Shown one piece after another: positions 1-64,000 of a DNA stretch of 64,000 nucleotides; within the stretch, counting starts at the first letter, position 1; the number at the start of each line of letters is the position of its first letter. The position numbers were made by a program, and so were the translations under genes. Source of the DNA: Stakelama flava. GTDB lineage: Bacteria > Pseudomonadota > Alphaproteobacteria > Sphingomonadales > Sphingomonadaceae. The stretch spans positions 371,338-435,337 of the forward strand of contig NZ_JAHWZX010000001.1 of NCBI RefSeq assembly GCF_019351405.1. The letters are read 5' to 3'. Under the pieces are notes generated by a model. It was not told the origin of the DNA. It did no database searches and worked only from the letters and a program-made list of their open reading frames with translations.

Positions 1-137
1 TCCGATTTCGCCTGAATCCGCGCGACTTCGCTGTCGATGTCGATATCGACATTTCCCTCGGTCGCGGTGGCGCGCAATTCGTCGATCCGGCCCTGAAGCT
101 CGGCGATCGGTTTTTCAAAGTCCAGGAAGCTAGGCAT
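1..137 (-). CDS. accA: Acetyl-CoA carboxylase carboxyltransferase subunit alpha (5' end only)
   Basis: The minus strand from the ATG at 135-137 encodes about 45 residues beginning MPSFLDFEKPIAELQGRIDE, the hallmark N-terminus of AccA. The gene runs off the left edge, so only the helical N-terminal leader is visible and none of the carboxyltransferase core. AccA pairs with AccD to transfer CO2 from carboxybiotin to acetyl-CoA, the first committed step of fatty acid synthesis in the cytoplasm. xerD lies 14 bases upstream on the same strand, so the two are probably co-transcribed. The identification rests on a short but very characteristic stretch. Confidence 0.9.
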   Translation of the reverse strand, partial: MPSFLDFEKPIAELQGRIDELRATATEGNVDIDIDSEVARIQAKS

Positions 138-151
138 ATATCCCAAGGCGG

Positions 152-1057
152 TTAGGACGGACGTGACGGAACGTCAACGAGCGGATGGCGCTGATTGACC
201 AGATCGACCAGCCTGCGGCTGTCGACATGGGTGTAGATTTCGGTCGTCGCGATATCGGCATGGCCGAGCATCGACTGCAGCGCGCGCAAATCCGCCCCGC
301 CCTCCAACAAATGCGTGGCAAAGGCGTGGCGCAGCACATGCGGGCTGACCCGATCGGGGGGAATGCCTGCTTCAGCCGCCAGCGCCTTCATCAACTGATA
401 CAGCCGAATCCGCGTGAGATGCTTGCGCCCCGATGGAAACAGAAAGGCACTGGTGGGCGGCACATGGTCGCGCCAGATCGCCACCGCCGCGCGCGCGCGA
501 TCCGAAATCGGGACCAGCCGTTCGCGCCCGCCCTTGCCCGACAGGATCAGGAAAGGCCGATCGGACGCGATCGCGTTGCGTGGCAGCGATACCAGCTCGC
601 TCGCGCGCAGACCCGATCCGTAGAGCAGCTCGACCAGCGCAGCGAGGCGCAGGTCGCGTGGATCGGGCGGAATGCGCGCCTGCCGCTCGGCAATCGCGGC
701 GAACAGCTTTTCGACATCGCCCGTCGACAGCACCTTCGGCAATCGTCGCGCGGCTCCGGGCCGCGGCAGGAAGCGGCCCGGATCGTCGGCGCGATGCCCC
801 TCCTCCGCCAGAAAGGCGAAGAAGCGACGCAATGTCGATGCCTTGCGCGAAACCGTCGAGCGGGCAAGCGTGCCCCACCCTTCCGCCAATCGCTGGACCG
901 CCGCTTCGTCGGCATCGGCAAGGCCACCCGACAGCGCGTCGGACGCCAGCCGCAAATCGGTGGCATAGGCGGCGATAGTGTTGCGCGACGCGCCCGCCTC
1001 GGCTGCCATCATTTCCAGAAAGCGCTCGATCAGCGCACCATCGCCGCTGGCGGTCAA
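152..1057 (-). CDS. xerD: Tyrosine recombinase XerD
   Basis: A 301-residue tyrosine recombinase of normal XerD length. Residues 1-95 form the SAM-like core-binding domain and about 110-290 the catalytic domain. The active-site set is complete: Arg151 in SGLRASEL, Lys175 in SGKGGRER, His240 and Arg243 in HVLRHAFATHL, His266 in LGHADIATTEIY and nucleophile Tyr275. XerD works with XerC at dif to resolve chromosome dimers. It lies directly upstream of accA and overlaps the preceding exported-protein gene by 4 bases (ATGA), which indicates an operon. XerC is the alternative, but the accA neighbourhood and lack of phage context favour XerD. Confidence 0.9.
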   Translation of the reverse strand: MTASGDGALIERFLEMMAAEAGASRNTIAAYATDLRLASDALSGGLADADEAAVQRLAEGWGTLARSTVSRKASTLRRFFAFLAEEGHRADDPGRFLPRPGAARRLPKVLSTGDVEKLFAAIAERQARIPPDPRDLRLAALVELLYGSGLRASELVSLPRNAIASDRPFLILSGKGGRERLVPISDRARAAVAIWRDHVPPTSAFLFPSGRKHLTRIRLYQLMKALAAEAGIPPDRVSPHVLRHAFATHLLEGGADLRALQSMLGHADIATTEIYTHVDSRRLVDLVNQRHPLVDVPSRPS

Positions 1058-2883
1058 AGCCGGGCGATCGCCTCTGCGGCGATCATGCGGGCATAGCCGT
1101 CAAGCCCGGAGGCGCGCATCGCCGCGACGATGTGAAACAGTGCTTCGGGGGGAACGCCCTGCCAATACGGTGTCTGCATGCCGATGCCGGCCAGCACCAT
1201 CACCATGCCCGGATCGCCGCGCTGTCCGGCGGCATCGATCGCCTCTGCCCAGCGATTTTGCGGTTGCAGCGCCAGCCCGACCGCCTGTGCGGAGGAACGC
1301 GCATCGCCGTCCGACAAGCGCCCCAGCCCGGCAAGCCCGGCAACCAGCATCTGCGCCTTGCGCGAATCGCCCTCCGCCCCGCGTACCCGATAGGCATCGA
1401 CATCCGAATCGTTGAACATCCGGCTGGGCGACGGATCGGCAAGCGCCAGCATCGCCCATGCATTGCTGCCGCGCGCGACATTGGGCATCCAGCGCATCGC
1501 CGCTTCATCTAGCCCCGCCGAAAGCATGGAAGCGATCAGCCGGTCGGCCTTCGCCGCATTTGGGCCGGAGGCGGGAATCCCCGCCGATGCCCGCGCGGTC
1601 AGCACCAGCCGGGCATAGCGGCCCAGCGGGCCTTCGGGGCCGTCCCATAACCGTTGCAAGGCGGTCAGCCTGTCGTCGACGGTCGCCGCCGAATAGGCTT
1701 CGCGCAGGTCGTGCGCCACGGCGCGGTCGGCGGTGGACGCTTCGCCCTCTTCATCAATCTGGCCGTACAGATCGACCAGCGACGCGCTTGACAAAACACC
1801 ACGCGCGGCTGCTTCATCGATATAAGGAAGGCGATCTGCGGGTGATACCATCGGCGCCTGCACGCGCCAGAAGCGCACTTGTGGCTGTGCGTCGCGCAAC
1901 AACCGGTCCGGCACGTCCGCTCCGGTGGCGGTGGCCAGCCCATAGCGCCAGGCGGTCAGGCGATCGACGCCATCCCATTCGATGGTGACCGCACGGCGCC
2001 CCTGCGCGCCCTCCCCCAGCACCTTTTCGGCCAGCAGAATGTCGATATTGTTGCCGCCGCGCCTGCGCAGCGAATCGATCATTTTGCCCGCTTCGTCGGG
2101 CTTGCCGGCAAGACCCGCGCACATCGCGGCCGCGAGTTTCCAGCTTGGTTCGTCCGAAACGGTCTGCGCCGTGCCGACCAGCGGACACAACCCCGCAGGA
2201 TCGGCCATGGCAAGATGCGCCTGCATCGCCACCTGATACAATTTGGGCGTGTAATTATCGGTATCGACCGATTGCACCACCGCGCGCGCTGCGAATGCTT
2301 CGCCCATTCGCACCAATAGCCAGGCCCGCTCGGCGGCGAAATCCGCGCCGTTCACATTGGACGGGACCGCCGTCTGCGATGCCAGCGTGCGCCGCAAGCC
2401 GATCGACAGCCAGCGCGATGCAAGCGGCGTATCGATTCGCCGCATCAGCGCTTCGATATAGCGGCCGTCATTGCCGCCATAGGCGGTCGCGGGCAGTCCG
2501 CCGTTTCGGGCGGACAAAAAGCCCGCACGCGAAAGCGGCCGCCGGGCATAGGCGGGCAGTTCGTATTTCAGCAGTTCATCGGCGCTGATCGGAGTCGGCG
2601 TCGCGCTGGGCGTCGGCTCCGGCTGCACGCCCTCGCCCGGCGGCAGCAGGTCGCCCGGCGCACGGCCGGGCGCGGGTTGCGGCGCCGCTGTCGGCGCGGG
2701 CGCAGGCGTCGGCGCTGCTGGCTGGGCCGGTCGCGGGCGCGGCGTCGGGCTGGGCGTCGGCGCATCGCCAAACCCCGGCGGCAGAAGTGATTCGGGCTTG
2801 TCCTGTCCGATCGCCGGCATCCCCGCCACCGCGAGGACCGCCGCGAGCGCACAAAGCGCCGTACTAGTTCGTGAGATTGTCAA
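1054..2883 (-). CDS. Exported protein of unknown function with Pro-rich linker
   Basis: A 609-residue protein. The N-terminus (CALAAVLAVAGMPAIGQ) is a clear signal peptide. Residues 35-95 are a Pro/Ala/Thr low-complexity segment, and the rest is an Ala-rich, probably helical repeat domain with no family I can name. The start is a TTG at 2881-2883. An in-frame TGA lies only nine bases further upstream and the first ATG falls inside the signal peptide, so TTG is the only start that keeps the secretion signal. It overlaps the 45-residue membrane gene by 20 bases upstream and xerD by 4 bases downstream. Similar exported proteins occur beside aroK/xerD in other sphingomonads; the function is unknown. 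Confidence 0.7.
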   Translation of the reverse strand: MTISRTSTALCALAAVLAVAGMPAIGQDKPESLLPPGFGDAPTPSPTPRPRPAQPAAPTPAPAPTAAPQPAPGRAPGDLLPPGEGVQPEPTPSATPTPISADELLKYELPAYARRPLSRAGFLSARNGGLPATAYGGNDGRYIEALMRRIDTPLASRWLSIGLRRTLASQTAVPSNVNGADFAAERAWLLVRMGEAFAARAVVQSVDTDNYTPKLYQVAMQAHLAMADPAGLCPLVGTAQTVSDEPSWKLAAAMCAGLAGKPDEAGKMIDSLRRRGGNNIDILLAEKVLGEGAQGRRAVTIEWDGVDRLTAWRYGLATATGADVPDRLLRDAQPQVRFWRVQAPMVSPADRLPYIDEAAARGVLSSASLVDLYGQIDEEGEASTADRAVAHDLREAYSAATVDDRLTALQRLWDGPEGPLGRYARLVLTARASAGIPASGPNAAKADRLIASMLSAGLDEAAMRWMPNVARGSNAWAMLALADPSPSRMFNDSDVDAYRVRGAEGDSRKAQMLVAGLAGLGRLSDGDARSSAQAVGLALQPQNRWAEAIDAAGQRGDPGMVMVLAGIGMQTPYWQGVPPEALFHIVAAMRASGLDGYARMIAAEAIARL

Positions 2884-3001
2884 GCGGGATCACCTTTTCG
2901 ACGGTCGTCACGGGTTTTTCGGTATCCCTGGACGAAAGCAGGATCAGCCCGCCGACCAGTATGACCAGAATGACGATGAGAAGGAGAAGGGATCGAGACA
3001 T
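2864..3001 (-). CDS. Small single-span membrane protein (45 aa), unknown function
   Basis: A short frame encodes a protein starting MSRSLLLLIVILVILVGGLI followed by a charged tail ending in LDNLTN. It has one strong transmembrane helix (residues 4-23) and a polar C-terminal domain of about 22 residues. Its stop codon lies 20 bases inside the next gene, whose TTG start would profit from translational coupling. That arrangement and the clean hydrophobic/polar partition argue that it is real. It starts 81 bases from the divergent aroK, so that gap would hold both promoters. The ribosome-binding site is weak. It may assist or be co-expressed with the exported protein downstream; no function can be inferred. 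Confidence 0.6.
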   Translation of the reverse strand: MSRSLLLLIVILVILVGGLILLSSRDTEKPVTTVEKVIPLDNLTN

Positions 3002-3082
3002 GCGTTGGTCGCCCAAGAAAAGCTTTATGACAATGATGCGCGCGGCCTTTTGCCCGAAGCGCGGGTGCGCTGTATAGCCCTC

Positions 3083-3628
3083 ATGGCAATGTTACAAACC
3101 CACTCCAACACTCCCCCATGGGATGGCAGGACGATCGTTCTGGTCGGACTGATGGGCGTGGGCAAATCCACTGTCGGGCGGCGGCTGGCGCATCGGCTGA
3201 ATCTGCCGTTCGTCGATGCCGACACCGAAATAGAGGCGGCGGCGGGGCTAAGCATACCGGAAATTTTCGATCGCTTCGGCGAAGCGCATTTCCGCGATGG
3301 CGAACGGCGGGTGATTCACCGGCTGATCGACGGGACGACAAAGGTGATCGCTACCGGCGGCGGGGCATTCATGCAGGACGAAACCCGCGCGATGATCCTG
3401 AGCCAGACCTATGCCATCTGGCTGGACGCGGACCCGGCCGTGCTGGCCGACCGGGTCCAGCGGCGCGACACCCGACCGCTTTTGCGCAATCGCGATCCGG
3501 TGGAGGTGCTGACCGACCTCGCCGCGACGCGCAACCCCGTCTATGCGCTTGCCCCGGTGCGAATAGAAAGCAGGGATGCCCCGCACGAAGTTACGGTGGA
3601 CGCGATATTGAAGGTGCTGAAAACGTGA
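3083..3628 (+). CDS. aroK: Shikimate kinase
   Basis: Phosphorylates shikimate at O3 with ATP in the cytoplasmic chorismate pathway. With the ATG at 3083 the protein has 181 residues. The P-loop GLMGVGKST is at residues 22-30, the shikimate-binding DADTEIE and FRDGERR motifs follow, then ATGGGAF and the lid Arg in RRDTRPLL. An ATG two codons later (3089) is an equally plausible start. The last four bases overlap the aroB GTG start, so the two enzymes are translationally coupled, a common order in alphaproteobacteria. Confidence 0.93.
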   Translation: MAMLQTHSNTPPWDGRTIVLVGLMGVGKSTVGRRLAHRLNLPFVDADTEIEAAAGLSIPEIFDRFGEAHFRDGERRVIHRLIDGTTKVIATGGGAFMQDETRAMILSQTYAIWLDADPAVLADRVQRRDTRPLLRNRDPVEVLTDLAATRNPVYALAPVRIESRDAPHEVTVDAILKVLKT

Positions 3629-4728
3629 AATCACTTGCCGTCGCGCTGGGCGAGCGCAGCTACGACATCCATATCGAACAGGGATTGCTGGGCCGCGCGG
3701 GTGATCTGGTCGGCCCGCTGGTCGGAAAGCGACCGGTCGTGATCGTCGCCGATCGCAATGTCGCGGTGCATTTGTCCACGCTTCGCGGATCGCTGGCCGC
3801 CGCAGGCATCGCCAGCGAGGCGATCGAACTGCCCGCGGGGGAAGCTACCAAAAGCTGGGACCAGTTGATTGCGCTGACCGATCGACTGCTCGATCTGGGC
3901 GTCGAACGCAGCGACTATATCATCGCGCTGGGCGGCGGCGTGATCGGCGATCTGGTCGGCTTTGCCGCGGCGATCCTGAAACGCGGATGCAACTTCATTC
4001 AGGTGCCGACCAGCCTGCTTGCCCAGGTCGACAGTTCGGTCGGCGGCAAAACGGCGATCAACACGCCTGCGGGCAAGAATCTGGTCGGTGCGTTTCACCA
4101 GCCCGCCATGGTGCTGATCGACCCGGCGACACTGGATACGCTGCCCCCCCGCGAAATACGCGCCGGCTATGCGGAGGTCGTCAAATACGGCCTGATCGAC
4201 GACCCCGAATTCTTCGACTGGTGCGAAGCGAATTGCGACGTGCTGATGGCGGGGAACGCGGGCGCGCGCGAACACGCCATCGCCGCGTCGGTCGCGGCGA
4301 AAGCGCGCATCGTTGCCGAGGATGAACGCGAAACCACCGGTAAGCGCGCGCTGCTCAACCTGGGCCATACCTTCGGCCATGCCCTGGAAGCGGACACCGG
4401 CTTTTCTGAGAGGCTGCTCCATGGCGAAGCGGTGGCGGCGGGCATGGCGCTCGCCTTCGCCTATTCCGCGCGGGCGGGACTTTGCGACGAAGCCGAAGCG
4501 AAGCGCGTCGCCGCCCATCTGCGCGCGGCGGGCCTTCCCGACGGACTGGCGGCTGCGGGCGTCAGCGCAAGCGGGCGCACGCTGGTCGATCATATGCGGC
4601 ATGACAAGAAAATGGCGGCGGGCACGCTGCCCTTCCTGCTCGCGCGCGGGATCGGGCAAACCTATTTCGACCGCGATGTCGATCTTGCCGATGTCGAAGC
4701 CTTTCTGGATAGCTGCCCACGAGCATGA
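3625..4728 (+). CDS. aroB: 3-dehydroquinate synthase
   Basis: Converts DAHP to 3-dehydroquinate using NAD and a divalent metal, the second step of the shikimate pathway. The protein has 367 residues from a GTG start that overlaps the aroK stop (GTGA). Visible signatures are the NAD-binding GGGVIGDLVGF (about 103-113), the substrate motif SSVGGKTAIN, and the likely metal ligands Glu184 (GYAEVVKYG), His248 (NLGHTFGH) and His266 (LLHGEAV). Length and motifs are typical, with nothing unusual in the active site. Confidence 0.95.
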   Translation: MKSLAVALGERSYDIHIEQGLLGRAGDLVGPLVGKRPVVIVADRNVAVHLSTLRGSLAAAGIASEAIELPAGEATKSWDQLIALTDRLLDLGVERSDYIIALGGGVIGDLVGFAAAILKRGCNFIQVPTSLLAQVDSSVGGKTAINTPAGKNLVGAFHQPAMVLIDPATLDTLPPREIRAGYAEVVKYGLIDDPEFFDWCEANCDVLMAGNAGAREHAIAASVAAKARIVAEDERETTGKRALLNLGHTFGHALEADTGFSERLLHGEAVAAGMALAFAYSARAGLCDEAEAKRVAAHLRAAGLPDGLAAAGVSASGRTLVDHMRHDKKMAAGTLPFLLARGIGQTYFDRDVDLADVEAFLDSCPRA

Positions 4729-4763
4729 TATTCATCCCGCAGGTCTGGCAGGGGAGAATGGTC

Positions 4764-5075
4764 ATGGCGATCAGGGGATTGGGAGGGGCGTCCGCGGTTA
4801 CGCTCGCGCTGCTGGCCGGGGCCTGCGCCGACCGATCGAACGACAAACAGGACCTGACCCCCGAAATCCTTGCCCAGATCGCGCAGTCGTGCGGCGCCAC
4901 CGATGCCCGATTATATCCACAGGGAAGCGGCTGGCCCAATGTCGGTTTTCGCTTCACCGACACTGCGCCCGCGCCCGACAAGCCGACACCGACCGTCAAA
5001 TGCATGGGCAAGCGACTGGAGGGTTATCGCTACGGCTATATGATGCTCGATCCCGCGGGCGCGACCATGCGCTGA
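4764..5075 (+). CDS. Putative small lipoprotein, unknown function
   Basis: From the ATG at 4764 the 103-residue product begins with a hydrophobic stretch ending LLAGACADRS. LAGAC fits a lipobox, which predicts an outer-membrane or periplasmic lipoprotein. Starts at 4725 (overlapping the aroB stop) and 4758 are in the same frame, but only 4764 has a well-spaced GGGGAG upstream. The mature part is a small domain with two Cys (in QSCGATD and VKCMGK) that could form a disulfide. It follows aroB on the same strand and may be co-transcribed. I do not recognise the family. Confidence 0.6.
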   Translation: MAIRGLGGASAVTLALLAGACADRSNDKQDLTPEILAQIAQSCGATDARLYPQGSGWPNVGFRFTDTAPAPDKPTPTVKCMGKRLEGYRYGYMMLDPAGATMR

Positions 5076-5085
5076 TCGGGCGCGC

Positions 5086-5424
5086 TTACCCGCGCACCGC
5101 GCTCCAGGCGAGCCACAACCACCCCGCGATCAATGCCGCCCCGCCGATCGGCGTGATCGCGCCCAGCCAGCGCGGCAGGCCAAGCGCCATCAGGTACAGC
5201 GACCCGGCAAAGATCAGGCCGCCTGCCAGAAACAGGAGCGCGGGCCCCTTCGCCTCCAGCCGGAGCACCGCCAGCGCGGCAACCGCATGGACAAGCTGGT
5301 AATGACCGCCGGTTTTCAACCATTCCGCAGCGTCGCCGCTAGCGCCATGCGCCCCGAACGCTCCCGCGCCCACGGCAAGCGCGCCCGACAACGCCGCAAA
5401 AAGGACCAGCCAGTTCATCCGCAT
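5086..5424 (-). CDS. DUF423 family inner-membrane protein
   Basis: A 112-residue protein with four hydrophobic segments and the DUF423 features GAFGAHG near the N-terminus and TGGHYQLVHAVAAL in the second helix. The family (E. coli YgdD) is a small inner-membrane protein of unknown role. Its start overlaps the end of the Kef-type antiporter gene by 10 bases, making it the last gene of a three-gene minus-strand operon (NifU-like, antiporter, DUF423). Confidence 0.85.
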   Translation of the reverse strand: MRMNWLVLFAALSGALAVGAGAFGAHGASGDAAEWLKTGGHYQLVHAVAALAVLRLEAKGPALLFLAGGLIFAGSLYLMALGLPRWLGAITPIGGAALIAGWLWLAWSAVRG

Positions 5425-7205
5425 TCCCCGTCTTTGTTCCTGCGACCGCTGCGAAACGCTTCCAGCGCGGGAAGAAAATCCTCGCGCCCCGCGTGCAAAT
5501 CCCCTGCCTCGGCCTGGGCATCCATTCGCTGCGCATCCCGGTTGCGATATTCGGCTTCGCTCTCATCGCGTTCGCCTTCATCGACGCCGACGCATTCCAT
5601 CGCCGCGCGAGCCATTGCGATCGCCGATTCGAACACTTCGCGAAACACGCCCTCGACCGGCGCGCCCTTCATCCGAAGCACGCTCCGGCGGTCATAGGCG
5701 CGAACGAAAAGCCCCGCATCCGGGAAAGCCTGGCAAATACTGGTCAGCGTATCGCTGTCCAGCGTATCGCCATCCTGACAGAATAATATGAGTTGCGCGT
5801 CGGCCGCCCCCGCCTGACGAAGCAGGTCGATCCGCGTGCCGTCGCCATAATAGACTTTCGCCCCGAACGTCCCCGCACGCTCGATCATGGCCGGATCGAT
5901 ATCGACCAGCGTGACGCTGATATCCTGCGCGATCAGCATCTGCGCCGCGGTCTGCCCGAAACGGCCATAGCCGACCACGATCGCGCTGGCGCCGTCATGC
6001 TGCGGTTCGTCCAGCCCGTCGGCGCTGGGAGCAGGCTCTGCACGGAACCGGCGGGTAATCATCATCAGGAACGGCGTGGTCGCCATCGACAGCGTCACCA
6101 CCGCGCCGAACACGCTCGCCGCCGACGACGCGATCAGATAGGAATGCTGCGCCTGTGCGAAGAGGACGAAGCCGAATTCGCCCCCCTGACTCAGGAGCAG
6201 GCCGAGCGCGAAGGCGCTTCGCCAGCGCATCCGCGCGGCCAGCCCGATTCCCATGATGACCGCTGCCTTGGTCACGATCAGCGCCAGCGCCATTCCGACG
6301 ACGAAAACCGGCCGTTCGGCGATGGCGTGGAGGTTCAGCATCATGCCGACCGAAACGAAGAACAGGCCGAGCAGGATCGACCGGAACGGTTCGACATCGG
6401 CTTCCAGTTCGTGCCGATACGGGCTGTCGGCAAGCATCACGCCCGCGATGAACGCGCCCAGCGCCGTGGAAAGCCCAAGCGCATCCATGATCGCCGCCGC
6501 CGCGATGACGGTGAACAGCCCTGCGAACACGAACATTTCGCGTTCGCCCCAGCGCCCGATCAGCGTGAAGAGCGGTCGCAGCAGGAACCGCCCGGCAAGC
6601 ACCAGTCCGACGATCGCGAGCACCGTGTATAATGTCAGCACCCATCCCGGCGGACCACCGGCATCGGCGGGGTTGCGCGACAATGCGGTGGTGATGGTGA
6701 TCAGCGGAACGATCGACAGATCCTGAAACAAAAGGATCGAAAAGGCCCGCTCTCCGAACGGCGTGCGCAGCCTGCCCGCCGACTGGAGCATCGGCAGCAC
6801 CTGCGCGGTCGAGGACAGCGCGAGCGGCAGCGCAAGGACGGTCGCGGCGGCAAGCGAAAACCCGGTCGGCAACCATACCACGCCAAGCAGCGCGATCCCG
6901 CACAAGGCTACCTGCGCCAATCCGAAGCCGAAAATATCATGCTTCATCCGCCAAAGGCGCGACGGGTTCAGTTCCAGCCCGACCAGGAACAGCAACAAGG
7001 TGATGCCAAGTTCGGCGATCCCCATTTTCGATTCGGCGCCGCCGACAATGCCAAGACCCTGCGGACCGACGAGCGCCCCTGCGACCAGATATCCCAGCGT
7101 CGCGCCAAGGCCGAACCGGCGGAATATCAGAACGAAGGCAAGCGCGAACCCGAGCAGCAGCGCGCCTTCGCTGACCAGCGAGGCAATGCCGCCCTGCGCC
7201 TCCAT
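5415..7205 (-). CDS. Kef/YbaL-type monovalent cation:proton antiporter (CPA2) with RCK_N domain
   Basis: A 596-residue protein. About residues 1-385 form a polytopic CPA2 exchanger domain with alternating helices. About 400-540 is a cytoplasmic RCK_N (TrkA-N) Rossmann domain with VVGYGRFGQ and an acidic VDID strand end that suits nucleotide binding. A charged tail of about 40 residues follows. Such proteins exchange K+ or Na+ for protons and are often gated by ligands of the RCK domain, including glutathione adducts in KefB/C. It starts one base into the stop of the NifU-like gene and ends inside the DUF423 gene. Ion specificity cannot be told from the sequence. Confidence 0.88.
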   Translation of the reverse strand: MEAQGGIASLVSEGALLLGFALAFVLIFRRFGLGATLGYLVAGALVGPQGLGIVGGAESKMGIAELGITLLLFLVGLELNPSRLWRMKHDIFGFGLAQVALCGIALLGVVWLPTGFSLAAATVLALPLALSSTAQVLPMLQSAGRLRTPFGERAFSILLFQDLSIVPLITITTALSRNPADAGGPPGWVLTLYTVLAIVGLVLAGRFLLRPLFTLIGRWGEREMFVFAGLFTVIAAAAIMDALGLSTALGAFIAGVMLADSPYRHELEADVEPFRSILLGLFFVSVGMMLNLHAIAERPVFVVGMALALIVTKAAVIMGIGLAARMRWRSAFALGLLLSQGGEFGFVLFAQAQHSYLIASSAASVFGAVVTLSMATTPFLMMITRRFRAEPAPSADGLDEPQHDGASAIVVGYGRFGQTAAQMLIAQDISVTLVDIDPAMIERAGTFGAKVYYGDGTRIDLLRQAGAADAQLILFCQDGDTLDSDTLTSICQAFPDAGLFVRAYDRRSVLRMKGAPVEGVFREVFESAIAMARAAMECVGVDEGERDESEAEYRNRDAQRMDAQAEAGDLHAGREDFLPALEAFRSGRRNKDGECG

Positions 7206-7636
7206 CAGCCGCGCGCCTGCTGCGCCGCTTCCGCCGCCGCCTCAAAGGCGAGACGGATCGAGGCATGGCGGGCGCTGTGCGGCAAGGCAGGTGTGAAAAT
7301 ATCCAGCCCCGGCCAGTCGGGCGGCCCTTCCCCACCCGCCAGCCAGTCAGTCAGCGAATCGCGCGCTGAGGCAAGTTCTTCCGGGGTCCGGCCGATAATG
7401 TTCGCGGCGAGTAGCGACGAGGACGCCTGTCCGAGTGCACAGGCGCGCACGAGCATGCCAAGCTCGCTAACCCGACCCTCGCCATCGACATTGACGTCGA
7501 CCGTCACCCGGCTCCCGCAGATCGGCGAACGTTTCTCGACGCTGGCCATCGGCGCTTCCAGCCGTTCATGATAGGGGATCGACGCGGCGAGGCGCAGAAT
7601 TTCCTTGTTGTACAGTGGAGCGTTCACCCCGCCCAT
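7205..7636 (-). CDS. NifU/IscU-like iron-sulfur cluster assembly scaffold, third Cys missing
   Basis: A 143-residue protein with the IscU/SufU fold signature: NAPLYNKEILRLAA at the start, SPICGSRVTVDV carrying the first conserved Cys, and ACALGQASSSLLA carrying the second. The position where IscU/SufU have the third ligand Cys reads PHSARHASIRLAF, with no Cys. The protein could still bind a cluster with another ligand or serve a carrier or regulatory role. It is the first gene of an operon with a cation:proton antiporter, coupled by a one-base stop/start overlap. No other Fe-S assembly genes are in the window. Confidence 0.82.
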   Translation of the reverse strand: MGGVNAPLYNKEILRLAASIPYHERLEAPMASVEKRSPICGSRVTVDVNVDGEGRVSELGMLVRACALGQASSSLLAANIIGRTPEELASARDSLTDWLAGGEGPPDWPGLDIFTPALPHSARHASIRLAFEAAAEAAQQARG

Positions 7637-7776
7637 TTAGGGGCGATCGCGCCAAAGCGCGAGGGGGCACGAAGCCGCGCGCGCCATTCCTTCGATCGGA
7701 CGCGTCAGGCGGCAGGCCGGATCAGCAGCGCAGGTCGCGCCGCAATCGCGCTCACCATCCGAAACGAGGCCGCTTC

Positions 7777-8343
7777 TCAATGCTTTCCCCCGGTGGGAAC
7801 CGCCATTGAGACGCGATTGTCCTTGTGCGGAAAAACCGGTTCGCCGCGCCGCCGCCGTTCGATGAAATCGGCGATCCCCGCACTGGTCGCGTTCAGCATC
7901 GGATAGCTTCGCGACGTTACCATCCAGTCGGGCCGCCGGTCGGGGCCGCCATGGATCGTGTCGATCACCAGCAGCATCAGCAGGAAGGCGAGGCTGACGA
8001 GGATCAGCCCCTTCAGCGCGCCGAAGCCGAAGCCGAGGGCGCGATCGACCGGGCCAAGAATCGACGTGCGCGTGCGCGACCCGATCGCATTGGCGACCAG
8101 GCGCCCGCCGAAATAGGTCAGCCCCGCGATGATCGCGAACGACAGCACCGCCGCGCCTGCATCGGTTCCCACATAATCGGAAAGCATCGCGGCAAGCGGC
8201 GTGTGGAAAAACTTCACCGCGAAGATGATGAATATCCATGCGATCAGCGAAAGCACTTCAGTCACGAAGCCGCGCATGAAGCCAAGGACCGCCGCGCCGC
8301 CCACGATGATCAATACGATGATGTCGAGTGCGGTCAGGCCCAT
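7777..8343 (-). CDS. cvpA: CvpA family membrane protein
   Basis: The protein from the ATG at 8343 has 188 residues. Four transmembrane segments begin with MGLTALDIIVLIIVGGAAVLG, followed by the CvpA motif GFMRGFVTEVLSLIAW and a cytoplasmic C-terminal tail. CvpA proteins are linked to colicin V production, envelope homeostasis and purine-gene neighbourhoods in gammaproteobacteria; the exact role is unresolved. The start with GGTGAG seven bases upstream is preferred over an ATG nine codons earlier. radA lies upstream on the same strand with a 171-base gap. Confidence 0.85.
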   Translation of the reverse strand: MGLTALDIIVLIIVGGAAVLGFMRGFVTEVLSLIAWIFIIFAVKFFHTPLAAMLSDYVGTDAGAAVLSFAIIAGLTYFGGRLVANAIGSRTRTSILGPVDRALGFGFGALKGLILVSLAFLLMLLVIDTIHGGPDRRPDWMVTSRSYPMLNATSAGIADFIERRRRGEPVFPHKDNRVSMAVPTGGKH

Positions 8344-8514
8344 ATTCACGCTCACCCCATTCGGCCGCATCCCGCGACCGGCAGTTCCACTATCCGAACG
8401 CGCCGCTACGCATGCGCGCCGAAACGGTCAACGAAAAGCCGGTGACCGCCGCTTGCCGCACGATCGGATCACGACATGCTCGCTTACCCTATGCGTATTA
8501 TTCGAACAATACAC

Positions 8515-9885
8515 CTATCGGCCAAGCATGTGATCGACAAATGCTGAAAGGCTGGCGAACCCCGCCACCTGAAGCGGCGTTTTTTCCGCCTGTTGCAATG
8601 ACGGGGCGAGCGCGCGCTGAAAGCCCAGCTTGCCCGCTTCCTTCATGCGCAGCGGGCCATGGGCCACGGGGCGAACCTCGCCCGACAGCGCGATTTCGCC
8701 GAACGCCACCGCATCGGTGGGGACCGGGCGTTCGGAAAGCGCCGAAACCAGCGCGGCGGCGACCGCCAGATCGGCCGCCGGGTCGGACACGCGATAGCCC
8801 CCGGCGATATTCAGATAGACCTCGCTGGTCGAAAAGCTGAGCCCGCACCGCGCTTCGAGCACCGCCAATATCATGGCAAGCCTGCCCGAATCCCAGCCGA
8901 CGACCGCGCGCCGGGGGGTAGCACCACTGGCCAGGCGCACCACCAGCGCCTGTATCTCCACCAGCACCGGGCGGGTGCCTTCCAGCGCGGGAAAGACGAC
9001 CGTGCCGCTGACATCCTCGTCGCGCGAGGTGAGGAACAGGCTGGAGGGGTTGGCAACTTCGCTCAACCCCTCGCCCGCCATCGCGAACACGCCGATCTCA
9101 TCGGTGCCGCCAAAGCGGTTCTTCACCGCGCGCAGGATGCGATACTGGTGGCTGCGCTCGCCTTCGAATGCCAGTACGGTATCGACCATATGTTCAAGCA
9201 CGCGTGGACCGGCGATCGTGCCGTCCTTGGTCACATGGCCGACCAGCACCAGCGCGGTGCCGCGTTCCTTGGCAAAGCGGATCAGTTCCTGCGCCGATGC
9301 GCGCACCTGGCTTACCGTGCCGGGCGCGCCCTCGATCAGATCGGAATGCATTGTCTGGATCGAATCGATGACGAGCAGCGCGGGCGGGTTCGCCGTGCCG
9401 ATCGTCGTCAATATGTCGCGAACGCTGGTCGCGGCGGCAAGCTGAACCGGCGCCTTGCCCAATCCCAGCCGTCGCGCGCGCAGCCGTACCTGATCCGATG
9501 CTTCCTCGCCCGATACATAGGCCACGCTTTTGCCCGCCAGCGCCAGCCGGGCCGCCGCCTGCAACAGCAACGTGGATTTGCCGATCCCCGGATCGCCCCC
9601 GATCAGGGTCGCCGACCCTTCGACGAAACCGCCGCCCAATGCCCGGTCGAGTTCCGCGATGCCGGTCGCCATCCGTTCGGGAAGCGCGACATCGGCGTCA
9701 AGGCCCGAAAGGTCGATCGCGCGCCCACCCGATTGCAGGTTGTGCTTTGCCTGAAACGGCGTGACGACCGCGCCCGCATCCTCGACCAGCGTGTTCCAGT
9801 CGCCGCAATCGGCGCATTGGCCCTGCCATTTCGACGCCACCGAACCGCAATTGTGGCAAACATATCGTTTCTGGGGTTTCGCCAT
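8515..9885 (-). CDS. radA: DNA repair protein RadA (Sms)
   Basis: A 456-residue RadA. The N-terminal C4 zinc finger uses Cys10, Cys13, Cys24 and Cys27. The RecA-like ATPase core has Walker A GGDPGIGKST near 97-105 and the RadA-specific KNRFG motif at 255-259, and the C-terminal half is a Lon-protease-like domain. RadA is a branch-migration helicase that processes recombination intermediates. Length and motifs are normal. It stands alone, with an 82-base gap to the TUDOR-like gene upstream and 171 bases to cvpA downstream. Confidence 0.95.
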   Translation of the reverse strand: MAKPQKRYVCHNCGSVASKWQGQCADCGDWNTLVEDAGAVVTPFQAKHNLQSGGRAIDLSGLDADVALPERMATGIAELDRALGGGFVEGSATLIGGDPGIGKSTLLLQAAARLALAGKSVAYVSGEEASDQVRLRARRLGLGKAPVQLAAATSVRDILTTIGTANPPALLVIDSIQTMHSDLIEGAPGTVSQVRASAQELIRFAKERGTALVLVGHVTKDGTIAGPRVLEHMVDTVLAFEGERSHQYRILRAVKNRFGGTDEIGVFAMAGEGLSEVANPSSLFLTSRDEDVSGTVVFPALEGTRPVLVEIQALVVRLASGATPRRAVVGWDSGRLAMILAVLEARCGLSFSTSEVYLNIAGGYRVSDPAADLAVAAALVSALSERPVPTDAVAFGEIALSGEVRPVAHGPLRMKEAGKLGFQRALAPSLQQAEKTPLQVAGFASLSAFVDHMLGR

Positions 9886-9967
9886 GCGGACATGGGTAGC
9901 GCAGGCGGAACGAAAAGGGAATATCCGATGTCCGCGACTTTATTCATAATCAAAAAAACGATGCTGG

Positions 9968-10186
9968 TCAGCCGTCTTTCAGTTCGCTTCCACGCTTCAG
10001 CACCTTGTCGCCATCATCCTGTTCAATGATGTAAGCGGGATTATCCCCGGTGCCGTTTTTCACCACCTTGCTGCCCTTGAAGGTGCGCTGGACCCGGCGT
10101 TCGAACCGGTCGGTGATCTTGCCCTTCCCCTCTCCATTACCCCATTCCCATTTTACCTTCTGCCCCTTTTGATATTTGTTCGACAT
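9968..10186 (-). CDS. HVA/TUDOR-like (DUF2945) small protein
   Basis: The 72-residue product starts MSNKYQKGQKVKWEWGNGEG, with AAGGAG eight bases before the ATG. The pattern KGQKVKWEWG...GKI...NPAYIIEQDDGDKVLKR.SEL matches the hypervirulence-associated TUDOR (DUF2945) family, which is common in soil bacteria with unknown function. The domain is a small beta barrel and the protein is strongly basic, so it may bind nucleic acid or methylated partners. It is a single gene with no obvious partners. Confidence 0.8.
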   Translation of the reverse strand: MSNKYQKGQKVKWEWGNGEGKGKITDRFERRVQRTFKGSKVVKNGTGDNPAYIIEQDDGDKVLKRGSELKDG

Positions 10187-10282
10187 CGCTTCGCTCCTTG
10201 CCTTGACGCCGTTCCATAACCGGAACGACGACGGCTTCGTTCCGATGGCTTTCGCGCCAAACAATGATTAAAGGCCCGAAAC

Positions 10283-11422
10283 ATGCACCCGAGTGATGTA
10301 CGTGTGGCGCTGTTCAGCGGGAACTATAACTATACCCGCGACGGCGCGAACCAGGCGCTGAACCAGCTTGCCGGGCACCTGCTTGCCCGCGGGGTGGCGT
10401 TGCGCGTCTATTCGCCGACCGTGGCCGAACCCGCGTTCGAACCGACCGGCGAACTCATCAGCGTGCCTGCCCTGTCGCTTCCCGGCGGGCGCAGCGAATA
10501 CAAGATGGCGCTTGGCCTGCCGCGCAAGATTCGCGCGGACCTGGATGCCTTTGCGCCGAATATCGTTCATGTCGCCGCGCCCGACATCATGGGCCATCGC
10601 GCGCTCAGCTGGGCGCGCGGCCGCGACATCGCATCGGTCGCGTCGCTGCACACCCGGTTCGAAACCTATCCGCGCTATTATCATTTAACGGCGCTCGAAC
10701 CGCTCGCCATCCGGCTGTCGCGGCGCTTCTATGATCGCGCCGACCAGGTGCTGGTCCCCGGCGGGTCGATTGCCGATATCGTGGCGGGATGGGGCGTGGA
10801 AACGCCAATATCGATCTGGTCGCGCGGCGTGGATCATGACCGTTTCCGGCCCGGCCGCCGCTCGCTCGACTGGCGGCGTTCGCTGGGGATCGGCGACGAC
10901 GATGTCGCGATCGGCTTTCTGGGCCGGCTGGTGCTGGAAAAGGGGCTGGACGTATTCGCCGACGTCATCGCCGCGCTGGAGGCGCGCGGCGTGCCGCACA
11001 AGGTGCTGGTGATCGGCGAAGGCCCCGCGCGCGACTGGTTCGCCGAGCGGGTTCCCGATGCGGTTTTCGCCGGATTCCAGACGGGAGACGATCTGGGCCG
11101 TGCCGTCGCGTCGATGGATATCTTCTTCAATCCTTCGGTCACCGAAACGTTCGGCAACGTCACGCTGGAGGCGATGGCGTCGGGCGTTCCGGTCGTGGCC
11201 GCACGCGCCACCGGAGCCATGGACCTGGTGCGCGACGGCGTTACCGGTTTTCTGGTCGGGCCGCGCGATATTGCAGGCTATGCGCGGCGTATCGGCGAAC
11301 TGGTGGAAAATACCGCCTTGCGCCACGCGGCCGGCGGTGCCGGGCACGCAGTGGCGCAGGGGTTCGAATGGAACCGGATCAACGAAACGGTGCTGCAGAC
11401 CTATCTGAAGCTCGCCCGCTGA
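10283..11422 (+). CDS. GT4-family glycosyltransferase (mannosyltransferase-like)
   Basis: The 379-residue protein has a GT-B fold. The N-terminal acceptor domain contains RVALFSGNYNYTRDGANQAL and PNIVHVAAPDIMGHRAL. The C-terminal donor domain contains GFLGRLVLEKGLDVFA and the donor motif FFNPSVTETFGNVTLEAMASG (EX7E). The order and N-terminal region resemble GDP-mannose-dependent alpha-mannosyltransferases such as MgtA/PimB-like or SqdX-type enzymes that modify glycolipids. The substrate is inferred only by family style. It is transcribed alone between two minus-strand genes. Confidence 0.82.
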   Translation: MHPSDVRVALFSGNYNYTRDGANQALNQLAGHLLARGVALRVYSPTVAEPAFEPTGELISVPALSLPGGRSEYKMALGLPRKIRADLDAFAPNIVHVAAPDIMGHRALSWARGRDIASVASLHTRFETYPRYYHLTALEPLAIRLSRRFYDRADQVLVPGGSIADIVAGWGVETPISIWSRGVDHDRFRPGRRSLDWRRSLGIGDDDVAIGFLGRLVLEKGLDVFADVIAALEARGVPHKVLVIGEGPARDWFAERVPDAVFAGFQTGDDLGRAVASMDIFFNPSVTETFGNVTLEAMASGVPVVAARATGAMDLVRDGVTGFLVGPRDIAGYARRIGELVENTALRHAAGGAGHAVAQGFEWNRINETVLQTYLKLAR

Positions 11423-11493
11423 CATTGCGGGCGGGCCGCGCCCTTCCGGGCAAGGTGGGGACCGCCCGGAGGAAACAGATTGTGCAGCCGTTT

Positions 11494-11811
11494 TCAGCCA
11501 GCCTGCCAGTCGAAGGTCAGCGGCGCTTCGCGATGGGCGAAGCGATCGAGATGGCGTTCCAGCACCCCTTTCAAAGCGGCCAGATGCTCGGCGCTGCTTG
11601 CCTCCAACCGGATCGCAAGATTTTCCGGCTCCGCCTTCAGCACGGCTTTCGCATCATCGTCCCAGTCGGCGCCGCGTGCGTCCCGGGGAAAAATGATCGT
11701 GCCGTGTTCGGGCGTAAAATCGACATCCAGGCTGTGCGACCAGTGCTTGCACAATTGCTGAAGATAGCGGCTGCCATTTTCGGTCGGCACATTGGCGGTT
11801 GCGCTGTTCAT
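11494..11811 (-). CDS. DUF2218 domain protein
   Basis: From the ATG at 11811 (GGGAG eight bases upstream) the protein has 105 residues and shows the DUF2218 pattern NGSRYLQQLCKHWSHSLDVDF...GTIIFP...LEASSAEHLAALKGVLERHLDRFAHRE. The family is small, cytoplasmic and of unknown function, often near siderophore or metal-response genes. An in-frame GTG at 11877 overlapping the padR stop is possible, but the added residues do not look like the family. It lies directly downstream of the padR gene and probably shares its transcript. Confidence 0.85.
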   Translation of the reverse strand: MNSATANVPTENGSRYLQQLCKHWSHSLDVDFTPEHGTIIFPRDARGADWDDDAKAVLKAEPENLAIRLEASSAEHLAALKGVLERHLDRFAHREAPLTFDWQAG

Positions 11812-11873
11812 GTCACATTCTCCCATGGGCGGCGACCCGATACCGAGCCGCCGCCGCAAAAGCTGCAATCTGG

Positions 11874-12485
11874 TCACAGCCGTTCGATTTTTCGAGCAGC
11901 TTCGTCGATGATTTCAGCAACGTCGTGCAGGGTATCCTCCTGCGTTTCGTCATCCGTCAGCCGCTGCTGCAACACCGTGCGAAGATTCACCATGGCTCGC
12001 TTTACCGGCCCGGCATTTGTGCGCGCACGCATCGACGCGACTGCCTCCAGCCGCGCCATCAGCGCGGCGACCACTTCCGCATTTTCTTCCAGGTGCGCGG
12101 TTCCTGTCTCGGTAATGGCATAGATCTTTTTAGCGCCCTCGCTCTCCTGTTCGGCGATCAGGTCCATATCCCCAAGCATGGTGACGGTGGGATAGACGAC
12201 CCCGGGACTGGGCGCATAGGCACCGCCGGTACGCTCCTCGATCTCGCGGATCAGATCATAGCCATGGCGCGGCTGATCGGCGATCAACTTCAGCAGGACG
12301 AGGCGCAGTTCGCCGCCGTCGAACATGCGTCGCCCGCGCCCCCGGCCACCTCCGCGACCGCCCTCGTCGCGCCATTCCCCGCCGCGGGGCATTCCCCCGC
12401 CGCGCGGACCCCAGCCGCGACCGCTGAAATCCATGCCGAAATGCGCACGTCGTCCGCCGCATTCCTTATGATGATGTCCAAACAT
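11874..12485 (-). CDS. PadR family transcriptional regulator with His/Gly/Arg-rich N-terminus
   Basis: The 203-residue protein has a typical PadR winged-helix domain at about residues 55-130 (LRLVLLKLIADQPRHGYDLIREIEERTGGAYAPSPGVVYP in sequence order) and a helical C-terminal dimerisation region. Residues 1-54 are unusual: HHHKEC, then RG/GGR-rich low complexity that is likely disordered and could bind metal or nucleic acid. PadR proteins usually repress their own operon in response to small molecules or stress. An inverted repeat lies 16 bases upstream of the start. The DUF2218 gene follows. Confidence 0.87.
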   Translation of the reverse strand: MFGHHHKECGGRRAHFGMDFSGRGWGPRGGGMPRGGEWRDEGGRGGGRGRGRRMFDGGELRLVLLKLIADQPRHGYDLIREIEERTGGAYAPSPGVVYPTVTMLGDMDLIAEQESEGAKKIYAITETGTAHLEENAEVVAALMARLEAVASMRARTNAGPVKRAMVNLRTVLQQRLTDDETQEDTLHDVAEIIDEAARKIERL

Positions 12486-12501
12486 ATGTATCCTTCCAAT
12501 A

Positions 12502-12515
12502 TTAGACCGCTCTAA
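12502..12515. promoter_or_regulatory. Inverted repeat TTAGA-N4-TCTAA upstream of padR
   Basis: A perfect 5-bp inverted repeat (TTAGA, CCGC, TCTAA) lies 17-30 bases ahead of the padR start, inside an AT-rich stretch (ATATTAGA, AAGATATATCG) that stands out from the GC-rich surroundings. Position and symmetry fit an autoregulatory PadR operator overlapping the promoter. That role is inferred, not shown. Confidence 0.4.
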
Positions 12516-12584
12516 GATATATCGTAGTTGTTACGGATCAATCCCTGGCTGCAAATTTTTTTGCAGGCCCTATCTTTGGTGACG

Positions 12585-13907
12585 ATGGCCGACCTTTTTG
12601 CCGACGCAGTTCCGCCCGAACCCGAAGAATCCGTGCGCGAAGACGCGCCGCTGGCCGACCGGCTGCGTCCGCGCACGCTGGATCAGGTGGTGGGTCAGGA
12701 GCATCTGACCGGCGCCGACGGCGCGATCGGCCGCATGGTTGCGGCCGGGAAGCTGTCCTCGATTATTTTATGGGGTCCGCCGGGCACTGGTAAAACGACT
12801 ATCGCCCGACTGCTCGCCGCGGCGGTTGGCCTGCGCTTTGCCTCGATCTCGGCGGTGTTTTCCGGCGTTGCGGACTTGAAAAAGGTCTTTGGCGAGGCGC
12901 GCGAGCACGCGAAACTAGGCAAGCGAACGCTGATGTTCGTGGACGAAATCCACCGGTTCAACCGGGCGCAGCAGGACGGATTCCTGCCTTATGTAGAGGA
13001 CGGGACCGTAACGCTGGTCGGGGCGACGACCGAAAACCCGTCATTCGAACTCAACGCGGCTTTGTTGTCGCGTGCGCAGGTGCTGATCCTGCACCGGCTT
13101 GACGCCACCGCGCTCAATACGCTGCTTGCCCGTGGCGAGGAACTGAAACAGCGCCCCCTCCCGCTTACCGACGAAGCGCGCGCCGCGCTGGTCGCGAGTG
13201 CGGATGGCGACGGCCGCTTTCTGCTCAACCAGGCTGAAACACTGTTCTCGGTCGATCTCAATTCGCCGCTCGACTCCGCCGGTCTTTCCGCGCTGCTCCA
13301 GCGGCGCATGGCGGTGTACGACAAGGACCGCGAGGGTCATTACAACCTCATCTCCGCACTGCATAAGAGCCTGCGCGGTTCCGATCCGCAGGCCGCGCTC
13401 TACTATCTCGCCCGGATGCTGGTGGCGGGCGAAGAGCCGCTTTATGTGCTGCGGCGCATCGTGCGCTTCGCCAGCGAGGATATCGGCATGGCCGATCCCA
13501 ATGCACTGGTGCAAAGTCTTGCGGCCAAGGAAGCCTATGACTTTCTCGGCTCGCCCGAAGGCGAACTGGCGATCGTTCAGGCGTGTCTGTATTGCGCGAC
13601 CGCACCCAAATCGAACGCCGCCTATTCGGCGCAAAAGGCGGCGTGGCGTTCGGCGAAATCGACAGGCTCGCTGATGCCGCCCCCCAATATCCTGAACGCG
13701 CCGACGCGGCTGATGAAGGATATCGGCTATGGCAAGGACTATGCCTATGACCACCACACGGCAGAGGGGTTTTCGGGCGCGAACTACTGGCCCGAAGGGA
13801 TGAATCGCGAAACCTTTTACACGCCAACCGGCCGGGGGTTTGAAAAACGGGTGGCCGAACGCCTCGCCTATTGGGACGAGCTTCGCGCGCGCGCGGACAC
13901 GGAGTGA
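12585..13907 (+). CDS. rarA: Replication-associated recombination protein A
   Basis: From the ATG at 12585 the AAA+ ATPase has 440 residues. Motifs are Walker A GPPGTGKT at 64-71, Walker B LMFVDEIHRF near 117-124, sensor 1 GATTENPSFE and the C-terminal MgsA domain (GGAL-like helix bundle, YLARMLVAGEEPLYVLRR). RarA (MgsA) acts at stalled replication forks. An in-frame TTG at 12528 would add 19 unlike residues and is rejected. Its stop overlaps the following DUF429 gene by three bases. Confidence 0.93.
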   Translation: MADLFADAVPPEPEESVREDAPLADRLRPRTLDQVVGQEHLTGADGAIGRMVAAGKLSSIILWGPPGTGKTTIARLLAAAVGLRFASISAVFSGVADLKKVFGEAREHAKLGKRTLMFVDEIHRFNRAQQDGFLPYVEDGTVTLVGATTENPSFELNAALLSRAQVLILHRLDATALNTLLARGEELKQRPLPLTDEARAALVASADGDGRFLLNQAETLFSVDLNSPLDSAGLSALLQRRMAVYDKDREGHYNLISALHKSLRGSDPQAALYYLARMLVAGEEPLYVLRRIVRFASEDIGMADPNALVQSLAAKEAYDFLGSPEGELAIVQACLYCATAPKSNAAYSAQKAAWRSAKSTGSLMPPPNILNAPTRLMKDIGYGKDYAYDHHTAEGFSGANYWPEGMNRETFYTPTGRGFEKRVAERLAYWDELRARADTE

Positions 13908-14770
13908 CGGGAGCGCCGAAGCATTTCACCCGCTTTGCCGCGATCGACTGGTCCGGCGCAAAGGGCAGCCGGCATAAGGGCATCGCGCTGGCGACATGCA
14001 AAGCCGGCGATGACGCCCCCGCGCTTGTCGAACCGCCCGGCAGCACATGGTCGCGCAGCGAAATCCTCGCCTGGGTCCGGCAGCGCGCCGATATGCCGAT
14101 GCTGATCGGATTCGATTTCAGCTTCGCCCCGCCCCTGGTTGAGCGCGGAGCTTATCTTCCGGGCGAGGATACGCCGTCGGGTGCGCGCGAATTCTGGGCC
14201 TATGTAGATGCCGACTGTACCGATGCCGATCTTGGCGCCGCGTCATTTCTCGAACGGCGGCGCGGCAGCCACTTCTATCTCGGCGCTGCCGACGGCGCGA
14301 AGGCGCGGTTCATGCATTTTCGCCGCTGCGAGGCGCATTTCAACGCGTCGGGCGGCGGCAAACCTTCGACAGTATATGACGCCATCGGCGCGGCGCAGGT
14401 GGCGAAGGCGAGCTTTGCGGGGATGCGACTGCTCCACCATCTGGGGACGACCGTCCCTGTCTGGCCGTTCGATCCGCTGCCCGAAAGGGGCGCGCTGGTC
14501 GTCGAAATCTATACCGCGATCGCCGCGCGTGCGGCCGGACTGCGCAAGGGGTTGAGCAAGCTTCGCGATGCAGCCGCGCTCGATGTCGCGTTGCGGGCCC
14601 TTGGATCGCGCCCGCATGCCCCATTGCCGCGCTATGACGATCATTCCACCGATGCGATCCTCGCCGCTGCATGGCTTCGCGCCCATGTGACACGATCCGA
14701 CCTGTGGACGCCCCCCGCGCTCACGTCGCGTATCGCGCACACCGAAGGATGGACCTTCGGAATCGGCTGA
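13904..14770 (+). CDS. DUF429-like protein
   Basis: A 288-residue protein from a GTG that overlaps the rarA stop (GTGA). The N-terminus FAAIDWSGAKGSRHKGIALA has the acidic 'AIDWSG' strand seen in DUF429/RNase H-like folds, and FDFSFAPP and DDHSTDAILAAAW supply further conserved acids (about residues 75 and 245). This suggests a nuclease- or phosphotransferase-like RNase H fold, but no activity is established. Coupling with rarA is seen in other sphingomonads. Confidence 0.7.
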   Translation: MTGAPKHFTRFAAIDWSGAKGSRHKGIALATCKAGDDAPALVEPPGSTWSRSEILAWVRQRADMPMLIGFDFSFAPPLVERGAYLPGEDTPSGAREFWAYVDADCTDADLGAASFLERRRGSHFYLGAADGAKARFMHFRRCEAHFNASGGGKPSTVYDAIGAAQVAKASFAGMRLLHHLGTTVPVWPFDPLPERGALVVEIYTAIAARAAGLRKGLSKLRDAAALDVALRALGSRPHAPLPRYDDHSTDAILAAAWLRAHVTRSDLWTPPALTSRIAHTEGWTFGIG

Positions 14771-14823
14771 ATCGCGCGGACGACGGTGTATAAGTCGTTG
14801 TTAACCGGCAATTGTGGAACGTG

Positions 14824-15180
14824 ATGCCCGATCAGATGTTATATCGCACTGCAGCGGGGATCATTGGCGGGATAATATTGGACATCGTCAGCGACAAATC
14901 CGATGCGGGCACCCGGGAACGAGCGCCCAGGCACAAACTGTTCGAACCGGCAACCCTGCGCGTTCTCGGACAGCAATATCGCTGCCACATTCTCAACCTG
15001 TCGCGCACTGGATTCGCTTTTCATTGCGATGCCGATCTGCCGCGCAACATCAGCATCGTCGTCACATGCCGCGATCATGAAATGGTAGCGCGCGTGCGCT
15101 GGAATCAGGCACAGCGGTACGGCGCGCAATTCGTATTGCCACTCGCAGATTCTACGCTGGAAAAATTCGCGCGGCGCTGA
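14824..15180 (+). CDS. PilZ domain protein
   Basis: A 118-residue protein with one PilZ domain. The basic RAPRHKLFEPATL segment (about 33-45) matches the RxxxR c-di-GMP motif region, followed by ILNLSRTGFAFHC, the D/NxSxxG motif, and a beta-rich C-terminal part. PilZ proteins bind cyclic di-GMP and switch motility or exopolysaccharide output. The ATG at 14824 was chosen; in-frame TTG (14812) and GTG (14821) lie just upstream. It stands alone with tRNA-Thr downstream on the other strand. Confidence 0.8.
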   Translation: MPDQMLYRTAAGIIGGIILDIVSDKSDAGTRERAPRHKLFEPATLRVLGQQYRCHILNLSRTGFAFHCDADLPRNISIVVTCRDHEMVARVRWNQAQRYGAQFVLPLADSTLEKFARR

Positions 15181-15187
15181 TGGATGA

Positions 15188-15263
15188 TGGTGCCGGTTGC
15201 AGGATTCGAACCCGCGACCTTCGGTTTACAAAACCGCTGCTCTACCAACTGAGCTAAACCGGC
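15188..15263 (-). tRNA. tRNA-Thr (anticodon UGU)
   Basis: The minus strand folds into a full cloverleaf of 76 nt including encoded CCA. The acceptor stem GCCGGTT pairs with AACCGGC. The D-arm is GCTCAGTTGGTAGAGC, the anticodon loop TTTGTAA gives UGU, and the T-arm carries GGTTCGAATCC. This reads Thr ACA codons (and ACN by wobble). No integrase or repeat lies at its 3' end. Confidence 0.95.
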
Positions 15264-15529
15264 CCGCGCGCCTGTCTATGCGCAGCGCGGCCGGTACGCA
15301 ACGGATCAGCGCGATGCGGGCGAAAATTTCCGTAAAACACTGCCTCGCAGTTGTCATCTATCTGTAATAATTTATTTTCTGCCGCAGTCCCGGCTTTCGT
15401 TGCCATCGGCGGTGAGGTCTGTTGTAATGCTCTGGCTATTCTTTCCAGGGGCCGCGCTGCCTGATCCGGCAGCCCACAGCTCGATCAATACGTGATCGCT
15501 TTCGTCCGGCCCGGCACAAGAGGGAGCCC
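15264..15529 (+). promoter_or_regulatory. Leader region of the betaine synthesis operon with a hairpin
   Basis: This 266-base gap between tRNA-Thr and the GSMT gene contains the promoter and leader of the operon. It includes an AT-rich segment near 15350-15380 (TAATAATTTATTTT) and a strong hairpin at 15456-15473 (GCTGCC, loop TGATCC, GGCAGC) about 60 bases before the start. GAGGGAG just before ATG 15530 is the ribosome-binding site. I could not match the leader to a known SAM or SAH riboswitch. Confidence 0.4.
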
Positions 15530-16363
15530 ATGAACGCAAAGACCAAACAGCGCGTCTTCGCGCCCGACGAACGTCAGGATTATGGCGAGGACCCTACAGC
15601 GGTTCGCCAGTCGAGCAAATACACGTCCGAATATGTCCGCGGTTTCGTCGACAAATGGGATGAACTGATTGACTGGGAACAGCGCGCCAAAAGCGAGGGA
15701 CGCTTTTTTATCGATGTGCTGAAAGCGCGCGGGAAAACCAGCGTGCTCGACGTAGCGACCGGCACCGGTTTCCATTCGGTCCAGCTTTTGAAGGCCGGGT
15801 TTGATGTGTTTTCGGCGGACGGATCGGCGGAAATGCTGGCCAAGGCATTCAAGAACGGCGTCGATAACGATGTCGTGCTGAAGACCGTGCATGCCGACTG
15901 GCGCTGGCTGAACCGGGATGTCCACGGCAAGTTCGACGCCGTCATCTGCCTCGGCAACAGCTTCACCCATTTGTTCGATGAAGCCGACCGCCGCCGTGCG
16001 CTCGCCGAATTCTATGCCGTGCTGAAACATGACGGCATCCTGATTCTCGACCAGCGCAATTACGACACGATCCTCGACGACGGATTTTCGACAAAACACA
16101 AATTTTATTATTGTGGGGACAAGGTTTCAGCCGAGCCGGTGCATGTCGATGAAGGGCTGGCGCGCTTCGAATATACCTTTCCTGACGGGTCGAAGCATAA
16201 TCTGAACATGTTTCCGCTGCGCAAGGATTATACCCGCGGCCTGTTGCGCGACGCCGGTTTTCAGCAAATCCACAGCTACGGCGATTTTCAGGAAGAGGGT
16301 GAGGAAAAGAACCCCGATTTTTTCATTCATGTTGCGGAGAAAAGCTATGGCGACGAAGACTGA
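15530..16363 (+). CDS. Glycine/sarcosine N-methyltransferase
   Basis: A 277-residue class I SAM-dependent methyltransferase matching the bacterial GSMT pattern: YGEDPTAVRQSSKYTSEYV, FVDKWDELIDWEQRAKSEG, SAM motif I VLDVATGTGFHSVQL at 72-86, and LDQRNYDTILD. It methylates glycine to sarcosine and then dimethylglycine, the first two steps of betaine synthesis from glycine, in the cytoplasm. The next gene overlaps its end by 17 bases and encodes the partner enzyme. Regulation by salt is likely but not shown. Confidence 0.9.
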   Translation: MNAKTKQRVFAPDERQDYGEDPTAVRQSSKYTSEYVRGFVDKWDELIDWEQRAKSEGRFFIDVLKARGKTSVLDVATGTGFHSVQLLKAGFDVFSADGSAEMLAKAFKNGVDNDVVLKTVHADWRWLNRDVHGKFDAVICLGNSFTHLFDEADRRRALAEFYAVLKHDGILILDQRNYDTILDDGFSTKHKFYYCGDKVSAEPVHVDEGLARFEYTFPDGSKHNLNMFPLRKDYTRGLLRDAGFQQIHSYGDFQEEGEEKNPDFFIHVAEKSYGDED

Positions 16364-17177
16364 TCAGGGCGTCGCGACCGCTCGCGACTATTATGACAGC
16401 GAAGAAGCCGACAATTTCTACCACACGATCTGGGGCGGCGAAGACATCCATGTCGGGCTGTACCAGAACACCAGCGACATTCGCGAGGCGAGCCGCGCGA
16501 CCGTCGAACGAATGGCCGGGCGGCTGGGCAATGTGCAGGGTAAATCACTGCTCGACATCGGGTCTGGCTATGGCGGTGCCGCGCGCGTCATGGCGGGACA
16601 GCATGGCGCGAAGGTAACCTGCCTGAACGTCGCCGTCGTGGAAAACGCCCGCAATCGCGAACTGACCAAAGCAGCCGGGCTCAGCGACAAGGTGGAGGTC
16701 GTCGACGGGTCGTTTGACGATCTGCCGTTCGGCGATGAAAGTTTCGATGCCGCGTGGAGCCAGGACGCGATCCTCCACGCACCCGACCGGGTCGCCGTGT
16801 TGGAGGAACTGGCGCGCGTGTTGCGGCCCGGTGCGGATTTCATCTTCACCGATCCGATGCAGGCCGATGACCTGAGGGACGAAAGCGACCTTCAGCCGAT
16901 TTATGATCGCATCCATCTGCCCAATCTGGCTTCGTTCGGCTTCTATCGCCGCGAACTGGGCCGGCTTGGCTTTGAAGAGGTCGAAATCGAGGATCATTCG
17001 GCGCAGCTTCGCAACCATTATGCGCGTGTCGCCGAAGAGTTGAAGGCCCGCCGGTGCGATCTGGACGCAAGCGATGCGTGGGTAGAACGCATGCTCACCG
17101 GCCTCGGCCATTGGGTGAACGGCGCCGATGCCGGTAAGCTCACCTGGGGCATCCTGCACTTCCGCAAGAAGGGCTGA
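16347..17177 (+). CDS. Sarcosine/dimethylglycine N-methyltransferase
   Basis: From the ATG at 16347 (GGAGA eight bases upstream) the protein has 276 residues. Features are YYDSEEADNFYHTIWGGEDIHVGLY at the start, SAM motif I LLDIGSGYGGAAR at 68-80, SQDAILHAPDR and FTDPMQAD. The pattern is that of SDMT, which completes methylation of sarcosine and dimethylglycine to glycine betaine. It overlaps GSMT by 17 bases, so the enzymes are made together. A stem-loop terminator follows 20 bases after the stop. Confidence 0.9.
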   Translation: MATKTDQGVATARDYYDSEEADNFYHTIWGGEDIHVGLYQNTSDIREASRATVERMAGRLGNVQGKSLLDIGSGYGGAARVMAGQHGAKVTCLNVAVVENARNRELTKAAGLSDKVEVVDGSFDDLPFGDESFDAAWSQDAILHAPDRVAVLEELARVLRPGADFIFTDPMQADDLRDESDLQPIYDRIHLPNLASFGFYRRELGRLGFEEVEIEDHSAQLRNHYARVAEELKARRCDLDASDAWVERMLTGLGHWVNGADAGKLTWGILHFRKKG

Positions 17178-17198
17178 AGACGCTTGCGAATCGCTAAG

Positions 17199-17230
17199 CC
17201 CCCGCCCCGGCTTACCCGCGGCGGGGGTTT
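17199..17230. terminator. Stem-loop terminator between SDMT and the BCCT gene
   Basis: CCCCCGCC at 17199-17206 pairs with GGCGGGGG at 17220-17227 and is followed by TTT. It lies between two convergent genes and would stop transcription from the betaine synthesis operon, and possibly from the transporter side too. Confidence 0.7.
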
Positions 17231-17261
17231 CTATGCGCGCGCGCCGTACGCACGCCTCGCA

Positions 17262-18854
17262 TCATATGTCCCGATCATCTGCGTCGCTCAGGTGATGCGC
17301 CCTCGCATCTTCGCGCAAATCCCGGAACAACGCCCAGCACAGCGCGATCATGATCAACACGAAGGGACAGGCGACCAGGACGGTAAAGGTCTGAAGCGCC
17401 TCAAGCCCGCCCATCACCAGCAGAATCGCCGCCACCGCCGCGCTTGCAATCGCCCATAAGGCAACCAGCCATTTTTTTGGCTCCACCGCACCGCGCGACG
17501 ACAGCGTCGCGAGCACAAGCGCGCTTGCATCCGCGCCGCTCACCCAGAAAATCCCGGTCAGCGCCATCACCATGATTCCGGTCACCACCGGAAACGGAAA
17601 GGGCTTCAGCGCGGCGAAAAAGGCGTTTTCCGGCGCTCCGGCGCTCGCGATATCGGCGACGCCGTGCATCTGCATGTCGATCGCCGCGCCTCCGAAGATG
17701 ACGAACCAGATCGCCGAAACCAGCGTCGGGATCACAAGCACGCCGAACACGAACTGCCGGATCGTGCGCCCGCGCGAAATCCGCGCGATGAAGGTGGAAA
17801 CGAACGGAGTCCACGAAATCCACCATGCCCAGAAGAAGATCGTCCATTTACCCATCCATTCGTCGCCGCCAAAGGCGCTCGAATGAAAACTCATCGCGAC
17901 AAAATTGCTTAGATACGCGCCGATCGAGGACGGGATCAGGTCGAACAGGAACACCGTCGAACCCAGCACCAGCACGAAAAACAGCAGGACGACCGCCATC
18001 ACCATATTGGCGTTTGAAAGCCATTTGATGCCCTTGGAAACGCCGCTGAGCGCCGAGATGATCGCGAAGACCGACAGGATGGCGATCACCCCCAGCGCAA
18101 GTTCGATACCGGTGGTCGATTCGCCCATCGAAGCTGCGGCAGCGGCCTTGTCGCGCAGCCCCAGATACATGCCCAGCCCTCCCGCAATCTGAAGCGCGCC
18201 GAGGCCCAGCGATGTCGCACCACCGAATTTGGTTGCCACGATCGCCCAGATGTCGATCGGCTTTCCCCAGCCACGCTGCTCGATCCGGTGCTTTCCAAGC
18301 AACGATTGAAACGGCCCGCTGATCAGGTTGCCGCGCCCCTTGCGAAAGGTGGAATAGGCAAGCGCCAGCGCGAACAGGCCGTATATCCCCCATGGGTGCA
18401 GCCCCCAGTGAAAAAGCGTATAGGCCATCGCCATCCGCCCGGCATCCGGCGTTTGCGCCGTCAGGCCCCAGCCCGGCGGCGGCGACGCGAAATGGGTGAC
18501 GGGTTCGTAGACGCCATAGAACATCAGCCCGATGCCCATACCGGCCGAAAACATCATCGCGATCCACGAAAGCGTGGAAAATTCCGGCCGCTCGTCATCC
18601 TTGCCCAGCCGGATCTTTCCCCACGGCCCAAGCGCGAGCAGAATGATGAAGCCCAGAAAGCCGGTGGCGGACAGGATGAACACCCAGCCGAAATCGCGCA
18701 TCACCCAATCGAGCGCGGCGGTAGCTCGATTATCGACCTGTTCGGGAAAGGCTGCACCTGCCACGCAGAAAATGACAATGATGCCGAAAGAAACGAAAAA
18801 TACGACCGGATCGATCGCATTGTTCGTGCGTGATTGGCTTTTCGCCTCGTCCAT
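17262..18854 (-). CDS. BCCT family glycine betaine/choline transporter
   Basis: A 530-residue, twelve-helix BCCT carrier from the ATG at 18854 (AGGGGG upstream). Signatures are the Gly-rich substrate/sodium segment MFSAGMGIGLMFYGVYEP at about 101-118, the FHWGLHPWGIYGL Trp motif at 149-160 and WTIFFWAWWISWTPF. BCCT proteins import glycine betaine, choline or carnitine, coupled to Na+ or H+, at the inner membrane. Its position facing the betaine synthesis genes argues for glycine betaine and osmoprotection. The short C-terminal tail is charged (REDARAHHLSDADDRDI), which could serve osmosensing as in BetP. Confidence 0.9.
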   Translation of the reverse strand: MDEAKSQSRTNNAIDPVVFFVSFGIIVIFCVAGAAFPEQVDNRATAALDWVMRDFGWVFILSATGFLGFIILLALGPWGKIRLGKDDERPEFSTLSWIAMMFSAGMGIGLMFYGVYEPVTHFASPPPGWGLTAQTPDAGRMAMAYTLFHWGLHPWGIYGLFALALAYSTFRKGRGNLISGPFQSLLGKHRIEQRGWGKPIDIWAIVATKFGGATSLGLGALQIAGGLGMYLGLRDKAAAAASMGESTTGIELALGVIAILSVFAIISALSGVSKGIKWLSNANMVMAVVLLFFVLVLGSTVFLFDLIPSSIGAYLSNFVAMSFHSSAFGGDEWMGKWTIFFWAWWISWTPFVSTFIARISRGRTIRQFVFGVLVIPTLVSAIWFVIFGGAAIDMQMHGVADIASAGAPENAFFAALKPFPFPVVTGIMVMALTGIFWVSGADASALVLATLSSRGAVEPKKWLVALWAIASAAVAAILLVMGGLEALQTFTVLVACPFVLIMIALCWALFRDLREDARAHHLSDADDRDI

Positions 18855-19072
18855 GCTTGCCCCCTGCTGCGTACCGCCAACCGGTCGCCGCATGTTAGGT
18901 TCCATAGTGCTGGGGGCAGGTTTCCACTGGTGAATGCCTGTCTCATATGCAAAAAAGGCTGAATGAGACCGAGCCGGCCAAGATGCTCGCCGACAGCAGG
19001 AGAGATCATGAACTTTTCGTATCGCGCCGGAGGGGCGGTGTTTCCTGCGGGGTCGCAGGCATTGCCGCATCA

Positions 19073-20119
19073 ATGACCGATGAATCGCCGATAAGTCGCG
19101 CGTCGCAAGACGGCGGTGTCGGATCGCTCGGGCGGATCGGCTTCGGGTCCGCGCCGATCGGCAATCTGTACGAAATCATGTCCGATGACGCGGCACAGGC
19201 GACGCTCGACGCGGCATGGCAGTCCGGCCTGCGATATTTCGACACCGCGCCGCATTACGGGTTCGGCCTTTCCGAAAAGCGTGTCGGCGCAGCGCTTGCC
19301 CGGCTCGACCGTCAGGAAAGCGCGATCGTCTCGACAAAGGTGGGCCGCCGCCTCGCCCCCGCTCCCGATGCCGACCTGTCAGCGCTGCGTCAGGGTTTCG
19401 TGTCTCCCGAACCGGTCGAGAGTGTTTTCGATTACAGCTATGACGGCGTCCTTCGCTCCTACGAAGCGAGCCGGAAGCGACTGAAACGCGATTCGATCGA
19501 CATTCTTTACGCGCACGATCTGGGCCGCATGACGCATGGCGACGAGCACCCGGCCCGGCTGCGCGAATTTCTGGACGGCGGCTATCGCGCGATGCGTGAA
19601 CTGCGTGACGGTGGCGCGGTCGCCGCGATCGGCCTGGGCGTCAACGAAACGGCGGTGTGCGAAGAGGTGCTTGGCCATGCCGAGCTTGACCTGATCCTGC
19701 TCGCCGGTCGCTATACCTTGCTCGAACAGGATGCGCTCGACCAGTTCCTGCCGCTCTGCGCGCGGCGTGACGTGCGGATCGTGCTGGGCGGGCCATTCAA
19801 TTCGGGCATTCTCGCCACCGGCGTGCGTGGTGGCGGCGACCTGCATTACAATTATGAACCCGCACCGCGCGACGTTATCGCCCGCGTCGCCGCCATTGAA
19901 GAGGTGTGCGCCCTGCACGGCGTTCCGCTCGCCGCTGCGGCGCTGCAATTCCCGCTTGCCCATCCGCAGGTGGCCAGCGTCATCCCCGGCACGCGCACCC
20001 CCGAACAGCTTCGTGCCGCGCTCGACCTGCTCGACACCTCCATTCCGGCCGAATGCTGGCGCATGCTTCGCGACCGCTCGCTGATCCGCGCCGACGCGCC
20101 GCTTCCCCTACCCCAATAA
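19073..20119 (+). CDS. Aldo/keto reductase, probable L-fucose (D-threo-aldose) 1-dehydrogenase
   Basis: A 348-residue AKR. The catalytic tetrad is visible as Asp57 and Tyr62 (FDTAPHYGFGLSE), Lys89 (STKVG) and His148 (DILYAHDLGR). NLYEIMSDDAAQATLDAAW and GPFNSGILATG fit the D-threo-aldose 1-dehydrogenase / L-fucose dehydrogenase subfamily, which oxidises L-fucose to L-fuconolactone with NAD(P). It heads an operon with a 2-keto-3-deoxy-fuconate dehydrogenase-like SDR, a mutarotase and FucP, which supports the call. The start has a weak ribosome-binding site; an in-frame ATG at 18947 seems too far upstream. Confidence 0.82.
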   Translation: MTDESPISRASQDGGVGSLGRIGFGSAPIGNLYEIMSDDAAQATLDAAWQSGLRYFDTAPHYGFGLSEKRVGAALARLDRQESAIVSTKVGRRLAPAPDADLSALRQGFVSPEPVESVFDYSYDGVLRSYEASRKRLKRDSIDILYAHDLGRMTHGDEHPARLREFLDGGYRAMRELRDGGAVAAIGLGVNETAVCEEVLGHAELDLILLAGRYTLLEQDALDQFLPLCARRDVRIVLGGPFNSGILATGVRGGGDLHYNYEPAPRDVIARVAAIEEVCALHGVPLAAAALQFPLAHPQVASVIPGTRTPEQLRAALDLLDTSIPAECWRMLRDRSLIRADAPLPLPQ

Positions 20120-20133
20120 AAGGACTCATCCCG

Positions 20134-20868
20134 ATGGCAGGACGCCTTGACGGCAAAATCGCAATCATCACCGCCGCAGGACAAGGCATCGGCCGCGCGA
20201 GCGCCGAATTATTCGCCCGCGAAGGCGCGAAGGTTCATGCGATCGACATCAATAGCGACGCGCTCGGGGCGCTTCAGGGTTGCGAAACGCATGTCCTCGA
20301 CCTGCTCGATGGCGATGGGATCAGCGCGCTTGCGGAGCGAATCGGAACCGTAGACATCCTTTTCAACTGCGCCGGCTTCGTTCATTCCGGCACCATTCTT
20401 GATTGCGATGAAGCTGCTTATGACTTTTCCTTCGACCTGAATGTGAAGGCCGCGTACCGCATGATCCGCGCTTTTCTACCTGCAATGATCGAAAAGGGCG
20501 GCGGGTCGATCGTGAATATGTCGTCGGTGGCAAGCTCGGTTATCGCGGTGCCCGGTCGGTTCGTCTATGGCGCGTCGAAGGCGGCTGTTATCGGACTTAC
20601 CAAGGCGGTGGCCGCCGACCATGTCAAACAGGGCATACGCTGCAATGCGATCTGCCCCGGCACCGTGCAGTCCCCCTCACTCGAAGAGCGCATGGCTGCG
20701 ACCGGCGATGCCGACAAGGCGCGTGCCGATTTCGTCGCACGGCAGCCGATGGGCCGACTGGGCACCGCGAACGAAATCGCGCAACTGGCGCTATATCTTG
20801 CCAGCGACGAATCGGGTTACACCACCGGCACGGCCAATGTCATCGACGGCGGCTGGGCGAACACATGA
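20134..20868 (+). CDS. SDR oxidoreductase, probable 2-keto-3-deoxy-L-fuconate dehydrogenase
   Basis: A 244-residue classical SDR with a cofactor loop TAAGQGIGRAS (about 13-23), acidic DIN at the end of beta-2 (NAD preference), NCAG, Ser130/131 and the Tyr145-x3-Lys149 pair (YGASK). FNCAGFVHSGTILDCDE is very similar to the BDH2/DHRS6-like group that includes bacterial 2-keto-3-deoxy-L-fuconate 4-dehydrogenases. The predicted product is 2,4-diketo-3-deoxy-L-fuconate, the substrate for the FAH-family hydrolase encoded nearby. It sits 14 bases after the dehydrogenase gene and overlaps the mutarotase by 4 bases. Confidence 0.85.
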   Translation: MAGRLDGKIAIITAAGQGIGRASAELFAREGAKVHAIDINSDALGALQGCETHVLDLLDGDGISALAERIGTVDILFNCAGFVHSGTILDCDEAAYDFSFDLNVKAAYRMIRAFLPAMIEKGGGSIVNMSSVASSVIAVPGRFVYGASKAAVIGLTKAVAADHVKQGIRCNAICPGTVQSPSLEERMAATGDADKARADFVARQPMGRLGTANEIAQLALYLASDESGYTTGTANVIDGGWANT

Positions 20869-21230
20869 CCCGGCGCGTCTGCCTTGCGCTCGATCTGGTC
20901 GATGACGCCGATCTGATCGCTGAATATGAACGATGGCATCGGGTGGGCAACACCCCGCCCGAAATCATTCGCTCGATCCGCGAGGCGGGAATCGAAAATA
21001 TGGAAATTTTCCGCGCAGGTGATCGGATGGTGATGGTGATGGACGTAAACGAACGCTTCGATCCCGCGGCCAAGACGGCCGCCGACGCTGCCAACCCCCA
21101 TGTCGCGGCATGGGAAGCGCGGATGCGGCAGTTTCAAAGGGCAATACCCGCCGCTGCTCCCGGGGGCGGCTGGACCGAAATGGCGCGCATATTTCGCCTG
21201 ATCGACCATGACGAAACAGGCTCGCAATAG
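20865..21230 (+). CDS. L-rhamnose mutarotase family protein, probable L-fucose mutarotase
   Basis: A 121-residue RhaM/YiiL-type protein: CLALDLVDDADLIAEYERWHR with the conserved His, then AGIENMEIFRAGDRMVMVMDV. Such enzymes interconvert alpha and beta anomers of 6-deoxy sugars; in this operon L-fucose is the likely substrate. It overlaps the SDR stop by 4 bases (ATGA) and precedes fucP by 47 bases. Confidence 0.85.
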   Translation: MTRRVCLALDLVDDADLIAEYERWHRVGNTPPEIIRSIREAGIENMEIFRAGDRMVMVMDVNERFDPAAKTAADAANPHVAAWEARMRQFQRAIPAAAPGGGWTEMARIFRLIDHDETGSQ

Positions 21231-21277
21231 AATATCCGCATTCGAAAACGGGGCGGGCAGACAAGGAGAGGATCATC

Positions 21278-22612
21278 GTGGCTATTCCCGAACAGGATGC
21301 CGGGGAAAACCGGCGAGGCGCATTTATCGCGCCCGGCTATCTTGCCGGATTCATCCTCGTCACCAGCCTGTTTTTTCTCTGGGCGCTCGCCAATAATTTC
21401 AACGACATCCTGATTCGACAGTTTCAGAAAGCGCTCGACCTCAACCGCGCCGAAGCGGGGTTCATCCAGTTCGTTTTCTATATCGGCTATTTCACCATGG
21501 CGCTTCCCGCCGGGATGGTGATGCGCCGGTTCGGATATCGCGCAGGCATCCTCGCCGGACTGGGGCTGTACGCGGTGGGCGCGCTGCTATTCTATCCGGC
21601 GGCCGAGATACGGGTATATGCCGCCTTTCTGGCCGCATTGTTCGTCATCGCGGCAGGCGCGGCGTTTCTGGAAACCGCGGCCAATCCCTATATCGTCGCA
21701 TTCGGCCACCCCTCGCGCGCCGAACAGCGGCTCAACTTCGCACAGGCGTTCAACGGGTTCGGCGGATTTCTGGCGCCGATCATCGGCGGCGTTTTCATCT
21801 TTTCGGGCATAGAACATTCCAAGGCCGATATCGCCGCGATGCCGCCCGCACAGCAGGCTGCCTATCGCGCGACGGAAGCGCAGATGGTGCAAGGCCCCTA
21901 TCTGGTGCTGGCCGTACTGGTCGTGCTGATCGCTATCGCGGTCGCCATGGTCCGCCTGCCGCACATCGAACCACCCGGACGCGCAAGCGACGCCCACGGC
22001 AAGCGCCCTTCGCGGTTCGCCATATTGCGCGAACCGGCGCTGGCCGGAGCGGTTACAGCGCAGTTTTTCAATATCGGTGCGCAGGTCGGCGTGTGGAGCT
22101 TCTTCATCGACTTTGTGAAGGAAGTGACGCCGACCACCCCGGAACGCACCGCCGCATTCCTGCTGTCGTTCAGCCTTGCCCTGTTCATGGCCGGGCGCTT
22201 CATCGGCGCGGCGCTGATGCAACGGATTGCCGCCACGCGCCTGTTGACGTTCTTCGCGCTGGCCGGAGTGTTCCTCGCCGCCCTCGCCGCGCTTACCGGC
22301 GGATGGATCGCGGTGGGTGCGCTGACGCTGACCAGCCTGTTCATGTCGATCATGTTCCCCACGATTTTCTCGCTGGGGGTAAAGGATCTGGGCGAACGCG
22401 CCATGCTGGGCGCGCCGTTGATCGTCATGGCGATCATCGGCGGCGCCGTATTCCCGCCGATGATGGGGTTTATTTCACAGGCGATCGGCGCGCTTCAGCC
22501 GGTCATGCTGGTTCCCGCGTTATGCTTAGCGGTGGTCGCCTTTTATGCAACGCGCGCGCATCGCGCCGCTGGCAGGGTGGAAACACCGCCCGCCGCCTCG
22601 CCGCTGCACTGA
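21278..22612 (+). CDS. fucP: FucP family L-fucose:H+ symporter
   Basis: A 444-residue MFS permease of the FHS family with twelve predicted helices. The N-terminal LVTSLFFLWALANNFNDILI and the ETAANPYI and FNGFGGFLAPIIGG motifs are diagnostic of FucP-like sugar symporters. It would move L-fucose released in the periplasm across the inner membrane. The start is GTG at 21278 with AAGGAGAG upstream. It is the last gene of the fucose operon and is followed by a hairpin shared with the convergent FAH gene. Confidence 0.88.
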   Translation: MAIPEQDAGENRRGAFIAPGYLAGFILVTSLFFLWALANNFNDILIRQFQKALDLNRAEAGFIQFVFYIGYFTMALPAGMVMRRFGYRAGILAGLGLYAVGALLFYPAAEIRVYAAFLAALFVIAAGAAFLETAANPYIVAFGHPSRAEQRLNFAQAFNGFGGFLAPIIGGVFIFSGIEHSKADIAAMPPAQQAAYRATEAQMVQGPYLVLAVLVVLIAIAVAMVRLPHIEPPGRASDAHGKRPSRFAILREPALAGAVTAQFFNIGAQVGVWSFFIDFVKEVTPTTPERTAAFLLSFSLALFMAGRFIGAALMQRIAATRLLTFFALAGVFLAALAALTGGWIAVGALTLTSLFMSIMFPTIFSLGVKDLGERAMLGAPLIVMAIIGGAVFPPMMGFISQAIGALQPVMLVPALCLAVVAFYATRAHRAAGRVETPPAASPLH

Positions 22613-22620
22613 TCAGAAAA

Positions 22621-22661
22621 GAAAGGGACCATCGCCGACGGTGTCTAACGATGGACCTTTC
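22621..22661. terminator. Hairpin between convergent fucP and FAH hydrolase genes
   Basis: GAAAGG and CCATCG (22621-22634) pair with CGATGG and CCTTTC (22649-22661), with a small internal bulge. The structure sits between convergent transcription units, so a bidirectional terminator is likely. There is no long T-tract. Confidence 0.45.
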
Positions 22662-22730
22662 GATATAGAACATGCCCCCCAAGCGAATTATTTCGCGGCC
22701 GTCACGGAAGTGTATCCCGGCCGTCTGGCG

Positions 22731-23579
22731 TTATCGGCTCCAGGCGACGAATTCCTGTCCCTGCTCGCCCAGCTTTTCGATGCCCAGACGCACCGTATCG
22801 CCAGCCTTCAAATAGCGTTCGGGCTTTTGCCCCATCCCTACCCCCGGCGGGGTGCCGGTGGTGATGATGTCGCCCGGTTCCAGCACCATGAATTCGCTGA
22901 GATAGCTGACGATCTTCGCAACCGAAAAGATCATCGTGCGCGAATTGCCGGTCTGCATCCGTTCGCCGTTCACCTCCAGCCACATGTCGAGATTCTGCGG
23001 ATCGCCCACCTCATCGCCGGTGACCAGCCAGGGGCCGACGGGGCCGAAGGTGGCGCACCCCTTTCCCTTGTCCCAGGTGCCGCCGCGCGACAGCTGAAAA
23101 TCGCGTTCCGATACATCGTTGATGACGCAATAGCCCGCTACATGGTTCAGCGCGTCGGCTTCCTCGACATAGCTTGCGCGGCTGCCGATCACGACGCCCA
23201 GTTCGACTTCCCAGTCGGTCTTCACCGATCCGCGCGGGATGATGACCGGATCATTCGGCCCGGCAAGACACGACACCGCCTTGGTGAACATCACCGGCTC
23301 TTGCGGGATCGGCAGGTTCGATTCGGCGGCATGATCGGCATAGTTCAGCCCGATGGCGATGAACTGACGCGTACCGGTGAACGGCAGGCCATAGCGCTGC
23401 TCCCCTTCGACCCGCGGCAGGTCCGACGGATCGATATCGGCCAGCTTTTTCAGGTTTTCAGGCGACAAGCCATCGGCAGTCAGATCGGCCAGCACGCCCG
23501 ACAAGTCGCGGATTGCGCCATCGGCATCGATCATTCCGGGCTTTTCGGCGCCCGGCGCGCCGTAACGGCATAATTTCAT
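22731..23579 (-). CDS. FAH family hydrolase, probable 2,4-diketo-3-deoxy-L-fuconate hydrolase
   Basis: A 282-residue fumarylacetoacetate hydrolase-fold enzyme. Metal-binding acids are visible in DWEVELGVVIG (Glu124, Glu126) and CVINDVSERDFQ (Asp155), with TGTPPGVGMGQ near the C-terminus. The N-terminal MKLCRYGAPGAEKPGMID fits the hydrolases that split 2,4-diketo-3-deoxy sugar acids into pyruvate and a hydroxy acid, here L-lactate. It is coupled by a 4-base overlap to the SGNH esterase upstream and faces the fucose operon. Confidence 0.85.
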   Translation of the reverse strand: MKLCRYGAPGAEKPGMIDADGAIRDLSGVLADLTADGLSPENLKKLADIDPSDLPRVEGEQRYGLPFTGTRQFIAIGLNYADHAAESNLPIPQEPVMFTKAVSCLAGPNDPVIIPRGSVKTDWEVELGVVIGSRASYVEEADALNHVAGYCVINDVSERDFQLSRGGTWDKGKGCATFGPVGPWLVTGDEVGDPQNLDMWLEVNGERMQTGNSRTMIFSVAKIVSYLSEFMVLEPGDIITTGTPPGVGMGQKPERYLKAGDTVRLGIEKLGEQGQEFVAWSR

Positions 23580-24430
23580 CGGTCGGATTTCCTTTCATGC
23601 GAATGGACCAACGCCTGATCGATCGCGGCCTGCGCGATCGGCGCCATGATGGCGTATCCGGCGCGCAACGGGTGGACGCCGTCCACCGTAAGCTCGCGTT
23701 TCATCAGGCCGTTCTGGTCGACCAGCGCCGAATAATAATCGGCATAGGCATAGCCCCTGCCATGGCAGAACCCCTTCAGCCAGCTGTTCAGCTGCCGCAA
23801 TTCGGCGGGGTCGCGCTCCTTCAGAACGTCGTGCGCCTGTTCGCTGTAATTGTTGACCGGCAACAGTGATCCGAACACCACGGCGATGCCGTGCCGATCG
23901 GCGATGTCGGCCATTGCCTCATAATTCTGCTCGATCGTTTCGGGCGTTTCCTTCTGCAGAAATCCCTGCACGTCGTTCACCCCGGCCAGAATGACCACCA
24001 CCCGCGGGTGAAGCTGAACCACGTCCTGCTGAAAACGCAGCACCATCTGCGCGGTCACCTGGCTGCCGATCCCGCGGTTGATATAGGGTTTGTCGCCGAA
24101 ATTGCGGTGAAGGTCCCAGCGATCGGTGATCGAATCGCCCATGAACACGACTCGATCCTCATCCGGCTTTGGCGGGGCCAGCTTGCGGTTGGCAGGGATG
24201 TACAGATACCGCTCGCCGAAATCCTGCATCAGGCTGGGCACCAGCTTCTCGCGGAACGGACCAAGCCAGGGCCCCCAATCCTTTTCCTTCACTTCCCGGC
24301 GCTCCGGCGAATTCTGAAACACGGGCTCGGCCGCCTTTGGGGTAGAATCACCTTGTGTCGCCGCCAGCGCCTGCGGCGTAAATGCGAGCGCTACCGCACA
24401 CAGCGCTCCGCCGATTTTTCTACCCGTCAT
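23576..24430 (-). CDS. SGNH/GDSL esterase with signal peptide (candidate polysaccharide acetylesterase)
   Basis: From the ATG at 24430 the 284-residue protein starts with a signal peptide (KIGGALCAVALAFTPQALA). SGNH blocks are present: GDS with Ser100 in VVFMGDSITDRW, the Gly of block II in INRGIGSQ, Asn152 in AGVNDV and Asp250/His253 in VDGVHP. A fold of this kind in a xyloglucan locus suggests removal of O-acetyl groups in the periplasm. It starts the minus operon with the FAH gene and diverges from the TonB receptor. Confidence 0.82.
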   Translation of the reverse strand: MTGRKIGGALCAVALAFTPQALAATQGDSTPKAAEPVFQNSPERREVKEKDWGPWLGPFREKLVPSLMQDFGERYLYIPANRKLAPPKPDEDRVVFMGDSITDRWDLHRNFGDKPYINRGIGSQVTAQMVLRFQQDVVQLHPRVVVILAGVNDVQGFLQKETPETIEQNYEAMADIADRHGIAVVFGSLLPVNNYSEQAHDVLKERDPAELRQLNSWLKGFCHGRGYAYADYYSALVDQNGLMKRELTVDGVHPLRAGYAIMAPIAQAAIDQALVHSHERKSDR

Positions 24431-24661
24431 GTTCGCTCCTCTCTCCACCGCATTTCCCGGCGAACCGCCAATTTCCAACGGTGGCAACCCCAAATGCAAG
24501 GTTGCGCTACCATCGGTCACTAGTGGGTGCAAATTTCATATATGAATTGGTGTCGAAATGTTTTAGGAGGGCTGCGCATCGGGGCGAGTTGCGCCGATCA
24601 CAACAATACGATGCGGCACCGCCCCGACGGAATTCGCACGTAAGTTCAAGGGAGACGGATA
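24431..24661. promoter_or_regulatory. Divergent promoter region with palindrome TTCATATATGAA
   Basis: This 231-base gap separates the esterase-FAH operon (minus) from the TonB receptor (plus), so it must drive both. A perfect 12-bp palindrome, TTCATATATGAA, lies at 24535-24546 in an AT-rich pocket roughly halfway. It is a good operator or promoter-core candidate. I did not find an identical copy at the other promoters of the locus. Confidence 0.45.
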
Positions 24662-27559
24662 GTGATCCAGGGCAATGCGCGCTCACGTCGAGCGCATTCG
24701 AAACTGACTGCCACGGCCTCGCTGGTGGCGCTGCTGGCCATGGGCTGGAGCTCGACCGCCTTCGCGCAGCAAAGCGACACCACCGACGATCAGAGCCAGA
24801 ATGATCAGCAGCAGTCGCAGGCGACCGGCAGCGGAACCACCGCTCCCAGCGGCGATCAGGACGCGACGGCGCAGACCGACGGCGTCGCGGGTCAGCCCGC
24901 ATCCGATATCGTGGTCACCGGCGTGCGCGCCAGCCTTCAGTCGGCGCAGAACATCAAGCGCAACGCGGGACAGATCGTCGATTCGGTCGTCGCCGAAGAC
25001 ATCGGCAAGCTGCCCGATCGCAACGTCGCAGAAGCGCTGCAGCGGATTACCGGCGTCCAGATCCAACGCAGCTATGGCGAGGGAAGCTCGATCGCCATTC
25101 GCGGGCTCAGCCAGGTTCGCACCGAAATCAACGGACGCGACGTGTTCACCGCGAATGGCGGGCGCACGCTCAGCCTGGAAGATGTGCCGTCCGAACTGCT
25201 GGCGGGAATCGATGTTTACAAAAACCCGTCGGCCGAACTGATCGAAGGCGGCATTGGCGGCCTCGTCAACCTGCGAACGCGCAAGCCCTTCGACTTTGAC
25301 GGCTTCAAGCTGTCGGCGAGCGGCGGCATCAATTATTATGACCTGTACGGCAAGAGCAAGCCGCAGGCCAACATCCTCGTGTCCGATCGCTGGGATACCG
25401 GAATCGGCGAAATCGGCGTGCTCGTCGATCTGGCGTATCAGAAGACGGCATTCCGTCAGGATCAGATTTCCAGCCAGCCCTTCTACCTGCTCGACGAAAG
25501 CGACGAAACCGACGCTGCGATCGCCGCCGGACTGGGCCGCACGGGGCAGGACACCTATCTCGCGCACGGCGTGGGCATCGGTCAGTATCTTGGCGATCGC
25601 CGCCGGCTTGGCGCCGATGTGGCCGTGCAATGGCGCCCGACCGATACTCTGCAATTCACCGGCGAATATATTCGTTCGGACTACAAGTTCCGCTACGGCG
25701 ATTACAGCTATTTCGCCTATACCGGCGATGCGACCATCACCCCGGACTATACGCAGCCTTTCAGTTTCGACGATGACGGCAATTTCCGCAGCGGCACGTT
25801 CGTCAACGTGCCGGTGAACGCGAATACCAGCCTGGAAACGCGCAATTCGGTTACCAATGACTATTCGCTGCACGGCGTCTGGAACCCCTCCTCCGATCTC
25901 GAAGTGAGCGGCGATTTCCAGTATATTCGCGGCACGACCGACAGCGAGCGTTCGATCGTCATCCTGTCTTCCACCGCCGAGCGGCTTTATACTTCGGTGG
26001 GCGACGGTGTTCCGACGATGCTCATTTACGGCGATGGCGACGCCAGCAACGGCGACGGGTCGACCACCAATTTCGACAATTACCGCACCGGCGGCGGGTA
26101 TCTCGACCATATCGAACATTCCGTCGGCACCGAATATGCTGGCCGCTTCGATGCGAAGTATCAGCTTCACGGCGGTTTCCTTCGCGCGCTTGAAGGCGGT
26201 TTGCGGTACACTGACCGCTCTGCGGTGACCGACAGCAGCACCTATGCCTATTACGGCATCGCAACCGCGCTGCCCGATTCGCTGCTGGAGGTTCGTCCGT
26301 TCCGCGGCGACCTGTATCGCGGTTTCGACGGCGTCCCGACCGGCGCTGTTTTCTTTAACCGGAACATAGTGCTGGACTATGATGCCACGCGTGAAGCGCT
26401 GGCCCCCTATGTTTCGGAATCGCAGCAAGAAGCCCTGCTCGACGGCGTGAGCTATGTTCCCAGCGACCGGAATACGCAGGGCGAAAAAACCTATACCGCT
26501 TACGGACTGGTCCGCTTCGGCAGTGACGATTTCGCGGTTCCGTTCGAGGGCAATATCGGTGTCCGCGTTGTCCGGACCGAAGTAAGCACCGCCGGCTATC
26601 AGGTCCGCACGCCGCAGGTGCAGGTCGGCACCGATGACGACGGCAATCCGATCTATGGCAACGGCGATGTCGAATATCAGCCGATCAGCGTCGATTCGAA
26701 CTATACCAAGGCGCTGCCCAGCCTGAACCTGACCTTCCACCTGACGCCCGAATTGCAGTTGCGGCTGGCGGCGTCCGAGGCGCTTTCACGCCCCAGCTTC
26801 ACGCAGCTCAACCCGAACATCAACATCGTCGAATATAATCCCACGAATTCGCAACGCACTGCCTCTTCGGGGAACCCAGATCTCCGTCCGCTGACCGCCA
26901 AACAGCTTGACGCGAGCCTAGAATATTACTTCGCCGATACCGGTATGATCTATGGCGCGGCGTTCTATAAGAAGGTCGACGGGTTCATCGCCAATGTCGT
27001 TACGCAGGAAACCTATACCTTCGGCGACAGCAGCTACACCTATGATGTGACGCGCCCGGTCAACGGCGATAATGGCAAGATCAAAGGCTTCGAAATCGGC
27101 GGCAATACCTTTTTCGACTTCCTTCCCGGGTGGCTGTCGGGCTTCGGTGCGCAGGCGAACTTCACCTATGTCGACAGCAAGGCGCCCAGCCCGCAAGCCA
27201 CCGACAATGAAGGCAACCAGCTTCTGGTGCCGCTCGAACTGCTGTCGAAATACAGCTACAACCTTGTCGGCATTTACGACAAAGGCGCGGTTTCGGCGCG
27301 CGTCGCGTATAACTGGCGCAGCAAATATGTCGTGACGACGCAGGGCAACGGATCGGGTAACTTGCCCATCTTCAACGCGCCGCGTGGTCAGCTCGATGCC
27401 TCGTTCACCTATACGGTCAACCCGCATTTCGCGCTCACGGTGGACGGGACGAACCTGACCGATACCGAAAACCGCACCTATTACGGCATCGAAAGCCGTC
27501 CGCAGTCGTCGGTGCTGAACGATCGCCGGGTCAGCATCACCGCCCGCATCACCTACTAA
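24662..27559 (+). CDS. TonB-dependent receptor, candidate xyloglucan oligosaccharide transporter
   Basis: A 965-residue outer-membrane receptor starting with GTG at 24662 after GGGAG. It has a signal peptide ending TAFAQQ, a Gln/Asp-rich linker (about 36-75), the TonB box DIVVTG, a plug domain (about 85-210: NVAEALQRITGVQIQR, EVNGRD-like EINGRDVFTA) and a long barrel ending with ...RVSITARITY. This pattern belongs to the Xanthomonas/Caulobacter-type TonB receptors that import plant oligosaccharides. The surrounding GH74, GH31, GH35 and GH29 genes make xyloglucan oligosaccharides the likely cargo; the substrate is inferred. A strong terminator follows. Confidence 0.88.
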   Translation: MIQGNARSRRAHSKLTATASLVALLAMGWSSTAFAQQSDTTDDQSQNDQQQSQATGSGTTAPSGDQDATAQTDGVAGQPASDIVVTGVRASLQSAQNIKRNAGQIVDSVVAEDIGKLPDRNVAEALQRITGVQIQRSYGEGSSIAIRGLSQVRTEINGRDVFTANGGRTLSLEDVPSELLAGIDVYKNPSAELIEGGIGGLVNLRTRKPFDFDGFKLSASGGINYYDLYGKSKPQANILVSDRWDTGIGEIGVLVDLAYQKTAFRQDQISSQPFYLLDESDETDAAIAAGLGRTGQDTYLAHGVGIGQYLGDRRRLGADVAVQWRPTDTLQFTGEYIRSDYKFRYGDYSYFAYTGDATITPDYTQPFSFDDDGNFRSGTFVNVPVNANTSLETRNSVTNDYSLHGVWNPSSDLEVSGDFQYIRGTTDSERSIVILSSTAERLYTSVGDGVPTMLIYGDGDASNGDGSTTNFDNYRTGGGYLDHIEHSVGTEYAGRFDAKYQLHGGFLRALEGGLRYTDRSAVTDSSTYAYYGIATALPDSLLEVRPFRGDLYRGFDGVPTGAVFFNRNIVLDYDATREALAPYVSESQQEALLDGVSYVPSDRNTQGEKTYTAYGLVRFGSDDFAVPFEGNIGVRVVRTEVSTAGYQVRTPQVQVGTDDDGNPIYGNGDVEYQPISVDSNYTKALPSLNLTFHLTPELQLRLAASEALSRPSFTQLNPNINIVEYNPTNSQRTASSGNPDLRPLTAKQLDASLEYYFADTGMIYGAAFYKKVDGFIANVVTQETYTFGDSSYTYDVTRPVNGDNGKIKGFEIGGNTFFDFLPGWLSGFGAQANFTYVDSKAPSPQATDNEGNQLLVPLELLSKYSYNLVGIYDKGAVSARVAYNWRSKYVVTTQGNGSGNLPIFNAPRGQLDASFTYTVNPHFALTVDGTNLTDTENRTYYGIESRPQSSVLNDRRVSITARITY

Positions 27560-27584
27560 CAACCACTCCTACAGTTCCCCCTGT

Positions 27585-27617
27585 GAGCCGGAGCCTAGTG
27601 CCCCGGCTCTTTTTTTG
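27585..27617 (+). terminator. Rho-independent terminator after the TonB receptor gene
   Basis: GAGCCGG (27585-27591) pairs with CCGGCTC (27603-27609) and is followed by eight T residues. It lies 25 bases after the receptor stop, a classic intrinsic terminator. Confidence 0.9.
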
Positions 27618-27633
27618 CCTGCCGCCATCTACA

Positions 27634-27673
27634 AAAAAGCGGATGCCGACCCCATGTCGAACATCCGCTTTTT
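27634..27673. terminator. Bidirectional terminator between TonB receptor and GH31 gene
   Basis: AAAAAGCGGATG (27634-27645) pairs perfectly over 12 bp with CATCCGCTTTTT (27662-27673). With A and T runs at both ends it can end transcription in either direction, backing up the receptor terminator and serving the minus-strand GH31 gene that stops at 27724. Confidence 0.85.
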
Positions 27674-27723
27674 GTCGCTTTGCACCCGACGCCACATGAC
27701 GCCGGGCACAGTATGTCGGCGCG

Positions 27724-30606
27724 TCAGCCGGGGCGTTTCACGGTTACTTCGCTGCCCGTATAGGCCACCGTGACATCGGCAGCGCCGTCCAGGTCGAGCG
27801 GCTGCCCCGGCTTGATCCAGCGGATGCGGAACGTGCGGCTGGCGGGCATGCCGTCATAGCCCTTGCCCTGCCGCGCACCGATGAAAACGCTGCCCGTCGC
27901 ATCGTCATAGCGGATCGGGATGCGGCTATATTTACCGGTGCGATAGCCCTCGCTCGTCCCGTCATCCTCATACAGGCCGAACGATCCGTCCGCTCCCGTA
28001 TAGATGTTGAGCGTTACCGGCGCATCGGGCTTCTGATCGACATATTGCTGGACCGGCCCCATCGGAACAATCGCGCCTTCGCGCACGAACAGCGGCATGC
28101 GTTCATAGGGCGCATCGACATTTACGCTCTTTCCGCCCGCAACGCGTTCACCGGTGTAGAAATTGTACCAGCCGGTCGAAGCGCTGGGCAGATACACCTC
28201 GCGCGAGCGCGCCTTGTAGGTGGTGACCGGCGCGACCAGGAAGCTGTCGCCGAACAGATATTCGTCCGCGCTGTCGCGCGCCTGCCTGTCGTTCGGAAAG
28301 TCCATGACAAGGCCGCGCATGATGCTGCCGTCGTTGAACCACGTGTTCGCCGCCTGGGTGTAGATATAAGGCATCAGGCGATAGCGAAGCTGATCGTACC
28401 AGACCATCGACTTGCGCATCGGCGAACCGTCGGGCGAAATCTCGTAAATCTCGCGATACGGATATTCGCCATGGCTGCGGAACAGCGGGCTGAATGCGCC
28501 GAACTGGAACCAGCGCAGGTTCAGTTCGCGCCATTCGTTCAGGTCCTCCGGCTTTGGATTGTCGGTCGAATAGCGGTCTTCCAACGCAAACCCGCCGATA
28601 TCGTGCGTCCAGTTGGGAATTCCCGACATGGACAGGTTCACCCCTGCCGAAATCTGCGCGCGCAGATCGTACCAGCGGCTTGCAACGTCGCCGGACCAGA
28701 GCGCCGCGCCTGCGCGCTGCAGCCCGCCGAACCCCGACCGGGTAAGGATGAACGGGCGGACATCGGGTTTGAACTGGCGCCAGCCGTCATGCACGCCCTC
28801 GGCATGAACCAGCGGAAAGCTGTTGAAATATTCGGCCGCCGGTCCCTTGGCGTTCGGCCCCATCGTCTTGATGCGGTTTTCGATCGACAGGTTGGAGTGA
28901 ATGTCGGGTTCGGTCGCGTCCATCCACCAGGCATCGACGCCCAGCACGGCCAGCTTGTCCTTCATCTGCCGCCAATAGATTTCGCGCGCTTCGGGGGCAT
29001 AGGGATCATAGTCGGTGTTCAGATAGCCTTTACCGACCCAGTCCTTGTTCCCCATCTTCAGGTTGCCGTGATAGGTATATCCTTTGGCATCCAGTTCCTT
29101 GTAATTGTCGGTCGTCGGATAGAATTTGGGCCAGACCGAAATCATGAAGTGCGCGTTCAGATCGTGCACCTTGTCGATCATCCCCTTGGGATCGGGGAAG
29201 CGGCTCTTGTCGAAATCGTGGCTGCCCCATGCGTCCTCGGGCCAATAGAACCAGTCCTGCACGATATTGTCGAGCGGGATGTCGCGTTTGCGATACTGTT
29301 CGACCACGTCAATCAGTTCGTCCTGCGTCTTGTAGCGCTGGCGCGACTGCCAGAAGCCATAGGCCCATTTGGGCATCATCACGGCCTTGCCCGTCAGCTT
29401 GCGATACCCCGCGACCACGTCGTCCATGTCCTTGCCCGGCACGAACCAGTAATTGACGGCATGGCCGACATTGCTGGAAAACCAGACCGAATGGCGGTCG
29501 GCATCGGCAAGCGGGTCGTTGTGGAAGAACGCCATATATCCGGCGTTCGGTTTCCATTCGATGCGGACACTGGCCGGCTTGCCCTTGGTCATCGGAACTT
29601 CGAAGTTGGCATACCAGGGATTCCAGTTCTGCCGCCAGCGATTGAGCACTTCCTTGCCGTCGATAAAGACCTTGAAATAACTGGACCCATACAGGCGGAA
29701 CTTGTGCATTCCGCTCTTGTCCGGGGTCAGCTCACCCGTCCAGACGACCTTCTGGCTTTCGGTCGCATTGCCTGCGGTGTTCTGCCCGCTATCGGCGGCG
29801 ACCGTCTTCGCCTTGGCGGCTTCGGGCCATTTGTCCTGGTCAGAGATATATTGGTAATCGATTGTCGCTTCGCGGCGAGTCACGGCAAGCTTGTCATCCA
29901 GATAATATTGCGCGGTAAAGCCGGGCTTGCCCCCGCTCGTCACCTTCATGCCCTGCCCCACAAAGGAATATTCCTTCGGATTGCCGAACCGGGTGATCGA
30001 GTTGTTGTCCCACAATATGCCGTAATTGCGCGTCGACACCAGAAACGGCACCGCAATGTCCATATTGTGCTGGGCGAGTTCAACGTCCTCGCCATTATAG
30101 TTCATCTGGCTGTTCTGGTGCTGGCCCAGGCCATACAGCCCCTCATCGGTGCCGCGATTGAATTGCTGGGACACCGACACGAAAGGCTTGCCCTCGATCG
30201 TCTCGGATGTGAACACGGGCTGGCCCGCCTGATCGAGGAGCAGCTTCCCACTGGCATCAAGGAAGCGAACCTTGCCGGTGGCAAGATCGATATCGGCGGT
30301 ATCGCGATCGGTTTTCAGAAGGACGTGGCCGTTCTGATCGGCGATCGAAAATTTGCCCGGCTTTGGCGGAGCGGGCACCATCAGGCTGGTATCGCGCGGC
30401 GCGCCTGCTTTCGTCTTCGGTGCGGCGATGACGTGGAAAATGCCATCGCCGTGAACGGTAACCTTCACCGTTGCCGCACTGCCGTTCGCGGGCGAAACGA
30501 CGACCCCGTCATCGGTGCGCGAATACCTGCCCGCCTGCTGCGCCATTGCCGCCGGGGCCATCGCGCTTGCCGCCATCAGCGCGGAAACGATCATTGCCTT
30601 GCTCAT
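27724..30606 (-). CDS. GH31 alpha-xylosidase with PA14 insert
   Basis: The 960-residue enzyme from the ATG at 30606 has a signal peptide (MIVSALMAASAMAPAAMAQQ) and so acts in the periplasm or at the surface. The nucleophile is Asp563 in WWMDATEPD, a motif typical of alpha-xylosidases, and the acid/base is Asp640 in WSGDVASRW. A PA14-like domain (about 235-375: TGELTPDKSGMHKFRLYG, FKVFIDGKEVLNRW) interrupts the N-terminal domain, as in the Cellvibrio xyloglucan alpha-xylosidase Xyl31A. It should remove alpha-1,6-xylosyl branches from xyloglucan oligosaccharides. It follows the GH35 gene by 50 bases in one operon. Confidence 0.92.
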   Translation of the reverse strand: MSKAMIVSALMAASAMAPAAMAQQAGRYSRTDDGVVVSPANGSAATVKVTVHGDGIFHVIAAPKTKAGAPRDTSLMVPAPPKPGKFSIADQNGHVLLKTDRDTADIDLATGKVRFLDASGKLLLDQAGQPVFTSETIEGKPFVSVSQQFNRGTDEGLYGLGQHQNSQMNYNGEDVELAQHNMDIAVPFLVSTRNYGILWDNNSITRFGNPKEYSFVGQGMKVTSGGKPGFTAQYYLDDKLAVTRREATIDYQYISDQDKWPEAAKAKTVAADSGQNTAGNATESQKVVWTGELTPDKSGMHKFRLYGSSYFKVFIDGKEVLNRWRQNWNPWYANFEVPMTKGKPASVRIEWKPNAGYMAFFHNDPLADADRHSVWFSSNVGHAVNYWFVPGKDMDDVVAGYRKLTGKAVMMPKWAYGFWQSRQRYKTQDELIDVVEQYRKRDIPLDNIVQDWFYWPEDAWGSHDFDKSRFPDPKGMIDKVHDLNAHFMISVWPKFYPTTDNYKELDAKGYTYHGNLKMGNKDWVGKGYLNTDYDPYAPEAREIYWRQMKDKLAVLGVDAWWMDATEPDIHSNLSIENRIKTMGPNAKGPAAEYFNSFPLVHAEGVHDGWRQFKPDVRPFILTRSGFGGLQRAGAALWSGDVASRWYDLRAQISAGVNLSMSGIPNWTHDIGGFALEDRYSTDNPKPEDLNEWRELNLRWFQFGAFSPLFRSHGEYPYREIYEISPDGSPMRKSMVWYDQLRYRLMPYIYTQAANTWFNDGSIMRGLVMDFPNDRQARDSADEYLFGDSFLVAPVTTYKARSREVYLPSASTGWYNFYTGERVAGGKSVNVDAPYERMPLFVREGAIVPMGPVQQYVDQKPDAPVTLNIYTGADGSFGLYEDDGTSEGYRTGKYSRIPIRYDDATGSVFIGARQGKGYDGMPASRTFRIRWIKPGQPLDLDGAADVTVAYTGSEVTVKRPG

Positions 30607-30656
30607 ATCATCCGTCCTCGTCGTCCAGCCCGCGCGCTCGCCGGGCAATTTTGTTT

Positions 30657-32291
30657 TCAGCGATAGCTGCCCATGATGACTTTCAGCAGCACCGGCTGCT
30701 CGATCAGGTTGATGCCGTAGTCTGTCTGATCCCCGTTCCACACACGGTCCATCACCCATTTTCCGTCATCGAAATGCCCCTGTTCGACACGCACGACCAT
30801 GCCATGCTCAGGCCCGCCCTCGGCCGCTTCGAAATGCATCCGGACATGATCGCCGGTCATCAGAAACTCGTTCGGCGAAAGCTGCGCGACGACGACGCCG
30901 CCGACGGGCTTGTCGGCCCAGGGCGGCGGCGTCTGGTCAAGGAAATCCCAGTCCTTTTCCCCAAACTGCCACTCGCCATAGCTGGTGGAAATTTTCCATT
31001 TGCCCATGACCGTCGATTGCCCGGACCCGTCGTCAGGCTTCGATGCGCCCCATGTCGGGTGCGTGAAGGCGATGCGGGACCAGTTGCGCCCCATCGCCTC
31101 GAACGCCGCATATTTGGACGCGAACGCATCGAGCGTATCATCGTCAAGGCTTTGCGCGCCCAGCGGATAATTGAAATATCCGGTGTCATCCATGCCGAAT
31201 GGCGAAAAGCCGATCGCGCCCAGCCCCATCGCCTTGTAGAAGTACCGCGCATATTCCGCGGCATTGCCGATTTCCGGCACCATCAGCGGATTGTCGGGGC
31301 GGGCATAGCTTTCCAGATACGCATCGACATCCTTGCTCTTGCGATCATAGATGTCGGGCGCTTCGAAATCGATCGCTGGCGCCGCCGCCTTCCAGATGTC
31401 GAGCACGTCCTGTTGCGGCCCACCGCTCGAGACCGCCGTCGGCTCCGGCGTCTTGAAGGGATCAGCAAGCGAAGCGTTCACATACATCGGGATCGGCTTC
31501 ACCGCCTTACCCGCCGCCGCGATCTCGTTGATGTACCGTGCGGTATACCAGGTATTGAACGCGCGATCCGCCTGATCTGCGAACACCGCGCTCCAGCTGC
31601 CGGGTTTCTTGCCCAGCGCGCTGACAAGCGTATCGGGCACCGGGCCATCGAACAGCTTCTGCGCTTCGGGGCCGTAATCGCGCGGGCTGCGATAGCTACC
31701 GACTTCATTTTCCGGCTGGACCAGGATCACCGTATTCTGCGGATCATGCGCCTTCAAATAGGTCATCAGGGCAACGAAAGCGCGCTTGTCCGCCTCCAGC
31801 GTGGAACGGTGCATCGGCGACAGGACATAATGGTCCTTGCCATCCCGCGTCTTCATCCTCGGAAAGCGCCGATTGTCGAGCTTTACCCAATCCGGGGCAT
31901 AGCCGGGCGCGGTATTCTTCCAGGTTGCGAACCACAGCAGGACAACCCGCTTGTCGTGCGCGCGCGCCTGTTCAAGCAGCGTCTGGACAAAGGAGAAATC
32001 GAATTTGCCCTCTTCGGGTTCGATCTGCTGCCAGGCGACCGGAATTTCGACGGTATTTGCGTGGATCCGGTCGAGCACCGGCCAAACCTTTGGCAGCGCC
32101 GCGGCGTAGTTGCTCGAATTGTTCACCTGCCCGCCAAGAATGGTGAAGGGTTCGCCATCGACGATCAGCGCGTGGCGGCCGTTTCGGGTCTGGATTTGCG
32201 GAACCGCGCCTTGCTGCGCCTGTGCGAGCGCCGGAACGGCGGTAAGCGTCATCGCGGCCCCGGCGGCCACGGCGGTCAGACGTGCGATCAA
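30657..32291 (-). CDS. GH35 beta-galactosidase (DUF5597-type), xyloglucan-active candidate
   Basis: A 544-residue exported enzyme (signal peptide to about residue 24). The TIM barrel carries acid/base Glu196 in QPENEVGSY and nucleophile Glu340 in MVPEIGN, and a C-terminal beta domain follows (about 410-544). The short GH35 architecture matches the Cellvibrio xyloglucan beta-galactosidase Bgl35A rather than long lactose-type enzymes. It would remove galactose from xyloglucan side chains, after which GH31 can act. It is the first gene of the GH35-GH31 operon and is divergent from the IclR gene. Confidence 0.9.
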
Positions 32292-32348
32292 TCAATCCTC
32301 CCTCGGCGCAGGCTATGTCCCGCGCTCTCTTGACGTACGGGCAGCGAG

Positions 32349-32364
32349 CCGGAACGCTTTCCGG
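32349..32364. promoter_or_regulatory. Operator candidate CCGGAA-CGCT-TTCCGG between GH35 and iclR
   Basis: A perfect 6-bp inverted repeat with a 4-base spacer lies 58 bases from the GH35 start and 146 bases from the IclR start. GGAA-N4-TTCC resembles sites bound by IclR-family regulators. A second, outer pair CGTAC (32334-32338) and GTACG (32364-32368) flanks it. Control by the adjacent IclR gene is inferred from position. Confidence 0.45.
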
Positions 32365-32509
32365 TACGCATACCCGTGCGACCCTCTTTCAACAAAGGTA
32401 GAATTTCAAGTATAAATGACTGCTTCACGTATGGGACAGGCTGTCGAATCCCTTTGCAACGATCGTTGGATAAAGCGATGGCGAAGTGAAAGAAGGTGAT
32501 TGGCTGAAC

Positions 32510-33271
32510 GTGACGACAGATTCGAAATACCGCGCTCCGGCGTTGCAAAAAGGGCTGGCGATCCTCGAAACGCTCGCCAACTCGCGAATGCCGATGAGCA
32601 TGTCGGACATTTCGACGGCGTTGGAACGATCTCGCAACGAAATCTTCCGCATGCTTCAGGTGCTGGAGGACATGCGCTATATCAGCCGCGACGAAGCAGG
32701 CGGCTATTCGCTCACCAACCGCCTGTTCGCGCTTTCGATGCGCCAGCCGCCGATCCGCGACCTGCTGTCGCTCGCCTTTCCGCTGATGACCGAACTTGCC
32801 GAAGAGGCGGGCCAGTCCTGCCACCTTGCCGTGGCGTCGGGTGCGGAAATGGTGGTGGTTGCGCGGGTGGAGGCACCCGGCCTGCTGGGCTTCGCGGTGC
32901 GCGTGGGATATCGTCGCCCGCTCCACCTTTCGGCATCGGGCCTTGTCCTGCTCGCCTTCGAACCTGCCGAACGGCAGGCGCAGATGATCGACGAAATCGA
33001 CCTGCTCGACGGTGCGATCGACCGCGCCGCGCTGCTCAGCCAGCTGAACGACATCGCGGCGCAGGGCTATGTCGCCCGCGAAAGTGGCATGATCAACGGC
33101 ATCCTGGATATATCCGCGCCGATCCTTGCCGCCGGCGAAGCGCGCGCCGCGCTTACCGTACCCTATGTCAGCGGCGCGGGAGCCAAGCTGGATCGCGCAC
33201 GCGCCAGCGAGATGGTGTGCGATACCGCAAGAACCGTTTCACACGCGCTGGAAGGGACGCAGATCGAATAG
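32510..33271 (+). CDS. IclR family transcriptional regulator
   Basis: A 253-residue regulator. The N-terminal winged helix (about 8-70: ALQKGLAILETLANSRMPMSMSDIS in order, then RNEIFRMLQVLEDM) is followed by an IclR effector domain (about 80-245) with AVASGAEMVVVARVE and MINGILDISAPI. Effectors of the family are often sugar acids or aromatic acids. It sits between GH35 and GH74 and is the only regulator in the locus, so it probably controls the xyloglucan and fucose genes. GTG at 32510 with AAGGTGAT upstream is preferred to an in-frame GTG at 32486. Confidence 0.85.
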   Translation: MTTDSKYRAPALQKGLAILETLANSRMPMSMSDISTALERSRNEIFRMLQVLEDMRYISRDEAGGYSLTNRLFALSMRQPPIRDLLSLAFPLMTELAEEAGQSCHLAVASGAEMVVVARVEAPGLLGFAVRVGYRRPLHLSASGLVLLAFEPAERQAQMIDEIDLLDGAIDRAALLSQLNDIAAQGYVARESGMINGILDISAPILAAGEARAALTVPYVSGAGAKLDRARASEMVCDTARTVSHALEGTQIE

Positions 33272-33289
33272 CCGACGCGATTCACCAGC

Positions 33290-35524
33290 TTAACCGGCCG
33301 GATCGCCATACACGATGCCGCGCCCGTCGGTGCCGACATAGACGCGCCCGAAACGTTTCGGATCGCCGATGATCAACCGGAAGCGCATCCCCCATTGGTG
33401 CGCATCGTCGTTGATCCGCATCCAGTGCGCCCCCCCGTCGATCGATCGCCACAGCGCGTTCAACCCATCCTTTTTGCCGATGGCGTAGACCGCAGGCCAG
33501 TTGCTGCCGGGCGCGCCCTTGCCCAGCCCGTAATAAGCGACCGACAGCGCGCCGCTCGATACGCGCCAATGTTCGCCGAAATCGGTTGAACGGTATAAAC
33601 GTTCCCCGATGCGCAGCCACAGTACCCCCGCCCTGCCCGGCACCGCACGCATCGGGTTCTGCGCTTCCCGCCACGTCGTTTTCGCAGCCGACAGGTCGGC
33701 GGGAAGCCCGGTTCCGGCAACGCGATGAAACGTCGCCCCGCCGTCATCGCTGCGCATCAGCCGATTGGCGGCGAAGTCGATCGCGTAAAAGCGTTTCGGG
33801 TCCGCCTTGTCGGCGGTGGGGCGGCTGCCGACCGGCATACCATTTGCCCGCTGCCAGCTTCGCCCCCGGTCGCGGGTCAGCATCGGCAGGTTTGTCCCGG
33901 CAAGGAAGGTGCCGCCATCCGCCGAAACCACGACGGGCGCATCGCCGGTGCGAATCGGCGGCGGTCCGTCGATCGGCTCGGACGGCCGAACAATGTCGGG
34001 TGTCAGCGGCTGCCAGCTACGCCCGTAATCGTCAGACCATGCAAGCGAAGCGCCGGGCACCAGCCGGGTATGCGTGCTCCCGCTGCGCACCATGATGTTC
34101 GGCGCAATTCCCCCATAATCGAGCGTGTTGGTGTTGGTGAGATACGGATTGGTGTGCACCGTCGGCGGAGAAACCGTCAGATCGTCGTGCCGGAAACCCG
34201 CAATGTCGCCAAAGCCGGAAACCAGCGGCGGCCCGTCCGCTGGGCTGATCATGGTGATGATCGCGGTCTGTTCGATTCCCTTGGTCCAGGGAAGCCATTG
34301 CATCCGCCCGGCCTTGTCGAACTGCCGCGTGGCGTAGAGCGTCGCACCGGTTGTATAGGCGGCATGTCCGGCATCGAACGGATCGATGGCAAGTCCCGCG
34401 ATCCAGTGTCCGAAATCGGCATGGTCACCGTCAAGGTCCAGGAACGGCGTTGCCGACACGTCGCGCACCGAGCGGCGGAACAGTTCATCCCAATGGCCGC
34501 CGCCATCGCTCGACCGCCATACCGTATCGACCGGGTGATAGCGGTCGATCGTGCTCACTGCGATCACGTTCGGATCCTGCGACGATACTGCAACGCCCAT
34601 ATACCCGCCGACGGGAGCATCGGCGCGCTGGTCGGGAGTTACGTCGCGCCATGTTCCTCGGCGAAGATCGTAGCGCCACACCGCGCCGCGCGTGACGCCA
34701 TTCGGGCCGATCGCGTCGGAATAGGTGATGGTCGCGACATGATCGCCGCCGATGACCGCCTTTACCGGAAGAAGGTCGGTGGCGGGACCGCCGGGAACGA
34801 CATGCCAGCTTGCTCCCCCGTCCTGCGACAGGAACAGATGATGCTTGCCCGGATCGGCACTGCCGACCAGCATACGACCCGGCGTTGCAGGATCGAACAC
34901 GACGAAACTCAGCCCGCCGTGCGTCGCGCGGCCTTCTTTCGGAATACCCAGCCCCGGCAACGGAAAGCCATCGACCTTTCGCCAGTGCGCCGCGCGATCA
35001 TCGCTGCGCCACAGCCCCTGATGGCGCGAGCCGAAGAAAAGCGTCGCGCGATGCGCAGGATCGATCGCCAGTCGCTCGCCAAGCCCGCGACCGTCTTCAT
35101 TACCGCCCATTTTGAACGGCACCGGCACGATCTTCCAATGCGCGCCGCGATCGTCCGAACGCATCATCGCTGCGGGAGAGCGCCACGACATGCCCGTCGC
35201 CAGATACACCCGGTCGGGATCGACCGGATCGGGCGCAACGCTTTCGACGCCCATATAGCTGCCTTCAGCCATGCCGTCTTCTAGCGGAATCCAGCGCCCT
35301 GCACGGTGATCCCACCGATAGGCACCACCCATATCGGTCCGCAGATAGGCAAGGCCGCGCTCGGCCCGACTGAAAACAATGCCGGGCGCAAAACCGCCGC
35401 CGCCCACGCGAACATTATGCCATATATAGGGTATCGCGCTTTGCCCGCGCGCCGTTACGGCATTCGCGGTCAAAAGCGGCATTAGCGCCAGACCGAGCGC
35501 AAATATGGGTCGAAATTCTCTCAT
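33290..35524 (-). CDS. GH74 endo-xyloglucanase
   Basis: The 744-residue protein has a signal peptide (FALGLALMPLLTANAVTARG) and a double seven-bladed propeller rich in SDDRGAHW, SQDGGASW and SSDGGGHW Asp-box repeats. The two catalytic acids are Asp64 in RTDMGGAYRWD and Asp440 in FGDIAGFRHDD, matching known GH74 active sites. GH74 enzymes cut the beta-1,4-glucan backbone of xyloglucan, producing oligosaccharides for uptake. No carbohydrate-binding module is attached. It ends 18 bases from the convergent IclR gene and diverges from the esterase-fucosidase operon. Confidence 0.92.
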   Translation of the reverse strand: MREFRPIFALGLALMPLLTANAVTARGQSAIPYIWHNVRVGGGGFAPGIVFSRAERGLAYLRTDMGGAYRWDHRAGRWIPLEDGMAEGSYMGVESVAPDPVDPDRVYLATGMSWRSPAAMMRSDDRGAHWKIVPVPFKMGGNEDGRGLGERLAIDPAHRATLFFGSRHQGLWRSDDRAAHWRKVDGFPLPGLGIPKEGRATHGGLSFVVFDPATPGRMLVGSADPGKHHLFLSQDGGASWHVVPGGPATDLLPVKAVIGGDHVATITYSDAIGPNGVTRGAVWRYDLRRGTWRDVTPDQRADAPVGGYMGVAVSSQDPNVIAVSTIDRYHPVDTVWRSSDGGGHWDELFRRSVRDVSATPFLDLDGDHADFGHWIAGLAIDPFDAGHAAYTTGATLYATRQFDKAGRMQWLPWTKGIEQTAIITMISPADGPPLVSGFGDIAGFRHDDLTVSPPTVHTNPYLTNTNTLDYGGIAPNIMVRSGSTHTRLVPGASLAWSDDYGRSWQPLTPDIVRPSEPIDGPPPIRTGDAPVVVSADGGTFLAGTNLPMLTRDRGRSWQRANGMPVGSRPTADKADPKRFYAIDFAANRLMRSDDGGATFHRVAGTGLPADLSAAKTTWREAQNPMRAVPGRAGVLWLRIGERLYRSTDFGEHWRVSSGALSVAYYGLGKGAPGSNWPAVYAIGKKDGLNALWRSIDGGAHWMRINDDAHQWGMRFRLIIGDPKRFGRVYVGTDGRGIVYGDPAG

Positions 35525-35537
35525 ACGCCCCTTTCGA

Positions 35538-35554
35538 TGCACTTTACTGGTGCA
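35538..35554. promoter_or_regulatory. Inverted repeat TGCAC-N7-GTGCA in the GH74/esterase divergent promoter
   Basis: Perfect 5-bp arms 14 bases upstream of the GH74 start, in the 153-base gap to the divergent esterase gene. It would overlap the GH74 leader. Function as an operator is only suggested by symmetry and position. Confidence 0.3.
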
Positions 35555-35677
35555 ATGCGTGTTTATATCCGAAACTGGCATTTCCTTATTGCTTCGGCAA
35601 CGCTAACATCGCGCCCAAGCCGCGCCAGCCGGTGCCCAAGGATTGCATGCGCGACAGGTTCGCCAGAGAGGATTGAA

Positions 35678-36514
35678 ATGACCGACCTTTCCCCCCCGCA
35701 CTTCCGCAACGTGCGCGCATCGTTTTGCGCCGCACTGCTTGCCTGCGCAGCGCTGCCCACCGTGGCGACGGCGCAAACCATGGTGGACGGCGATCCCCAT
35801 GCCGACGACCCGTCGGGGATTGTCGACAATCCCTGCCCGCAGCATGCCATGCCTACCGATGGCACGGGCTGGCATATGTGGAACCTGCACATGCTGACCC
35901 GCGATTTTGGCCAGCTTTGCCGCTATCGCGCCGCCAATTCCGACTTGAAGGCATCGGGCAAGCCGGTGCGCGTCGTCTTCATGGGCGATTCGATCACCGA
36001 CAACTGGATCAACCTCGACAAGGAATTCTTCGTCGATGGCCGCGTCGATCGCGGCATCAGCGGGCAGACCACGCCGCAAATGCTGGTGCGGTTCCGCGAG
36101 GACGTGATCGACCTCCACCCGCAGGCGGTTCATATCATGGCAGGCACCAATGACATTGCGGGAAACACCGGCGCCAGCACGCTGGCAACGGTTCAGGGCA
36201 ATATCCGCACCATGGCCGAACTGGCAAAGGCGCACGGGATAAAGGTCATTCTGGGGTCGATCCCGCCCGCCGGGCAGTTCCCCTGGGCCAAGGACAAGAA
36301 TCCCGTCCCAGTCATCAAGGCGATGAACGACTGGCTGCGCGGTTATGCGGCCCAAAACGGCTTCACCTATGTCGATTATCACGCCGCGATGACCACCCCC
36401 GAAGGCGCGATGAAGGATGGGTTGTCGAGCGACGGCGTGCATCCCGCGGCAAAGGGATATGCGGTGATGGAACCGCTGACCCTCGCCGCCATCCGCAAGA
36501 CGCTGGGTCAATAA
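35678..36514 (+). CDS. SGNH/GDSL esterase with signal peptide (second candidate acetylesterase)
   Basis: A 278-residue protein with a signal peptide (ASFCAALLACAALPTVATAQ). SGNH residues are Ser105 in VVFMGDSITDNW, Asn158 in MAGTNDIAGN and Asp252/His255 in SDGVHP. GAGGA lies before the ATG at 35678. It is related in design to the esterase at 23576 but diverged, with a different N-terminal region containing four Cys. It heads the operon with the GH29 fucosidase and the UxaA pair and may deacetylate xyloglucan side chains. Confidence 0.82.
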   Translation: MTDLSPPHFRNVRASFCAALLACAALPTVATAQTMVDGDPHADDPSGIVDNPCPQHAMPTDGTGWHMWNLHMLTRDFGQLCRYRAANSDLKASGKPVRVVFMGDSITDNWINLDKEFFVDGRVDRGISGQTTPQMLVRFREDVIDLHPQAVHIMAGTNDIAGNTGASTLATVQGNIRTMAELAKAHGIKVILGSIPPAGQFPWAKDKNPVPVIKAMNDWLRGYAAQNGFTYVDYHAAMTTPEGAMKDGLSSDGVHPAAKGYAVMEPLTLAAIRKTLGQ

Positions 36515-36561
36515 AGAGGCGCGCCCGATCGGGTGGACACAGAAAAACGGGGAGCAGGCGT

Positions 36562-38202
36562 ATGGTGATGAAGCTGGGCAGACGATCGGTGCTGGCGGGA
36601 ATGGCGGCTGCGGGAATGGTGCGCCGTGCTATGGCGAAGGGACCGCTTGGCATGCAGACCGGGCCGGTGCAGCCAAACTGGCCCTCGCTGGTCGATAATT
36701 ACCGCTATCCCGACTGGTTCCGCGATGCGAAGCTGGGCCTGTGGGCGCATTGGGGGCCGCAATCGGTCCCCGAACAGGGCGATTGGTACGGCCGCTTCAT
36801 GTATATGCAGGGCCATCCGATGTACGATCATCATCTGAAGACCTATGGCCATCCTTCGCAAACCGGCTTCATGGACATTCAGAACAAATGGACGGCCGAT
36901 CGCTGGGACCCCGACGCCCTGATCGCGCGGTATAAAAAGGCGGGGGCAAAATATTTCGTCGCGCTCGCATGCCATCACGACAATCTCGACTGTTATGACA
37001 GCGCTTATCAGCCGTGGAATTCGCTTCGTGTCGGCCCGAAAAAGGATGTCGTCGGAACATGGGAAAAGGCGGCGCGCAAGGCGGGGCTTCGCTTCGGCGT
37101 ATCCAATCACGCGGCGCATAGCTGGCACTGGTATCAACCCGCCTATGCCTATGATCCCGAAGGGCCGATGAAGGGCGCTCGCTACGACGCCTATCGCCTG
37201 ACAAAGGCGGATGGCGCGGGAAAATGGTGGGACGGGCTGGACCCGCATGATCTTTACACCGGTCGCCACATGGTCGCCCCCGACGGCATCGACAGCATCA
37301 AGGCGATGGACAAATGGCACGCCGATCATGACGGCGAATGGATGGAGCACGGCCCGGCGAACGATCCGGCCTATGTCTCCAAATGGCTGATGCGGCAGAT
37401 TGATCTGGTGCAGAAATACAAACCCGACCTTGTCTATTTCGACGATTACGGCCTGCCGTTCGGCTCCGCGGGTCTGGAGGCGGTTGCCGATTATTACAAC
37501 CGGTCGATCGACTGGCACGGCAAGATCGACGTGGTGCTCACCGCCAAGCAATTGAAGCCATGGGAGCGCTTTGGCGTGGTTCAGGCGGTGGAGCGCGGTT
37601 TTGCCGACCGGATCTGGGATGAACCATGGCAGACCGGCACCTGTATCGGCGACTGGTTCTACAATGTCGCACGGTTGAACGACCATAGCTACAAGACCGC
37701 TGAACAGGTAATCCAGCGACTTTCCGACATCGTTTCGAAGAACGGCAACCTGCTATTGTCGATTCCCCAGCCCGGCGACGGCAGCATCGATTCCGACGAA
37801 GAGCGCATCCTCGACCGCATGTCCGACTGGATGGCGGTCAATGGAGAAGCCATCTTCGCCTCCCGCCCCTGGCACAGCTATGGCGAAGGGCCGACGGTGC
37901 TGGAAACCGGCATGCAGAATGAGGACAAGGCAAAGCCCTTCACCGCGCGGGACATCCGGTTCACCACCAGGGGCGACACGCTGTATGCCATTTTCCTCGG
38001 CTGGCCGCGCGGCACGGCGTCGGTCGCCTCGCTCGGCGCGAAGGCGTTGGGCAACCGGGGGATCGAACGCGTCACGCTGCTGGGCGGAGGCGAGGTGAAC
38101 CATCGCCAGGATGGCGATGCGCTGCACATCGATTTTCCGGCCAACGCGAAAAACGGGTTCGTCCCGGTACTTCGCCTTAATGGACGGGGGCTGACTGCGT
38201 GA
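36562..38202 (+). CDS. GH29 alpha-L-fucosidase with Tat-like signal
   Basis: A 546-residue GH29 enzyme. The N-terminus LGRRSVLAGMAAAGM is a Tat-type twin-arginine signal. The barrel shows FRDAKLGLWAHWGPQSVPE, HHDNLDCYDS and the nucleophile region DLVYFDDYGLPF (Asp294 or 295), followed by a beta-sandwich C-terminus. It would release L-fucose, which the locus can import (FucP) and degrade. Xyloglucan fucose is alpha-1,2-linked, more often a GH95 substrate, so linkage preference is an open question. It is coupled to the UxaA-type genes by a GTGA overlap. Confidence 0.88.
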   Translation: MVMKLGRRSVLAGMAAAGMVRRAMAKGPLGMQTGPVQPNWPSLVDNYRYPDWFRDAKLGLWAHWGPQSVPEQGDWYGRFMYMQGHPMYDHHLKTYGHPSQTGFMDIQNKWTADRWDPDALIARYKKAGAKYFVALACHHDNLDCYDSAYQPWNSLRVGPKKDVVGTWEKAARKAGLRFGVSNHAAHSWHWYQPAYAYDPEGPMKGARYDAYRLTKADGAGKWWDGLDPHDLYTGRHMVAPDGIDSIKAMDKWHADHDGEWMEHGPANDPAYVSKWLMRQIDLVQKYKPDLVYFDDYGLPFGSAGLEAVADYYNRSIDWHGKIDVVLTAKQLKPWERFGVVQAVERGFADRIWDEPWQTGTCIGDWFYNVARLNDHSYKTAEQVIQRLSDIVSKNGNLLLSIPQPGDGSIDSDEERILDRMSDWMAVNGEAIFASRPWHSYGEGPTVLETGMQNEDKAKPFTARDIRFTTRGDTLYAIFLGWPRGTASVASLGAKALGNRGIERVTLLGGGEVNHRQDGDALHIDFPANAKNGFVPVLRLNGRGLTA

Positions 38203-38498
38203 GCCTTGTCCTGCTCCACCCCGATGACAATATCCTGATCGTCACCGCGCCGATCGCAGCCGGTGATATCGTCACCGTGGAAGGCGCGCCGATCCCCGCG
38301 GCGACGCCCATCGGCATCGGTCACAAGGTTGCGCGGCGTGCGTTGGACGCGGGCGACAAGGTATTGAAATACGGCGCGCCGATCGGGTCGATGACGGCGG
38401 CGGTAAACGCCGGCGACCATATTCACATGCACAATATGAAGAGCGATTACATCCCCAGCCATACGCGGGATGCGATCGACCAAAGGAACGGTTCATGA
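38199..38498 (+). CDS. UxaA-family dehydratase small subunit (SAF domain)
   Basis: A 99-residue protein formed by a single SAF-type domain, as in the N-terminus of altronate dehydratase UxaA: HPDDNILIVTAPIAAGD, IPIGHKVA-like IGIGHKVARRALDAGDKVLKYGAPIG and the metal-site HIHMHN. As in SuyA or the small subunits of split sugar acid dehydratases, it should pair with the large subunit that follows. The GTG start overlaps the fucosidase stop and the end overlaps the large subunit by 4 bases. Substrate inference is given with the large subunit. Confidence 0.85.
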   Translation: MSLVLLHPDDNILIVTAPIAAGDIVTVEGAPIPAATPIGIGHKVARRALDAGDKVLKYGAPIGSMTAAVNAGDHIHMHNMKSDYIPSHTRDAIDQRNGS

Positions 38499-39697
38499 TC
38501 CCAGCCTGGCAACGCAGCGACGGCCGCAAGGGCATCCGCAACGTGATTGCGGTGTGCTATCTGGTCGAATGCGCGCATCATGTCGCACGACGCATCGTCG
38601 ACAAGGCCGACCGGGCCGATGTCCAGTTGATCGGCTTTCCCGGCTGCTATCCCAACAGCTATGCCGACAAGATGATGAAGGCGATCGCCACTCACCCCAA
38701 TCTGGGCGGGCTGGTGATCGTTTCGCTTGGATGCGAAAGCTTCAATCGCGAAGGTCTTGCGCGCGCCGCCGAAAAGAGCGGTCGCCCGGTCGAAACACTG
38801 GTGATTCAGGAAGTCGGCGGCACTGCGGCGACCATCGAAGCCGGGCTGGCGGCGGTTGACCGCGTGCGGACTGAGGCCGACCGCGCCGAGCGCACGACGA
38901 TGGCAATCGACGAACTCGTCATCGGCACCATCTGCGGCGGATCGGACGGGACCAGCGGCATCACCGCCAACCCCGCCGTCGGCAGGGCGTTTGACCGGCT
39001 GGTCGAAGAAGGCGCGACCTGCATTTTCGAAGAGACCGGCGAACTTGTCGGATGCGAAGCGATCATGGCCGATCGCGCGGTGACCCCCGAACTTGGGCGC
39101 GAACTGATGGCCACGGTGGAAAAGGCCGAACGCTATTACACGGTCATGGGCTTTGGCAGCTTCGCCCCCGGCAATGCGGAGGGCGGGCTGACGACGCAGG
39201 AAGAAAAATCGATGGGCGCCTATTCCAAATCGGGCAGTTCGCCGATTTCCGGCATCATCCGCCCGGCGGAGGTTCCGCCCTCCAACGGGCTGTATCTTCT
39301 AGACGTCGTACCCGACGGCGAACCGCGCTTCGGCTTTCCCAACATTTCGGACAATGCCGAAATCGTCGAGCTGATCGCCTGCGGCTCGCACATCGTGCTG
39401 TTCACCACCGGACGCGGTTCGGTGGTCGGGTCCGCAATCTCCCCGGTCATCAAAATCTGCGCGAACCCGGAAACCGCGCGTCGTCTGGCCGCGGATATGG
39501 ACGTCAACGCCGGCCGCATCCTTGACGGCGAAGCGAGCATTGATGAGGTCGGAACCGAAATCTACGAACGCACGCTTGCCGTTGCCGGCGGGCAGCAGAG
39601 CGTGTCCGAAGCGCTGGGCCATCAGGAATTTATCCTGACCTATAAAAGCTTCGAACCCACCGGTCCCGCATGCCTGCCGCGCGCCAGGGTTGCCTGA
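38495..39697 (+). CDS. UxaA-family dehydratase large subunit, candidate L-fuconate dehydratase
   Basis: A 400-residue C-terminal-type UxaA/GarD domain protein: SDGRKGIRNVIAVCYLVECA, FPGCYPNSYADKMM, LGCES, GTICGGSDGTSGITANPA and the Cys/Glu-rich FEETGELVGCEAIM that lines the iron site. The family dehydrates sugar acids such as D-altronate or D-galactarate. The fucose pathway here lacks any other dehydratase for L-fuconate and the gene is in one operon with the fucosidase, so L-fuconate is the likely substrate. That specificity is inferred. Altronate is the main alternative, but no hexuronate genes are nearby. Confidence 0.82.
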   Translation: MIPAWQRSDGRKGIRNVIAVCYLVECAHHVARRIVDKADRADVQLIGFPGCYPNSYADKMMKAIATHPNLGGLVIVSLGCESFNREGLARAAEKSGRPVETLVIQEVGGTAATIEAGLAAVDRVRTEADRAERTTMAIDELVIGTICGGSDGTSGITANPAVGRAFDRLVEEGATCIFEETGELVGCEAIMADRAVTPELGRELMATVEKAERYYTVMGFGSFAPGNAEGGLTTQEEKSMGAYSKSGSSPISGIIRPAEVPPSNGLYLLDVVPDGEPRFGFPNISDNAEIVELIACGSHIVLFTTGRGSVVGSAISPVIKICANPETARRLAADMDVNAGRILDGEASIDEVGTEIYERTLAVAGGQQSVSEALGHQEFILTYKSFEPTGPACLPRARVA

Positions 39698-39706
39698 CGA
39701 TATAGG

Positions 39707-39743
39707 AAAAAGCAGCGCTGCGCTTCGCGGTGGTCAGCGCTGC
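39707..39743 (-). terminator. Terminator of the CheW gene, overlapping its stop codon
   Basis: Read on the minus strand, GCAGCGC pairs with GCGCTGC and is followed by five T residues. The upstream arm includes the CheW stop codon. It lies in the 36-base gap to the convergent UxaA gene. Confidence 0.6.
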
Positions 39744-41263
39744 GCGGGCGCGGCATTGGCCGACGGATCGCGCGGGACCGCCGATGCCATGCCCGGGGGT
39801 GCGCACTGCGCCGCCAACCGGTCCGCTTCCTCGTTCAGGTCGATCAGGTTGACCGCCTTCATCGTGCCATCGACGCTGGCCTGAATGAAGTGCCCCCGAC
39901 GGTTGGGACCGGGTCGGCGCTGACCGACGGCGCGAACGATCGTTTCCAGTTTTTGGACGACCAGGCCGCTGAACGCGCCTTCCTTTTCCACGACCAGCAC
40001 CATGCGGTCGGGCCGGTCGTCAAATTCGCCCGTGTCGGCGAGATCGAACAGCGGCAACGGCGCGCCGTTATAGGTCGCGATGCCGCGAAGCGCCGATCCG
40101 TCCGCGCGCGCGCCGGTGACATTGCCGGGATAGGAAATGATCTGTTTGACCGTCGCGAGCCGCGCCGCGCCCTGCCGTTTTCCGGCGCGGAATATTACGA
40201 AAGGCTGACGCTCGCCCTTTACTGACGGCGCACCGGCGGCGGCGGGTTTTTCGTTCCCCCCGCCCGGCCGGTCGCGGCGAAGCGCGCCAAGCATCCGCAA
40301 TTCATCGCTCTTGCGCAATGCATCACTGTCGAGCAGCAGACTTTGCGATCCGTCCGCATCGACCACCGCGCCTGTAAAGAGCGACAAGCGCTGGGCCAGC
40401 GACGATGCGAGCGGTCGGACCGATTCCGCGCCCAGCGGCAGGATGCTGCGCACCTTGTCGATCTTCACGCCAAGCATGCGCGTGTCGTCCAGCCGCAATA
40501 TCACGATCGCGCCGCCCGTGCCTTCCGCCGCACGACCGGAAAGCCCGAGCAGCGCAATATCGTCGATCACCGGAATTTCGTGATTGAGATAATGGACCAC
40601 GCCGATCCACTTGCTTGACCGGACGGGGCCGGGCTTCAGCTGGATTCCGGGCAAGGTGGCGACGACGATTGCCGCCTCGATCGCCATGCTGGTTTCCGCC
40701 ACCGACACCATGACGACAGCGCGGCGATTGGTCAGCGATCCCGCCTGCGCATCGGCACTGCTCTCGCGGGCGTGAACCACGCCGGGCAGTCCAAAGACCG
40801 CGCCGGGTTCGACAAGTCCCACCAGCATATCGCCGTGCGGAAAGCCGCTGGTGACGATCCGTCCTTCACCGCCGCCCGCAACCTCCAGCGACTGTATGCG
40901 TGCTGCGGGAATGCGCGCGAGTCCCGACACCATGTCCATGATGAGGCCGACCAGCGCCCGCTCATACCGCAGGATCAGGATAACCCCCGCCCCATCGTCG
41001 CGCGGCCCGAAGCCCAGATGCGCGGCGATGTCGAGCACCGGAATGACGCGCCCGCGGATCACGATGGTACCGGTGCAAGCGCCCGTTCCCGAAAAATCGT
41101 GATGCAGCCGATCGGGCATCGGCACCACTTCGCGTATATTTTCCGCCGGGACGGCCAGATCGCGCCCGCACAATCGCATCAGCCCGACATCGAGCGGCTG
41201 AACGGCGGGGTTGGGCTGTTGTTGCCCCACGCCCACCGCGGCGGGGGGAGATGCGCAAGTCAT
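39734..41263 (-). CDS. Triple CheW-domain chemotaxis scaffold protein
   Basis: A 509-residue protein with three consecutive CheW-like domains: about 25-150 ([37 protein letters not shown]), about 180-330 ([21 protein letters not shown]) and about 350-490 ([41 protein letters not shown]). CheW domains couple receptors to the kinase CheA. A single chain with three of them is unusual and may build a larger array unit. The start overlaps the upstream receptor gene by 4 bases, so receptor and coupler are made together. No CheA gene is in the window. Confidence 0.85.
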
Positions 41264-43719
41264 CCGTGGTGCGCCTGAGTCGAATGCGCGAGGTCACCGA
41301 TCAGACCGACCACTTTCATCGTCATCTGCTCCTGCTTCTTCGCCGCACGGGCAATCTCGTCGATCGACTGCGTGGTCTTTTCGACGCTCTTCGCGATGCC
41401 TTCGAACGCCGTCTGTGCACTGCGCGAACGTTCGGTGCCATGGGCCACCCGCTCGCCCGATTCCTCGATCAGCTTGGCGATCTCGCTGGCGGCGTCCGCG
41501 CTTCGTTCGGCAAGCTTGCGCACCTCTTCGGCAACCACCGAAAAGCCGACACCGTGTTCGCCAGCGCGCGCCGCCTCGATCGCGGCGTTGAACGCCAGCA
41601 GATTGGTCTGGCTGGCAAGTTCGCCGATTACACCGACGATCTTCGCAATCTGTCCCGACGACCGGTTGATGAGATCGATCGATTCGATCGCATTGCCGAT
41701 CGCTTCGCTTCCCTGCGTTGCGGCGCCCTCGGTCTCAAGCGCGTCGACGCTTGCTCCTTCGGCCCCTTTCGAAATGGTTGCGATCGCCCGGATCAGCTCA
41801 TCGACCATGCCGTGCATTTCCTGGCTCTTGGTCGCGATCCGCTGCTCGAGTTCGACCTGGTTGCTGATGTCGTAGGCATGTTTGATAACGCGCACCGGAT
41901 TACCCGACAGGTCATAGATCGGGCTGTAGCTCGCCTGGATATAGACGTCGCGACCGTATTTGCCGAGCCTGTGGAAACGCCCCGAATGGGTCTCCCCCGC
42001 GTTCAGCAGTCGCCAGAATTCGCCATATTCCTTCGACTTCAGGTAATCGGGCATGCAGAACATGCTGTGATGCTGGCCGACGATTTCGCGTAAGGTATAC
42101 CCCATCACCGCAAGGAAATTGGCGTTCGCGGTAAGCACGTTGCCGTCAAGATCGAATTCGATCGTCGCCTGGCTGCGCTCGATCGCGTCCAGCCGGTTTT
42201 CGGTCTCGATCGACAGCAGCTTGTCCTCGGTCACGTCCATCGCATAGGTGACGAGCTTGTACGGCTTGCCGCACAAATCGAGAATGGGATTGACCGTCGC
42301 GCGAATCCATTTTTCCCGTCCGCCCTTGGCAATGCGCTTGAATTCACCCGACAGGAATTCGCCCTGCGACAGGCCTTCCTCGCGCTGGCGATAGGCTTCG
42401 CTCTGCGCCACCTCGGGTTCGACCAGCATCCGCTGGTTCTTGCCGCGAAGCTCCTCGATCGAATAGCCGACCATTTTCAGGAAGTTGCGATTGGCATCGA
42501 TGATCGTGCCGTCCAGCGCGGTTTCCAATACGCACTCGGCGCGGCTGATCGCCTCGACCTTGCCTTCGAACTCAAGCGTGGCGAGCTTGGCCTCGGTCGC
42601 ATCGATGGCGTATTCGACCACCTTCCATGGCCGGCCGTCCAGGTCGAGGATCGGGTTGAAGCTGGAGGTGGCCCAGATTTCGCGGCCATCCTTGGCCACC
42701 CGCCGGAAATATCCGGCTTCATGCTCGCCGCGGCCCATGCGATACCAGAACTGCCGGTAATCGGCATGGATGTGGCACCCCGGATGGCTCGTTTCCTGAT
42801 GGTGCAGACCGACAATCTCGTCACGGCGATAGCCGAACATCTTGCAGAACAAATCGTTGGCGGTCAGGATGTTACCGGCCATGTCATATTCGACAACCGC
42901 ATGCTGGCGCCCGACTGCTTCCACCTTGCCTTCGGCCTCGGCCGCGGCGAGCCGCTGGGCGGTGACGTCCATGGCGTATTTGACGATCTTCACCGGCCGT
43001 CCGCGAAGGTCCATGATCGGGTTATAAGTCGCCTGGATCCAGATTTCCCTGCCGTCCTTGGCAAGGCGTTTGAACGCGCCGCTTTGATATTCGCCCTGAC
43101 CCAGCCGTTCCCAGAACTGTTCATATTCGGGCGAGCGCGCATATTCGGCCGTACAGAACATCCGATGATGCTGGCCGACGACGTCATCGCGCTTATAGCC
43201 GGTGATTTTCAGGAAATTATCGTTGGCGGACAGGACATTGCCGCCCAGATCGAATTCGATCACCGCCTGGGCGCGGCTGATCGCGCTCAGCAGGCCCTGA
43301 TGCATCATCGCCTGCTGCTTGGCAGCGGTAACGTCCATCGCGATCTTGACGATGCGTTTTACCGTTTCACCCTCGCGGACGGGATAATATTTCGCGCGGA
43401 TCCACACCTCGCGCCCGTTGCGCGCCAGCCGTTTGAACTCGCCGTCCTTCGCGGTGCCGTCGCGCAGCCCCAGCCAGAATACCTCGTAATCCGAACTTTC
43501 GGTGAACGCGTCTTCGCAGAACATGCTGTGGTTCTGACCGATGACCTCTTCGGGCGCATAGTCCATCAAGTTCAGAAAAAGCTTGTTGGCGCGAAGGATC
43601 GTGCCGTCGGGCGCGAATTCGATCACCGCCTGCGAGGTCTCCAGCATTGCGCCGAGTTCGCGCAGGGCATCCTCGCGCTGCGGGGGCTGAAGGCTTTTGT
43701 CGGTGGATTGAAAGGTCAT
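41260..43719 (-). CDS. Soluble methyl-accepting chemotaxis protein with five PAS domains
   Basis: An 819-residue protein with no transmembrane segment. Five PAS-PAC units follow one another at about 22-135, 145-256, 267-378, 389-500 and 511-622 with a repeat length near 122 residues (AVIEF at 31, AVIEF at 152, HAVVEY at 273). The rest is an MCP signalling helix with the tip [27 protein letters not shown]1, 2 and 5 share an H-x-x-MFC motif. PAS3 instead has [13 protein letters not shown], a possible metal or heme site. Such BdlA/Aer2-like receptors sense redox or cytoplasmic signals. It is coupled to the triple CheW gene. Confidence 0.9.
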
Positions 43720-44147
43720 GCGGCAAGGTCCCGATGCTTATTATGCCGGAATCCGATGTCGCTCGCCCGATGCGCGGGCCGTCACCGTTTTACCGACGGT
43801 GCCATTATAGAAGGATGTTCGCGCGAAGGTTTTTGCGAGATAATAAAAATAGATACGCGCCGCATTGCCGTCGCGATCGCGCGGCCGGCGCATGATCGAC
43901 CGATGCGCCGCGGTCTGAATCCCGATCGCACGGCAACGACGCTTCGCTGTTCCCTTGCGCGGGCGATCGCAGTATCGCACGCGTTGACGACCGGTGATGC
44001 CGAATCGGCCACCTTGCCCCGGCAAGGCGGATCGCACCGCCGACGTCGAAGGTGAAAATGCCACTCCTTGCGTGAAGCACCGACCGGCGGAACGTCATCG
44101 TCCCGTCGCGTGACATCCTACTGCAACCTGAAACCGGGCACCCGTTA
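43720..44147. other. 428-base intergenic region with small hairpins
   Basis: No convincing gene is visible. Two inverted repeats stand out: CACCGT (43783-43788) with ACGGTG (43796-43801), and CCTTGCC-CC-GGCAAGG at 44012-44027. The region should contain the divergent promoters for the MCP gene and the SLC13 permease gene. An AT-rich stretch (GATAATAAAAATAG) near 43840 is a plausible promoter zone. Confidence 0.5.
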
Positions 44148-45956
44148 ATGCATGAAGCCGCCACGCACCTGCTGACCGATCATGGCGACGTCGTGGGCTT
44201 CGCCATGCTCGTGATCCTGTTCGTTCTGTTCGCCATGGAGCGCTTGCCGCCGGTCGTGCTCGCCGTTGCGGGCGGAATCGCGATGATGGCGCTTGGTTTT
44301 GTCAGCACTGACGAACTGCTTCAGGTTTTCAGCAATCCCGCGCCGATCACGATCGGGGCGATGTTCGTCATTTCCGGCGCGCTGCTTCGCACCGGCGCGC
44401 TGGAAGAGGTGTCGGGCTGGGTCATTCGCAGAACCCTGCGCAGGCCGCGTCTCGCGCTTGCGGAAATCGGCGGGGGCACGATGATGGCGTCGGCGTTCAT
44501 GAACAACACGCCGGTCGTCATCGTGATGATCCCGATCATCAAGAAATTGTCGCGGCTGCTGGGTATTTCACCCACCCGGTTGCTGATCCCGCTTTCCTAT
44601 ATCTCCATTCTAGGCGGCACATTGACGCTGATCGGCACGTCCACGAACCTGTTGGTATCGGGCGTCGCGACAGCGCGGGGCCAGCCCGGTTTCGGCATTT
44701 TCGAAATTACCGGCGTCGGAATTGTGGTTGCGCTGACCGGCGTGGTGTTTCTCGCCATTATGGGGCCGCTCTTGCTGCCCGATCGCGAACCCGTCGGTGT
44801 TTCCGAACAGGGGGAAAGCGACAGCTACCTCTCTCACCTCCTGATCAATTCGGACAGCGGCTATATCGGCCAGCGGATCGATGAAAGCGCCCTCGGTCGG
44901 CGTGCCGGGATACGCATTCTTGCCGTACAACGCGGACTGACGCTTCACCGGCAGGATATCGACGCGCTTGAGATCGAGGCTGGCGACCAGTTCGTCGTCG
45001 CGGCGAGCCCGGCGGAACTGGCATCCCTGGCGGAGACCGACGATTTTCGCGTCGGTCTGACCGGGATGGGCGGCGGCATCACGATGAGCGGCCCCGATCG
45101 CGATCGCGACGCCCGGCTGGTCGAAGCGGTGGTATCGCCCTCGCACCCCATTATCGGACGCCGGCTGGCTGACATCCCCCTTCTATCCCGGCTGAAGCTG
45201 CGCGTGCTGGGCCTGTCGCGCCCGCGCCACGTCGCCGGGCCAAGCCTTGCCGAGGTGCGCGTTCGCGCGGGCGACCGCCTGCTCGTCGCGGCAGCGCCGG
45301 ACGCCGCCGCCGCGCTTCACGGCAACATCAACCTGGCGCAGGTGACCGAAGCGCCGGCGCGCGCGTTCAAACGAAAGAAAGCGCCAATCGCCGTCGCCAC
45401 CATCATTCTGGTCGTCGGTCTCGCGGCGATCTTTTCGCTTCCCATCGAAGCGCTTGCGCTGGCCGGGGTCGCGATCGTGCTGCTCACCCGCTGCGTCGAA
45501 CCCGAAGAAGCGTGGAGCGCCATCGACGGCAACACGCTGGTCCTGATTTTTGGCATGCTCGCCTTCGGGCTGGGGTTACAGAATGCCGGCACGGTCGAGC
45601 TGATCGTGTCGTGGGTTCAGCCGATGCTGGCAACCGCATCACCGCTGCTATTGCTGATCGGCGTCTATGCGCTGACCAGCCTGCTGACCGAAACCGTCAC
45701 CAACAACGCCGTTGCGGTAATCATGACCCCGCTGGTGATCGGGCTTGGCAGCGCGCTGAACGTCGATCCGCGTCAGATGATCGTCGCGGTGATGTTCGGC
45801 GCCAGCGCAAGCTTTGCCACCCCGATCGGATATCAGACCAACACGCTCGTCTATGGCGCGGCGAACTATCGCTTCACCGACTTTGTAAAGATCGGCCTGC
45901 CGTTGAACATCGCTGTCGGGCTGACCGCCTGCATCGCGATCGACTGGCTCTTCTGA
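44148..45956 (+). CDS. SLC13-family permease with two RCK_C domains
   Basis: A 602-residue membrane transporter. The N-terminal half (about 15-210: FMNNTPVVIVMIPIIKKL, LGGTLTLIGTSTNLLV) and C-terminal half (about 410-600: TETVTNNAVAVIMTPL, FATPIGYQTNTLVYG) are the paired SLC13/CitT halves, each with the SNT/TN hairpin motif. Between them lie two RCK_C (TrkA-C) domains (about 225-305 and 325-405). This arrangement (SLC13 with RCK_C inserts) is found in sulfate, thiosulfate or dicarboxylate carriers. Substrate is unknown. It is transcribed alone, with the final ordered region of the window ending here. Confidence 0.88.
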   Translation: MHEAATHLLTDHGDVVGFAMLVILFVLFAMERLPPVVLAVAGGIAMMALGFVSTDELLQVFSNPAPITIGAMFVISGALLRTGALEEVSGWVIRRTLRRPRLALAEIGGGTMMASAFMNNTPVVIVMIPIIKKLSRLLGISPTRLLIPLSYISILGGTLTLIGTSTNLLVSGVATARGQPGFGIFEITGVGIVVALTGVVFLAIMGPLLLPDREPVGVSEQGESDSYLSHLLINSDSGYIGQRIDESALGRRAGIRILAVQRGLTLHRQDIDALEIEAGDQFVVAASPAELASLAETDDFRVGLTGMGGGITMSGPDRDRDARLVEAVVSPSHPIIGRRLADIPLLSRLKLRVLGLSRPRHVAGPSLAEVRVRAGDRLLVAAAPDAAAALHGNINLAQVTEAPARAFKRKKAPIAVATIILVVGLAAIFSLPIEALALAGVAIVLLTRCVEPEEAWSAIDGNTLVLIFGMLAFGLGLQNAGTVELIVSWVQPMLATASPLLLLIGVYALTSLLTETVTNNAVAVIMTPLVIGLGSALNVDPRQMIVAVMFGASASFATPIGYQTNTLVYGAANYRFTDFVKIGLPLNIAVGLTACIAIDWLF

Positions 45957-46367
45957 TCGCGTAAAAACCAGCCGCTGCAGTCCGGCAGCTGAAAAAGCGA
46001 TGCGCAAACCCAACGCGAATGGTGCCCTGGCCGGACTCACATTCGGCTCTGAGACCGGCAGAAAAGCTGCGATTGTGGCGCATCCTGTTTTCGTGGTCCA
46101 CTCGTGGTCCCCCCCCTAATTCGGTGCGGAACACGGACCCGAAGTCTCGCCCAGCGAACCTTTTGGGTTCTTTTTTAGGATGATTCGCCCGGCTCTTGCC
46201 TCCAATCGGCACGGCCGAAATGGGTCAGCTTTCCGCCTGTCCGGTTTCGGTGGTGGAAGTGAGAGAAGCTGACATTTTGGCGAGCCCATGCTTTTGTCGG
46301 CAGGCGCCGATACAGCCGTCATTCGTCGCGTTGGTTGGGCTCGCTACAAGCTGCCGTTGCTTCACCA
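45957..46367. other. 411-base gap with direct repeats and a terminator, start of accessory region
   Basis: No gene is evident. A pair of TCGTGGTCC direct repeats occurs near 46092-46111. An intrinsic terminator-like hairpin lies at 46156-46176 (GAACC, loop TTTTG, GGTTC, then six T), which would end plus-strand transcription from the SLC13 gene. The sequence becomes less GC-rich here, and gene order beyond this point is irregular, so this is a candidate left edge of an inserted segment. Confidence 0.5.
46346..46366 (+). repeat. Copy 1 of a diverged intergenic motif (AAGCTGCCGTNNNTTCAC)
   Basis: The stretch reads ACAAGCTGCCGTTGCTTCAC and C and lies just past the stop of the minus-strand gene at 46368. 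It matches four other copies downstream in the same orientation. Confidence 0.4.
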
Positions 46368-47735
46368 TCAATGCCGCAGATCACCGAGCCCGAGTTCGTT
46401 CCACATCCAGGTGAAGTCATAGCTTGCCATTGGGTCGCCAGCGCCCGCTTTCGCTGCGCCATTTTCGAGATATTTGAGCCAGTCGGCGACCTTGGTCCGA
46501 CCGGCCTTGGTACGGGACAGCGCGCGGGGCGTGTCATCGCCGAGTGCGGGCACGGCTTCATCAAGCGTCCGCGCATATTCCCGGGTCATCATATCGTGGA
46601 TGACCCGCTCCATTTCCTGTGGCGGAATTTCCAGCTCTTCATCTGGATAGCCGCGCGCGGCATCATCGGCCATGGCCTGCGCCAACGTGCGGATTTCGGT
46701 CAGCGGGGCACCTACGCTATTGCTCAGCCATGCACTCATCTGTTCGATCGCGCGCTTCGCGCGTTCCGCGCTGTTCACCTCCACGATCAGTTTGCGGCCT
46801 GTGAGTGCCACATTGGCGAAAACGAGCGTGCCGTCGTCCATGCTGGTCACGAAAGCCTGTTTGCCCTTGCCCGGGTTCTTGGCCTTCGCCTCCGGTGCCA
46901 GCCAGTTCCAGAAAACCTCGTTGGCGGGCGACAACCATTCCGCCGCGTTCAGCCGTCGTGCAACGCTCTTGCCGATCACGCCCTTTGCCAAAGGGAAAAT
47001 GATCCGGTGAAAGACCAGATCATCACCGTCAGCGTTAACCAGTTCCGGTTCACCGCCGGGCACGGCCTTGCCCAGGCAGTCCAGCAACCAGATATTGGTG
47101 AACATCGGCGCGGAAGCGTGCAGCAATGCATCGTGGTCGGATGGATCGAATCGGGCCGCATGCGGCGGCTCGTCAACAAGCCGGGCAAAAGTATCGAGCA
47201 GGCGTGCAGCGCCCTCCGGGCCGAACGGCAAAAGCGCCCCGGAAATGCCAAGCCGCCCGTTCACATTCACAATTCGCGCTGCAATCTTATCCCAGTTGAC
47301 CAAGGTCCGGGTTGCGCTGTGCTCCCGCACCGTTACCGGGACTGTATCCCGCAACAAGTCGCGCAGCGTCATGGACTGGCCGGGGACAACGTCGCTAATC
47401 TCGTAGAGCGACATGGCGCTATCCCGGAGTGCCCGCATATAGGCCTTGTTGGGCGCCTTCTCGTTCCAACCCCGGCGTTTTAGGTAATCTTCGACCAGAT
47501 TGCGACCATCCGGTTCCATTTCCTGCGTAAGCAGGTCCTCGAAGGCACAGCCCCACAGTGGCCCTTCCCAGTGATCACCGATGAGATCGAACATTGCATC
47601 GGGATCAAGCCCGGTCGCCTCGCATGCCGGGCCGAGATGCGCCGACAGCATTTCATCCATCGCTTCGTCCCAAGGCGCTCGACCTGCATACCTCATTAGC
47701 CCGGATAGATCATGGGCGGACTTCGCTCGGGACAT
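46368..47735 (-). CDS. Unknown protein with MbcA/ParS/Xre-like (DUF2384) C-terminal motif
   Basis: From the ATG at 47735 the protein has 455 residues. The N-terminal half is acidic and helical (LWGCAFEDLLTQEMEPDGRN in order, then VEDYLKRRGWNEKAPNKAYM), the middle is an alpha/beta region, and near residues 396-424 the pattern PALGDDTPRALSRTKAGRTKV...WLKYLE resembles the toxin-binding motif of MbcA/ParS antitoxins. Similar large proteins occur in alphaproteobacteria as hypotheticals. No RES-domain toxin gene is adjacent. The reading frame continues upstream to 48011, but that extension looks non-coding; ATG 47696 is another possible start. Confidence 0.65.
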   Translation of the reverse strand: MSRAKSAHDLSGLMRYAGRAPWDEAMDEMLSAHLGPACEATGLDPDAMFDLIGDHWEGPLWGCAFEDLLTQEMEPDGRNLVEDYLKRRGWNEKAPNKAYMRALRDSAMSLYEISDVVPGQSMTLRDLLRDTVPVTVREHSATRTLVNWDKIAARIVNVNGRLGISGALLPFGPEGAARLLDTFARLVDEPPHAARFDPSDHDALLHASAPMFTNIWLLDCLGKAVPGGEPELVNADGDDLVFHRIIFPLAKGVIGKSVARRLNAAEWLSPANEVFWNWLAPEAKAKNPGKGKQAFVTSMDDGTLVFANVALTGRKLIVEVNSAERAKRAIEQMSAWLSNSVGAPLTEIRTLAQAMADDAARGYPDEELEIPPQEMERVIHDMMTREYARTLDEAVPALGDDTPRALSRTKAGRTKVADWLKYLENGAAKAGAGDPMASYDFTWMWNELGLGDLRH

Positions 47736-48156
47736 TCCTTGAAACCTTTCGCATCGATGCGCAGTGCCACCCCGATAGACGGTGCCTCCTGTGTTTCCAA
47801 GTTTCCCTGCTGCATCATGCATCAGGGAGTAGATCGAGTTGGGGCGCACAGAGTGGTATACAGAATCCGCGAACATAGCCGCCGTTCGAATAGTCGCACG
47901 CCACCCCGAAAGCCGCCCTACGTTCAGGCTGGTGCGGGCGGTGACAATTGGGCTGGATGCGGCCAGACCGCTCTCAGGCGTCGGAAAACTGGAGCTGACA
48001 TTCCGCAGCAATCTTCAGGCTGACACTTTCGACCCGAACCCGCCCTTCTGGTAAATCGCAGCATTCCTACTTGGCTGCTGGGAGCGGTCACTTTAGGGAA
48101 GGCCCCCCTTCGATCGGCGTGTTCGCCCAATTCCGGGAGATCGAATAGGCTTCCTG
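47736..48156. other. 421-base region with no confident gene
   Basis: The minus-strand frame of the preceding gene stays open across much of this stretch but its residue use is unlike a real protein, and plus-strand frames are short. Segments such as GGAGCTGACATTCCGCAGC and CAGGCTGACACTTTCGACCC (47999-48030) resemble the GCTGACATT-type intergenic repeats of sphingomonads, so it is probably decayed spacer sequence. Confidence 0.4.
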
Positions 48157-48974
48157 CTAGAGCAGGTCCTCCTGAGCCGCCTGATAGATCGTCCGGACGG
48201 TGGCCTTGAAACCAAGACTGCGCGCAAGCGAGGTATCGCACTGTCCTGCCCATGGATCGTTCAGCGGCTCCGCAGAGCCTTCAAGCGGTCCCCCGGCGAG
48301 CGCGCACAGTTCAAGCATCGACACCGGCACGTCGTCGGCAATGTTCACAACACGGCGATCCATCGCGCCGTTGAGGGCCAGTGCCATCGCGGTGGCGATG
48401 TTACGGTGATGGATGGTGCTCATCCGGCTGGCGGGATGCCACGCGCTGGCGGCCGCGTGGGGGGGAATGGCTTGGATATGTCGCCGTCGCCGTAAACGAA
48501 GGGGAAGCGGATGATCGCCCAGTTCAGCCCGCTGTCGCGGACCACCTGCTCCGCCGCGACCTTGCTTGCCGGATAGGCTGGGGTTGGATCGAGTGGGTCA
48601 TCCTCTTTCGCGGGGCGCTGCCGCGGCTCCTGCGATTCGTAAACGCGCCCGGTGCTTGCCAGGATGAACCGGGCGTCGGACACATTTTCCTTCACTGCGG
48701 CAACGAGGTTGCGCGTCGCATCGAGGTTGCTCCGCCAGATCAGTGCCTCGTCCTGCGTGCGGAACACCGATGCGAGGTGGATGACGGCCGACACGCCCTC
48801 GAGCGCTGCCGGCAGCGTCGAAGGATCAAGCAGATCGCCCGAGGCCGCCGAGGCACCCTGCGGCGCAGGTTTACCGGCGCGCACGAGCGCCCGGCAATCG
48901 TGGCCCGCGGCCATCAGGCGCGGCAGCAGTCGCGTTCCGACGAGGCCCGTCGCGCCGGTCACAAGAATGGTCAT
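48157..48974 (-). pseudogene. NAD-dependent epimerase/dehydratase-family gene split by a frameshift
   Basis: The frame from ATG 48974 encodes MTILVTGATGLVGTRLLPRL (NAD-binding GxxGxxG), SxxxVYES and YPASKVAAEQ (active-site Tyr-x3-Lys) and then leaves the family pattern after FVYGDGD near 48480. The continuation, including MSTIHHRNIATAMALALNG and ending at 48157, lies in another frame and fits the family's C-terminal part. Restoring one base in the GAC/CAT junction near 48480 rejoins them into a protein of about 272 residues. It is either a real lesion or a single-base sequencing error. It overlaps the MarR gene upstream by 4 bases, so the pair was an operon. Confidence 0.75.
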
Positions 48975-49450
48975 TTGCTGTTTCCTTGATCGCTGAACGC
49001 ATTGAGCCGCTCGGTTGCCAGGCGCAGGACCCGGACGGCCGCTTCTTTGTCAGCATCGCTGATGCCTGCGAACGCTGCTTCGTTGATGACTGTGGAAAGG
49101 TCGGGCAACTGACGCCACAATTCAGTCCCGGCGGGTGTCGCGCGCAACAGCTTGCGGCGTTGATCTTTATCATCCGTCACCTGTTCGATCAGGCCCTTTC
49201 GGACTAACGCACCGGCGATGACGCTCAACGTCGCGCGCTCGATCTGAAGCAGGTGAACCAGGTCACGCTGCATCGTCGGACCCTCCTGCATGAGCTGATG
49301 CAAAATATACCATTGCGTCGAGCCGAGATCGAACGGACGCAGCATGGTTTCCATTGCCGCGCGGCCCGCGAAGTAGCACCGTTTCGCCCAGGCGCCGACC
49401 GCACCATGGCGCCCATCAATCAATCCCGATGGGTGGATTACACGGTACAT
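48971..49450 (-). CDS. MarR family transcriptional regulator
   Basis: A 159-residue regulator with a winged-helix core (about 40-130): CYFAGRAAMETMLRPFDLGS, TMQRDLVHLLQIERATLSVI (recognition helix region) and DDKDQRRKLLRATPAG (the wing). MarR proteins usually repress a neighbouring gene and their own operon until a phenolic or redox ligand binds. It is coupled to the frameshifted epimerase gene. A perfect 18-bp palindrome lies nine bases upstream of the start and is the expected operator. Confidence 0.85.
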   Translation of the reverse strand: MYRVIHPSGLIDGRHGAVGAWAKRCYFAGRAAMETMLRPFDLGSTQWYILHQLMQEGPTMQRDLVHLLQIERATLSVIAGALVRKGLIEQVTDDKDQRRKLLRATPAGTELWRQLPDLSTVINEAAFAGISDADKEAAVRVLRLATERLNAFSDQGNSK

Positions 49451-49458
49451 GATCGGTA

Positions 49459-49476
49459 GGTGTTTCGCGAAACACC
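49459..49476. promoter_or_regulatory. Perfect 18-bp palindrome GGTGTTTCGCGAAACACC, probable MarR operator
   Basis: Eight bases separate the palindrome from the MarR start codon (start at 49450). Full dyad symmetry without a spacer, size and position fit a MarR binding site covering the ribosome-binding region or promoter. Confidence 0.65.
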
Positions 49477-49513
49477 GACGTAGCTGACGTTCGAGACGCC
49501 TTGGGAGTTCGTC

Positions 49514-49534
49514 ATAAGCTGCCGATGCTTCACA
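49514..49534 (+). repeat. Copy 2 of the diverged intergenic motif
   Basis: Reads ATAAGCTGCCGATGCTTCAC and A. It lies in the gap between the two MarR-family genes, in the same orientation as the other copies. Confidence 0.4.
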
Positions 49535-49720
49535 AGGCGAACCAGCTCTCGGTATTTTGCGGAACCGGGAAGATCAATATCGGTGCGTTCTGATATACGT
49601 TGGCGCACGCGACGCGCCGAGAGCGCTCCTGAGGCAAGGCGAACATATTCAAACCCGTCTGCCTACCTGCCAACCCTATGCTAGGGTTTGATGCTTTGGA
49701 CGTTGAATATGCTTTCAGGT

Positions 49721-50179
49721 ATGAAGCCGATGAAATCTGGGTCGGAGCAATCAGAACAAGCAGCGGCTCGGCTCAATCAAATAGCGACGAGGCTGCTCCG
49801 GTTGGCGCGCTCGCCCGCAAGGAACGCCGGACTGTCCAGTGCGCAATATTCCGCGATGGGCGTCATTTTTCAAAGGCCCGGAATAAGCTTGGTCGAACTG
49901 GCCGAGCACGAAGCAGTTCGACACCCCACCATGAGCCGCTTGGTACGCGCGTTGATCCAGTCAGAGTTGGTCCGCAAGTCGGCCAATGAAGGCGATCGGC
50001 GTGCGAACCACCTTGAGCTCACGGCCGCCGGCAGGAAGAAATATCTGCTGGCATCCGAGCGGCGTATCGCATTGTTCCGCCTCGTTCTTTCGAGATTGAG
50101 CCCTGGCGCTCGCGAGGAGGTTCTTTCGGTGGCAGAGTCAATGGCGGAACTTGTCGCCCCTCACAGCGAAGAAAGCTGA
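49721..50179 (+). CDS. MarR family transcriptional regulator (second)
   Basis: A 152-residue MarR-type protein if started at ATG 49721; in-frame starts at 49688, 49691 and 49712 would lengthen it. The winged helix is clear: AGLSSAQYSAMGVIFQRPGI, SLVELAEHEAVRHPTMSRLV (recognition helix) and SANEGDRRANHLELTAAG (wing). Codon use is less GC-rich than in the first half of the window. It stands 70 bases ahead of the GDPD-amidohydrolase pair and may control it. Confidence 0.8.
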   Translation: MKPMKSGSEQSEQAAARLNQIATRLLRLARSPARNAGLSSAQYSAMGVIFQRPGISLVELAEHEAVRHPTMSRLVRALIQSELVRKSANEGDRRANHLELTAAGRKKYLLASERRIALFRLVLSRLSPGAREEVLSVAESMAELVAPHSEES

Positions 50180-50249
50180 TTGCCGCCTCCCATATATGTA
50201 GCTATGCTACGTTTATATCGGATCGTTTATCCGACCGCTGGGGGTGCTG

Positions 50250-51314
50250 ATGCGAACGAATCTTCTCGGCCGCAACGGGTCACGATATGCGTCAGCAATC
50301 CTCCTCACCGTCGTATTGGTGGTCTATTTACTCAACGCTTCCTGGTTGGCCCGTGCGCCGACCGGCGCGCCCTCGCTTTTGGCACATCGCGGGGTGCACC
50401 AACTCTACGATCGTGCCGGTCTATCCCGTGACGCATGCACGGCGACGCGCATGCTGCCTTCGACGAACCCATATCTCGAGAACACCATTCCTTCGATGGC
50501 AGCAAGCTTCGCGCTTGGCGCCGATATCCTCGAACTCGACATTCACCCGACGACCGATCGCGATTTCGCGGTCTTTCATGACTGGACGCTCGACTGCCGC
50601 ACCAACGGCCATGGAGTTACACGCGAGCATTCGATGAACGATCTGAAGGCGCTCGACATCGGCTGGAGCTACACGTCCGATGGCGGCAAGACCTTCCCTT
50701 TCCGCGGCAAGGGCGTAGGCATGATACCCAGTCTGATCGAGGTGCTTCGGCGATTCCCGCAGCACAGGTTCCTGCTCAACTTCAAGAGTCGCTGGCCCGG
50801 CGAGGCCGATCTGCTTCTTGGCTATCTCAGCGAACGTGATGTCGACATCGCGCGGCAGATCATGGTCTATGGCGATGCACGCCCCGTCGACCGTTGGCGG
50901 CAACTGACCGGGCGAGGCGCGGCATTCTCGATGGCGTCGGTGAAGGCCTGCACAGTAGGCTATCTGGAGCTGGGCTGGTCGACCGTCGTGCCGGAGGCAT
51001 GCAGGGGCGGTGTGATCGGCGTTCCCATCGCATGGCGCCACGTCTTCTGGGGTTGGCCCAACCGATTCCTTGAAAGGATGCGCAAGGCGGGGACCGAGGT
51101 CATCCTTTTCGGCAACGTTCAAGGTGAAAACGGCGCTCCCGGTATTACTGATCCAAAGGATCTGATCGGTGTTCCGCCCGGGTTCGGCGGCATCGTCTGG
51201 GCGGACAGTATCGAACGGATCGGCCCGGCGTGGCGGTCGCGATTTGACGCCAGCCAAGGCACGCCGACACCGCACGTGCCGAACCTGCAGCACGGCCAAG
51301 AGGTGCGGCCATGA
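50250..51314 (+). CDS. Glycerophosphodiester phosphodiesterase family protein, membrane-anchored
   Basis: From ATG 50250 the protein has 354 residues. One N-terminal membrane helix (about 13-30) would place the catalytic domain in the periplasm. GDPD motifs are LLAHRGVH (His46, Arg47), ENTIPSM, DILELDIHPTTDRDFAVFHD (Glu95, Asp97, His110) and LDCRTNG. The family hydrolyses glycerophosphodiesters to glycerol-3-phosphate and an alcohol. Its last 4 bases overlap the amidohydrolase gene, so both are made from one message. Confidence 0.85.
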   Translation: MRTNLLGRNGSRYASAILLTVVLVVYLLNASWLARAPTGAPSLLAHRGVHQLYDRAGLSRDACTATRMLPSTNPYLENTIPSMAASFALGADILELDIHPTTDRDFAVFHDWTLDCRTNGHGVTREHSMNDLKALDIGWSYTSDGGKTFPFRGKGVGMIPSLIEVLRRFPQHRFLLNFKSRWPGEADLLLGYLSERDVDIARQIMVYGDARPVDRWRQLTGRGAAFSMASVKACTVGYLELGWSTVVPEACRGGVIGVPIAWRHVFWGWPNRFLERMRKAGTEVILFGNVQGENGAPGITDPKDLIGVPPGFGGIVWADSIERIGPAWRSRFDASQGTPTPHVPNLQHGQEVRP

Positions 51315-52696
51315 TGGCGCCGCGCTTCGGCCTGCTGATCCTCGCACTCGTCGCAATGAGCGGATGCACGAACAAAAGTCCGACGGTGGCTAGCGCGGCG
51401 ACCGTCATCGACCATGTGACCGTCCTCGACGGCCGCGGCGGACCGGGTAACGTCGATGCCCGTGTCGTGGTTCGCGACGGGCGCATCGTCAGCATTGCGC
51501 CAGCGTCTGGCGCGGTGCCGGAAGGCGCGGTGATCGATGGCCGGGGAAAATTCCTGCTGCCCGGATTCATCGATATGCACGCCCATCTTCTCTTTCCGCG
51601 ATGCACGCCTGGCGATGGCCCACTAAGCTTTGACCGTGCGCTTTCAGAAAAGGCGCTTTCGCGAGAACTCGACTTCGGGATCACGATGGTTCGCAGCCCA
51701 GCTACCCCGACGATAGAAGGCCTCAAGCTGCGCGATGACCTCAACGCCGGCCGGGTTCGAGGTCCGCGTGCCTTGGCGTCTGCCGAACTCATCAACGACC
51801 AAACGCTGAGCGAGGCGCAGTTGCGACAGATCGTGCGCAACGCGCTTCCCTTTCGGCCTGACTATTTCAAGGTCTATGCGCGGTTAAGACCGGAGCAGGT
51901 GGCGACCGTCATAGACGAAGCCCACCGTCACGGCATCCCAGTCATCGGGCACCTGCAACGAACGACCTGGACCCAAGGCGTTGCCCTTGGCATCGACCAT
52001 CTGGCGCACAGTGTGGACTGGTCCACCGACAGCCTTCCGGAGTCAGCCCGACCGGGCTATGTCGAGGCCCTGAAGAACAGAAGAGGCTTCCGGGCAAGGA
52101 TCGATTGGCTCGAGGCGTTCGATCCCGATGGAGCCGGTCAACGAGAGTTGATCGCAGCCCTCGCCCGCAAGCGCATATCGGTCGATGTGACGCTCATCGC
52201 GTATGACGGCAAGTTCTCGCCACCGGATGAGCCACGATACCGTCAGAACCCGTATCTGCGCGCATTTCCGGAACTTCGCCACGATTGGGAGCGGTGCGAC
52301 GACGTGACCGCGGAGTGGACGCCGGATGACTACCGGCGCTGGAAGGCGGCAAGGCCGAAGCTGTTCGCTTGGATACGGAAGATGCACGAGGGCGGCGTCC
52401 TCCTTGTCAGCGGGACCGACATGACCAACGAGTGGATCGTCCCCGGCGAAGGCCTGCATCAGGAATTCGAGTTGCTGGCCGAGGCCGGGCTGACGCCAAA
52501 CCAGATCCTGCGCATGACCGGGACGAACGCAGCGGAAGCGCTCAAACGCGACGACGTGGGTATCGTCGAAGCAGGCCGGCGAGCTGATTTGGTTCTCCTC
52601 TCGAAGGATCCACGCAAATCGATATCGAACACGCGCTCGATCATCTGGGTCATGCAGGGCGGCAGGATCGTGGGACGAGGTAGGCCACGTCCATAG
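51311..52696 (+). CDS. Amidohydrolase-superfamily lipoprotein (imidazolonepropionase-like)
   Basis: A 461-residue protein with a lipobox (LALVAMSGC, Cys19), predicting a lipoprotein of the periplasm or outer membrane. The metal site is built from HxH at 90 and 92 (FIDMHAHLLF), Lys in DYFKVYAR, His in VIGHLQRT, His in DHLAHSVDW and Asp in VSGTDMTNEW. This set fits prolidase- or imidazolonepropionase-like hydrolases that act on cyclic amides or dipeptides. The exact substrate cannot be told. It overlaps the GDPD gene by 4 bases. Confidence 0.85.
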   Translation: MMAPRFGLLILALVAMSGCTNKSPTVASAATVIDHVTVLDGRGGPGNVDARVVVRDGRIVSIAPASGAVPEGAVIDGRGKFLLPGFIDMHAHLLFPRCTPGDGPLSFDRALSEKALSRELDFGITMVRSPATPTIEGLKLRDDLNAGRVRGPRALASAELINDQTLSEAQLRQIVRNALPFRPDYFKVYARLRPEQVATVIDEAHRHGIPVIGHLQRTTWTQGVALGIDHLAHSVDWSTDSLPESARPGYVEALKNRRGFRARIDWLEAFDPDGAGQRELIAALARKRISVDVTLIAYDGKFSPPDEPRYRQNPYLRAFPELRHDWERCDDVTAEWTPDDYRRWKAARPKLFAWIRKMHEGGVLLVSGTDMTNEWIVPGEGLHQEFELLAEAGLTPNQILRMTGTNAAEALKRDDVGIVEAGRRADLVLLSKDPRKSISNTRSIIWVMQGGRIVGRGRPRP

Positions 52697-52968
52697 GATT
52701 CACTAGGGGAGAGGCCGTCATGTTCATGCGATGGGTTTTCGCAGGCGTTCTCCCGCCGACCGCAACAATTTGCGCAGACGCGTCTCAAAATACTTTGCAG
52801 CCCGCCGGTTCGCTCGATCGATCGAAGATTTCCAAAAGCGCGTCTGGTCCACCCTGCGGTTTGGGAGCCTTCAAGCCATGTGCAACAGCCGATATGGCCC
52901 GGTCTGTCCCCGACGCGCTTTCGCATCCAGAGCTTGGGTCCCTCGGCCCGCCTGCCGACCGGGAATGA

Positions 52969-53175
52969 TGGCCGCGGGCAAACAACGTCAGTCGCCCCAC
53001 GATGACGGTCTATCGCCCGAAGGGCGCCAACAGCGCAGTTGCGATCACCATGTTTCCCGGCGGCGGCTTGCCTTGGTGCATGTTGATAGCGCCAGTGGTG
53101 GGTTCCGCCAACATAGCAGTCGTTCGGCAGCAAAATCTGCTCCTTGGAAACTGTCATACGTTCACATGTTGCTGA
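52969..53175 (+). pseudogene. Remnant of an alpha/beta-hydrolase (esterase) gene
   Basis: The frame gives ANNVSRPTMTVYRPKGANSA followed by VAITMFPGGG. NVSRPTMTVYRPKG...FPGGG is characteristic of exported acetylesterase-like alpha/beta hydrolases just before the oxyanion-hole motif. The frame then loses the family pattern and stops at 53173-53175. The rest of the catalytic domain is absent, so this is a fragment left by deletion. Confidence 0.5.
53147..53166 (+). repeat. Copy 3 of the diverged intergenic motif
   Basis: Reads GAAACTGTCATACGTTCACA. It overlaps the end of the hydrolase remnant and aligns with copy 4 over the last nine bases (TACGTTCAC). Confidence 0.4.
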
Positions 53176-53361
53176 CCATCAGCAGCCGAGCGGCAAGCTG
53201 CCCTCGATGTCGCTCTGGATGATGTCGGGTGCGCCCTTCATCGCCGGTCTACTTGGTGTATGAGACATTGAAGCTCGAGCGCAGAAATTGGTCTTGCCTA
53301 TTCTAACGGGGCGAAAGCCGTTAGTTCGTTGATCAAGCAAAGATGATTCATTGGGGTAGGT

Positions 53362-54270
53362 ATGACTATCGCGATCGCATGGGTGCGGCGGATAACTGAC
53401 TGCGAGGAACTTGTCTTCACGACCGACAGCCGCTTGTCGGGCACTGCATTCGATTTCGACGCCTGCCCGAAGGTGCTTCCCCTGCCGCGGAGTGATTGCG
53501 CAATCGCCTTCGCAGGGGAAACTGATCATGCTTATCCAATGATGCATCAGGTTGCAGCTGCCTTTGATGCTCACGCACCGCTTCGCCGCAGATCAATGGA
53601 TTTGCCCGCAGCGAAGACCCATGCGCTCAAGATCATCGACGCAATGGGTGCAGCAATCCGGCCGTCGCCGCTCGTACATGGCCTTCCCGATGCGCAGCCG
53701 ATTCCTAGCGCGGAGTTTCTATTCGGCGGGTATTCGTGGGTGAGGAAGGAGTTTCTCCTCTGGACCATAAAATACAGCAACCGTGAGAAACGACACCTAG
53801 CCCTGCCAGCCCCATGGATTGGCTTTGATTCTGACCCAGGCGGTGTCGGCCTGAGGAAGCGGCGGGCTGGCAATTTTCGACCTATCGCGCAGGTCGCGAT
53901 AGCGGGGGATCAAGCGCCGATGGCGCGCGAACTGTTGGCCGCTCTGATAACAAAGAGGGACGACAGGTACTCGCTCGAGAAACTCGATTTTGAGCCATTC
54001 GAGGTGGTGCGTGATATGCTTCGAAGTGCATCCAAGCCGCATACTATTGGCGGGCCGCCGCAAGTGGTGAAGGTATACCAGTATTCGGACTGTGTGCCAC
54101 TCGGGGTGTGGTGGCCCGATAGACCCAACGGTTCTCCTCACCTGCAAGGCAGAAGATGCTTCGGCTACGAAAGAACCGAAAGGTTTTTCCTTGATCCCGA
54201 CACGCTCTTCAGTTCCCGGCTGCCAGAAGTAACACCGGATGACCGATCACCCGATGGTCAAGCTGTCTGA
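53362..54270 (+). CDS. HslV/proteasome-like Ntn-hydrolase family protein (putative)
   Basis: A 302-residue protein beginning MTIAIAWVRRITDCEELVFT. Thr2, exposed when Met is removed, is followed by a strand-turn-strand and TTDSRLSG (Asp22), CPKVLPLP (Lys37) and CAIAFAGETDHAYPM, an order that parallels HslV (Thr1, Asp17, Lys33, then GFAG). This suggests an Ntn-hydrolase with threonine nucleophile. The C-terminal part (about 120-300) is a family-specific domain with SAEFLFGGYSWVRKEF and KVYQYSDCVPLGVWWP. Proteolytic activity is inferred only from this motif order. It is followed by a PD-(D/E)XK-like gene 166 bases downstream on the same strand. Confidence 0.65.
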   Translation: MTIAIAWVRRITDCEELVFTTDSRLSGTAFDFDACPKVLPLPRSDCAIAFAGETDHAYPMMHQVAAAFDAHAPLRRRSMDLPAAKTHALKIIDAMGAAIRPSPLVHGLPDAQPIPSAEFLFGGYSWVRKEFLLWTIKYSNREKRHLALPAPWIGFDSDPGGVGLRKRRAGNFRPIAQVAIAGDQAPMARELLAALITKRDDRYSLEKLDFEPFEVVRDMLRSASKPHTIGGPPQVVKVYQYSDCVPLGVWWPDRPNGSPHLQGRRCFGYERTERFFLDPDTLFSSRLPEVTPDDRSPDGQAV

Positions 54271-54436
54271 CCGAGTTTCCGTGGATGCAACGCGACGCTG
54301 ACAAAGCAGCCAGCCTCGGCACTACACAACCCATAAGACCTGCCAGCAACTCATATTCCGAAGCGCTTGGAGCTGGACCAAAACCTGTTGCGTCGAAATA
54401 GGTGATCCGCACGGAGGCGTGGGGAAAGGACTCATT

Positions 54437-55018
54437 ATGGCCGATTATCGAGGAACCAGAATGTTGACCGGCGACAAGCGGACGAGGGAGGTGAAGCATT
54501 GGACGCAATGGCTTCGGCAGGTACCAGGGATAAGGCGCAAGTTCTGCCGGTGGACCGAGGATTTTGATCCTTTTCATTCTAACGAAGCTGCCAGCGTCGC
54601 CGTCCTGGCAAACGCAGCGGCTAAGGCAGGCTACCTAGCACATACCGAATATGTGGCGTTGAAGCGCCATCCTTCCCGAGGTAGACCGTTTAGACAAGGC
54701 AGGTGCGACCTATGGATCGCCGATGTCGATAACGAACTTTCGTGGGCTTTCGAGGTCAAGCAGCACTTCGCTGCTGCCAAGATCCGCCAGTCGACCTTCA
54801 ATTCGCGCCTGGAGCGGGCATGCAACGACGCGAAAGATGTAGATCGCGACGAGGCCAACTCGCGGGTCGGCTGCCTGATCGTTGTGCCTGGATTGCACTT
54901 CGAGCAGACGCCAGATCTCGTCGAGCATTTCGATGATCTTTGTGCAGACGCGGATGTCGCGTTCCGGATCGGCGGAGGTGTAGGCTCGATATGGCTTGCG
55001 TTTGTATTTGTTGATTAG
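54437..55018 (+). CDS. PD-(D/E)XK nuclease-like protein
   Basis: From ATG 54437 (AAAGGA upstream) the protein has 193 residues. A restriction-endonuclease-like active site can be read: Glu50 in the first helix (HSNEAASVAVLANAA), Asp91 in RCDLWIADVD and the Glu106-x-Lys108 pair in WAFEVKQ. A core helix with ARG-rich residues and LIVVPG strands follow. No DNA-binding domain is attached. It lies directly after the HslV-like gene in a segment of lower GC, so the two may work together, for example in defence. This function is inferred. Confidence 0.6.
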   Translation: MADYRGTRMLTGDKRTREVKHWTQWLRQVPGIRRKFCRWTEDFDPFHSNEAASVAVLANAAAKAGYLAHTEYVALKRHPSRGRPFRQGRCDLWIADVDNELSWAFEVKQHFAAAKIRQSTFNSRLERACNDAKDVDRDEANSRVGCLIVVPGLHFEQTPDLVEHFDDLCADADVAFRIGGGVGSIWLAFVFVD

Positions 55019-55059
55019 CGCCAAAATTGCGGTCGTCTAGCTATCCTGATCGCCCTGTC

Positions 55060-55080
55060 GAAAGCTGCCGTACGTTCACA
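55060..55080 (+). repeat. Copy 4 of the diverged intergenic motif
   Basis: The cleanest copy: G then AAAGCTGCCGTACGTTCACA. It lies 42 bases after the nuclease-like gene. Confidence 0.4.
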
Positions 55081-55227
55081 CAGGGACATTGGATACCTAC
55101 CACGGGTAGCGGACAGCGTCATGGGTCACACTCACCAGCGATAACCATGTCCTGCTATCGCGAGCCGCCCGTCTTATTTCAAAAAATGGTCAGGTTTGCC
55201 CAATTGCGCCGAAGCTTCGCCGAGCCT

Positions 55228-56121
55228 TTACGCGGCCCTGTTCGCCCGAAGCGTGTCCTTGAATAGTTCGAAGGCCGTGGTGCCCTGCCGGTCGGGGTAA
55301 TAGAGGTGGTAACCGGCGAATGGCTGGCACCACGGCTCCAGCAGGCGGATGAGATGGCCATCGGCCATCGGCGCCGCCACCAGATCCTCCAGAATGTAGA
55401 GGATTCCGAAACCCTCAAGCGCAGCGGCCACCAGCAGGTCGCCGTCGTTGAACACCGGCCCGCGGCCTGGCTTGACCGTCACCGCATGGCCGTCACGCTC
55501 GAACGACCAGGGAGACAGGTCGCCATGCGCGTCGCGGTAAGCGATACAGCGATGGCCTGCGAGGTCGGCGGGCTCCATCGGAACCGGATGCTCGCTCAGA
55601 TAACCCGGAGCGGCCACCACCGCGACGCGCAGCGGAGGCCCGACCGCCAGCGCGATCATGTCCTTTTCCAATCGTTCGCCGAGCCGGATGCCGGCATCGT
55701 AGCGGCCCGCCACGACATCGGTCATTCCATTCTCCACGCACACCTCCACCTCAATGCCGGGGTGGCGCCGCATGAAGGATGGGAGCATCGGCCACAGCAA
55801 CGTGTCCGCGGCGTGCTTGCCGGTCGTGATCCGGACGGTGCCGATCGCTGCCCCGCGTGCCTGGGACAGCGCCTCGATCTCGACGTCCAGCCCGGCCAGT
55901 GCCGGTGACAGGGTGGCGAGGAGGCGTTCGCCGGCAGCTGTCGGAGCGACGCTGCGCGTCGTTCGCGTGAGCAGGCGAAACCCGAGTCGTCCCTCCAGCC
56001 GCTTCATGGTCTGGCTCAACGCCGACTGCGTGACTCCGAGCCGCCTCGCGGCGCGCGTGAAGCTGCGGTCAGCGGCGATCGCCGCGAAGACGGCGAGGTC
56101 GCCGAGCTGATCCGGACGCAT
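55228..56121 (-). CDS. LysR family transcriptional regulator
   Basis: A 297-residue LysR protein. The N-terminal helix-turn-helix (about 5-62) is FAAIAADRSFTRAARRLGVT then QSALSQTMKRLEGRLGFRLL, and the effector domain follows (about 90-290). It diverges from the SDR oxidoreductase gene with a 99-base gap, the usual arrangement for a LysR activator and its target. The effector is unknown. Confidence 0.9.
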   Translation of the reverse strand: MRPDQLGDLAVFAAIAADRSFTRAARRLGVTQSALSQTMKRLEGRLGFRLLTRTTRSVAPTAAGERLLATLSPALAGLDVEIEALSQARGAAIGTVRITTGKHAADTLLWPMLPSFMRRHPGIEVEVCVENGMTDVVAGRYDAGIRLGERLEKDMIALAVGPPLRVAVVAAPGYLSEHPVPMEPADLAGHRCIAYRDAHGDLSPWSFERDGHAVTVKPGRGPVFNDGDLLVAAALEGFGILYILEDLVAAPMADGHLIRLLEPWCQPFAGYHLYYPDRQGTTAFELFKDTLRANRAA

Positions 56122-56220
56122 TGATGATCCCCGCTACTGAGCCCTATTACTGATTAGCCGATTATCTCGATCCATTAGCACGACTACCTAGCCGACGACA
56201 GCAGAAGCGAGGAGCAGGTG

Positions 56221-57036
56221 ATGGGTAAGGTTTGGCTGGTAACGGGCGCAAGCCGGGGGCTGGGACGCGAGATCACGCGCGCGGCACTCGATGCGGGCGA
56301 GACGGTTGTGGCAACGGCGCGGTCTGCCGACGCGGTGCGCGATGTCTTTGGCGGTGAACACGATCGCCTGTGCGCTTTAGCGCTCGATATCACCGACGCC
56401 GAAGCCGCGAACGCGGTTGCCGCCGAGACCGTCAAGCGGTTCGGCGCGATTGACGTGCTGGTCAACAATGCCGGCTATGCCGAGCTGGGTTTCTTCGAGA
56501 CCTTCACCGACGCTGCAGTGCGGCGTCAGTTCGAGGTCAATTTGTTCGGCACGATGAACGTCGCGCGTGCGGTCGTTCCTCACATGCGTGCGCGTCGCTC
56601 GGGTCTGATCGTCACCATATCGTCCGTCAGCGGGCTCGTCTCCAACGCCGGCGGAGCGGTCTACTCGGCGTCGAAGTTCGCCCTTGAGGGATGGATGGAA
56701 GGCTTTGCGCAGGAACTGGCACCGTTGGGTGTCCGCTCGCTTCTGATCGAGCCTGGGATGCTGCGCACCGAATTCATGGACGGCAAGTCGGCGAGCTTCG
56801 GCGGGATCGATATTCCGGACTATGCCGAGGCGATTGCGCAGTATTGCGCGTTCGTGGCCGATGCCAACGGCAATCAGCTGAACGATCCGAGACTGCTAGC
56901 CGCGCGGATCGTGGCGCTTGCTTCGCAGGGCGAGGCGCCATCGCGGCTCGTGTTCGGTGACGACGCCCGGCAGTGGGCCGGCGCGAAAGTGGATAAGTTG
57001 CGGCAGGAGATCGCCCAATCCGCCGATCGCGGCTGA
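56221..57036 (+). CDS. SDR-family oxidoreductase
   Basis: A 271-residue classical SDR: cofactor loop TGASRGLG at 8-15, NNAG at 82-85, Ser135-136 and Tyr148-x3-Lys152 (YSASK). It belongs to the group of short-chain reductases that often act on carbonyls or quinones and are controlled by LysR regulators. ATG 56221 with AGGAG eight bases upstream was chosen over the GTG just before it. It faces the LysR gene, so it is probably its target. Confidence 0.88.
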   Translation: MGKVWLVTGASRGLGREITRAALDAGETVVATARSADAVRDVFGGEHDRLCALALDITDAEAANAVAAETVKRFGAIDVLVNNAGYAELGFFETFTDAAVRRQFEVNLFGTMNVARAVVPHMRARRSGLIVTISSVSGLVSNAGGAVYSASKFALEGWMEGFAQELAPLGVRSLLIEPGMLRTEFMDGKSASFGGIDIPDYAEAIAQYCAFVADANGNQLNDPRLLAARIVALASQGEAPSRLVFGDDARQWAGAKVDKLRQEIAQSADRG

Positions 57037-57117
57037 CACGACAGACGGCAAGGTAGGAGTAGGCGATTGCCCGGTACCGCTGACAAAGCAGCCCTTTCCG
57101 GCGCTTTGCCACTTCCC

Positions 57118-57138
57118 GAAACTTGCCTTTGGTTCACA
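57118..57138 (+). repeat. Copy 5 of the diverged intergenic motif
   Basis: Reads GAAACTTGCCTTTGGTTCAC and A, the most diverged copy, about 80 bases after the SDR gene. Confidence 0.35.
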
Positions 57139-57267
57139 TTTCAGGAGCACGCGTAGCGACGGAAGCTGTCGCACGGTGAGTGGACGCCAGGCGCCGCGCG
57201 TGGCAGATTCTGCGACCAGCAGGACGCCTTAATTTGGATCGTCGAATGCGGATCGGGGGGCCAAAAC

Positions 57268-57846
57268 ATGAAAAGCGGGATTACTGGTGTGGTCGGGATC
57301 TTTGTCGCTGTAGTCGCCATCGGTGCGCTAGCCATCTTCGATCACGCTTCCGGTGCCGAGGCATCCATTCAAGACCAAGCGGCAGTTTACAACGCGGTGC
57401 TCGCATCCTGGCAGGGCAAGGAACAGGGGCATCAACTCGTTGACGAGCATTTGAGCGAAGCTCCGTCGAAAGCCGACGCGGAGTTTGAGGAATGCGCGAA
57501 AGGATTAGATTTCCCGGCTGGAAGTGATGCCCGGAAAAATAAATCCCTTATAGGCATTCCCCTTCAGGCTAAGGGCATCGAGATCATCGACGGATCCAAA
57601 TGGGCTCCAGCCGACCTAGGAGCGGCCATTGCAAACGGCGAGGCCGTTGAAACAGCGGTCAAGGAAGGCTTCTCACATTCCCTGATATCGCTTTCACAGA
57701 TCACCTTCAGCAACGACGGCAGGGATGCGCTGGTGAAATTCGGTATGGCTTGTGGAAGTTTGTGTGGATCAGGGTCAACCATCCACCTGCATAAGCGTTC
57801 AACGGGGTGGAGCATAGTGGACAGATGTGGAGCCTGGATGTCCTGA
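57268..57846 (+). CDS. Membrane-anchored protein of unknown function
   Basis: A 192-residue product with one N-terminal hydrophobic helix (GVVGIFVAVVAIGALAIF, about 7-24), followed by a soluble domain that would face the periplasm. Four of its Cys (FEECAKG, GMACGSLCGS, DRCGAW) could form disulfides. Residue composition is normal for a real protein. An ATG with GGGG upstream fits the start, and a strong terminator follows. I do not recognise the family; it is between the SDR gene and the integrase. Confidence 0.6.
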   Translation: MKSGITGVVGIFVAVVAIGALAIFDHASGAEASIQDQAAVYNAVLASWQGKEQGHQLVDEHLSEAPSKADAEFEECAKGLDFPAGSDARKNKSLIGIPLQAKGIEIIDGSKWAPADLGAAIANGEAVETAVKEGFSHSLISLSQITFSNDGRDALVKFGMACGSLCGSGSTIHLHKRSTGWSIVDRCGAWMS

Positions 57847-57954
57847 GGCACTGCTCCCGCGCACGGGCCCGCATGTTCGCCAACCGCCTGAATAGCGGAC
57901 ATTCACCGGATCAACGCCTCTCTTTCATACCTGCCGATCGTTCATACGGATGGA

Positions 57955-57988
57955 CCGGCTTCCCAAAGATCTCGGGAAGCCGGAGTTT
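57955..57988 (+). terminator. Intrinsic terminator before the integrase gene
   Basis: CCGGCTTCCC (57955-57964) pairs perfectly with GGGAAGCCGG (57974-57983), followed by AGTTTT. It would end transcription of the 57268 gene, facing the integrase which stops at 57989. Confidence 0.8.
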
Positions 57989-58621
57989 TCAAATCGCGGT
58001 CCTCTCGGACAAAGTTAGCGCATCATCGACATCCACGCCGAGGTATCTGACAGTATTTTCGATGTTGGTATGGCCGAGCAGGATTTGCACTGCCCGAAGA
58101 TTCCCTGTGGCCTTGTAGATCAACGCCGCTTTGGTCCGTCGCATAGAGTGCGTGCCATATTCCCGTCTGTCGAGGCCGATCGTCGACACCCATTCGTCGA
58201 CGAGGCGCGCATATTGTCGTGTGCTCAAGTGACCGAGGTAGTCGATCCTGCTCGGAAATACGAAGTCGCAAATCGTACCGCCGCGCCGATCGAGCCAGGC
58301 TTTCAGACTCTTGCGCGCTTCGGACATGATCTCGAATTGAACGGGGCGAGCGGTCTTTTGCTGGATAACGGTGGCGCGATCACGGAAGGAGCCTGCGCTC
58401 ATCAGGTCGCCTATCCTGATCTTGACCAGATCGCAGCCACGCAGCTTGCTGTCGATAGCCAGGTCGAACAGTGCGCGGTCACGCAGCCGTTTATGCTCGT
58501 CGAGATAAAAGCGAATCGCCCAGATGTCGCGCGGCTTGAGTGGGCGCTTGGGCCCTACGTTCTGCCCTGCATTCCAAGGGCGCCGGTCGTGCACCGCAGG
58601 GTCGAGGTCTGAATGTCCCAT
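57989..58621 (-). CDS. Short tyrosine recombinase/integrase (catalytic domain only)
   Basis: A 210-residue recombinase from ATG 58621. Catalytic residues are Arg61 in SKLRGCDLV, Lys89 in QQKT, His158 and Arg161 in HSMRRTKA, His184 in LLGHTNIENT and nucleophile Tyr193. There is no N-terminal SAM-like core-binding domain, so only about 60 residues precede the first catalytic Arg. Such short integrases occur in sphingomonad mobile segments. It marks the right edge of the accessory stretch. No att repeat was identified by eye. Confidence 0.85.
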   Translation of the reverse strand: MGHSDLDPAVHDRRPWNAGQNVGPKRPLKPRDIWAIRFYLDEHKRLRDRALFDLAIDSKLRGCDLVKIRIGDLMSAGSFRDRATVIQQKTARPVQFEIMSEARKSLKAWLDRRGGTICDFVFPSRIDYLGHLSTRQYARLVDEWVSTIGLDRREYGTHSMRRTKAALIYKATGNLRAVQILLGHTNIENTVRYLGVDVDDALTLSERTAI

Positions 58622-58702
58622 GATGTTTCTCCACTGGCCGGAATGGCCGGCGCGAAGATAGGACGACGCCCAGCCCGCTGAGGCATGACAGCTCAATACG
58701 AC

Positions 58703-60139
58703 CTAAGCCTTCCGAGGCTGCCGGCCCAGCCAGAGCCGCCAGGCAGGAAGGCGCGGGAGAACTACGCGGTCGAGAATCAGGACAATAATCAATGACACCC
58801 CGAACAATGGGAGGAGCACGGCGAGCAGGATGATCGAGGCAGTCAGCCAGAGCGAGAAACGCGGCCGCGCGCCTGGCGCTGGCGCGCCGAGCATACCCGA
58901 TGGTCGCCGACGCCACCACATCACCACCGCACTAATCGATACCGTCAGCAGGCTGATCGCGGTGAGCACCAAGACCGCCTGGTTGAGGCGGCCAAACAGA
59001 TGGCCTTCGTGCGTTGCAATGACGACGTTGACCACCTTGTCCACGATATTTTCCTGCGCGAACGTTCGTTCCCCGGTGACCGCGCCGGTGGCGGGATCGA
59101 TTGTGTAAGTCACGCGCAGCGGCCGATCCTGAATCTGCGAGGCAATGGTCCAGTCACGGAATCCGGCGGGCGGCGGCGTGATCCATACAGGCTGCGGGAC
59201 ATGCAGCCGCGAAGCGAGTGGCACCACCGTGTCGAGGACGTGCAGATCGACCCGAGGCTGATCATCCGGCAGGCCATCCGGCGCGGCGACTTGTACCATT
59301 GCGGCCATCTCGGCGGTGGTCATGCCAGGCATGCCACCTTGCGGCGGCGCTGGTGTCTTACCGCCAAGATTGCGCTTCGCCGCCGGCTGGTTGGTCGTCC
59401 CCACCGGCCAGTCTGGCGCACCGGCGGTGACCGACCACAGGTTGCGCGTCCAGCTCAGGTAATTGCCCCAATTGGATGACCAGGGCAGCCCGCTGAGCAG
59501 CAGGAATAGCGCGATGAGCGAGACCCAGAAGCCGGTGACGCCGTGCAGGTCGCGCCAGAACAATCGCCCACGTCGGCGAAGTCGCGGATAGAGCACGCCG
59601 CCCAGCCCGCGTTGTCCACGCGGCCACCACAGATAGAGGCCCGTCAGAATCATTACGATCGCCCAGCAGGCGGCGAGTTCGACGATCATCGAACCGCGAT
59701 TGCCGAGCAGCAGCTGGCCGTGAAGGTGCGCTACGATGTCCATCGGCCGGCGATCGTTGCGCTGCACCTTCATCGGCTTGAGTGTGCCGGGGTTGATATA
59801 GACGCGGTAAGGAATCGCGCCCTTCGTCACCACCACCTGCCCGGCGCCGGTCGGCGTCGCAGGCGGCTGGTAAAGCGTGAAGGCCGACCCAGGAATCGCG
59901 GCGATCGCAGCGCGCGCCTCGGCGGAAGGAGCCGCTGCCAGGCCCGCAAGGTGCAATGATTCATACGGACGGTCGAGCCACGCCTCGATGTCCGGCCGGA
60001 AGATGTAGATCGATCCGGTGATTGCCAGCCAGCATATGAAGGGAATGCAGAACAGCCCGGCATAGAAATGCCAGCGCCATATTGCGGCGTAATCAGGCCA
60101 GCGGGCACGCGGCTTACCTTCGGCGCCCGACGCTCTCAC
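58703..60139 (-). CDS. PepSY-associated membrane protein (iron-uptake reductase-like)
   Basis: A 478-residue inner-membrane protein with four long hydrophobic segments (WHFYAGLFCIPFICWLAITG first, RRGRLFWRDLHGVTGFWVSL central) and a large periplasmic part with PepSY-type blocks (VPLASRLHVPQ, LRVTYTIDPATGAVTG, HEGHLFGRLN). The conserved His in WRWHF and THEGH fits heme binding in proteins that reduce ferric siderophores. It is coupled by a 4-base overlap to the TonB receptor gene. Confidence 0.85.
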   Translation of the reverse strand: MRASGAEGKPRARWPDYAAIWRWHFYAGLFCIPFICWLAITGSIYIFRPDIEAWLDRPYESLHLAGLAAAPSAEARAAIAAIPGSAFTLYQPPATPTGAGQVVVTKGAIPYRVYINPGTLKPMKVQRNDRRPMDIVAHLHGQLLLGNRGSMIVELAACWAIVMILTGLYLWWPRGQRGLGGVLYPRLRRRGRLFWRDLHGVTGFWVSLIALFLLLSGLPWSSNWGNYLSWTRNLWSVTAGAPDWPVGTTNQPAAKRNLGGKTPAPPQGGMPGMTTAEMAAMVQVAAPDGLPDDQPRVDLHVLDTVVPLASRLHVPQPVWITPPPAGFRDWTIASQIQDRPLRVTYTIDPATGAVTGERTFAQENIVDKVVNVVIATHEGHLFGRLNQAVLVLTAISLLTVSISAVVMWWRRRPSGMLGAPAPGARPRFSLWLTASIILLAVLLPLFGVSLIIVLILDRVVLPRLPAWRLWLGRQPRKA

Positions 60140-62271
60140 AACTCCCTCCGGAGCGAGATCGCGAAGCTCCTCGGCTCGCCGGGATACAGACCGGCCGACA
60201 GCGACTGGAACACCGGGGTTCCGACATAATAATGCTTGTCGAACAGGTTCTTGAGGTTGAGCTGCGCGTGCCAGTGGCCGATCGTGTAGCCGAGATCCGT
60301 GTCGAACACCGTATAGGCATGGAGATCGGGCGTCGGCGTCGACGACCGGTCATAGGTCTTGACCGCCCCCATGTAGCGCATCCCGCCGCCGACCGAGATG
60401 CCGTTCGGCAGTGCGTAGCTGGTATAGAGATCGGCGGTGGACCGGGGCAGCCAGGGCCGTGTCTCGCCGACATTGCTGGGATGTTCGGGATCCTTGGTTA
60501 CTCTGGGATCGAGCAACGCGAGACCGGCCTTGACCTGCCAATGATCGGTGATCGCGCCGGTCGCCTCCAGCTCGGCACCGCGATGCCGCACGCCCGCCGC
60601 GCGGTAGAGCGCCTCGCCATCGATCATCGTGTCATAGACCGCGACGTTGCTCTCATCGATCTGGAACAGCGCGCCCGTCAGCAGGATGTGATGGCCGAGC
60701 AGATATTTGGCGCCGATCTCATATTGCTTGCCCTTCACCGGCGGCAGCACGTCGTGACCGACATCGATCCTCAGGTTGGGCTGATAGGATTCGCTGTACG
60801 AGCCGTAGAAATTGAGCCCGCGCGCCGGCGTGACAATCGCTGCGGCGCGATAGCTCAACTGGTTCCCGGGGTTATATTGCTGGAAAGCGCCGTCATAGAC
60901 CTGCTGGTCGACCTTGGGACGCGAATAGGCAATGCCGCCGACCAGCGTCACCGGATCGGCCACCTTGATGACCGCCTGTGCCGAGCCGGTCAGATAATTC
61001 ATCCGCTGATCCTGCTCGTAGCCGCCCGGCACCGGCGTTAGCGCGTTGAACGCATCGCTGACCGCCTGATCGCCGTCGAAGATATTGGCGGTGCCGCCAT
61101 CGAAATTCAGCTCCGAGATGAAATAGCGGTAGTGCTGATAACGAAGCGATGCCGATAGCGTGCTGCCGGGAAGCCCGAGATCGTCGAGCTTGCGTATCGT
61201 GGTTCCTGCCACGGTGAAGTCGTAGACGCGCCAGTCGCTGAAATGCTCGCCATTGATCGGGAAGCTGCCGTCGGTGGCGATGAAGCCATAGGGATAGACG
61301 TTGTCGCCGCCATGGGTGGTATATTGATATACCGTCTTAAGATCGAACGACCACAGATCCGATGGCCTCCATGTGAGCCCCGCGTCGGTCCGCCTGGCCT
61401 GCGCCAGCGCGCGGAAGTCCGAGCCGCCGACTAAGAACGAACGCGCCACCGGGACGGGGGAACCGTCAGTGAAGGTGGGGATGCCGTTATAGGGCGTGTC
61501 CTCGGTGCGTTGGTAGTTCACGTGCAGATAGCCGCTGAGCGTCGGCGTGACGTCCACATCCAGCCCGCCGTAGAGCACGGTCTTGTTGAGGTGGACGAAG
61601 TCGACGAAGCTGCCGCCCTGTTCGTGCGCGGCGACGGCGATGGCACGGATCGTGCCCGAGGCGTTAAGCGCGCCAGCTACCTGCCCCTCCAGCCGCCAAC
61701 GGCTCCATGAGCCGCCGAGCGCCTCGACATAGCTTGGTGTATGGGGTCCGGCGCTTTTCGACACCAAGTTGACGACGCCGCCGGGGCTCTGCGCGCCATA
61801 GACGACCGACGCCGGCCCCTTGACCAGCTCGTAGCGCTCCAGCGTTGCGGGGTCAGGATCGGTGATCTGGTCGCCGACCAGCAAGCCATCGACCGCGTAA
61901 TTGGCGGCAAAGCCGCGCAGCCACAGCTGATTGCCGTAGCTCGGGCTGTAGCTCGCCCACAGCGCGCCCGGCGTATATTGCGCGATCTCACCCATGTTCT
62001 TGAGATCGGCGGCCTTGACGAAATCATTGTTCACCAGGCTGATCGACTGCGGCACCTTTTCGATCGGAAGCGGCAGGTTGGTGATCCCGCTCGTATCGGC
62101 GTCGAGGAAGCGATAGCCGGTGACGACGATGTCGCCGCTGTCGTTCGTTGAACTCGACCCCACATCCTGAGGTGTAGCGGGAGCGACAGCCGTCGTGTCA
62201 CCATCGGCGGCGTAGGCCGGCGCGGACAGCGCGACGAGCGATATGCCCGCCGCAATCAGAAATCTGGACAT
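60136..62271 (-). CDS. TonB-dependent siderophore receptor
   Basis: A 711-residue outer-membrane receptor. After a signal peptide (LIAAGISLVALSAPAYAADG) come the TonB box DIVVTGY, a plug domain (about 60-190: PLPIEKVPQSISLV, MGEIAQYTPGALWASYSP, ELVKGPASVVYGAQSPGGV) and a barrel ending with LRREL. The plug motifs are typical of siderophore receptors of the FhuE/FpvA type. It would bring an Fe-siderophore (or a metal chelate) into the periplasm, with the PepSY protein handling it at the inner membrane. Confidence 0.9.
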   Translation of the reverse strand: MSRFLIAAGISLVALSAPAYAADGDTTAVAPATPQDVGSSSTNDSGDIVVTGYRFLDADTSGITNLPLPIEKVPQSISLVNNDFVKAADLKNMGEIAQYTPGALWASYSPSYGNQLWLRGFAANYAVDGLLVGDQITDPDPATLERYELVKGPASVVYGAQSPGGVVNLVSKSAGPHTPSYVEALGGSWSRWRLEGQVAGALNASGTIRAIAVAAHEQGGSFVDFVHLNKTVLYGGLDVDVTPTLSGYLHVNYQRTEDTPYNGIPTFTDGSPVPVARSFLVGGSDFRALAQARRTDAGLTWRPSDLWSFDLKTVYQYTTHGGDNVYPYGFIATDGSFPINGEHFSDWRVYDFTVAGTTIRKLDDLGLPGSTLSASLRYQHYRYFISELNFDGGTANIFDGDQAVSDAFNALTPVPGGYEQDQRMNYLTGSAQAVIKVADPVTLVGGIAYSRPKVDQQVYDGAFQQYNPGNQLSYRAAAIVTPARGLNFYGSYSESYQPNLRIDVGHDVLPPVKGKQYEIGAKYLLGHHILLTGALFQIDESNVAVYDTMIDGEALYRAAGVRHRGAELEATGAITDHWQVKAGLALLDPRVTKDPEHPSNVGETRPWLPRSTADLYTSYALPNGISVGGGMRYMGAVKTYDRSSTPTPDLHAYTVFDTDLGYTIGHWHAQLNLKNLFDKHYYVGTPVFQSLSAGLYPGEPRSFAISLRREL

Positions 62272-62333
62272 GAAAAACCCTGTTCGCCAGTCGACCGGTC
62301 GGCTCGCGGACGCCGGTCGGCATCCTGGAAAAG

Positions 62334-62360
62334 CCGGTGTGCGCCATTGGCACCCACCGG
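62334..62360 (-). promoter_or_regulatory. Hairpin in the leader of the siderophore receptor gene
   Basis: On the minus strand CCGGTG pairs with CACCGG, with an inner GTGC/GCAC stem, and is followed by CTTTTCC. It sits 63 bases before the receptor start, between DUF2946 and the receptor. It may act as an attenuator or a partial terminator. Confidence 0.45.
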
Positions 62361-62394
62361 AGTTATCGATCAGATGACGCAGTGAATTGCGCGC

Positions 62395-62835
62395 TCAGAC
62401 GATCGCGGGCGGTCCGGTGATGGGCGGCCAGAGCGCGCGCGGCACAGCGACGGTAATGCGCTCGGGCAAGCGGAAGAGCGTGGTGACGATAAAAAGGAGG
62501 GCGACCGCCAGTAGCAGCGGATCGGCCGCCGCCAGCGACGGCAGCGACAAGCCCGCGAACGGACAGATGCTGTCCTTGTTATCGGACTGACGATCATGGT
62601 GCTCGTGATGGGGCCCAGCCGCCTTTGTCGGCGTCATGCCGGGCATTGGCGCCATCAGCCCGTTACCGGTCAACTGCATGGGGCCATGGCCGGAACACAA
62701 GGTGATGACGACATGGCCGTTTTCGACGACGGGCATGAAGCCGCTGGGCACTGCCATGCGCGCCAGCATCGCCATCGCGATCAGCGCGAACGCCATCGCC
62801 CAGCGGCGACCCAGGATATGGCGAAGGTTGGCCAT
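62395..62835 (-). CDS. DUF2946 family protein
   Basis: From ATG 62835 the protein has 146 residues. The conserved start (MAFALIAMAMLARMAVPSGF and MPVVENGHVVITLCSGHGP) and the SICPFAGLSL block in the second half are typical of DUF2946, a family of small membrane proteins tied to copper and other metal uptake in proteobacteria. A His-rich segment (PHHEHHDR) lies in the middle. An ATG at 62871 is also possible. It is 123 bases upstream of the TonB receptor on the same strand and likely in one operon. Confidence 0.75.
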   Translation of the reverse strand: MANLRHILGRRWAMAFALIAMAMLARMAVPSGFMPVVENGHVVITLCSGHGPMQLTGNGLMAPMPGMTPTKAAGPHHEHHDRQSDNKDSICPFAGLSLPSLAAADPLLLAVALLFIVTTLFRLPERITVAVPRALWPPITGPPAIV

Positions 62836-63075
62836 CGGCAGCCGTCTAGCGCTCCGCGCGCTCGCCGTCACCTGGCGTGTTGCCGGCCGTGCCGCTCCGG
62901 CTTCGACGATCTAAGCATCCGAGGCTACGTTTTCCGCCAACAAGCCGGACGTTGAAGGGCGGAATCGGACAGCATGATATCTTCCCTTCGTTAATCCAGA
63001 TGGGGAACGGCAGCTTCGCGCCTTCGGCTCGTCCACTGAGTCTCTATAAGCGGCGAACGAAAGCGGTCCTCCCGG

Positions 63076-64000
63076 TCAGCCGCCGTTTTGCATCAAACCA
63101 TCGCCTGGTATGATCGCAAGTGTTCGCTCCAGGTCGCGGCTCGCCACGATCGCGGCCAGATAGCCATCGGGGCGGACCAGCGCCCACTGACCTGCCGCCA
63201 AGCCATAGGCGTCGGCGACGTGCCCCTCGTCATCGACGATGTCTCCGCGTTCGCCAACAGTGACGATGCGGAGATACGTGCGCGGTGCCGGTCGCCCTTC
63301 GACGTCATAGCCCAGCACCGTCCAGTGCGGCCCCCGGAACAGGTCGAACAGCCGGGTGGGTTGGCCCGCCTGGCCCCGACAAGGGGCGTCCGGCGCGCGA
63401 TCGCCCGCCTGCACCCGCGCCGTGCCGATCGAACCCGGCAATGCCAGCGATGATCCGCGGTACCCAAGATCGAGTTGGCGCACCTCACGGTTGCGCTGCA
63501 TCGCGCCCTTTCTGGCTTCGTCGAGCAGACGCGTCGACAGGCCGAGCATCTCCGCCGCGACCGGTCGTCGCTCCTCCTCATAGGTGTCGAGTAACGCGGC
63601 GGGGCCGCCGTCGAGTATGGCGGCCAGCTTCCAGCCGAGATTGTAGGCATCCTGCACACTGGTGTTGAGCCCTTGTCCGCCCGTTGGCGGATGGATGTGC
63701 GCGGCGTCGCCGGCCAGGAAGACGCGCCCGACGCGATAGCGCTCGGCAAGGCGGGCGTTCATCGAATAGACCGACGCCCACGAAACCGCGTGGACGGCGA
63801 TGTCGGCACGGCCCGTCCGCTCTGCGATCAAGGCGGTCAGCGCAGCTGGCGAGAGGTCCACCTCTCCATCGGACGGCACCGGCCCCTGAATCTGGAAAAG
63901 ATCCGTGCCCGCCAGCGGGCAGATCATCACCATGCTCGCATCGGTGCCGAGCTGGAAGCGATGCCACGCCGTGCGGTCGAGACCATCGAGCCTAACATCA
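63076..64000 (-). CDS. FAD-dependent aromatic monooxygenase (C-terminal part, truncated by the window edge)
   Basis: The open frame runs from the right edge to a stop at 63076, 308 codons including the stop, so the N-terminus with the FAD GxGxxG motif is missing. The DG/GD motif is present in VGRVFLAGDAAHIHPPTGGQ (about 100 residues into the visible part), followed by GLNTSVQDAYNLGWKLA. A C-terminal thioredoxin-like domain (GDRAPDAPCRG, LFDLFRGPHWTVLG) is typical of phenol or pentachlorophenol-type and rifampicin-type hydroxylases of the PheA/TfdB family. Substrate is unknown. Confidence 0.88.
   Translation of the reverse strand, partial: DVRLDGLDRTAWHRFQLGTDASMVMICPLAGTDLFQIQGPVPSDGEVDLSPAALTALIAERTGRADIAVHAVSWASVYSMNARLAERYRVGRVFLAGDAAHIHPPTGGQGLNTSVQDAYNLGWKLAAILDGGPAALLDTYEEERRPVAAEMLGLSTRLLDEARKGAMQRNREVRQLDLGYRGSSLALPGSIGTARVQAGDRAPDAPCRGQAGQPTRLFDLFRGPHWTVLGYDVEGRPAPRTYLRIVTVGERGDIVDDEGHVADAYGLAAGQWALVRPDGYLAAIVASRDLERTLAIIPGDGLMQNGG

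Follow-up and report, generated by a model that had tools for sequence, protein, structure and literature searches.

Does a locus that carries both relatives of xyloglucan enzymes and predicted genes for L-fucose oxidation work as one system, or do two systems lie side by side? The question is raised by a 20.6-kb block of 15 genes in Stakelama flava (19073..39697 of the window, the whole 64,000-nucleotide stretch analysed), in which the two kinds of genes are interleaved. Families were assigned with Pfam and NCBIfam profiles and their cut-offs, and solved relatives were found by phmmer searches against the PDB. Domain profiles run over the window recovered, in place, every gene that the preliminary description had named. 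Stakelama pacifica has a syntenic block (13 of 14 queried genes, 64-94% identity, order kept), so chance grouping of its genes is not an issue; GH74 is absent from the S. pacifica block.

The proposal that GH74, GH31 and GH35 form a xyloglucan set holds up, as each matches solved xyloglucan enzymes. The GH74 protein (33290..35581, minus strand, likely start near 35524), a predicted endo-xyloglucanase, aligns near full length with its best solved relative 4lgn (475 bits over residues 50-763; its deposited name is "Cellulose-binding, family II") and with the beta-1,4-xyloglucan hydrolase 2cn2 (463 bits, residues 44-762). The GH31 protein with a PA14 domain (27724..30759, minus strand, likely start near 30606), a predicted xyloglucan alpha-xylosidase, matches the alpha-xylosidases 2xvg (Xyl31A, 1071 bits) and 7kmp (1045 bits), presumably the Cellvibrio and Xanthomonas enzymes. 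The GH35 protein (30657..32291, minus strand), of the Bgl35A type (DUF5597) and a predicted xyloglucan beta-galactosidase, falls just below the cut-off of NF051902 (479 versus 500 bits); its solved relatives are 3u7v (651 bits), a Caulobacter enzyme (PMC4285296), 8fa4, 7kmn and Bgl35A itself (5jaw/4d1i, 557 bits). Together with a TonB-dependent receptor (TBDT; 24662..27559, plus strand; PF00593 and PF07715), these predicted enzymes give the locus the gene content of a xyloglucan utilization locus (XyGUL). No beta-glucosidase, xylose route or galactose route is encoded in the block.

Known loci resemble it in part. That of Cellvibrio japonicus, for which periplasmic side-chain trimming has been modelled, shares the Bgl35A-type GH35, the Xyl31A-type GH31 and the TonB receptor (PMC4285296). 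The Stakelama block adds GH74 within the block, the fucose route, an IclR regulator and two small SGNH hydrolases, and the available sections of the same source mention no fucose-use genes for the Cellvibrio locus. The XyGUL of Xanthomonas citri likewise has GH74, GH31, GH35, TonB receptors and an esterase, and differs in having a GH95, a CE20 and two TBDTs; its adjoining side-chain sugar route is for xylose (xylose isomerase and xylulokinase), whereas the one here is for fucose (PMC8245568).

Fucose removal, which falls to GH95 rather than GH29 in C. japonicus (PMC4285296) and in Xanthomonas (PMC8245568), a point against the present reading, is here assigned to a predicted GH29 alpha-L-fucosidase acting on xyloglucan side chains (36562..38202, plus strand; PF01120, 270.5 bits), which has a twin-arginine-like leader as judged by eye. 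A profile search of the whole genome found no GH95, which rules out such an enzyme acting from elsewhere and leaves GH29 as the candidate. Because GH29 enzymes acting on xyloglucan are known from the literature, we do not hold GH95 to be a requirement for a XyGUL. The best solved relatives of the GH29 protein, 7snk/7ljj (303 bits), are named alpha-L-fucosidase and exo-alpha-L-galactosidase, the second name again speaking against a plain fucosidase. The two exported SGNH hydrolases, each of about 280 amino acids with one recognised domain, are SGNH1 (23576..24430, minus strand, open frame to 24532; PF13472, 78.2 bits), a predicted deacetylase, and SGNH2 (35678..36514, plus strand, open frame from 35537; PF13472, 104.9 bits), which adjoins GH29. 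They were compared with XacXaeA, the modular CE20 xyloglucan acetylesterase, and none of their 28 and 27 PDB matches is named a xyloglucan acetylesterase: the top matches of SGNH1 are GDSL proteins with no named activity, followed by weaker ones named sialate O-acetylesterase, PAF acetylhydrolase and acetyl xylan esterase, and that of SGNH2 (3p94, 203 bits) is named only GDSL-like lipase.

The genes of a non-phosphorylating L-fucose pathway, assigned by family and context, encode a predicted dehydrogenase, dehydratase, 4-dehydrogenase, hydrolase and mutarotase. An aldo/keto reductase (AKR; 19073..20119, plus strand; PF00248, 159 bits), of a kind that precedes the SAF-UxaA genes in related cassettes, is the predicted L-fucose 1-dehydrogenase (FucA step); NCBIfam gave no usable name for it or for SGNH1. 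The SDR protein (20134..20868, plus strand), predicted to be the L-2-keto-3-deoxyfuconate 4-dehydrogenase (FucF step), best matches the solved L-KDF 4-dehydrogenase of Herbaspirillum huttiense (8y11/8xwk, 320.9 bits; confirmed as L-KDFDH structures in PMC11199699) and then 2ag5, human BDH2. Four route enzymes had been described previously; there are five, as a gene of the L-rhamnose/L-fucose mutarotase family (RhaM; 20865..21230, plus strand; PF05336, 89.2 bits against a cut-off of 23.4), predicted to be FucM, had been overlooked. A PF05336 match occurs in 8 of the 12 UxaA stretches mapped. The overlapping minus-strand frame (20817-21227) has no Pfam match and was dropped as a gene. Next come a FucP of the L-fucose:H+ symporter family (21278..22612, plus strand), which passes TIGR00885 (386.8 bits, cut-off 280.4) and falls below the cut-off of PRK10133 (363.1 versus 427), and an FAA-hydrolase (FAH; 22731..23579, minus strand), the predicted L-2,4-diketo-3-deoxyfuconate hydrolase (FucG step), just under the cut-off of NF053535 (484.8 versus 500 bits).

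The UxaA enzyme of the preliminary description is present, but as two genes: a SAF-like small part of 99 amino acids (38199..38498, plus strand), corresponding to the N-terminal part of TIGR03248 and just below the PF08666 cut-off (20.0 versus 21 bits), and a large part of 400 amino acids (38495..39697, plus strand; PF20629, 276 bits). Together they form a split UxaA/GarD protein that we predict to be the L-fuconate dehydratase (FucC step). Cysteines 26, 51, 80 and 147 of the large part, which we take to be the published conserved cysteines of the UxaA/GarD family, are conserved in all 17 aligned rows, that of the window included. A fucose-gene context is also found in two annotated plasmid records, and Paraburkholderia mimosarum likewise has a two-gene UxaA/GarD protein among fucose genes, a heteromeric L-fuconate dehydratase predicted from gene context, whereas the Stakelama one sits inside a xyloglucan locus (PMC6336799). 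A FucD-type query found no FucD-type enolase in the S. flava genome at E<=1e-120, so the split UxaA remains the candidate for this step. The four proteins of the genome above the MR_MLE_C cut-off match L-rhamnonate dehydratase, ManD and, twice, a DgcA racemase model (under its cut-off). A module on contig C5, considered as a second fucose route, was dropped and is read as a rhamnose route, because its dehydratase scores 735.9 bits with the L-rhamnonate dehydratase model, well over the cut-off of 393, and it also encodes a match to L-rhamnose 1-dehydrogenase (445 bits, cut-off 400).

The route had been called full, which it is not: the block has no lactonase gene, and the best candidate elsewhere in the genome (C3:42308-43153) reaches 147 bits against a cut-off of 400. 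In genomes G016, G217, G225 and G029 and in S. marina, a lactonase lies between FucP and AKR. The mutarotase, dehydrogenase, dehydratase, L-KDFDH and diketo-acid hydrolase are shared with non-phosphorylating L-fucose route 3, unlike the lactonase (PMC11199699), and the AKR and split UxaA take the place of the Herbaspirillum SDR dehydrogenase and enolase-type dehydratase (PMC6336799). The nearest solved relatives of the AKR are L-galactose dehydrogenases, and L-galactose and D-arabinose are further substrates of an AKR from Paraburkholderia (PMC6336799). Combined with the exo-alpha-L-galactosidase among the GH29 relatives, this would fit a locus aimed not at land-plant xyloglucan but at another material that bears beta-glucan decorated with fucose or L-galactose, such as that of algae or seagrass, with GH29 and AKR also acting on L-galactose. 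We regard such a target as very unlikely, given that the closest relatives of GH74, GH31 (Xyl31A) and GH35 (Bgl35A) are all enzymes of the xyloglucan type and that FucP passes a fucose model.

The joining of a xyloglucan locus with fucose genes is not confined to Stakelama. A search for the same gene set across 298 genomes of the family, as the preliminary description had suggested, showed that it recurs in other sphingomonads with two unrelated predicted L-fuconate dehydratases, which is new here. UxaA was counted in 12 genomes (from 15 with a match, leaving out G057 at 48% and G045 and G046 at 41-43%) and FucD in nine, one genome being common to both; GH95 was counted above cut-off only (20 of 21, G080 dropped). 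Xyl31A is found in 11/20 genomes with either dehydratase and in 17/278 without (Fisher 6e-8), or in 7/16 versus 17/276 (7e-5) once six members of the own genus are removed, the only respect in which these tests take account of phylogeny. Among 80 GH31 stretches, 10 contain the fucose route and 19 an oxidative xylose module, with an overlap of 0. The enolase of the other XyGULs, for which NCBIfam gave no assignment, is of the FucD type (540.7 bits to 2hxt in the PDB search). S. marina (L001) was counted as lacking fucose genes since its stretch ends before them; its cassette sits just beyond. Where Xyl31A and a fuconate dehydratase co-occur, they are at most 25 kb apart in 7 of 11 genomes; in the other four (G029, G123, G225 and G045) they lie on different contigs or are separated by 130 kb. 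The latter genomes would suit two neighbouring modules that run independently, each with its own inducer. We consider this arrangement improbable for Stakelama: the genes are interleaved rather than abutted, linkage prevails in the seven genomes, and a promoter element, described below, recurs in all four promoter regions.

Regulation and uptake also point to the cassette. The IclR-family regulator (32486..33271, plus strand; PF01614 and PF09339) is 53-59% identical to the IclR of six fucose cassettes, its closest relatives, and an IclR gene is present in 8 of the 10 GH31 stretches with fucose genes versus 2 of the 70 others. In a tree that left out L058, judged to duplicate the contig of G016, the TBDT groups with receptors of fucose cassettes (SH-aLRT 100); the tree rules out a single TBDT family serving all sphingomonad XyGULs seen.

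All four promoter regions contain a 35-bp operator-like element. Weights derived from five sites in other genomes give these regions ranks 1-4 in the 64 kb: between SGNH1-FAH and TBDT (24517..24551, plus strand, rank 1), between GH35-GH31 and IclR (32400..32434, minus strand, rank 2), before AKR-SDR-FucM-FucP (18924..18958, plus strand, rank 3) and between GH74 and SGNH2-GH29-SAF-UxaA (35544..35578, plus strand, rank 4). Column shuffles of the matrix reproduced these ranks in 0 of 500 cases, and the same weights place the S. pacifica promoter regions at ranks 1, 2, 3 and 5. The five-site matrix excludes the sites of G123 and G280 and has none from G262; its sites were first located with a matrix built from window and S. 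pacifica sites, to which element 32400..32434 did not contribute. For 6 of the 12 stretches, the best match of this first matrix fell in an IclR spacer; it missed in G016, G262, G253, L107 and L110, and in G108 its best match sits before an AKR-like gene. With its own sites left out of the matrix, the AKR-promoter element scores 26.1 against 10.4 for the next match. A de novo search over five cassette spacers, with the window excluded (one site per spacer assumed; G123 left out as a near-copy of G043), found a motif overlapping the element. At widths 24-32 it placed two or three of the four window regions in the top 5, never the AKR region, and at widths 16-22 one or none.

In other genomes, a cassette unused in training scores 42.8 at its IclR-TBDT spacer, and that of G322, whose IclR-TBDT spacer falls outside the stretch taken, only 6.3. 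Xyloglucan loci unlinked to a cassette score at most 3.1 (G225), 0.3 (G123) and 8.1 (G029). Two joined loci, in Sphingosinicella terrae (L048/G319) and MAG G016, have neither this IclR nor the element. Specificity is not clean, as intermediate scores occur in a few loci that lack fucose genes: with a 13-site matrix, 10 of the 80 GH31 stretches reach at least 17, three of them without a fucose gene or IclR (L028, 22.3; L027, 18.8; L039, 17.6), and among nine further xyloglucan stretches without a linked UxaA, G112, which represents the same locus as L027, reaches 18.8 and G052 15.0. Such matches lend something to the idea of independent modules. It is also conceivable, if unlikely, that IclR and the element regulate the fucose genes only, the elements before GH35 and GH74 serving the divergent IclR and SGNH2 alone; each xyloglucan promoter is paired back to back with genes of the cassette type (IclR in one case, SGNH2-GH29-UxaA in the other), and a site between the two might act in a single direction. 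This reading is at odds with other species: the S. marina elements (24.1 each) precede GH35 and a TonB receptor 36% identical to that of S. flava, neither divergent from a fucose-route gene, and an element in S. gilva (16.0) precedes a TBDT-GH35-GH31 run.

Gene content, relatives, synteny, recurrence and element positions were observed directly. Their combination, with xyloglucan-enzyme relatives, fucose genes and one element in four promoter regions, suggests that the cell would likely feed on fucose-capped plant xyloglucan and that it probably turns on the whole set together. The claimed union of xyloglucan breakdown with oxidative L-fucose use is thus supported by sequence relatives, by recurrence with two unrelated dehydratases and by the common element. 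The probable explanation is that a xyloglucan locus took in a fucose-use cassette including its regulator, and we predict that the whole runs as one regulon. Outside the cell, GH74 would cleave the backbone of xyloglucan; the oligosaccharides would enter through the TonB receptor, and the SGNH hydrolases would strip acetyl groups. In the periplasm, GH29 would remove terminal fucose, GH35 galactose and GH31 xylose. Fucose imported by FucP would be turned into pyruvate and L-lactate by FucM, AKR, SAF-UxaA, SDR and FAH, the lactone being opened by a lactonase from elsewhere or spontaneously. All 15 genes would come under the control of IclR through its binding to the element at the four promoter regions, the signal likely being fucose or an intermediate of the route. 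In this scheme we infer every activity, transport direction, ligand and binding event. More tentatively, a fucose-sensing IclR may have captured the whole xyloglucan machine, with fucose, a minor cap, signalling fresh fucosylated primary-wall xyloglucan; tamarind-like xyloglucan would then not induce the genes. FUR1 of Trichoderma reesei, a fucose-answering regulator, also drives wall-degrading enzymes, as proposed for IclR; that system is fungal and was established by experiment, while the role of the Stakelama IclR is predicted (PMC12370193).

If this is true, polysaccharide loci can grow by acquiring a catabolic route for one side-chain sugar along with the regulator of that route. In sphingomonads the added route would be that for fucose, with either of two unrelated dehydratases, or that for xylose, as an oxidative module. 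The split UxaA/GarD L-fuconate dehydratase and the GH29 xyloglucan fucosidase would thereby become directly testable predictions.

The block (19073-39697) contains 15 genes. Genes for an aldo/keto reductase (AKR), an SDR, a predicted mutarotase (FucM) and FucP lie on the forward strand, followed by an FAA-hydrolase (FAH) and SGNH1 (reverse), a TonB-dependent receptor (TBDT; forward), GH31 and GH35 (reverse), IclR (forward), GH74 (reverse), and SGNH2, GH29, SAF and UxaA (forward). The block is bordered on one side by a BCCT transporter gene at 17262-19073 and on the other by a CheW/MCP pair at 39734-43719, and the window spans C1:371338-435337 of a 3.39-Mb genome (G000). Of the pair directly 3' of the block, one gene encodes a chemotaxis receptor whose PAS domains are repeated and the other a protein carrying three CheW domains; the CheW gene is also kept downstream in Stakelama pacifica (56%). 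S. pacifica DSM 25059 (stretch L002) is the nearest named relative for GH31 (86%). It retains 13 of the 14 queried block genes in unchanged order at 64-94% identity, and GH74 is the only queried gene not found there. At L002 6516-8325 no GH74 lies between IclR and SGNH2; the remainder is syntenic.

The GH74 protein aligns over nearly its full length with solved GH74 enzymes, including 2cn2, which is named a xyloglucan hydrolase. GH35 aligns with beta-galactosidases of the Bgl35A type and GH31 with Xyl31A, including the PA14 domain, matches that bear out the xyloglucan set predicted in the preliminary description. In the alignments, aspartates in YLRTDMGG and GFGDIAGF of GH74 and in DATEPDIH and WSGDVASRW of GH31, and glutamates in QPENE and VPEIGN of GH35, agree with those of relatives; we take these to be the catalytic residues.

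For the predicted non-phosphorylating L-fucose route, FucP clears its family model, and the closest match of the SDR is the Herbaspirillum huttiense L-2-keto-3-deoxyfuconate 4-dehydrogenase, whose structure is solved. The mutarotase gene is a new find, absent from the preliminary description. FAH has 2,4-didehydro-3-deoxy-L-rhamnonate hydrolase as its nearest model and is 73% identical to a paralogue in the predicted rhamnose route of the same genome. Once C4 has been oxidized, C5 is the sole stereocentre left in the fucose and rhamnose intermediates, which are then the same compound; this fits the likeness of the two enzymes. The rhamnose-use region (C5:4483-9330 and C5:25159-28931; L091, L087) encodes an L-rhamnose 1-dehydrogenase (445 bits, cut-off 400), an L-rhamnonate dehydratase (735.9, cut-off 393), an FAH, an SDR and a lactonase-like protein, with GH29, GH42 and GH31 at its other end.

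The predicted L-fuconate dehydratase of the block is of the split UxaA/GarD type. The enolase-type enzyme, FucD, was not seen in the window's genome, where a FucD-type query returned nothing at E<=1e-120 and the four MR_MLE_C proteins above cut-off matched L-rhamnonate dehydratase, ManD and, twice, the DgcA racemase model (below the DgcA cut-off). SAF-UxaA pairs also occur on a Sphingomonas parapaucimobilis plasmid, next to fucP and genes for an amidohydrolase and an AKR, and in Ponticoccus, where the neighbours are L-rhamnose mutarotase, SDR and FAH genes; two further plasmid records are unannotated. From gene context in Paraburkholderia, Watanabe and colleagues had earlier predicted an L-fuconate dehydratase of the UxaA/GarD type made of two parts (PMC6336799). 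The route had been called full, which does not hold within the block, where no lactonase gene was found; one lies between FucP and AKR in family genomes G016, G217, G225 and G029 and in S. marina (L001). Elsewhere in the window's genome, a gene for a COG3618-like lactonase (C3:42308-43153; L093) adjoins an FMN-dependent dehydrogenase and part of a TRAP transporter. Its product scores 147 bits against the L-fuconolactonase model, whose cut-off is 400, and is a possible source of the missing step.

The predicted fucosidase is of the GH29 type, not GH95. A search of the window's genome found two GH29 genes and no GH95. The closest solved structures to the window GH29 are 7snk/7ljj, presumably BpGH29. 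GH29 clusters 2 and 3 are described as including enzymes acting on xyloglucan, with the exo-alpha-L-galactosidase BpGH29 in cluster 2 (PMC11189522), and Fusarium FgFCO1 is reported as a GH29 enzyme acting on xyloglucan (PMC7711723). GH95 occurs in 10 of the 28 family genomes with Xyl31A but within 25 kb of GH31 only in G125 and G183, whereas GH29 was found in 39 of 80 GH31 stretches (the best 80 of 397 relatives); in this family, GH29 therefore probably takes the place of GH95. SGNH2-type hydrolases (at least 55% identity) adjoin GH29 in 9 of 11 stretches other than the window, the exceptions being L041 and L044 (where no GH29 shows), an arrangement that connects SGNH2 with the fucosylated end of the side chain.

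We then examined how often xyloglucan and fucose genes are joined in the family, taken as Sphingomonadaceae (298 genomes). UxaA (at least 65%) is present in 12 genomes, FucD (type assigned by PDB match) in nine and Xyl31A in 28. Xyl31A occurs in 11 of 20 genomes with either dehydratase vs 17 of 278 others (Fisher 6e-8), or 7/16 vs 17/276 without the six own-genus members (7e-5). The search for the same gene set proposed earlier thus recovered the join: Xyl31A and a dehydratase lie within 25 kb in 7 of the 11 co-occurring genomes, three with UxaA (window genome, G280, G016) and four with FucD (G155, G125, G183, G091), and apart in G029, G123, G225 and G045. The GH31 of G280, a member of the same genus (C1:2196429-2199461), has one reported internal stop codon. 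S. marina has GH31-GH35-SGNH1-TBDT-SGNH2-GH29-FucP-lactonase-AKR-SAF-UxaA-SDR-FAH-FucM-IclR within 25 kb, and the S. gilva block resembles it. Among the best 80 of 397 GH31 stretches, fucose genes are found in 10 (S. marina being counted as without, though its cassette is next door), and a predicted oxidative xylose module, called at two or more of sugar transporter, SMP-30 lactonase and FAH-like gene, replaces the fucose route in 19; the two never co-occur in these 80. Xylose-module stretches include L003, L012, L013, L015, L016, L019, L021 and L022, and the L012 D-xylose dehydrogenase clears its model. Tryptophan-halogenase-like genes occur in 23 of the same 80 stretches (e.g., L001, L006 and L024, the last with PF04820 at 423.7 bits), adjoining the TonB receptor in the stretches mapped gene by gene (L001, L006, L030, L050, L053 and L058); none is present in the window's block. 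Among the open-licence papers listed, none describes, by title or opening of the abstract, a xyloglucan locus joined to a fucose route.

The regulator and receptor resemble those of fucose cassettes. The window IclR is closest to those of the joined loci L002 and G280 (75-77%) and next to those of six fucose cassettes (53-59%); the cassette stretches of G043, G123, G225 and G262 have neither GH31 nor GH35, and those of G029 and G217 do contain GH35. IclR occurs in 8 of 10 GH31 stretches with fucose genes vs 2 of 70 without (best 80 of 397). In a quick tree without bootstrap, a clade of 11 (SH-aLRT 100) unites the window TBDT and its S. pacifica orthologue with all six fucose-cassette TBDTs of the tree. 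GH31 stretches in which no cassette was detected supply the remaining members (L004, L013 and L020), of which L013 is nearest to the window TBDT after L002.

A 35-bp operator-like element, recognized by eye in the window and S. pacifica (roughly TCACnnRTGAAAnnnnnTTTcATATnTGAAAnnn), is common to four promoter regions (AKR; SGNH1-FAH/TBDT; GH35-GH31/IclR; GH74/SGNH2) that cover all transcription units of the window block. A first matrix, built on six sites (three each from the window and S. pacifica), had its best match in the IclR spacer in 6 of 12 stretches (IclR-TBDT in G225, G043, G029, G123 and G217; IclR-GH35 in G280); of the rest, the G108 match lies before an AKR-like gene and the others are misses. 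When the respective sites were left out, the AKR site scored 26.1 vs 10.4 for the next place outside training regions, the TBDT site 10.8 vs 9.1, and the SGNH2 site 8.3 (13.7 on the opposite strand of the same region) vs 6.4; the fourth site (32400, IclR/GH35) was outside the training sites of this first matrix. A matrix of five sites from other genomes (G225, G043, G029, G217, G108) ranked the window promoter regions 1-4 in 64 kb (23.7, 22.6, 13.8, 13.7; next 10.9) and those of S. pacifica 1, 2, 3 and 5. None of 500 column-shuffled matrices placed all four window regions in the top six, and five placed three. Because the training sites had been found through window sites, we also ran a blind motif search on five cassette spacers alone, assuming one site per spacer. 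At widths 16-24 it returned TTTcATATTTCAT / ATGAAATATgAAA-type motifs inside the same sites in G225, G043, G029 and G217. The top five in the window included the TBDT region alone at widths 16, 18 and 22, no region at 20, TBDT and IclR at 24, and TBDT, IclR and GH74/SGNH2 at 28 and 32; the AKR region never entered it at widths 16-32. The IclR-TBDT spacer of a previously unused Sphingobium cassette scores 42.8.

With a 13-site matrix, xyloglucan loci apart from the cassette score at most 3.1 (G225), 0.3 (G123) and 8.1 (G029), and the window sites 32-37, although these belong to that matrix. Ten GH31 stretches among the best 80 of 397 reach at least 17 with it, seven of them with fucose genes, a block-type IclR or a cassette next door (S. 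marina). L028 (22.3, near 1529), L027 (18.8, near 9438) and L039 (17.6, near 13002) contain no fucose gene or block-type IclR. In nine additional xyloglucan stretches where no UxaA is linked, the highest scores are 18.8 (G112, same place as L027) and 15.0 (G052), the rest reaching at most 10.3. Several FucD-type fucose stretches reach only about 11 (L007, L067), L007 reaching 17.8 before IclR with another matrix, and the element was not found in the joined loci G319 and G016, whose stretches lack a block-type IclR.

Most simply, a fucose cassette and a xyloglucan locus would have come together and would now share one regulator. The cassette would have contributed IclR, TBDT, FucP, the route enzymes, GH29 and SGNH2, and the xyloglucan locus GH35-GH31, SGNH1 and GH74. 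Fungal FUR1, described as answering to L-fucose and also driving wall-degrading enzymes (PMC12370193), is related in idea, whereas regulation of the block is predicted from sequence. Since the regulator travels with the fucose route, its signal is likely a compound from that route.
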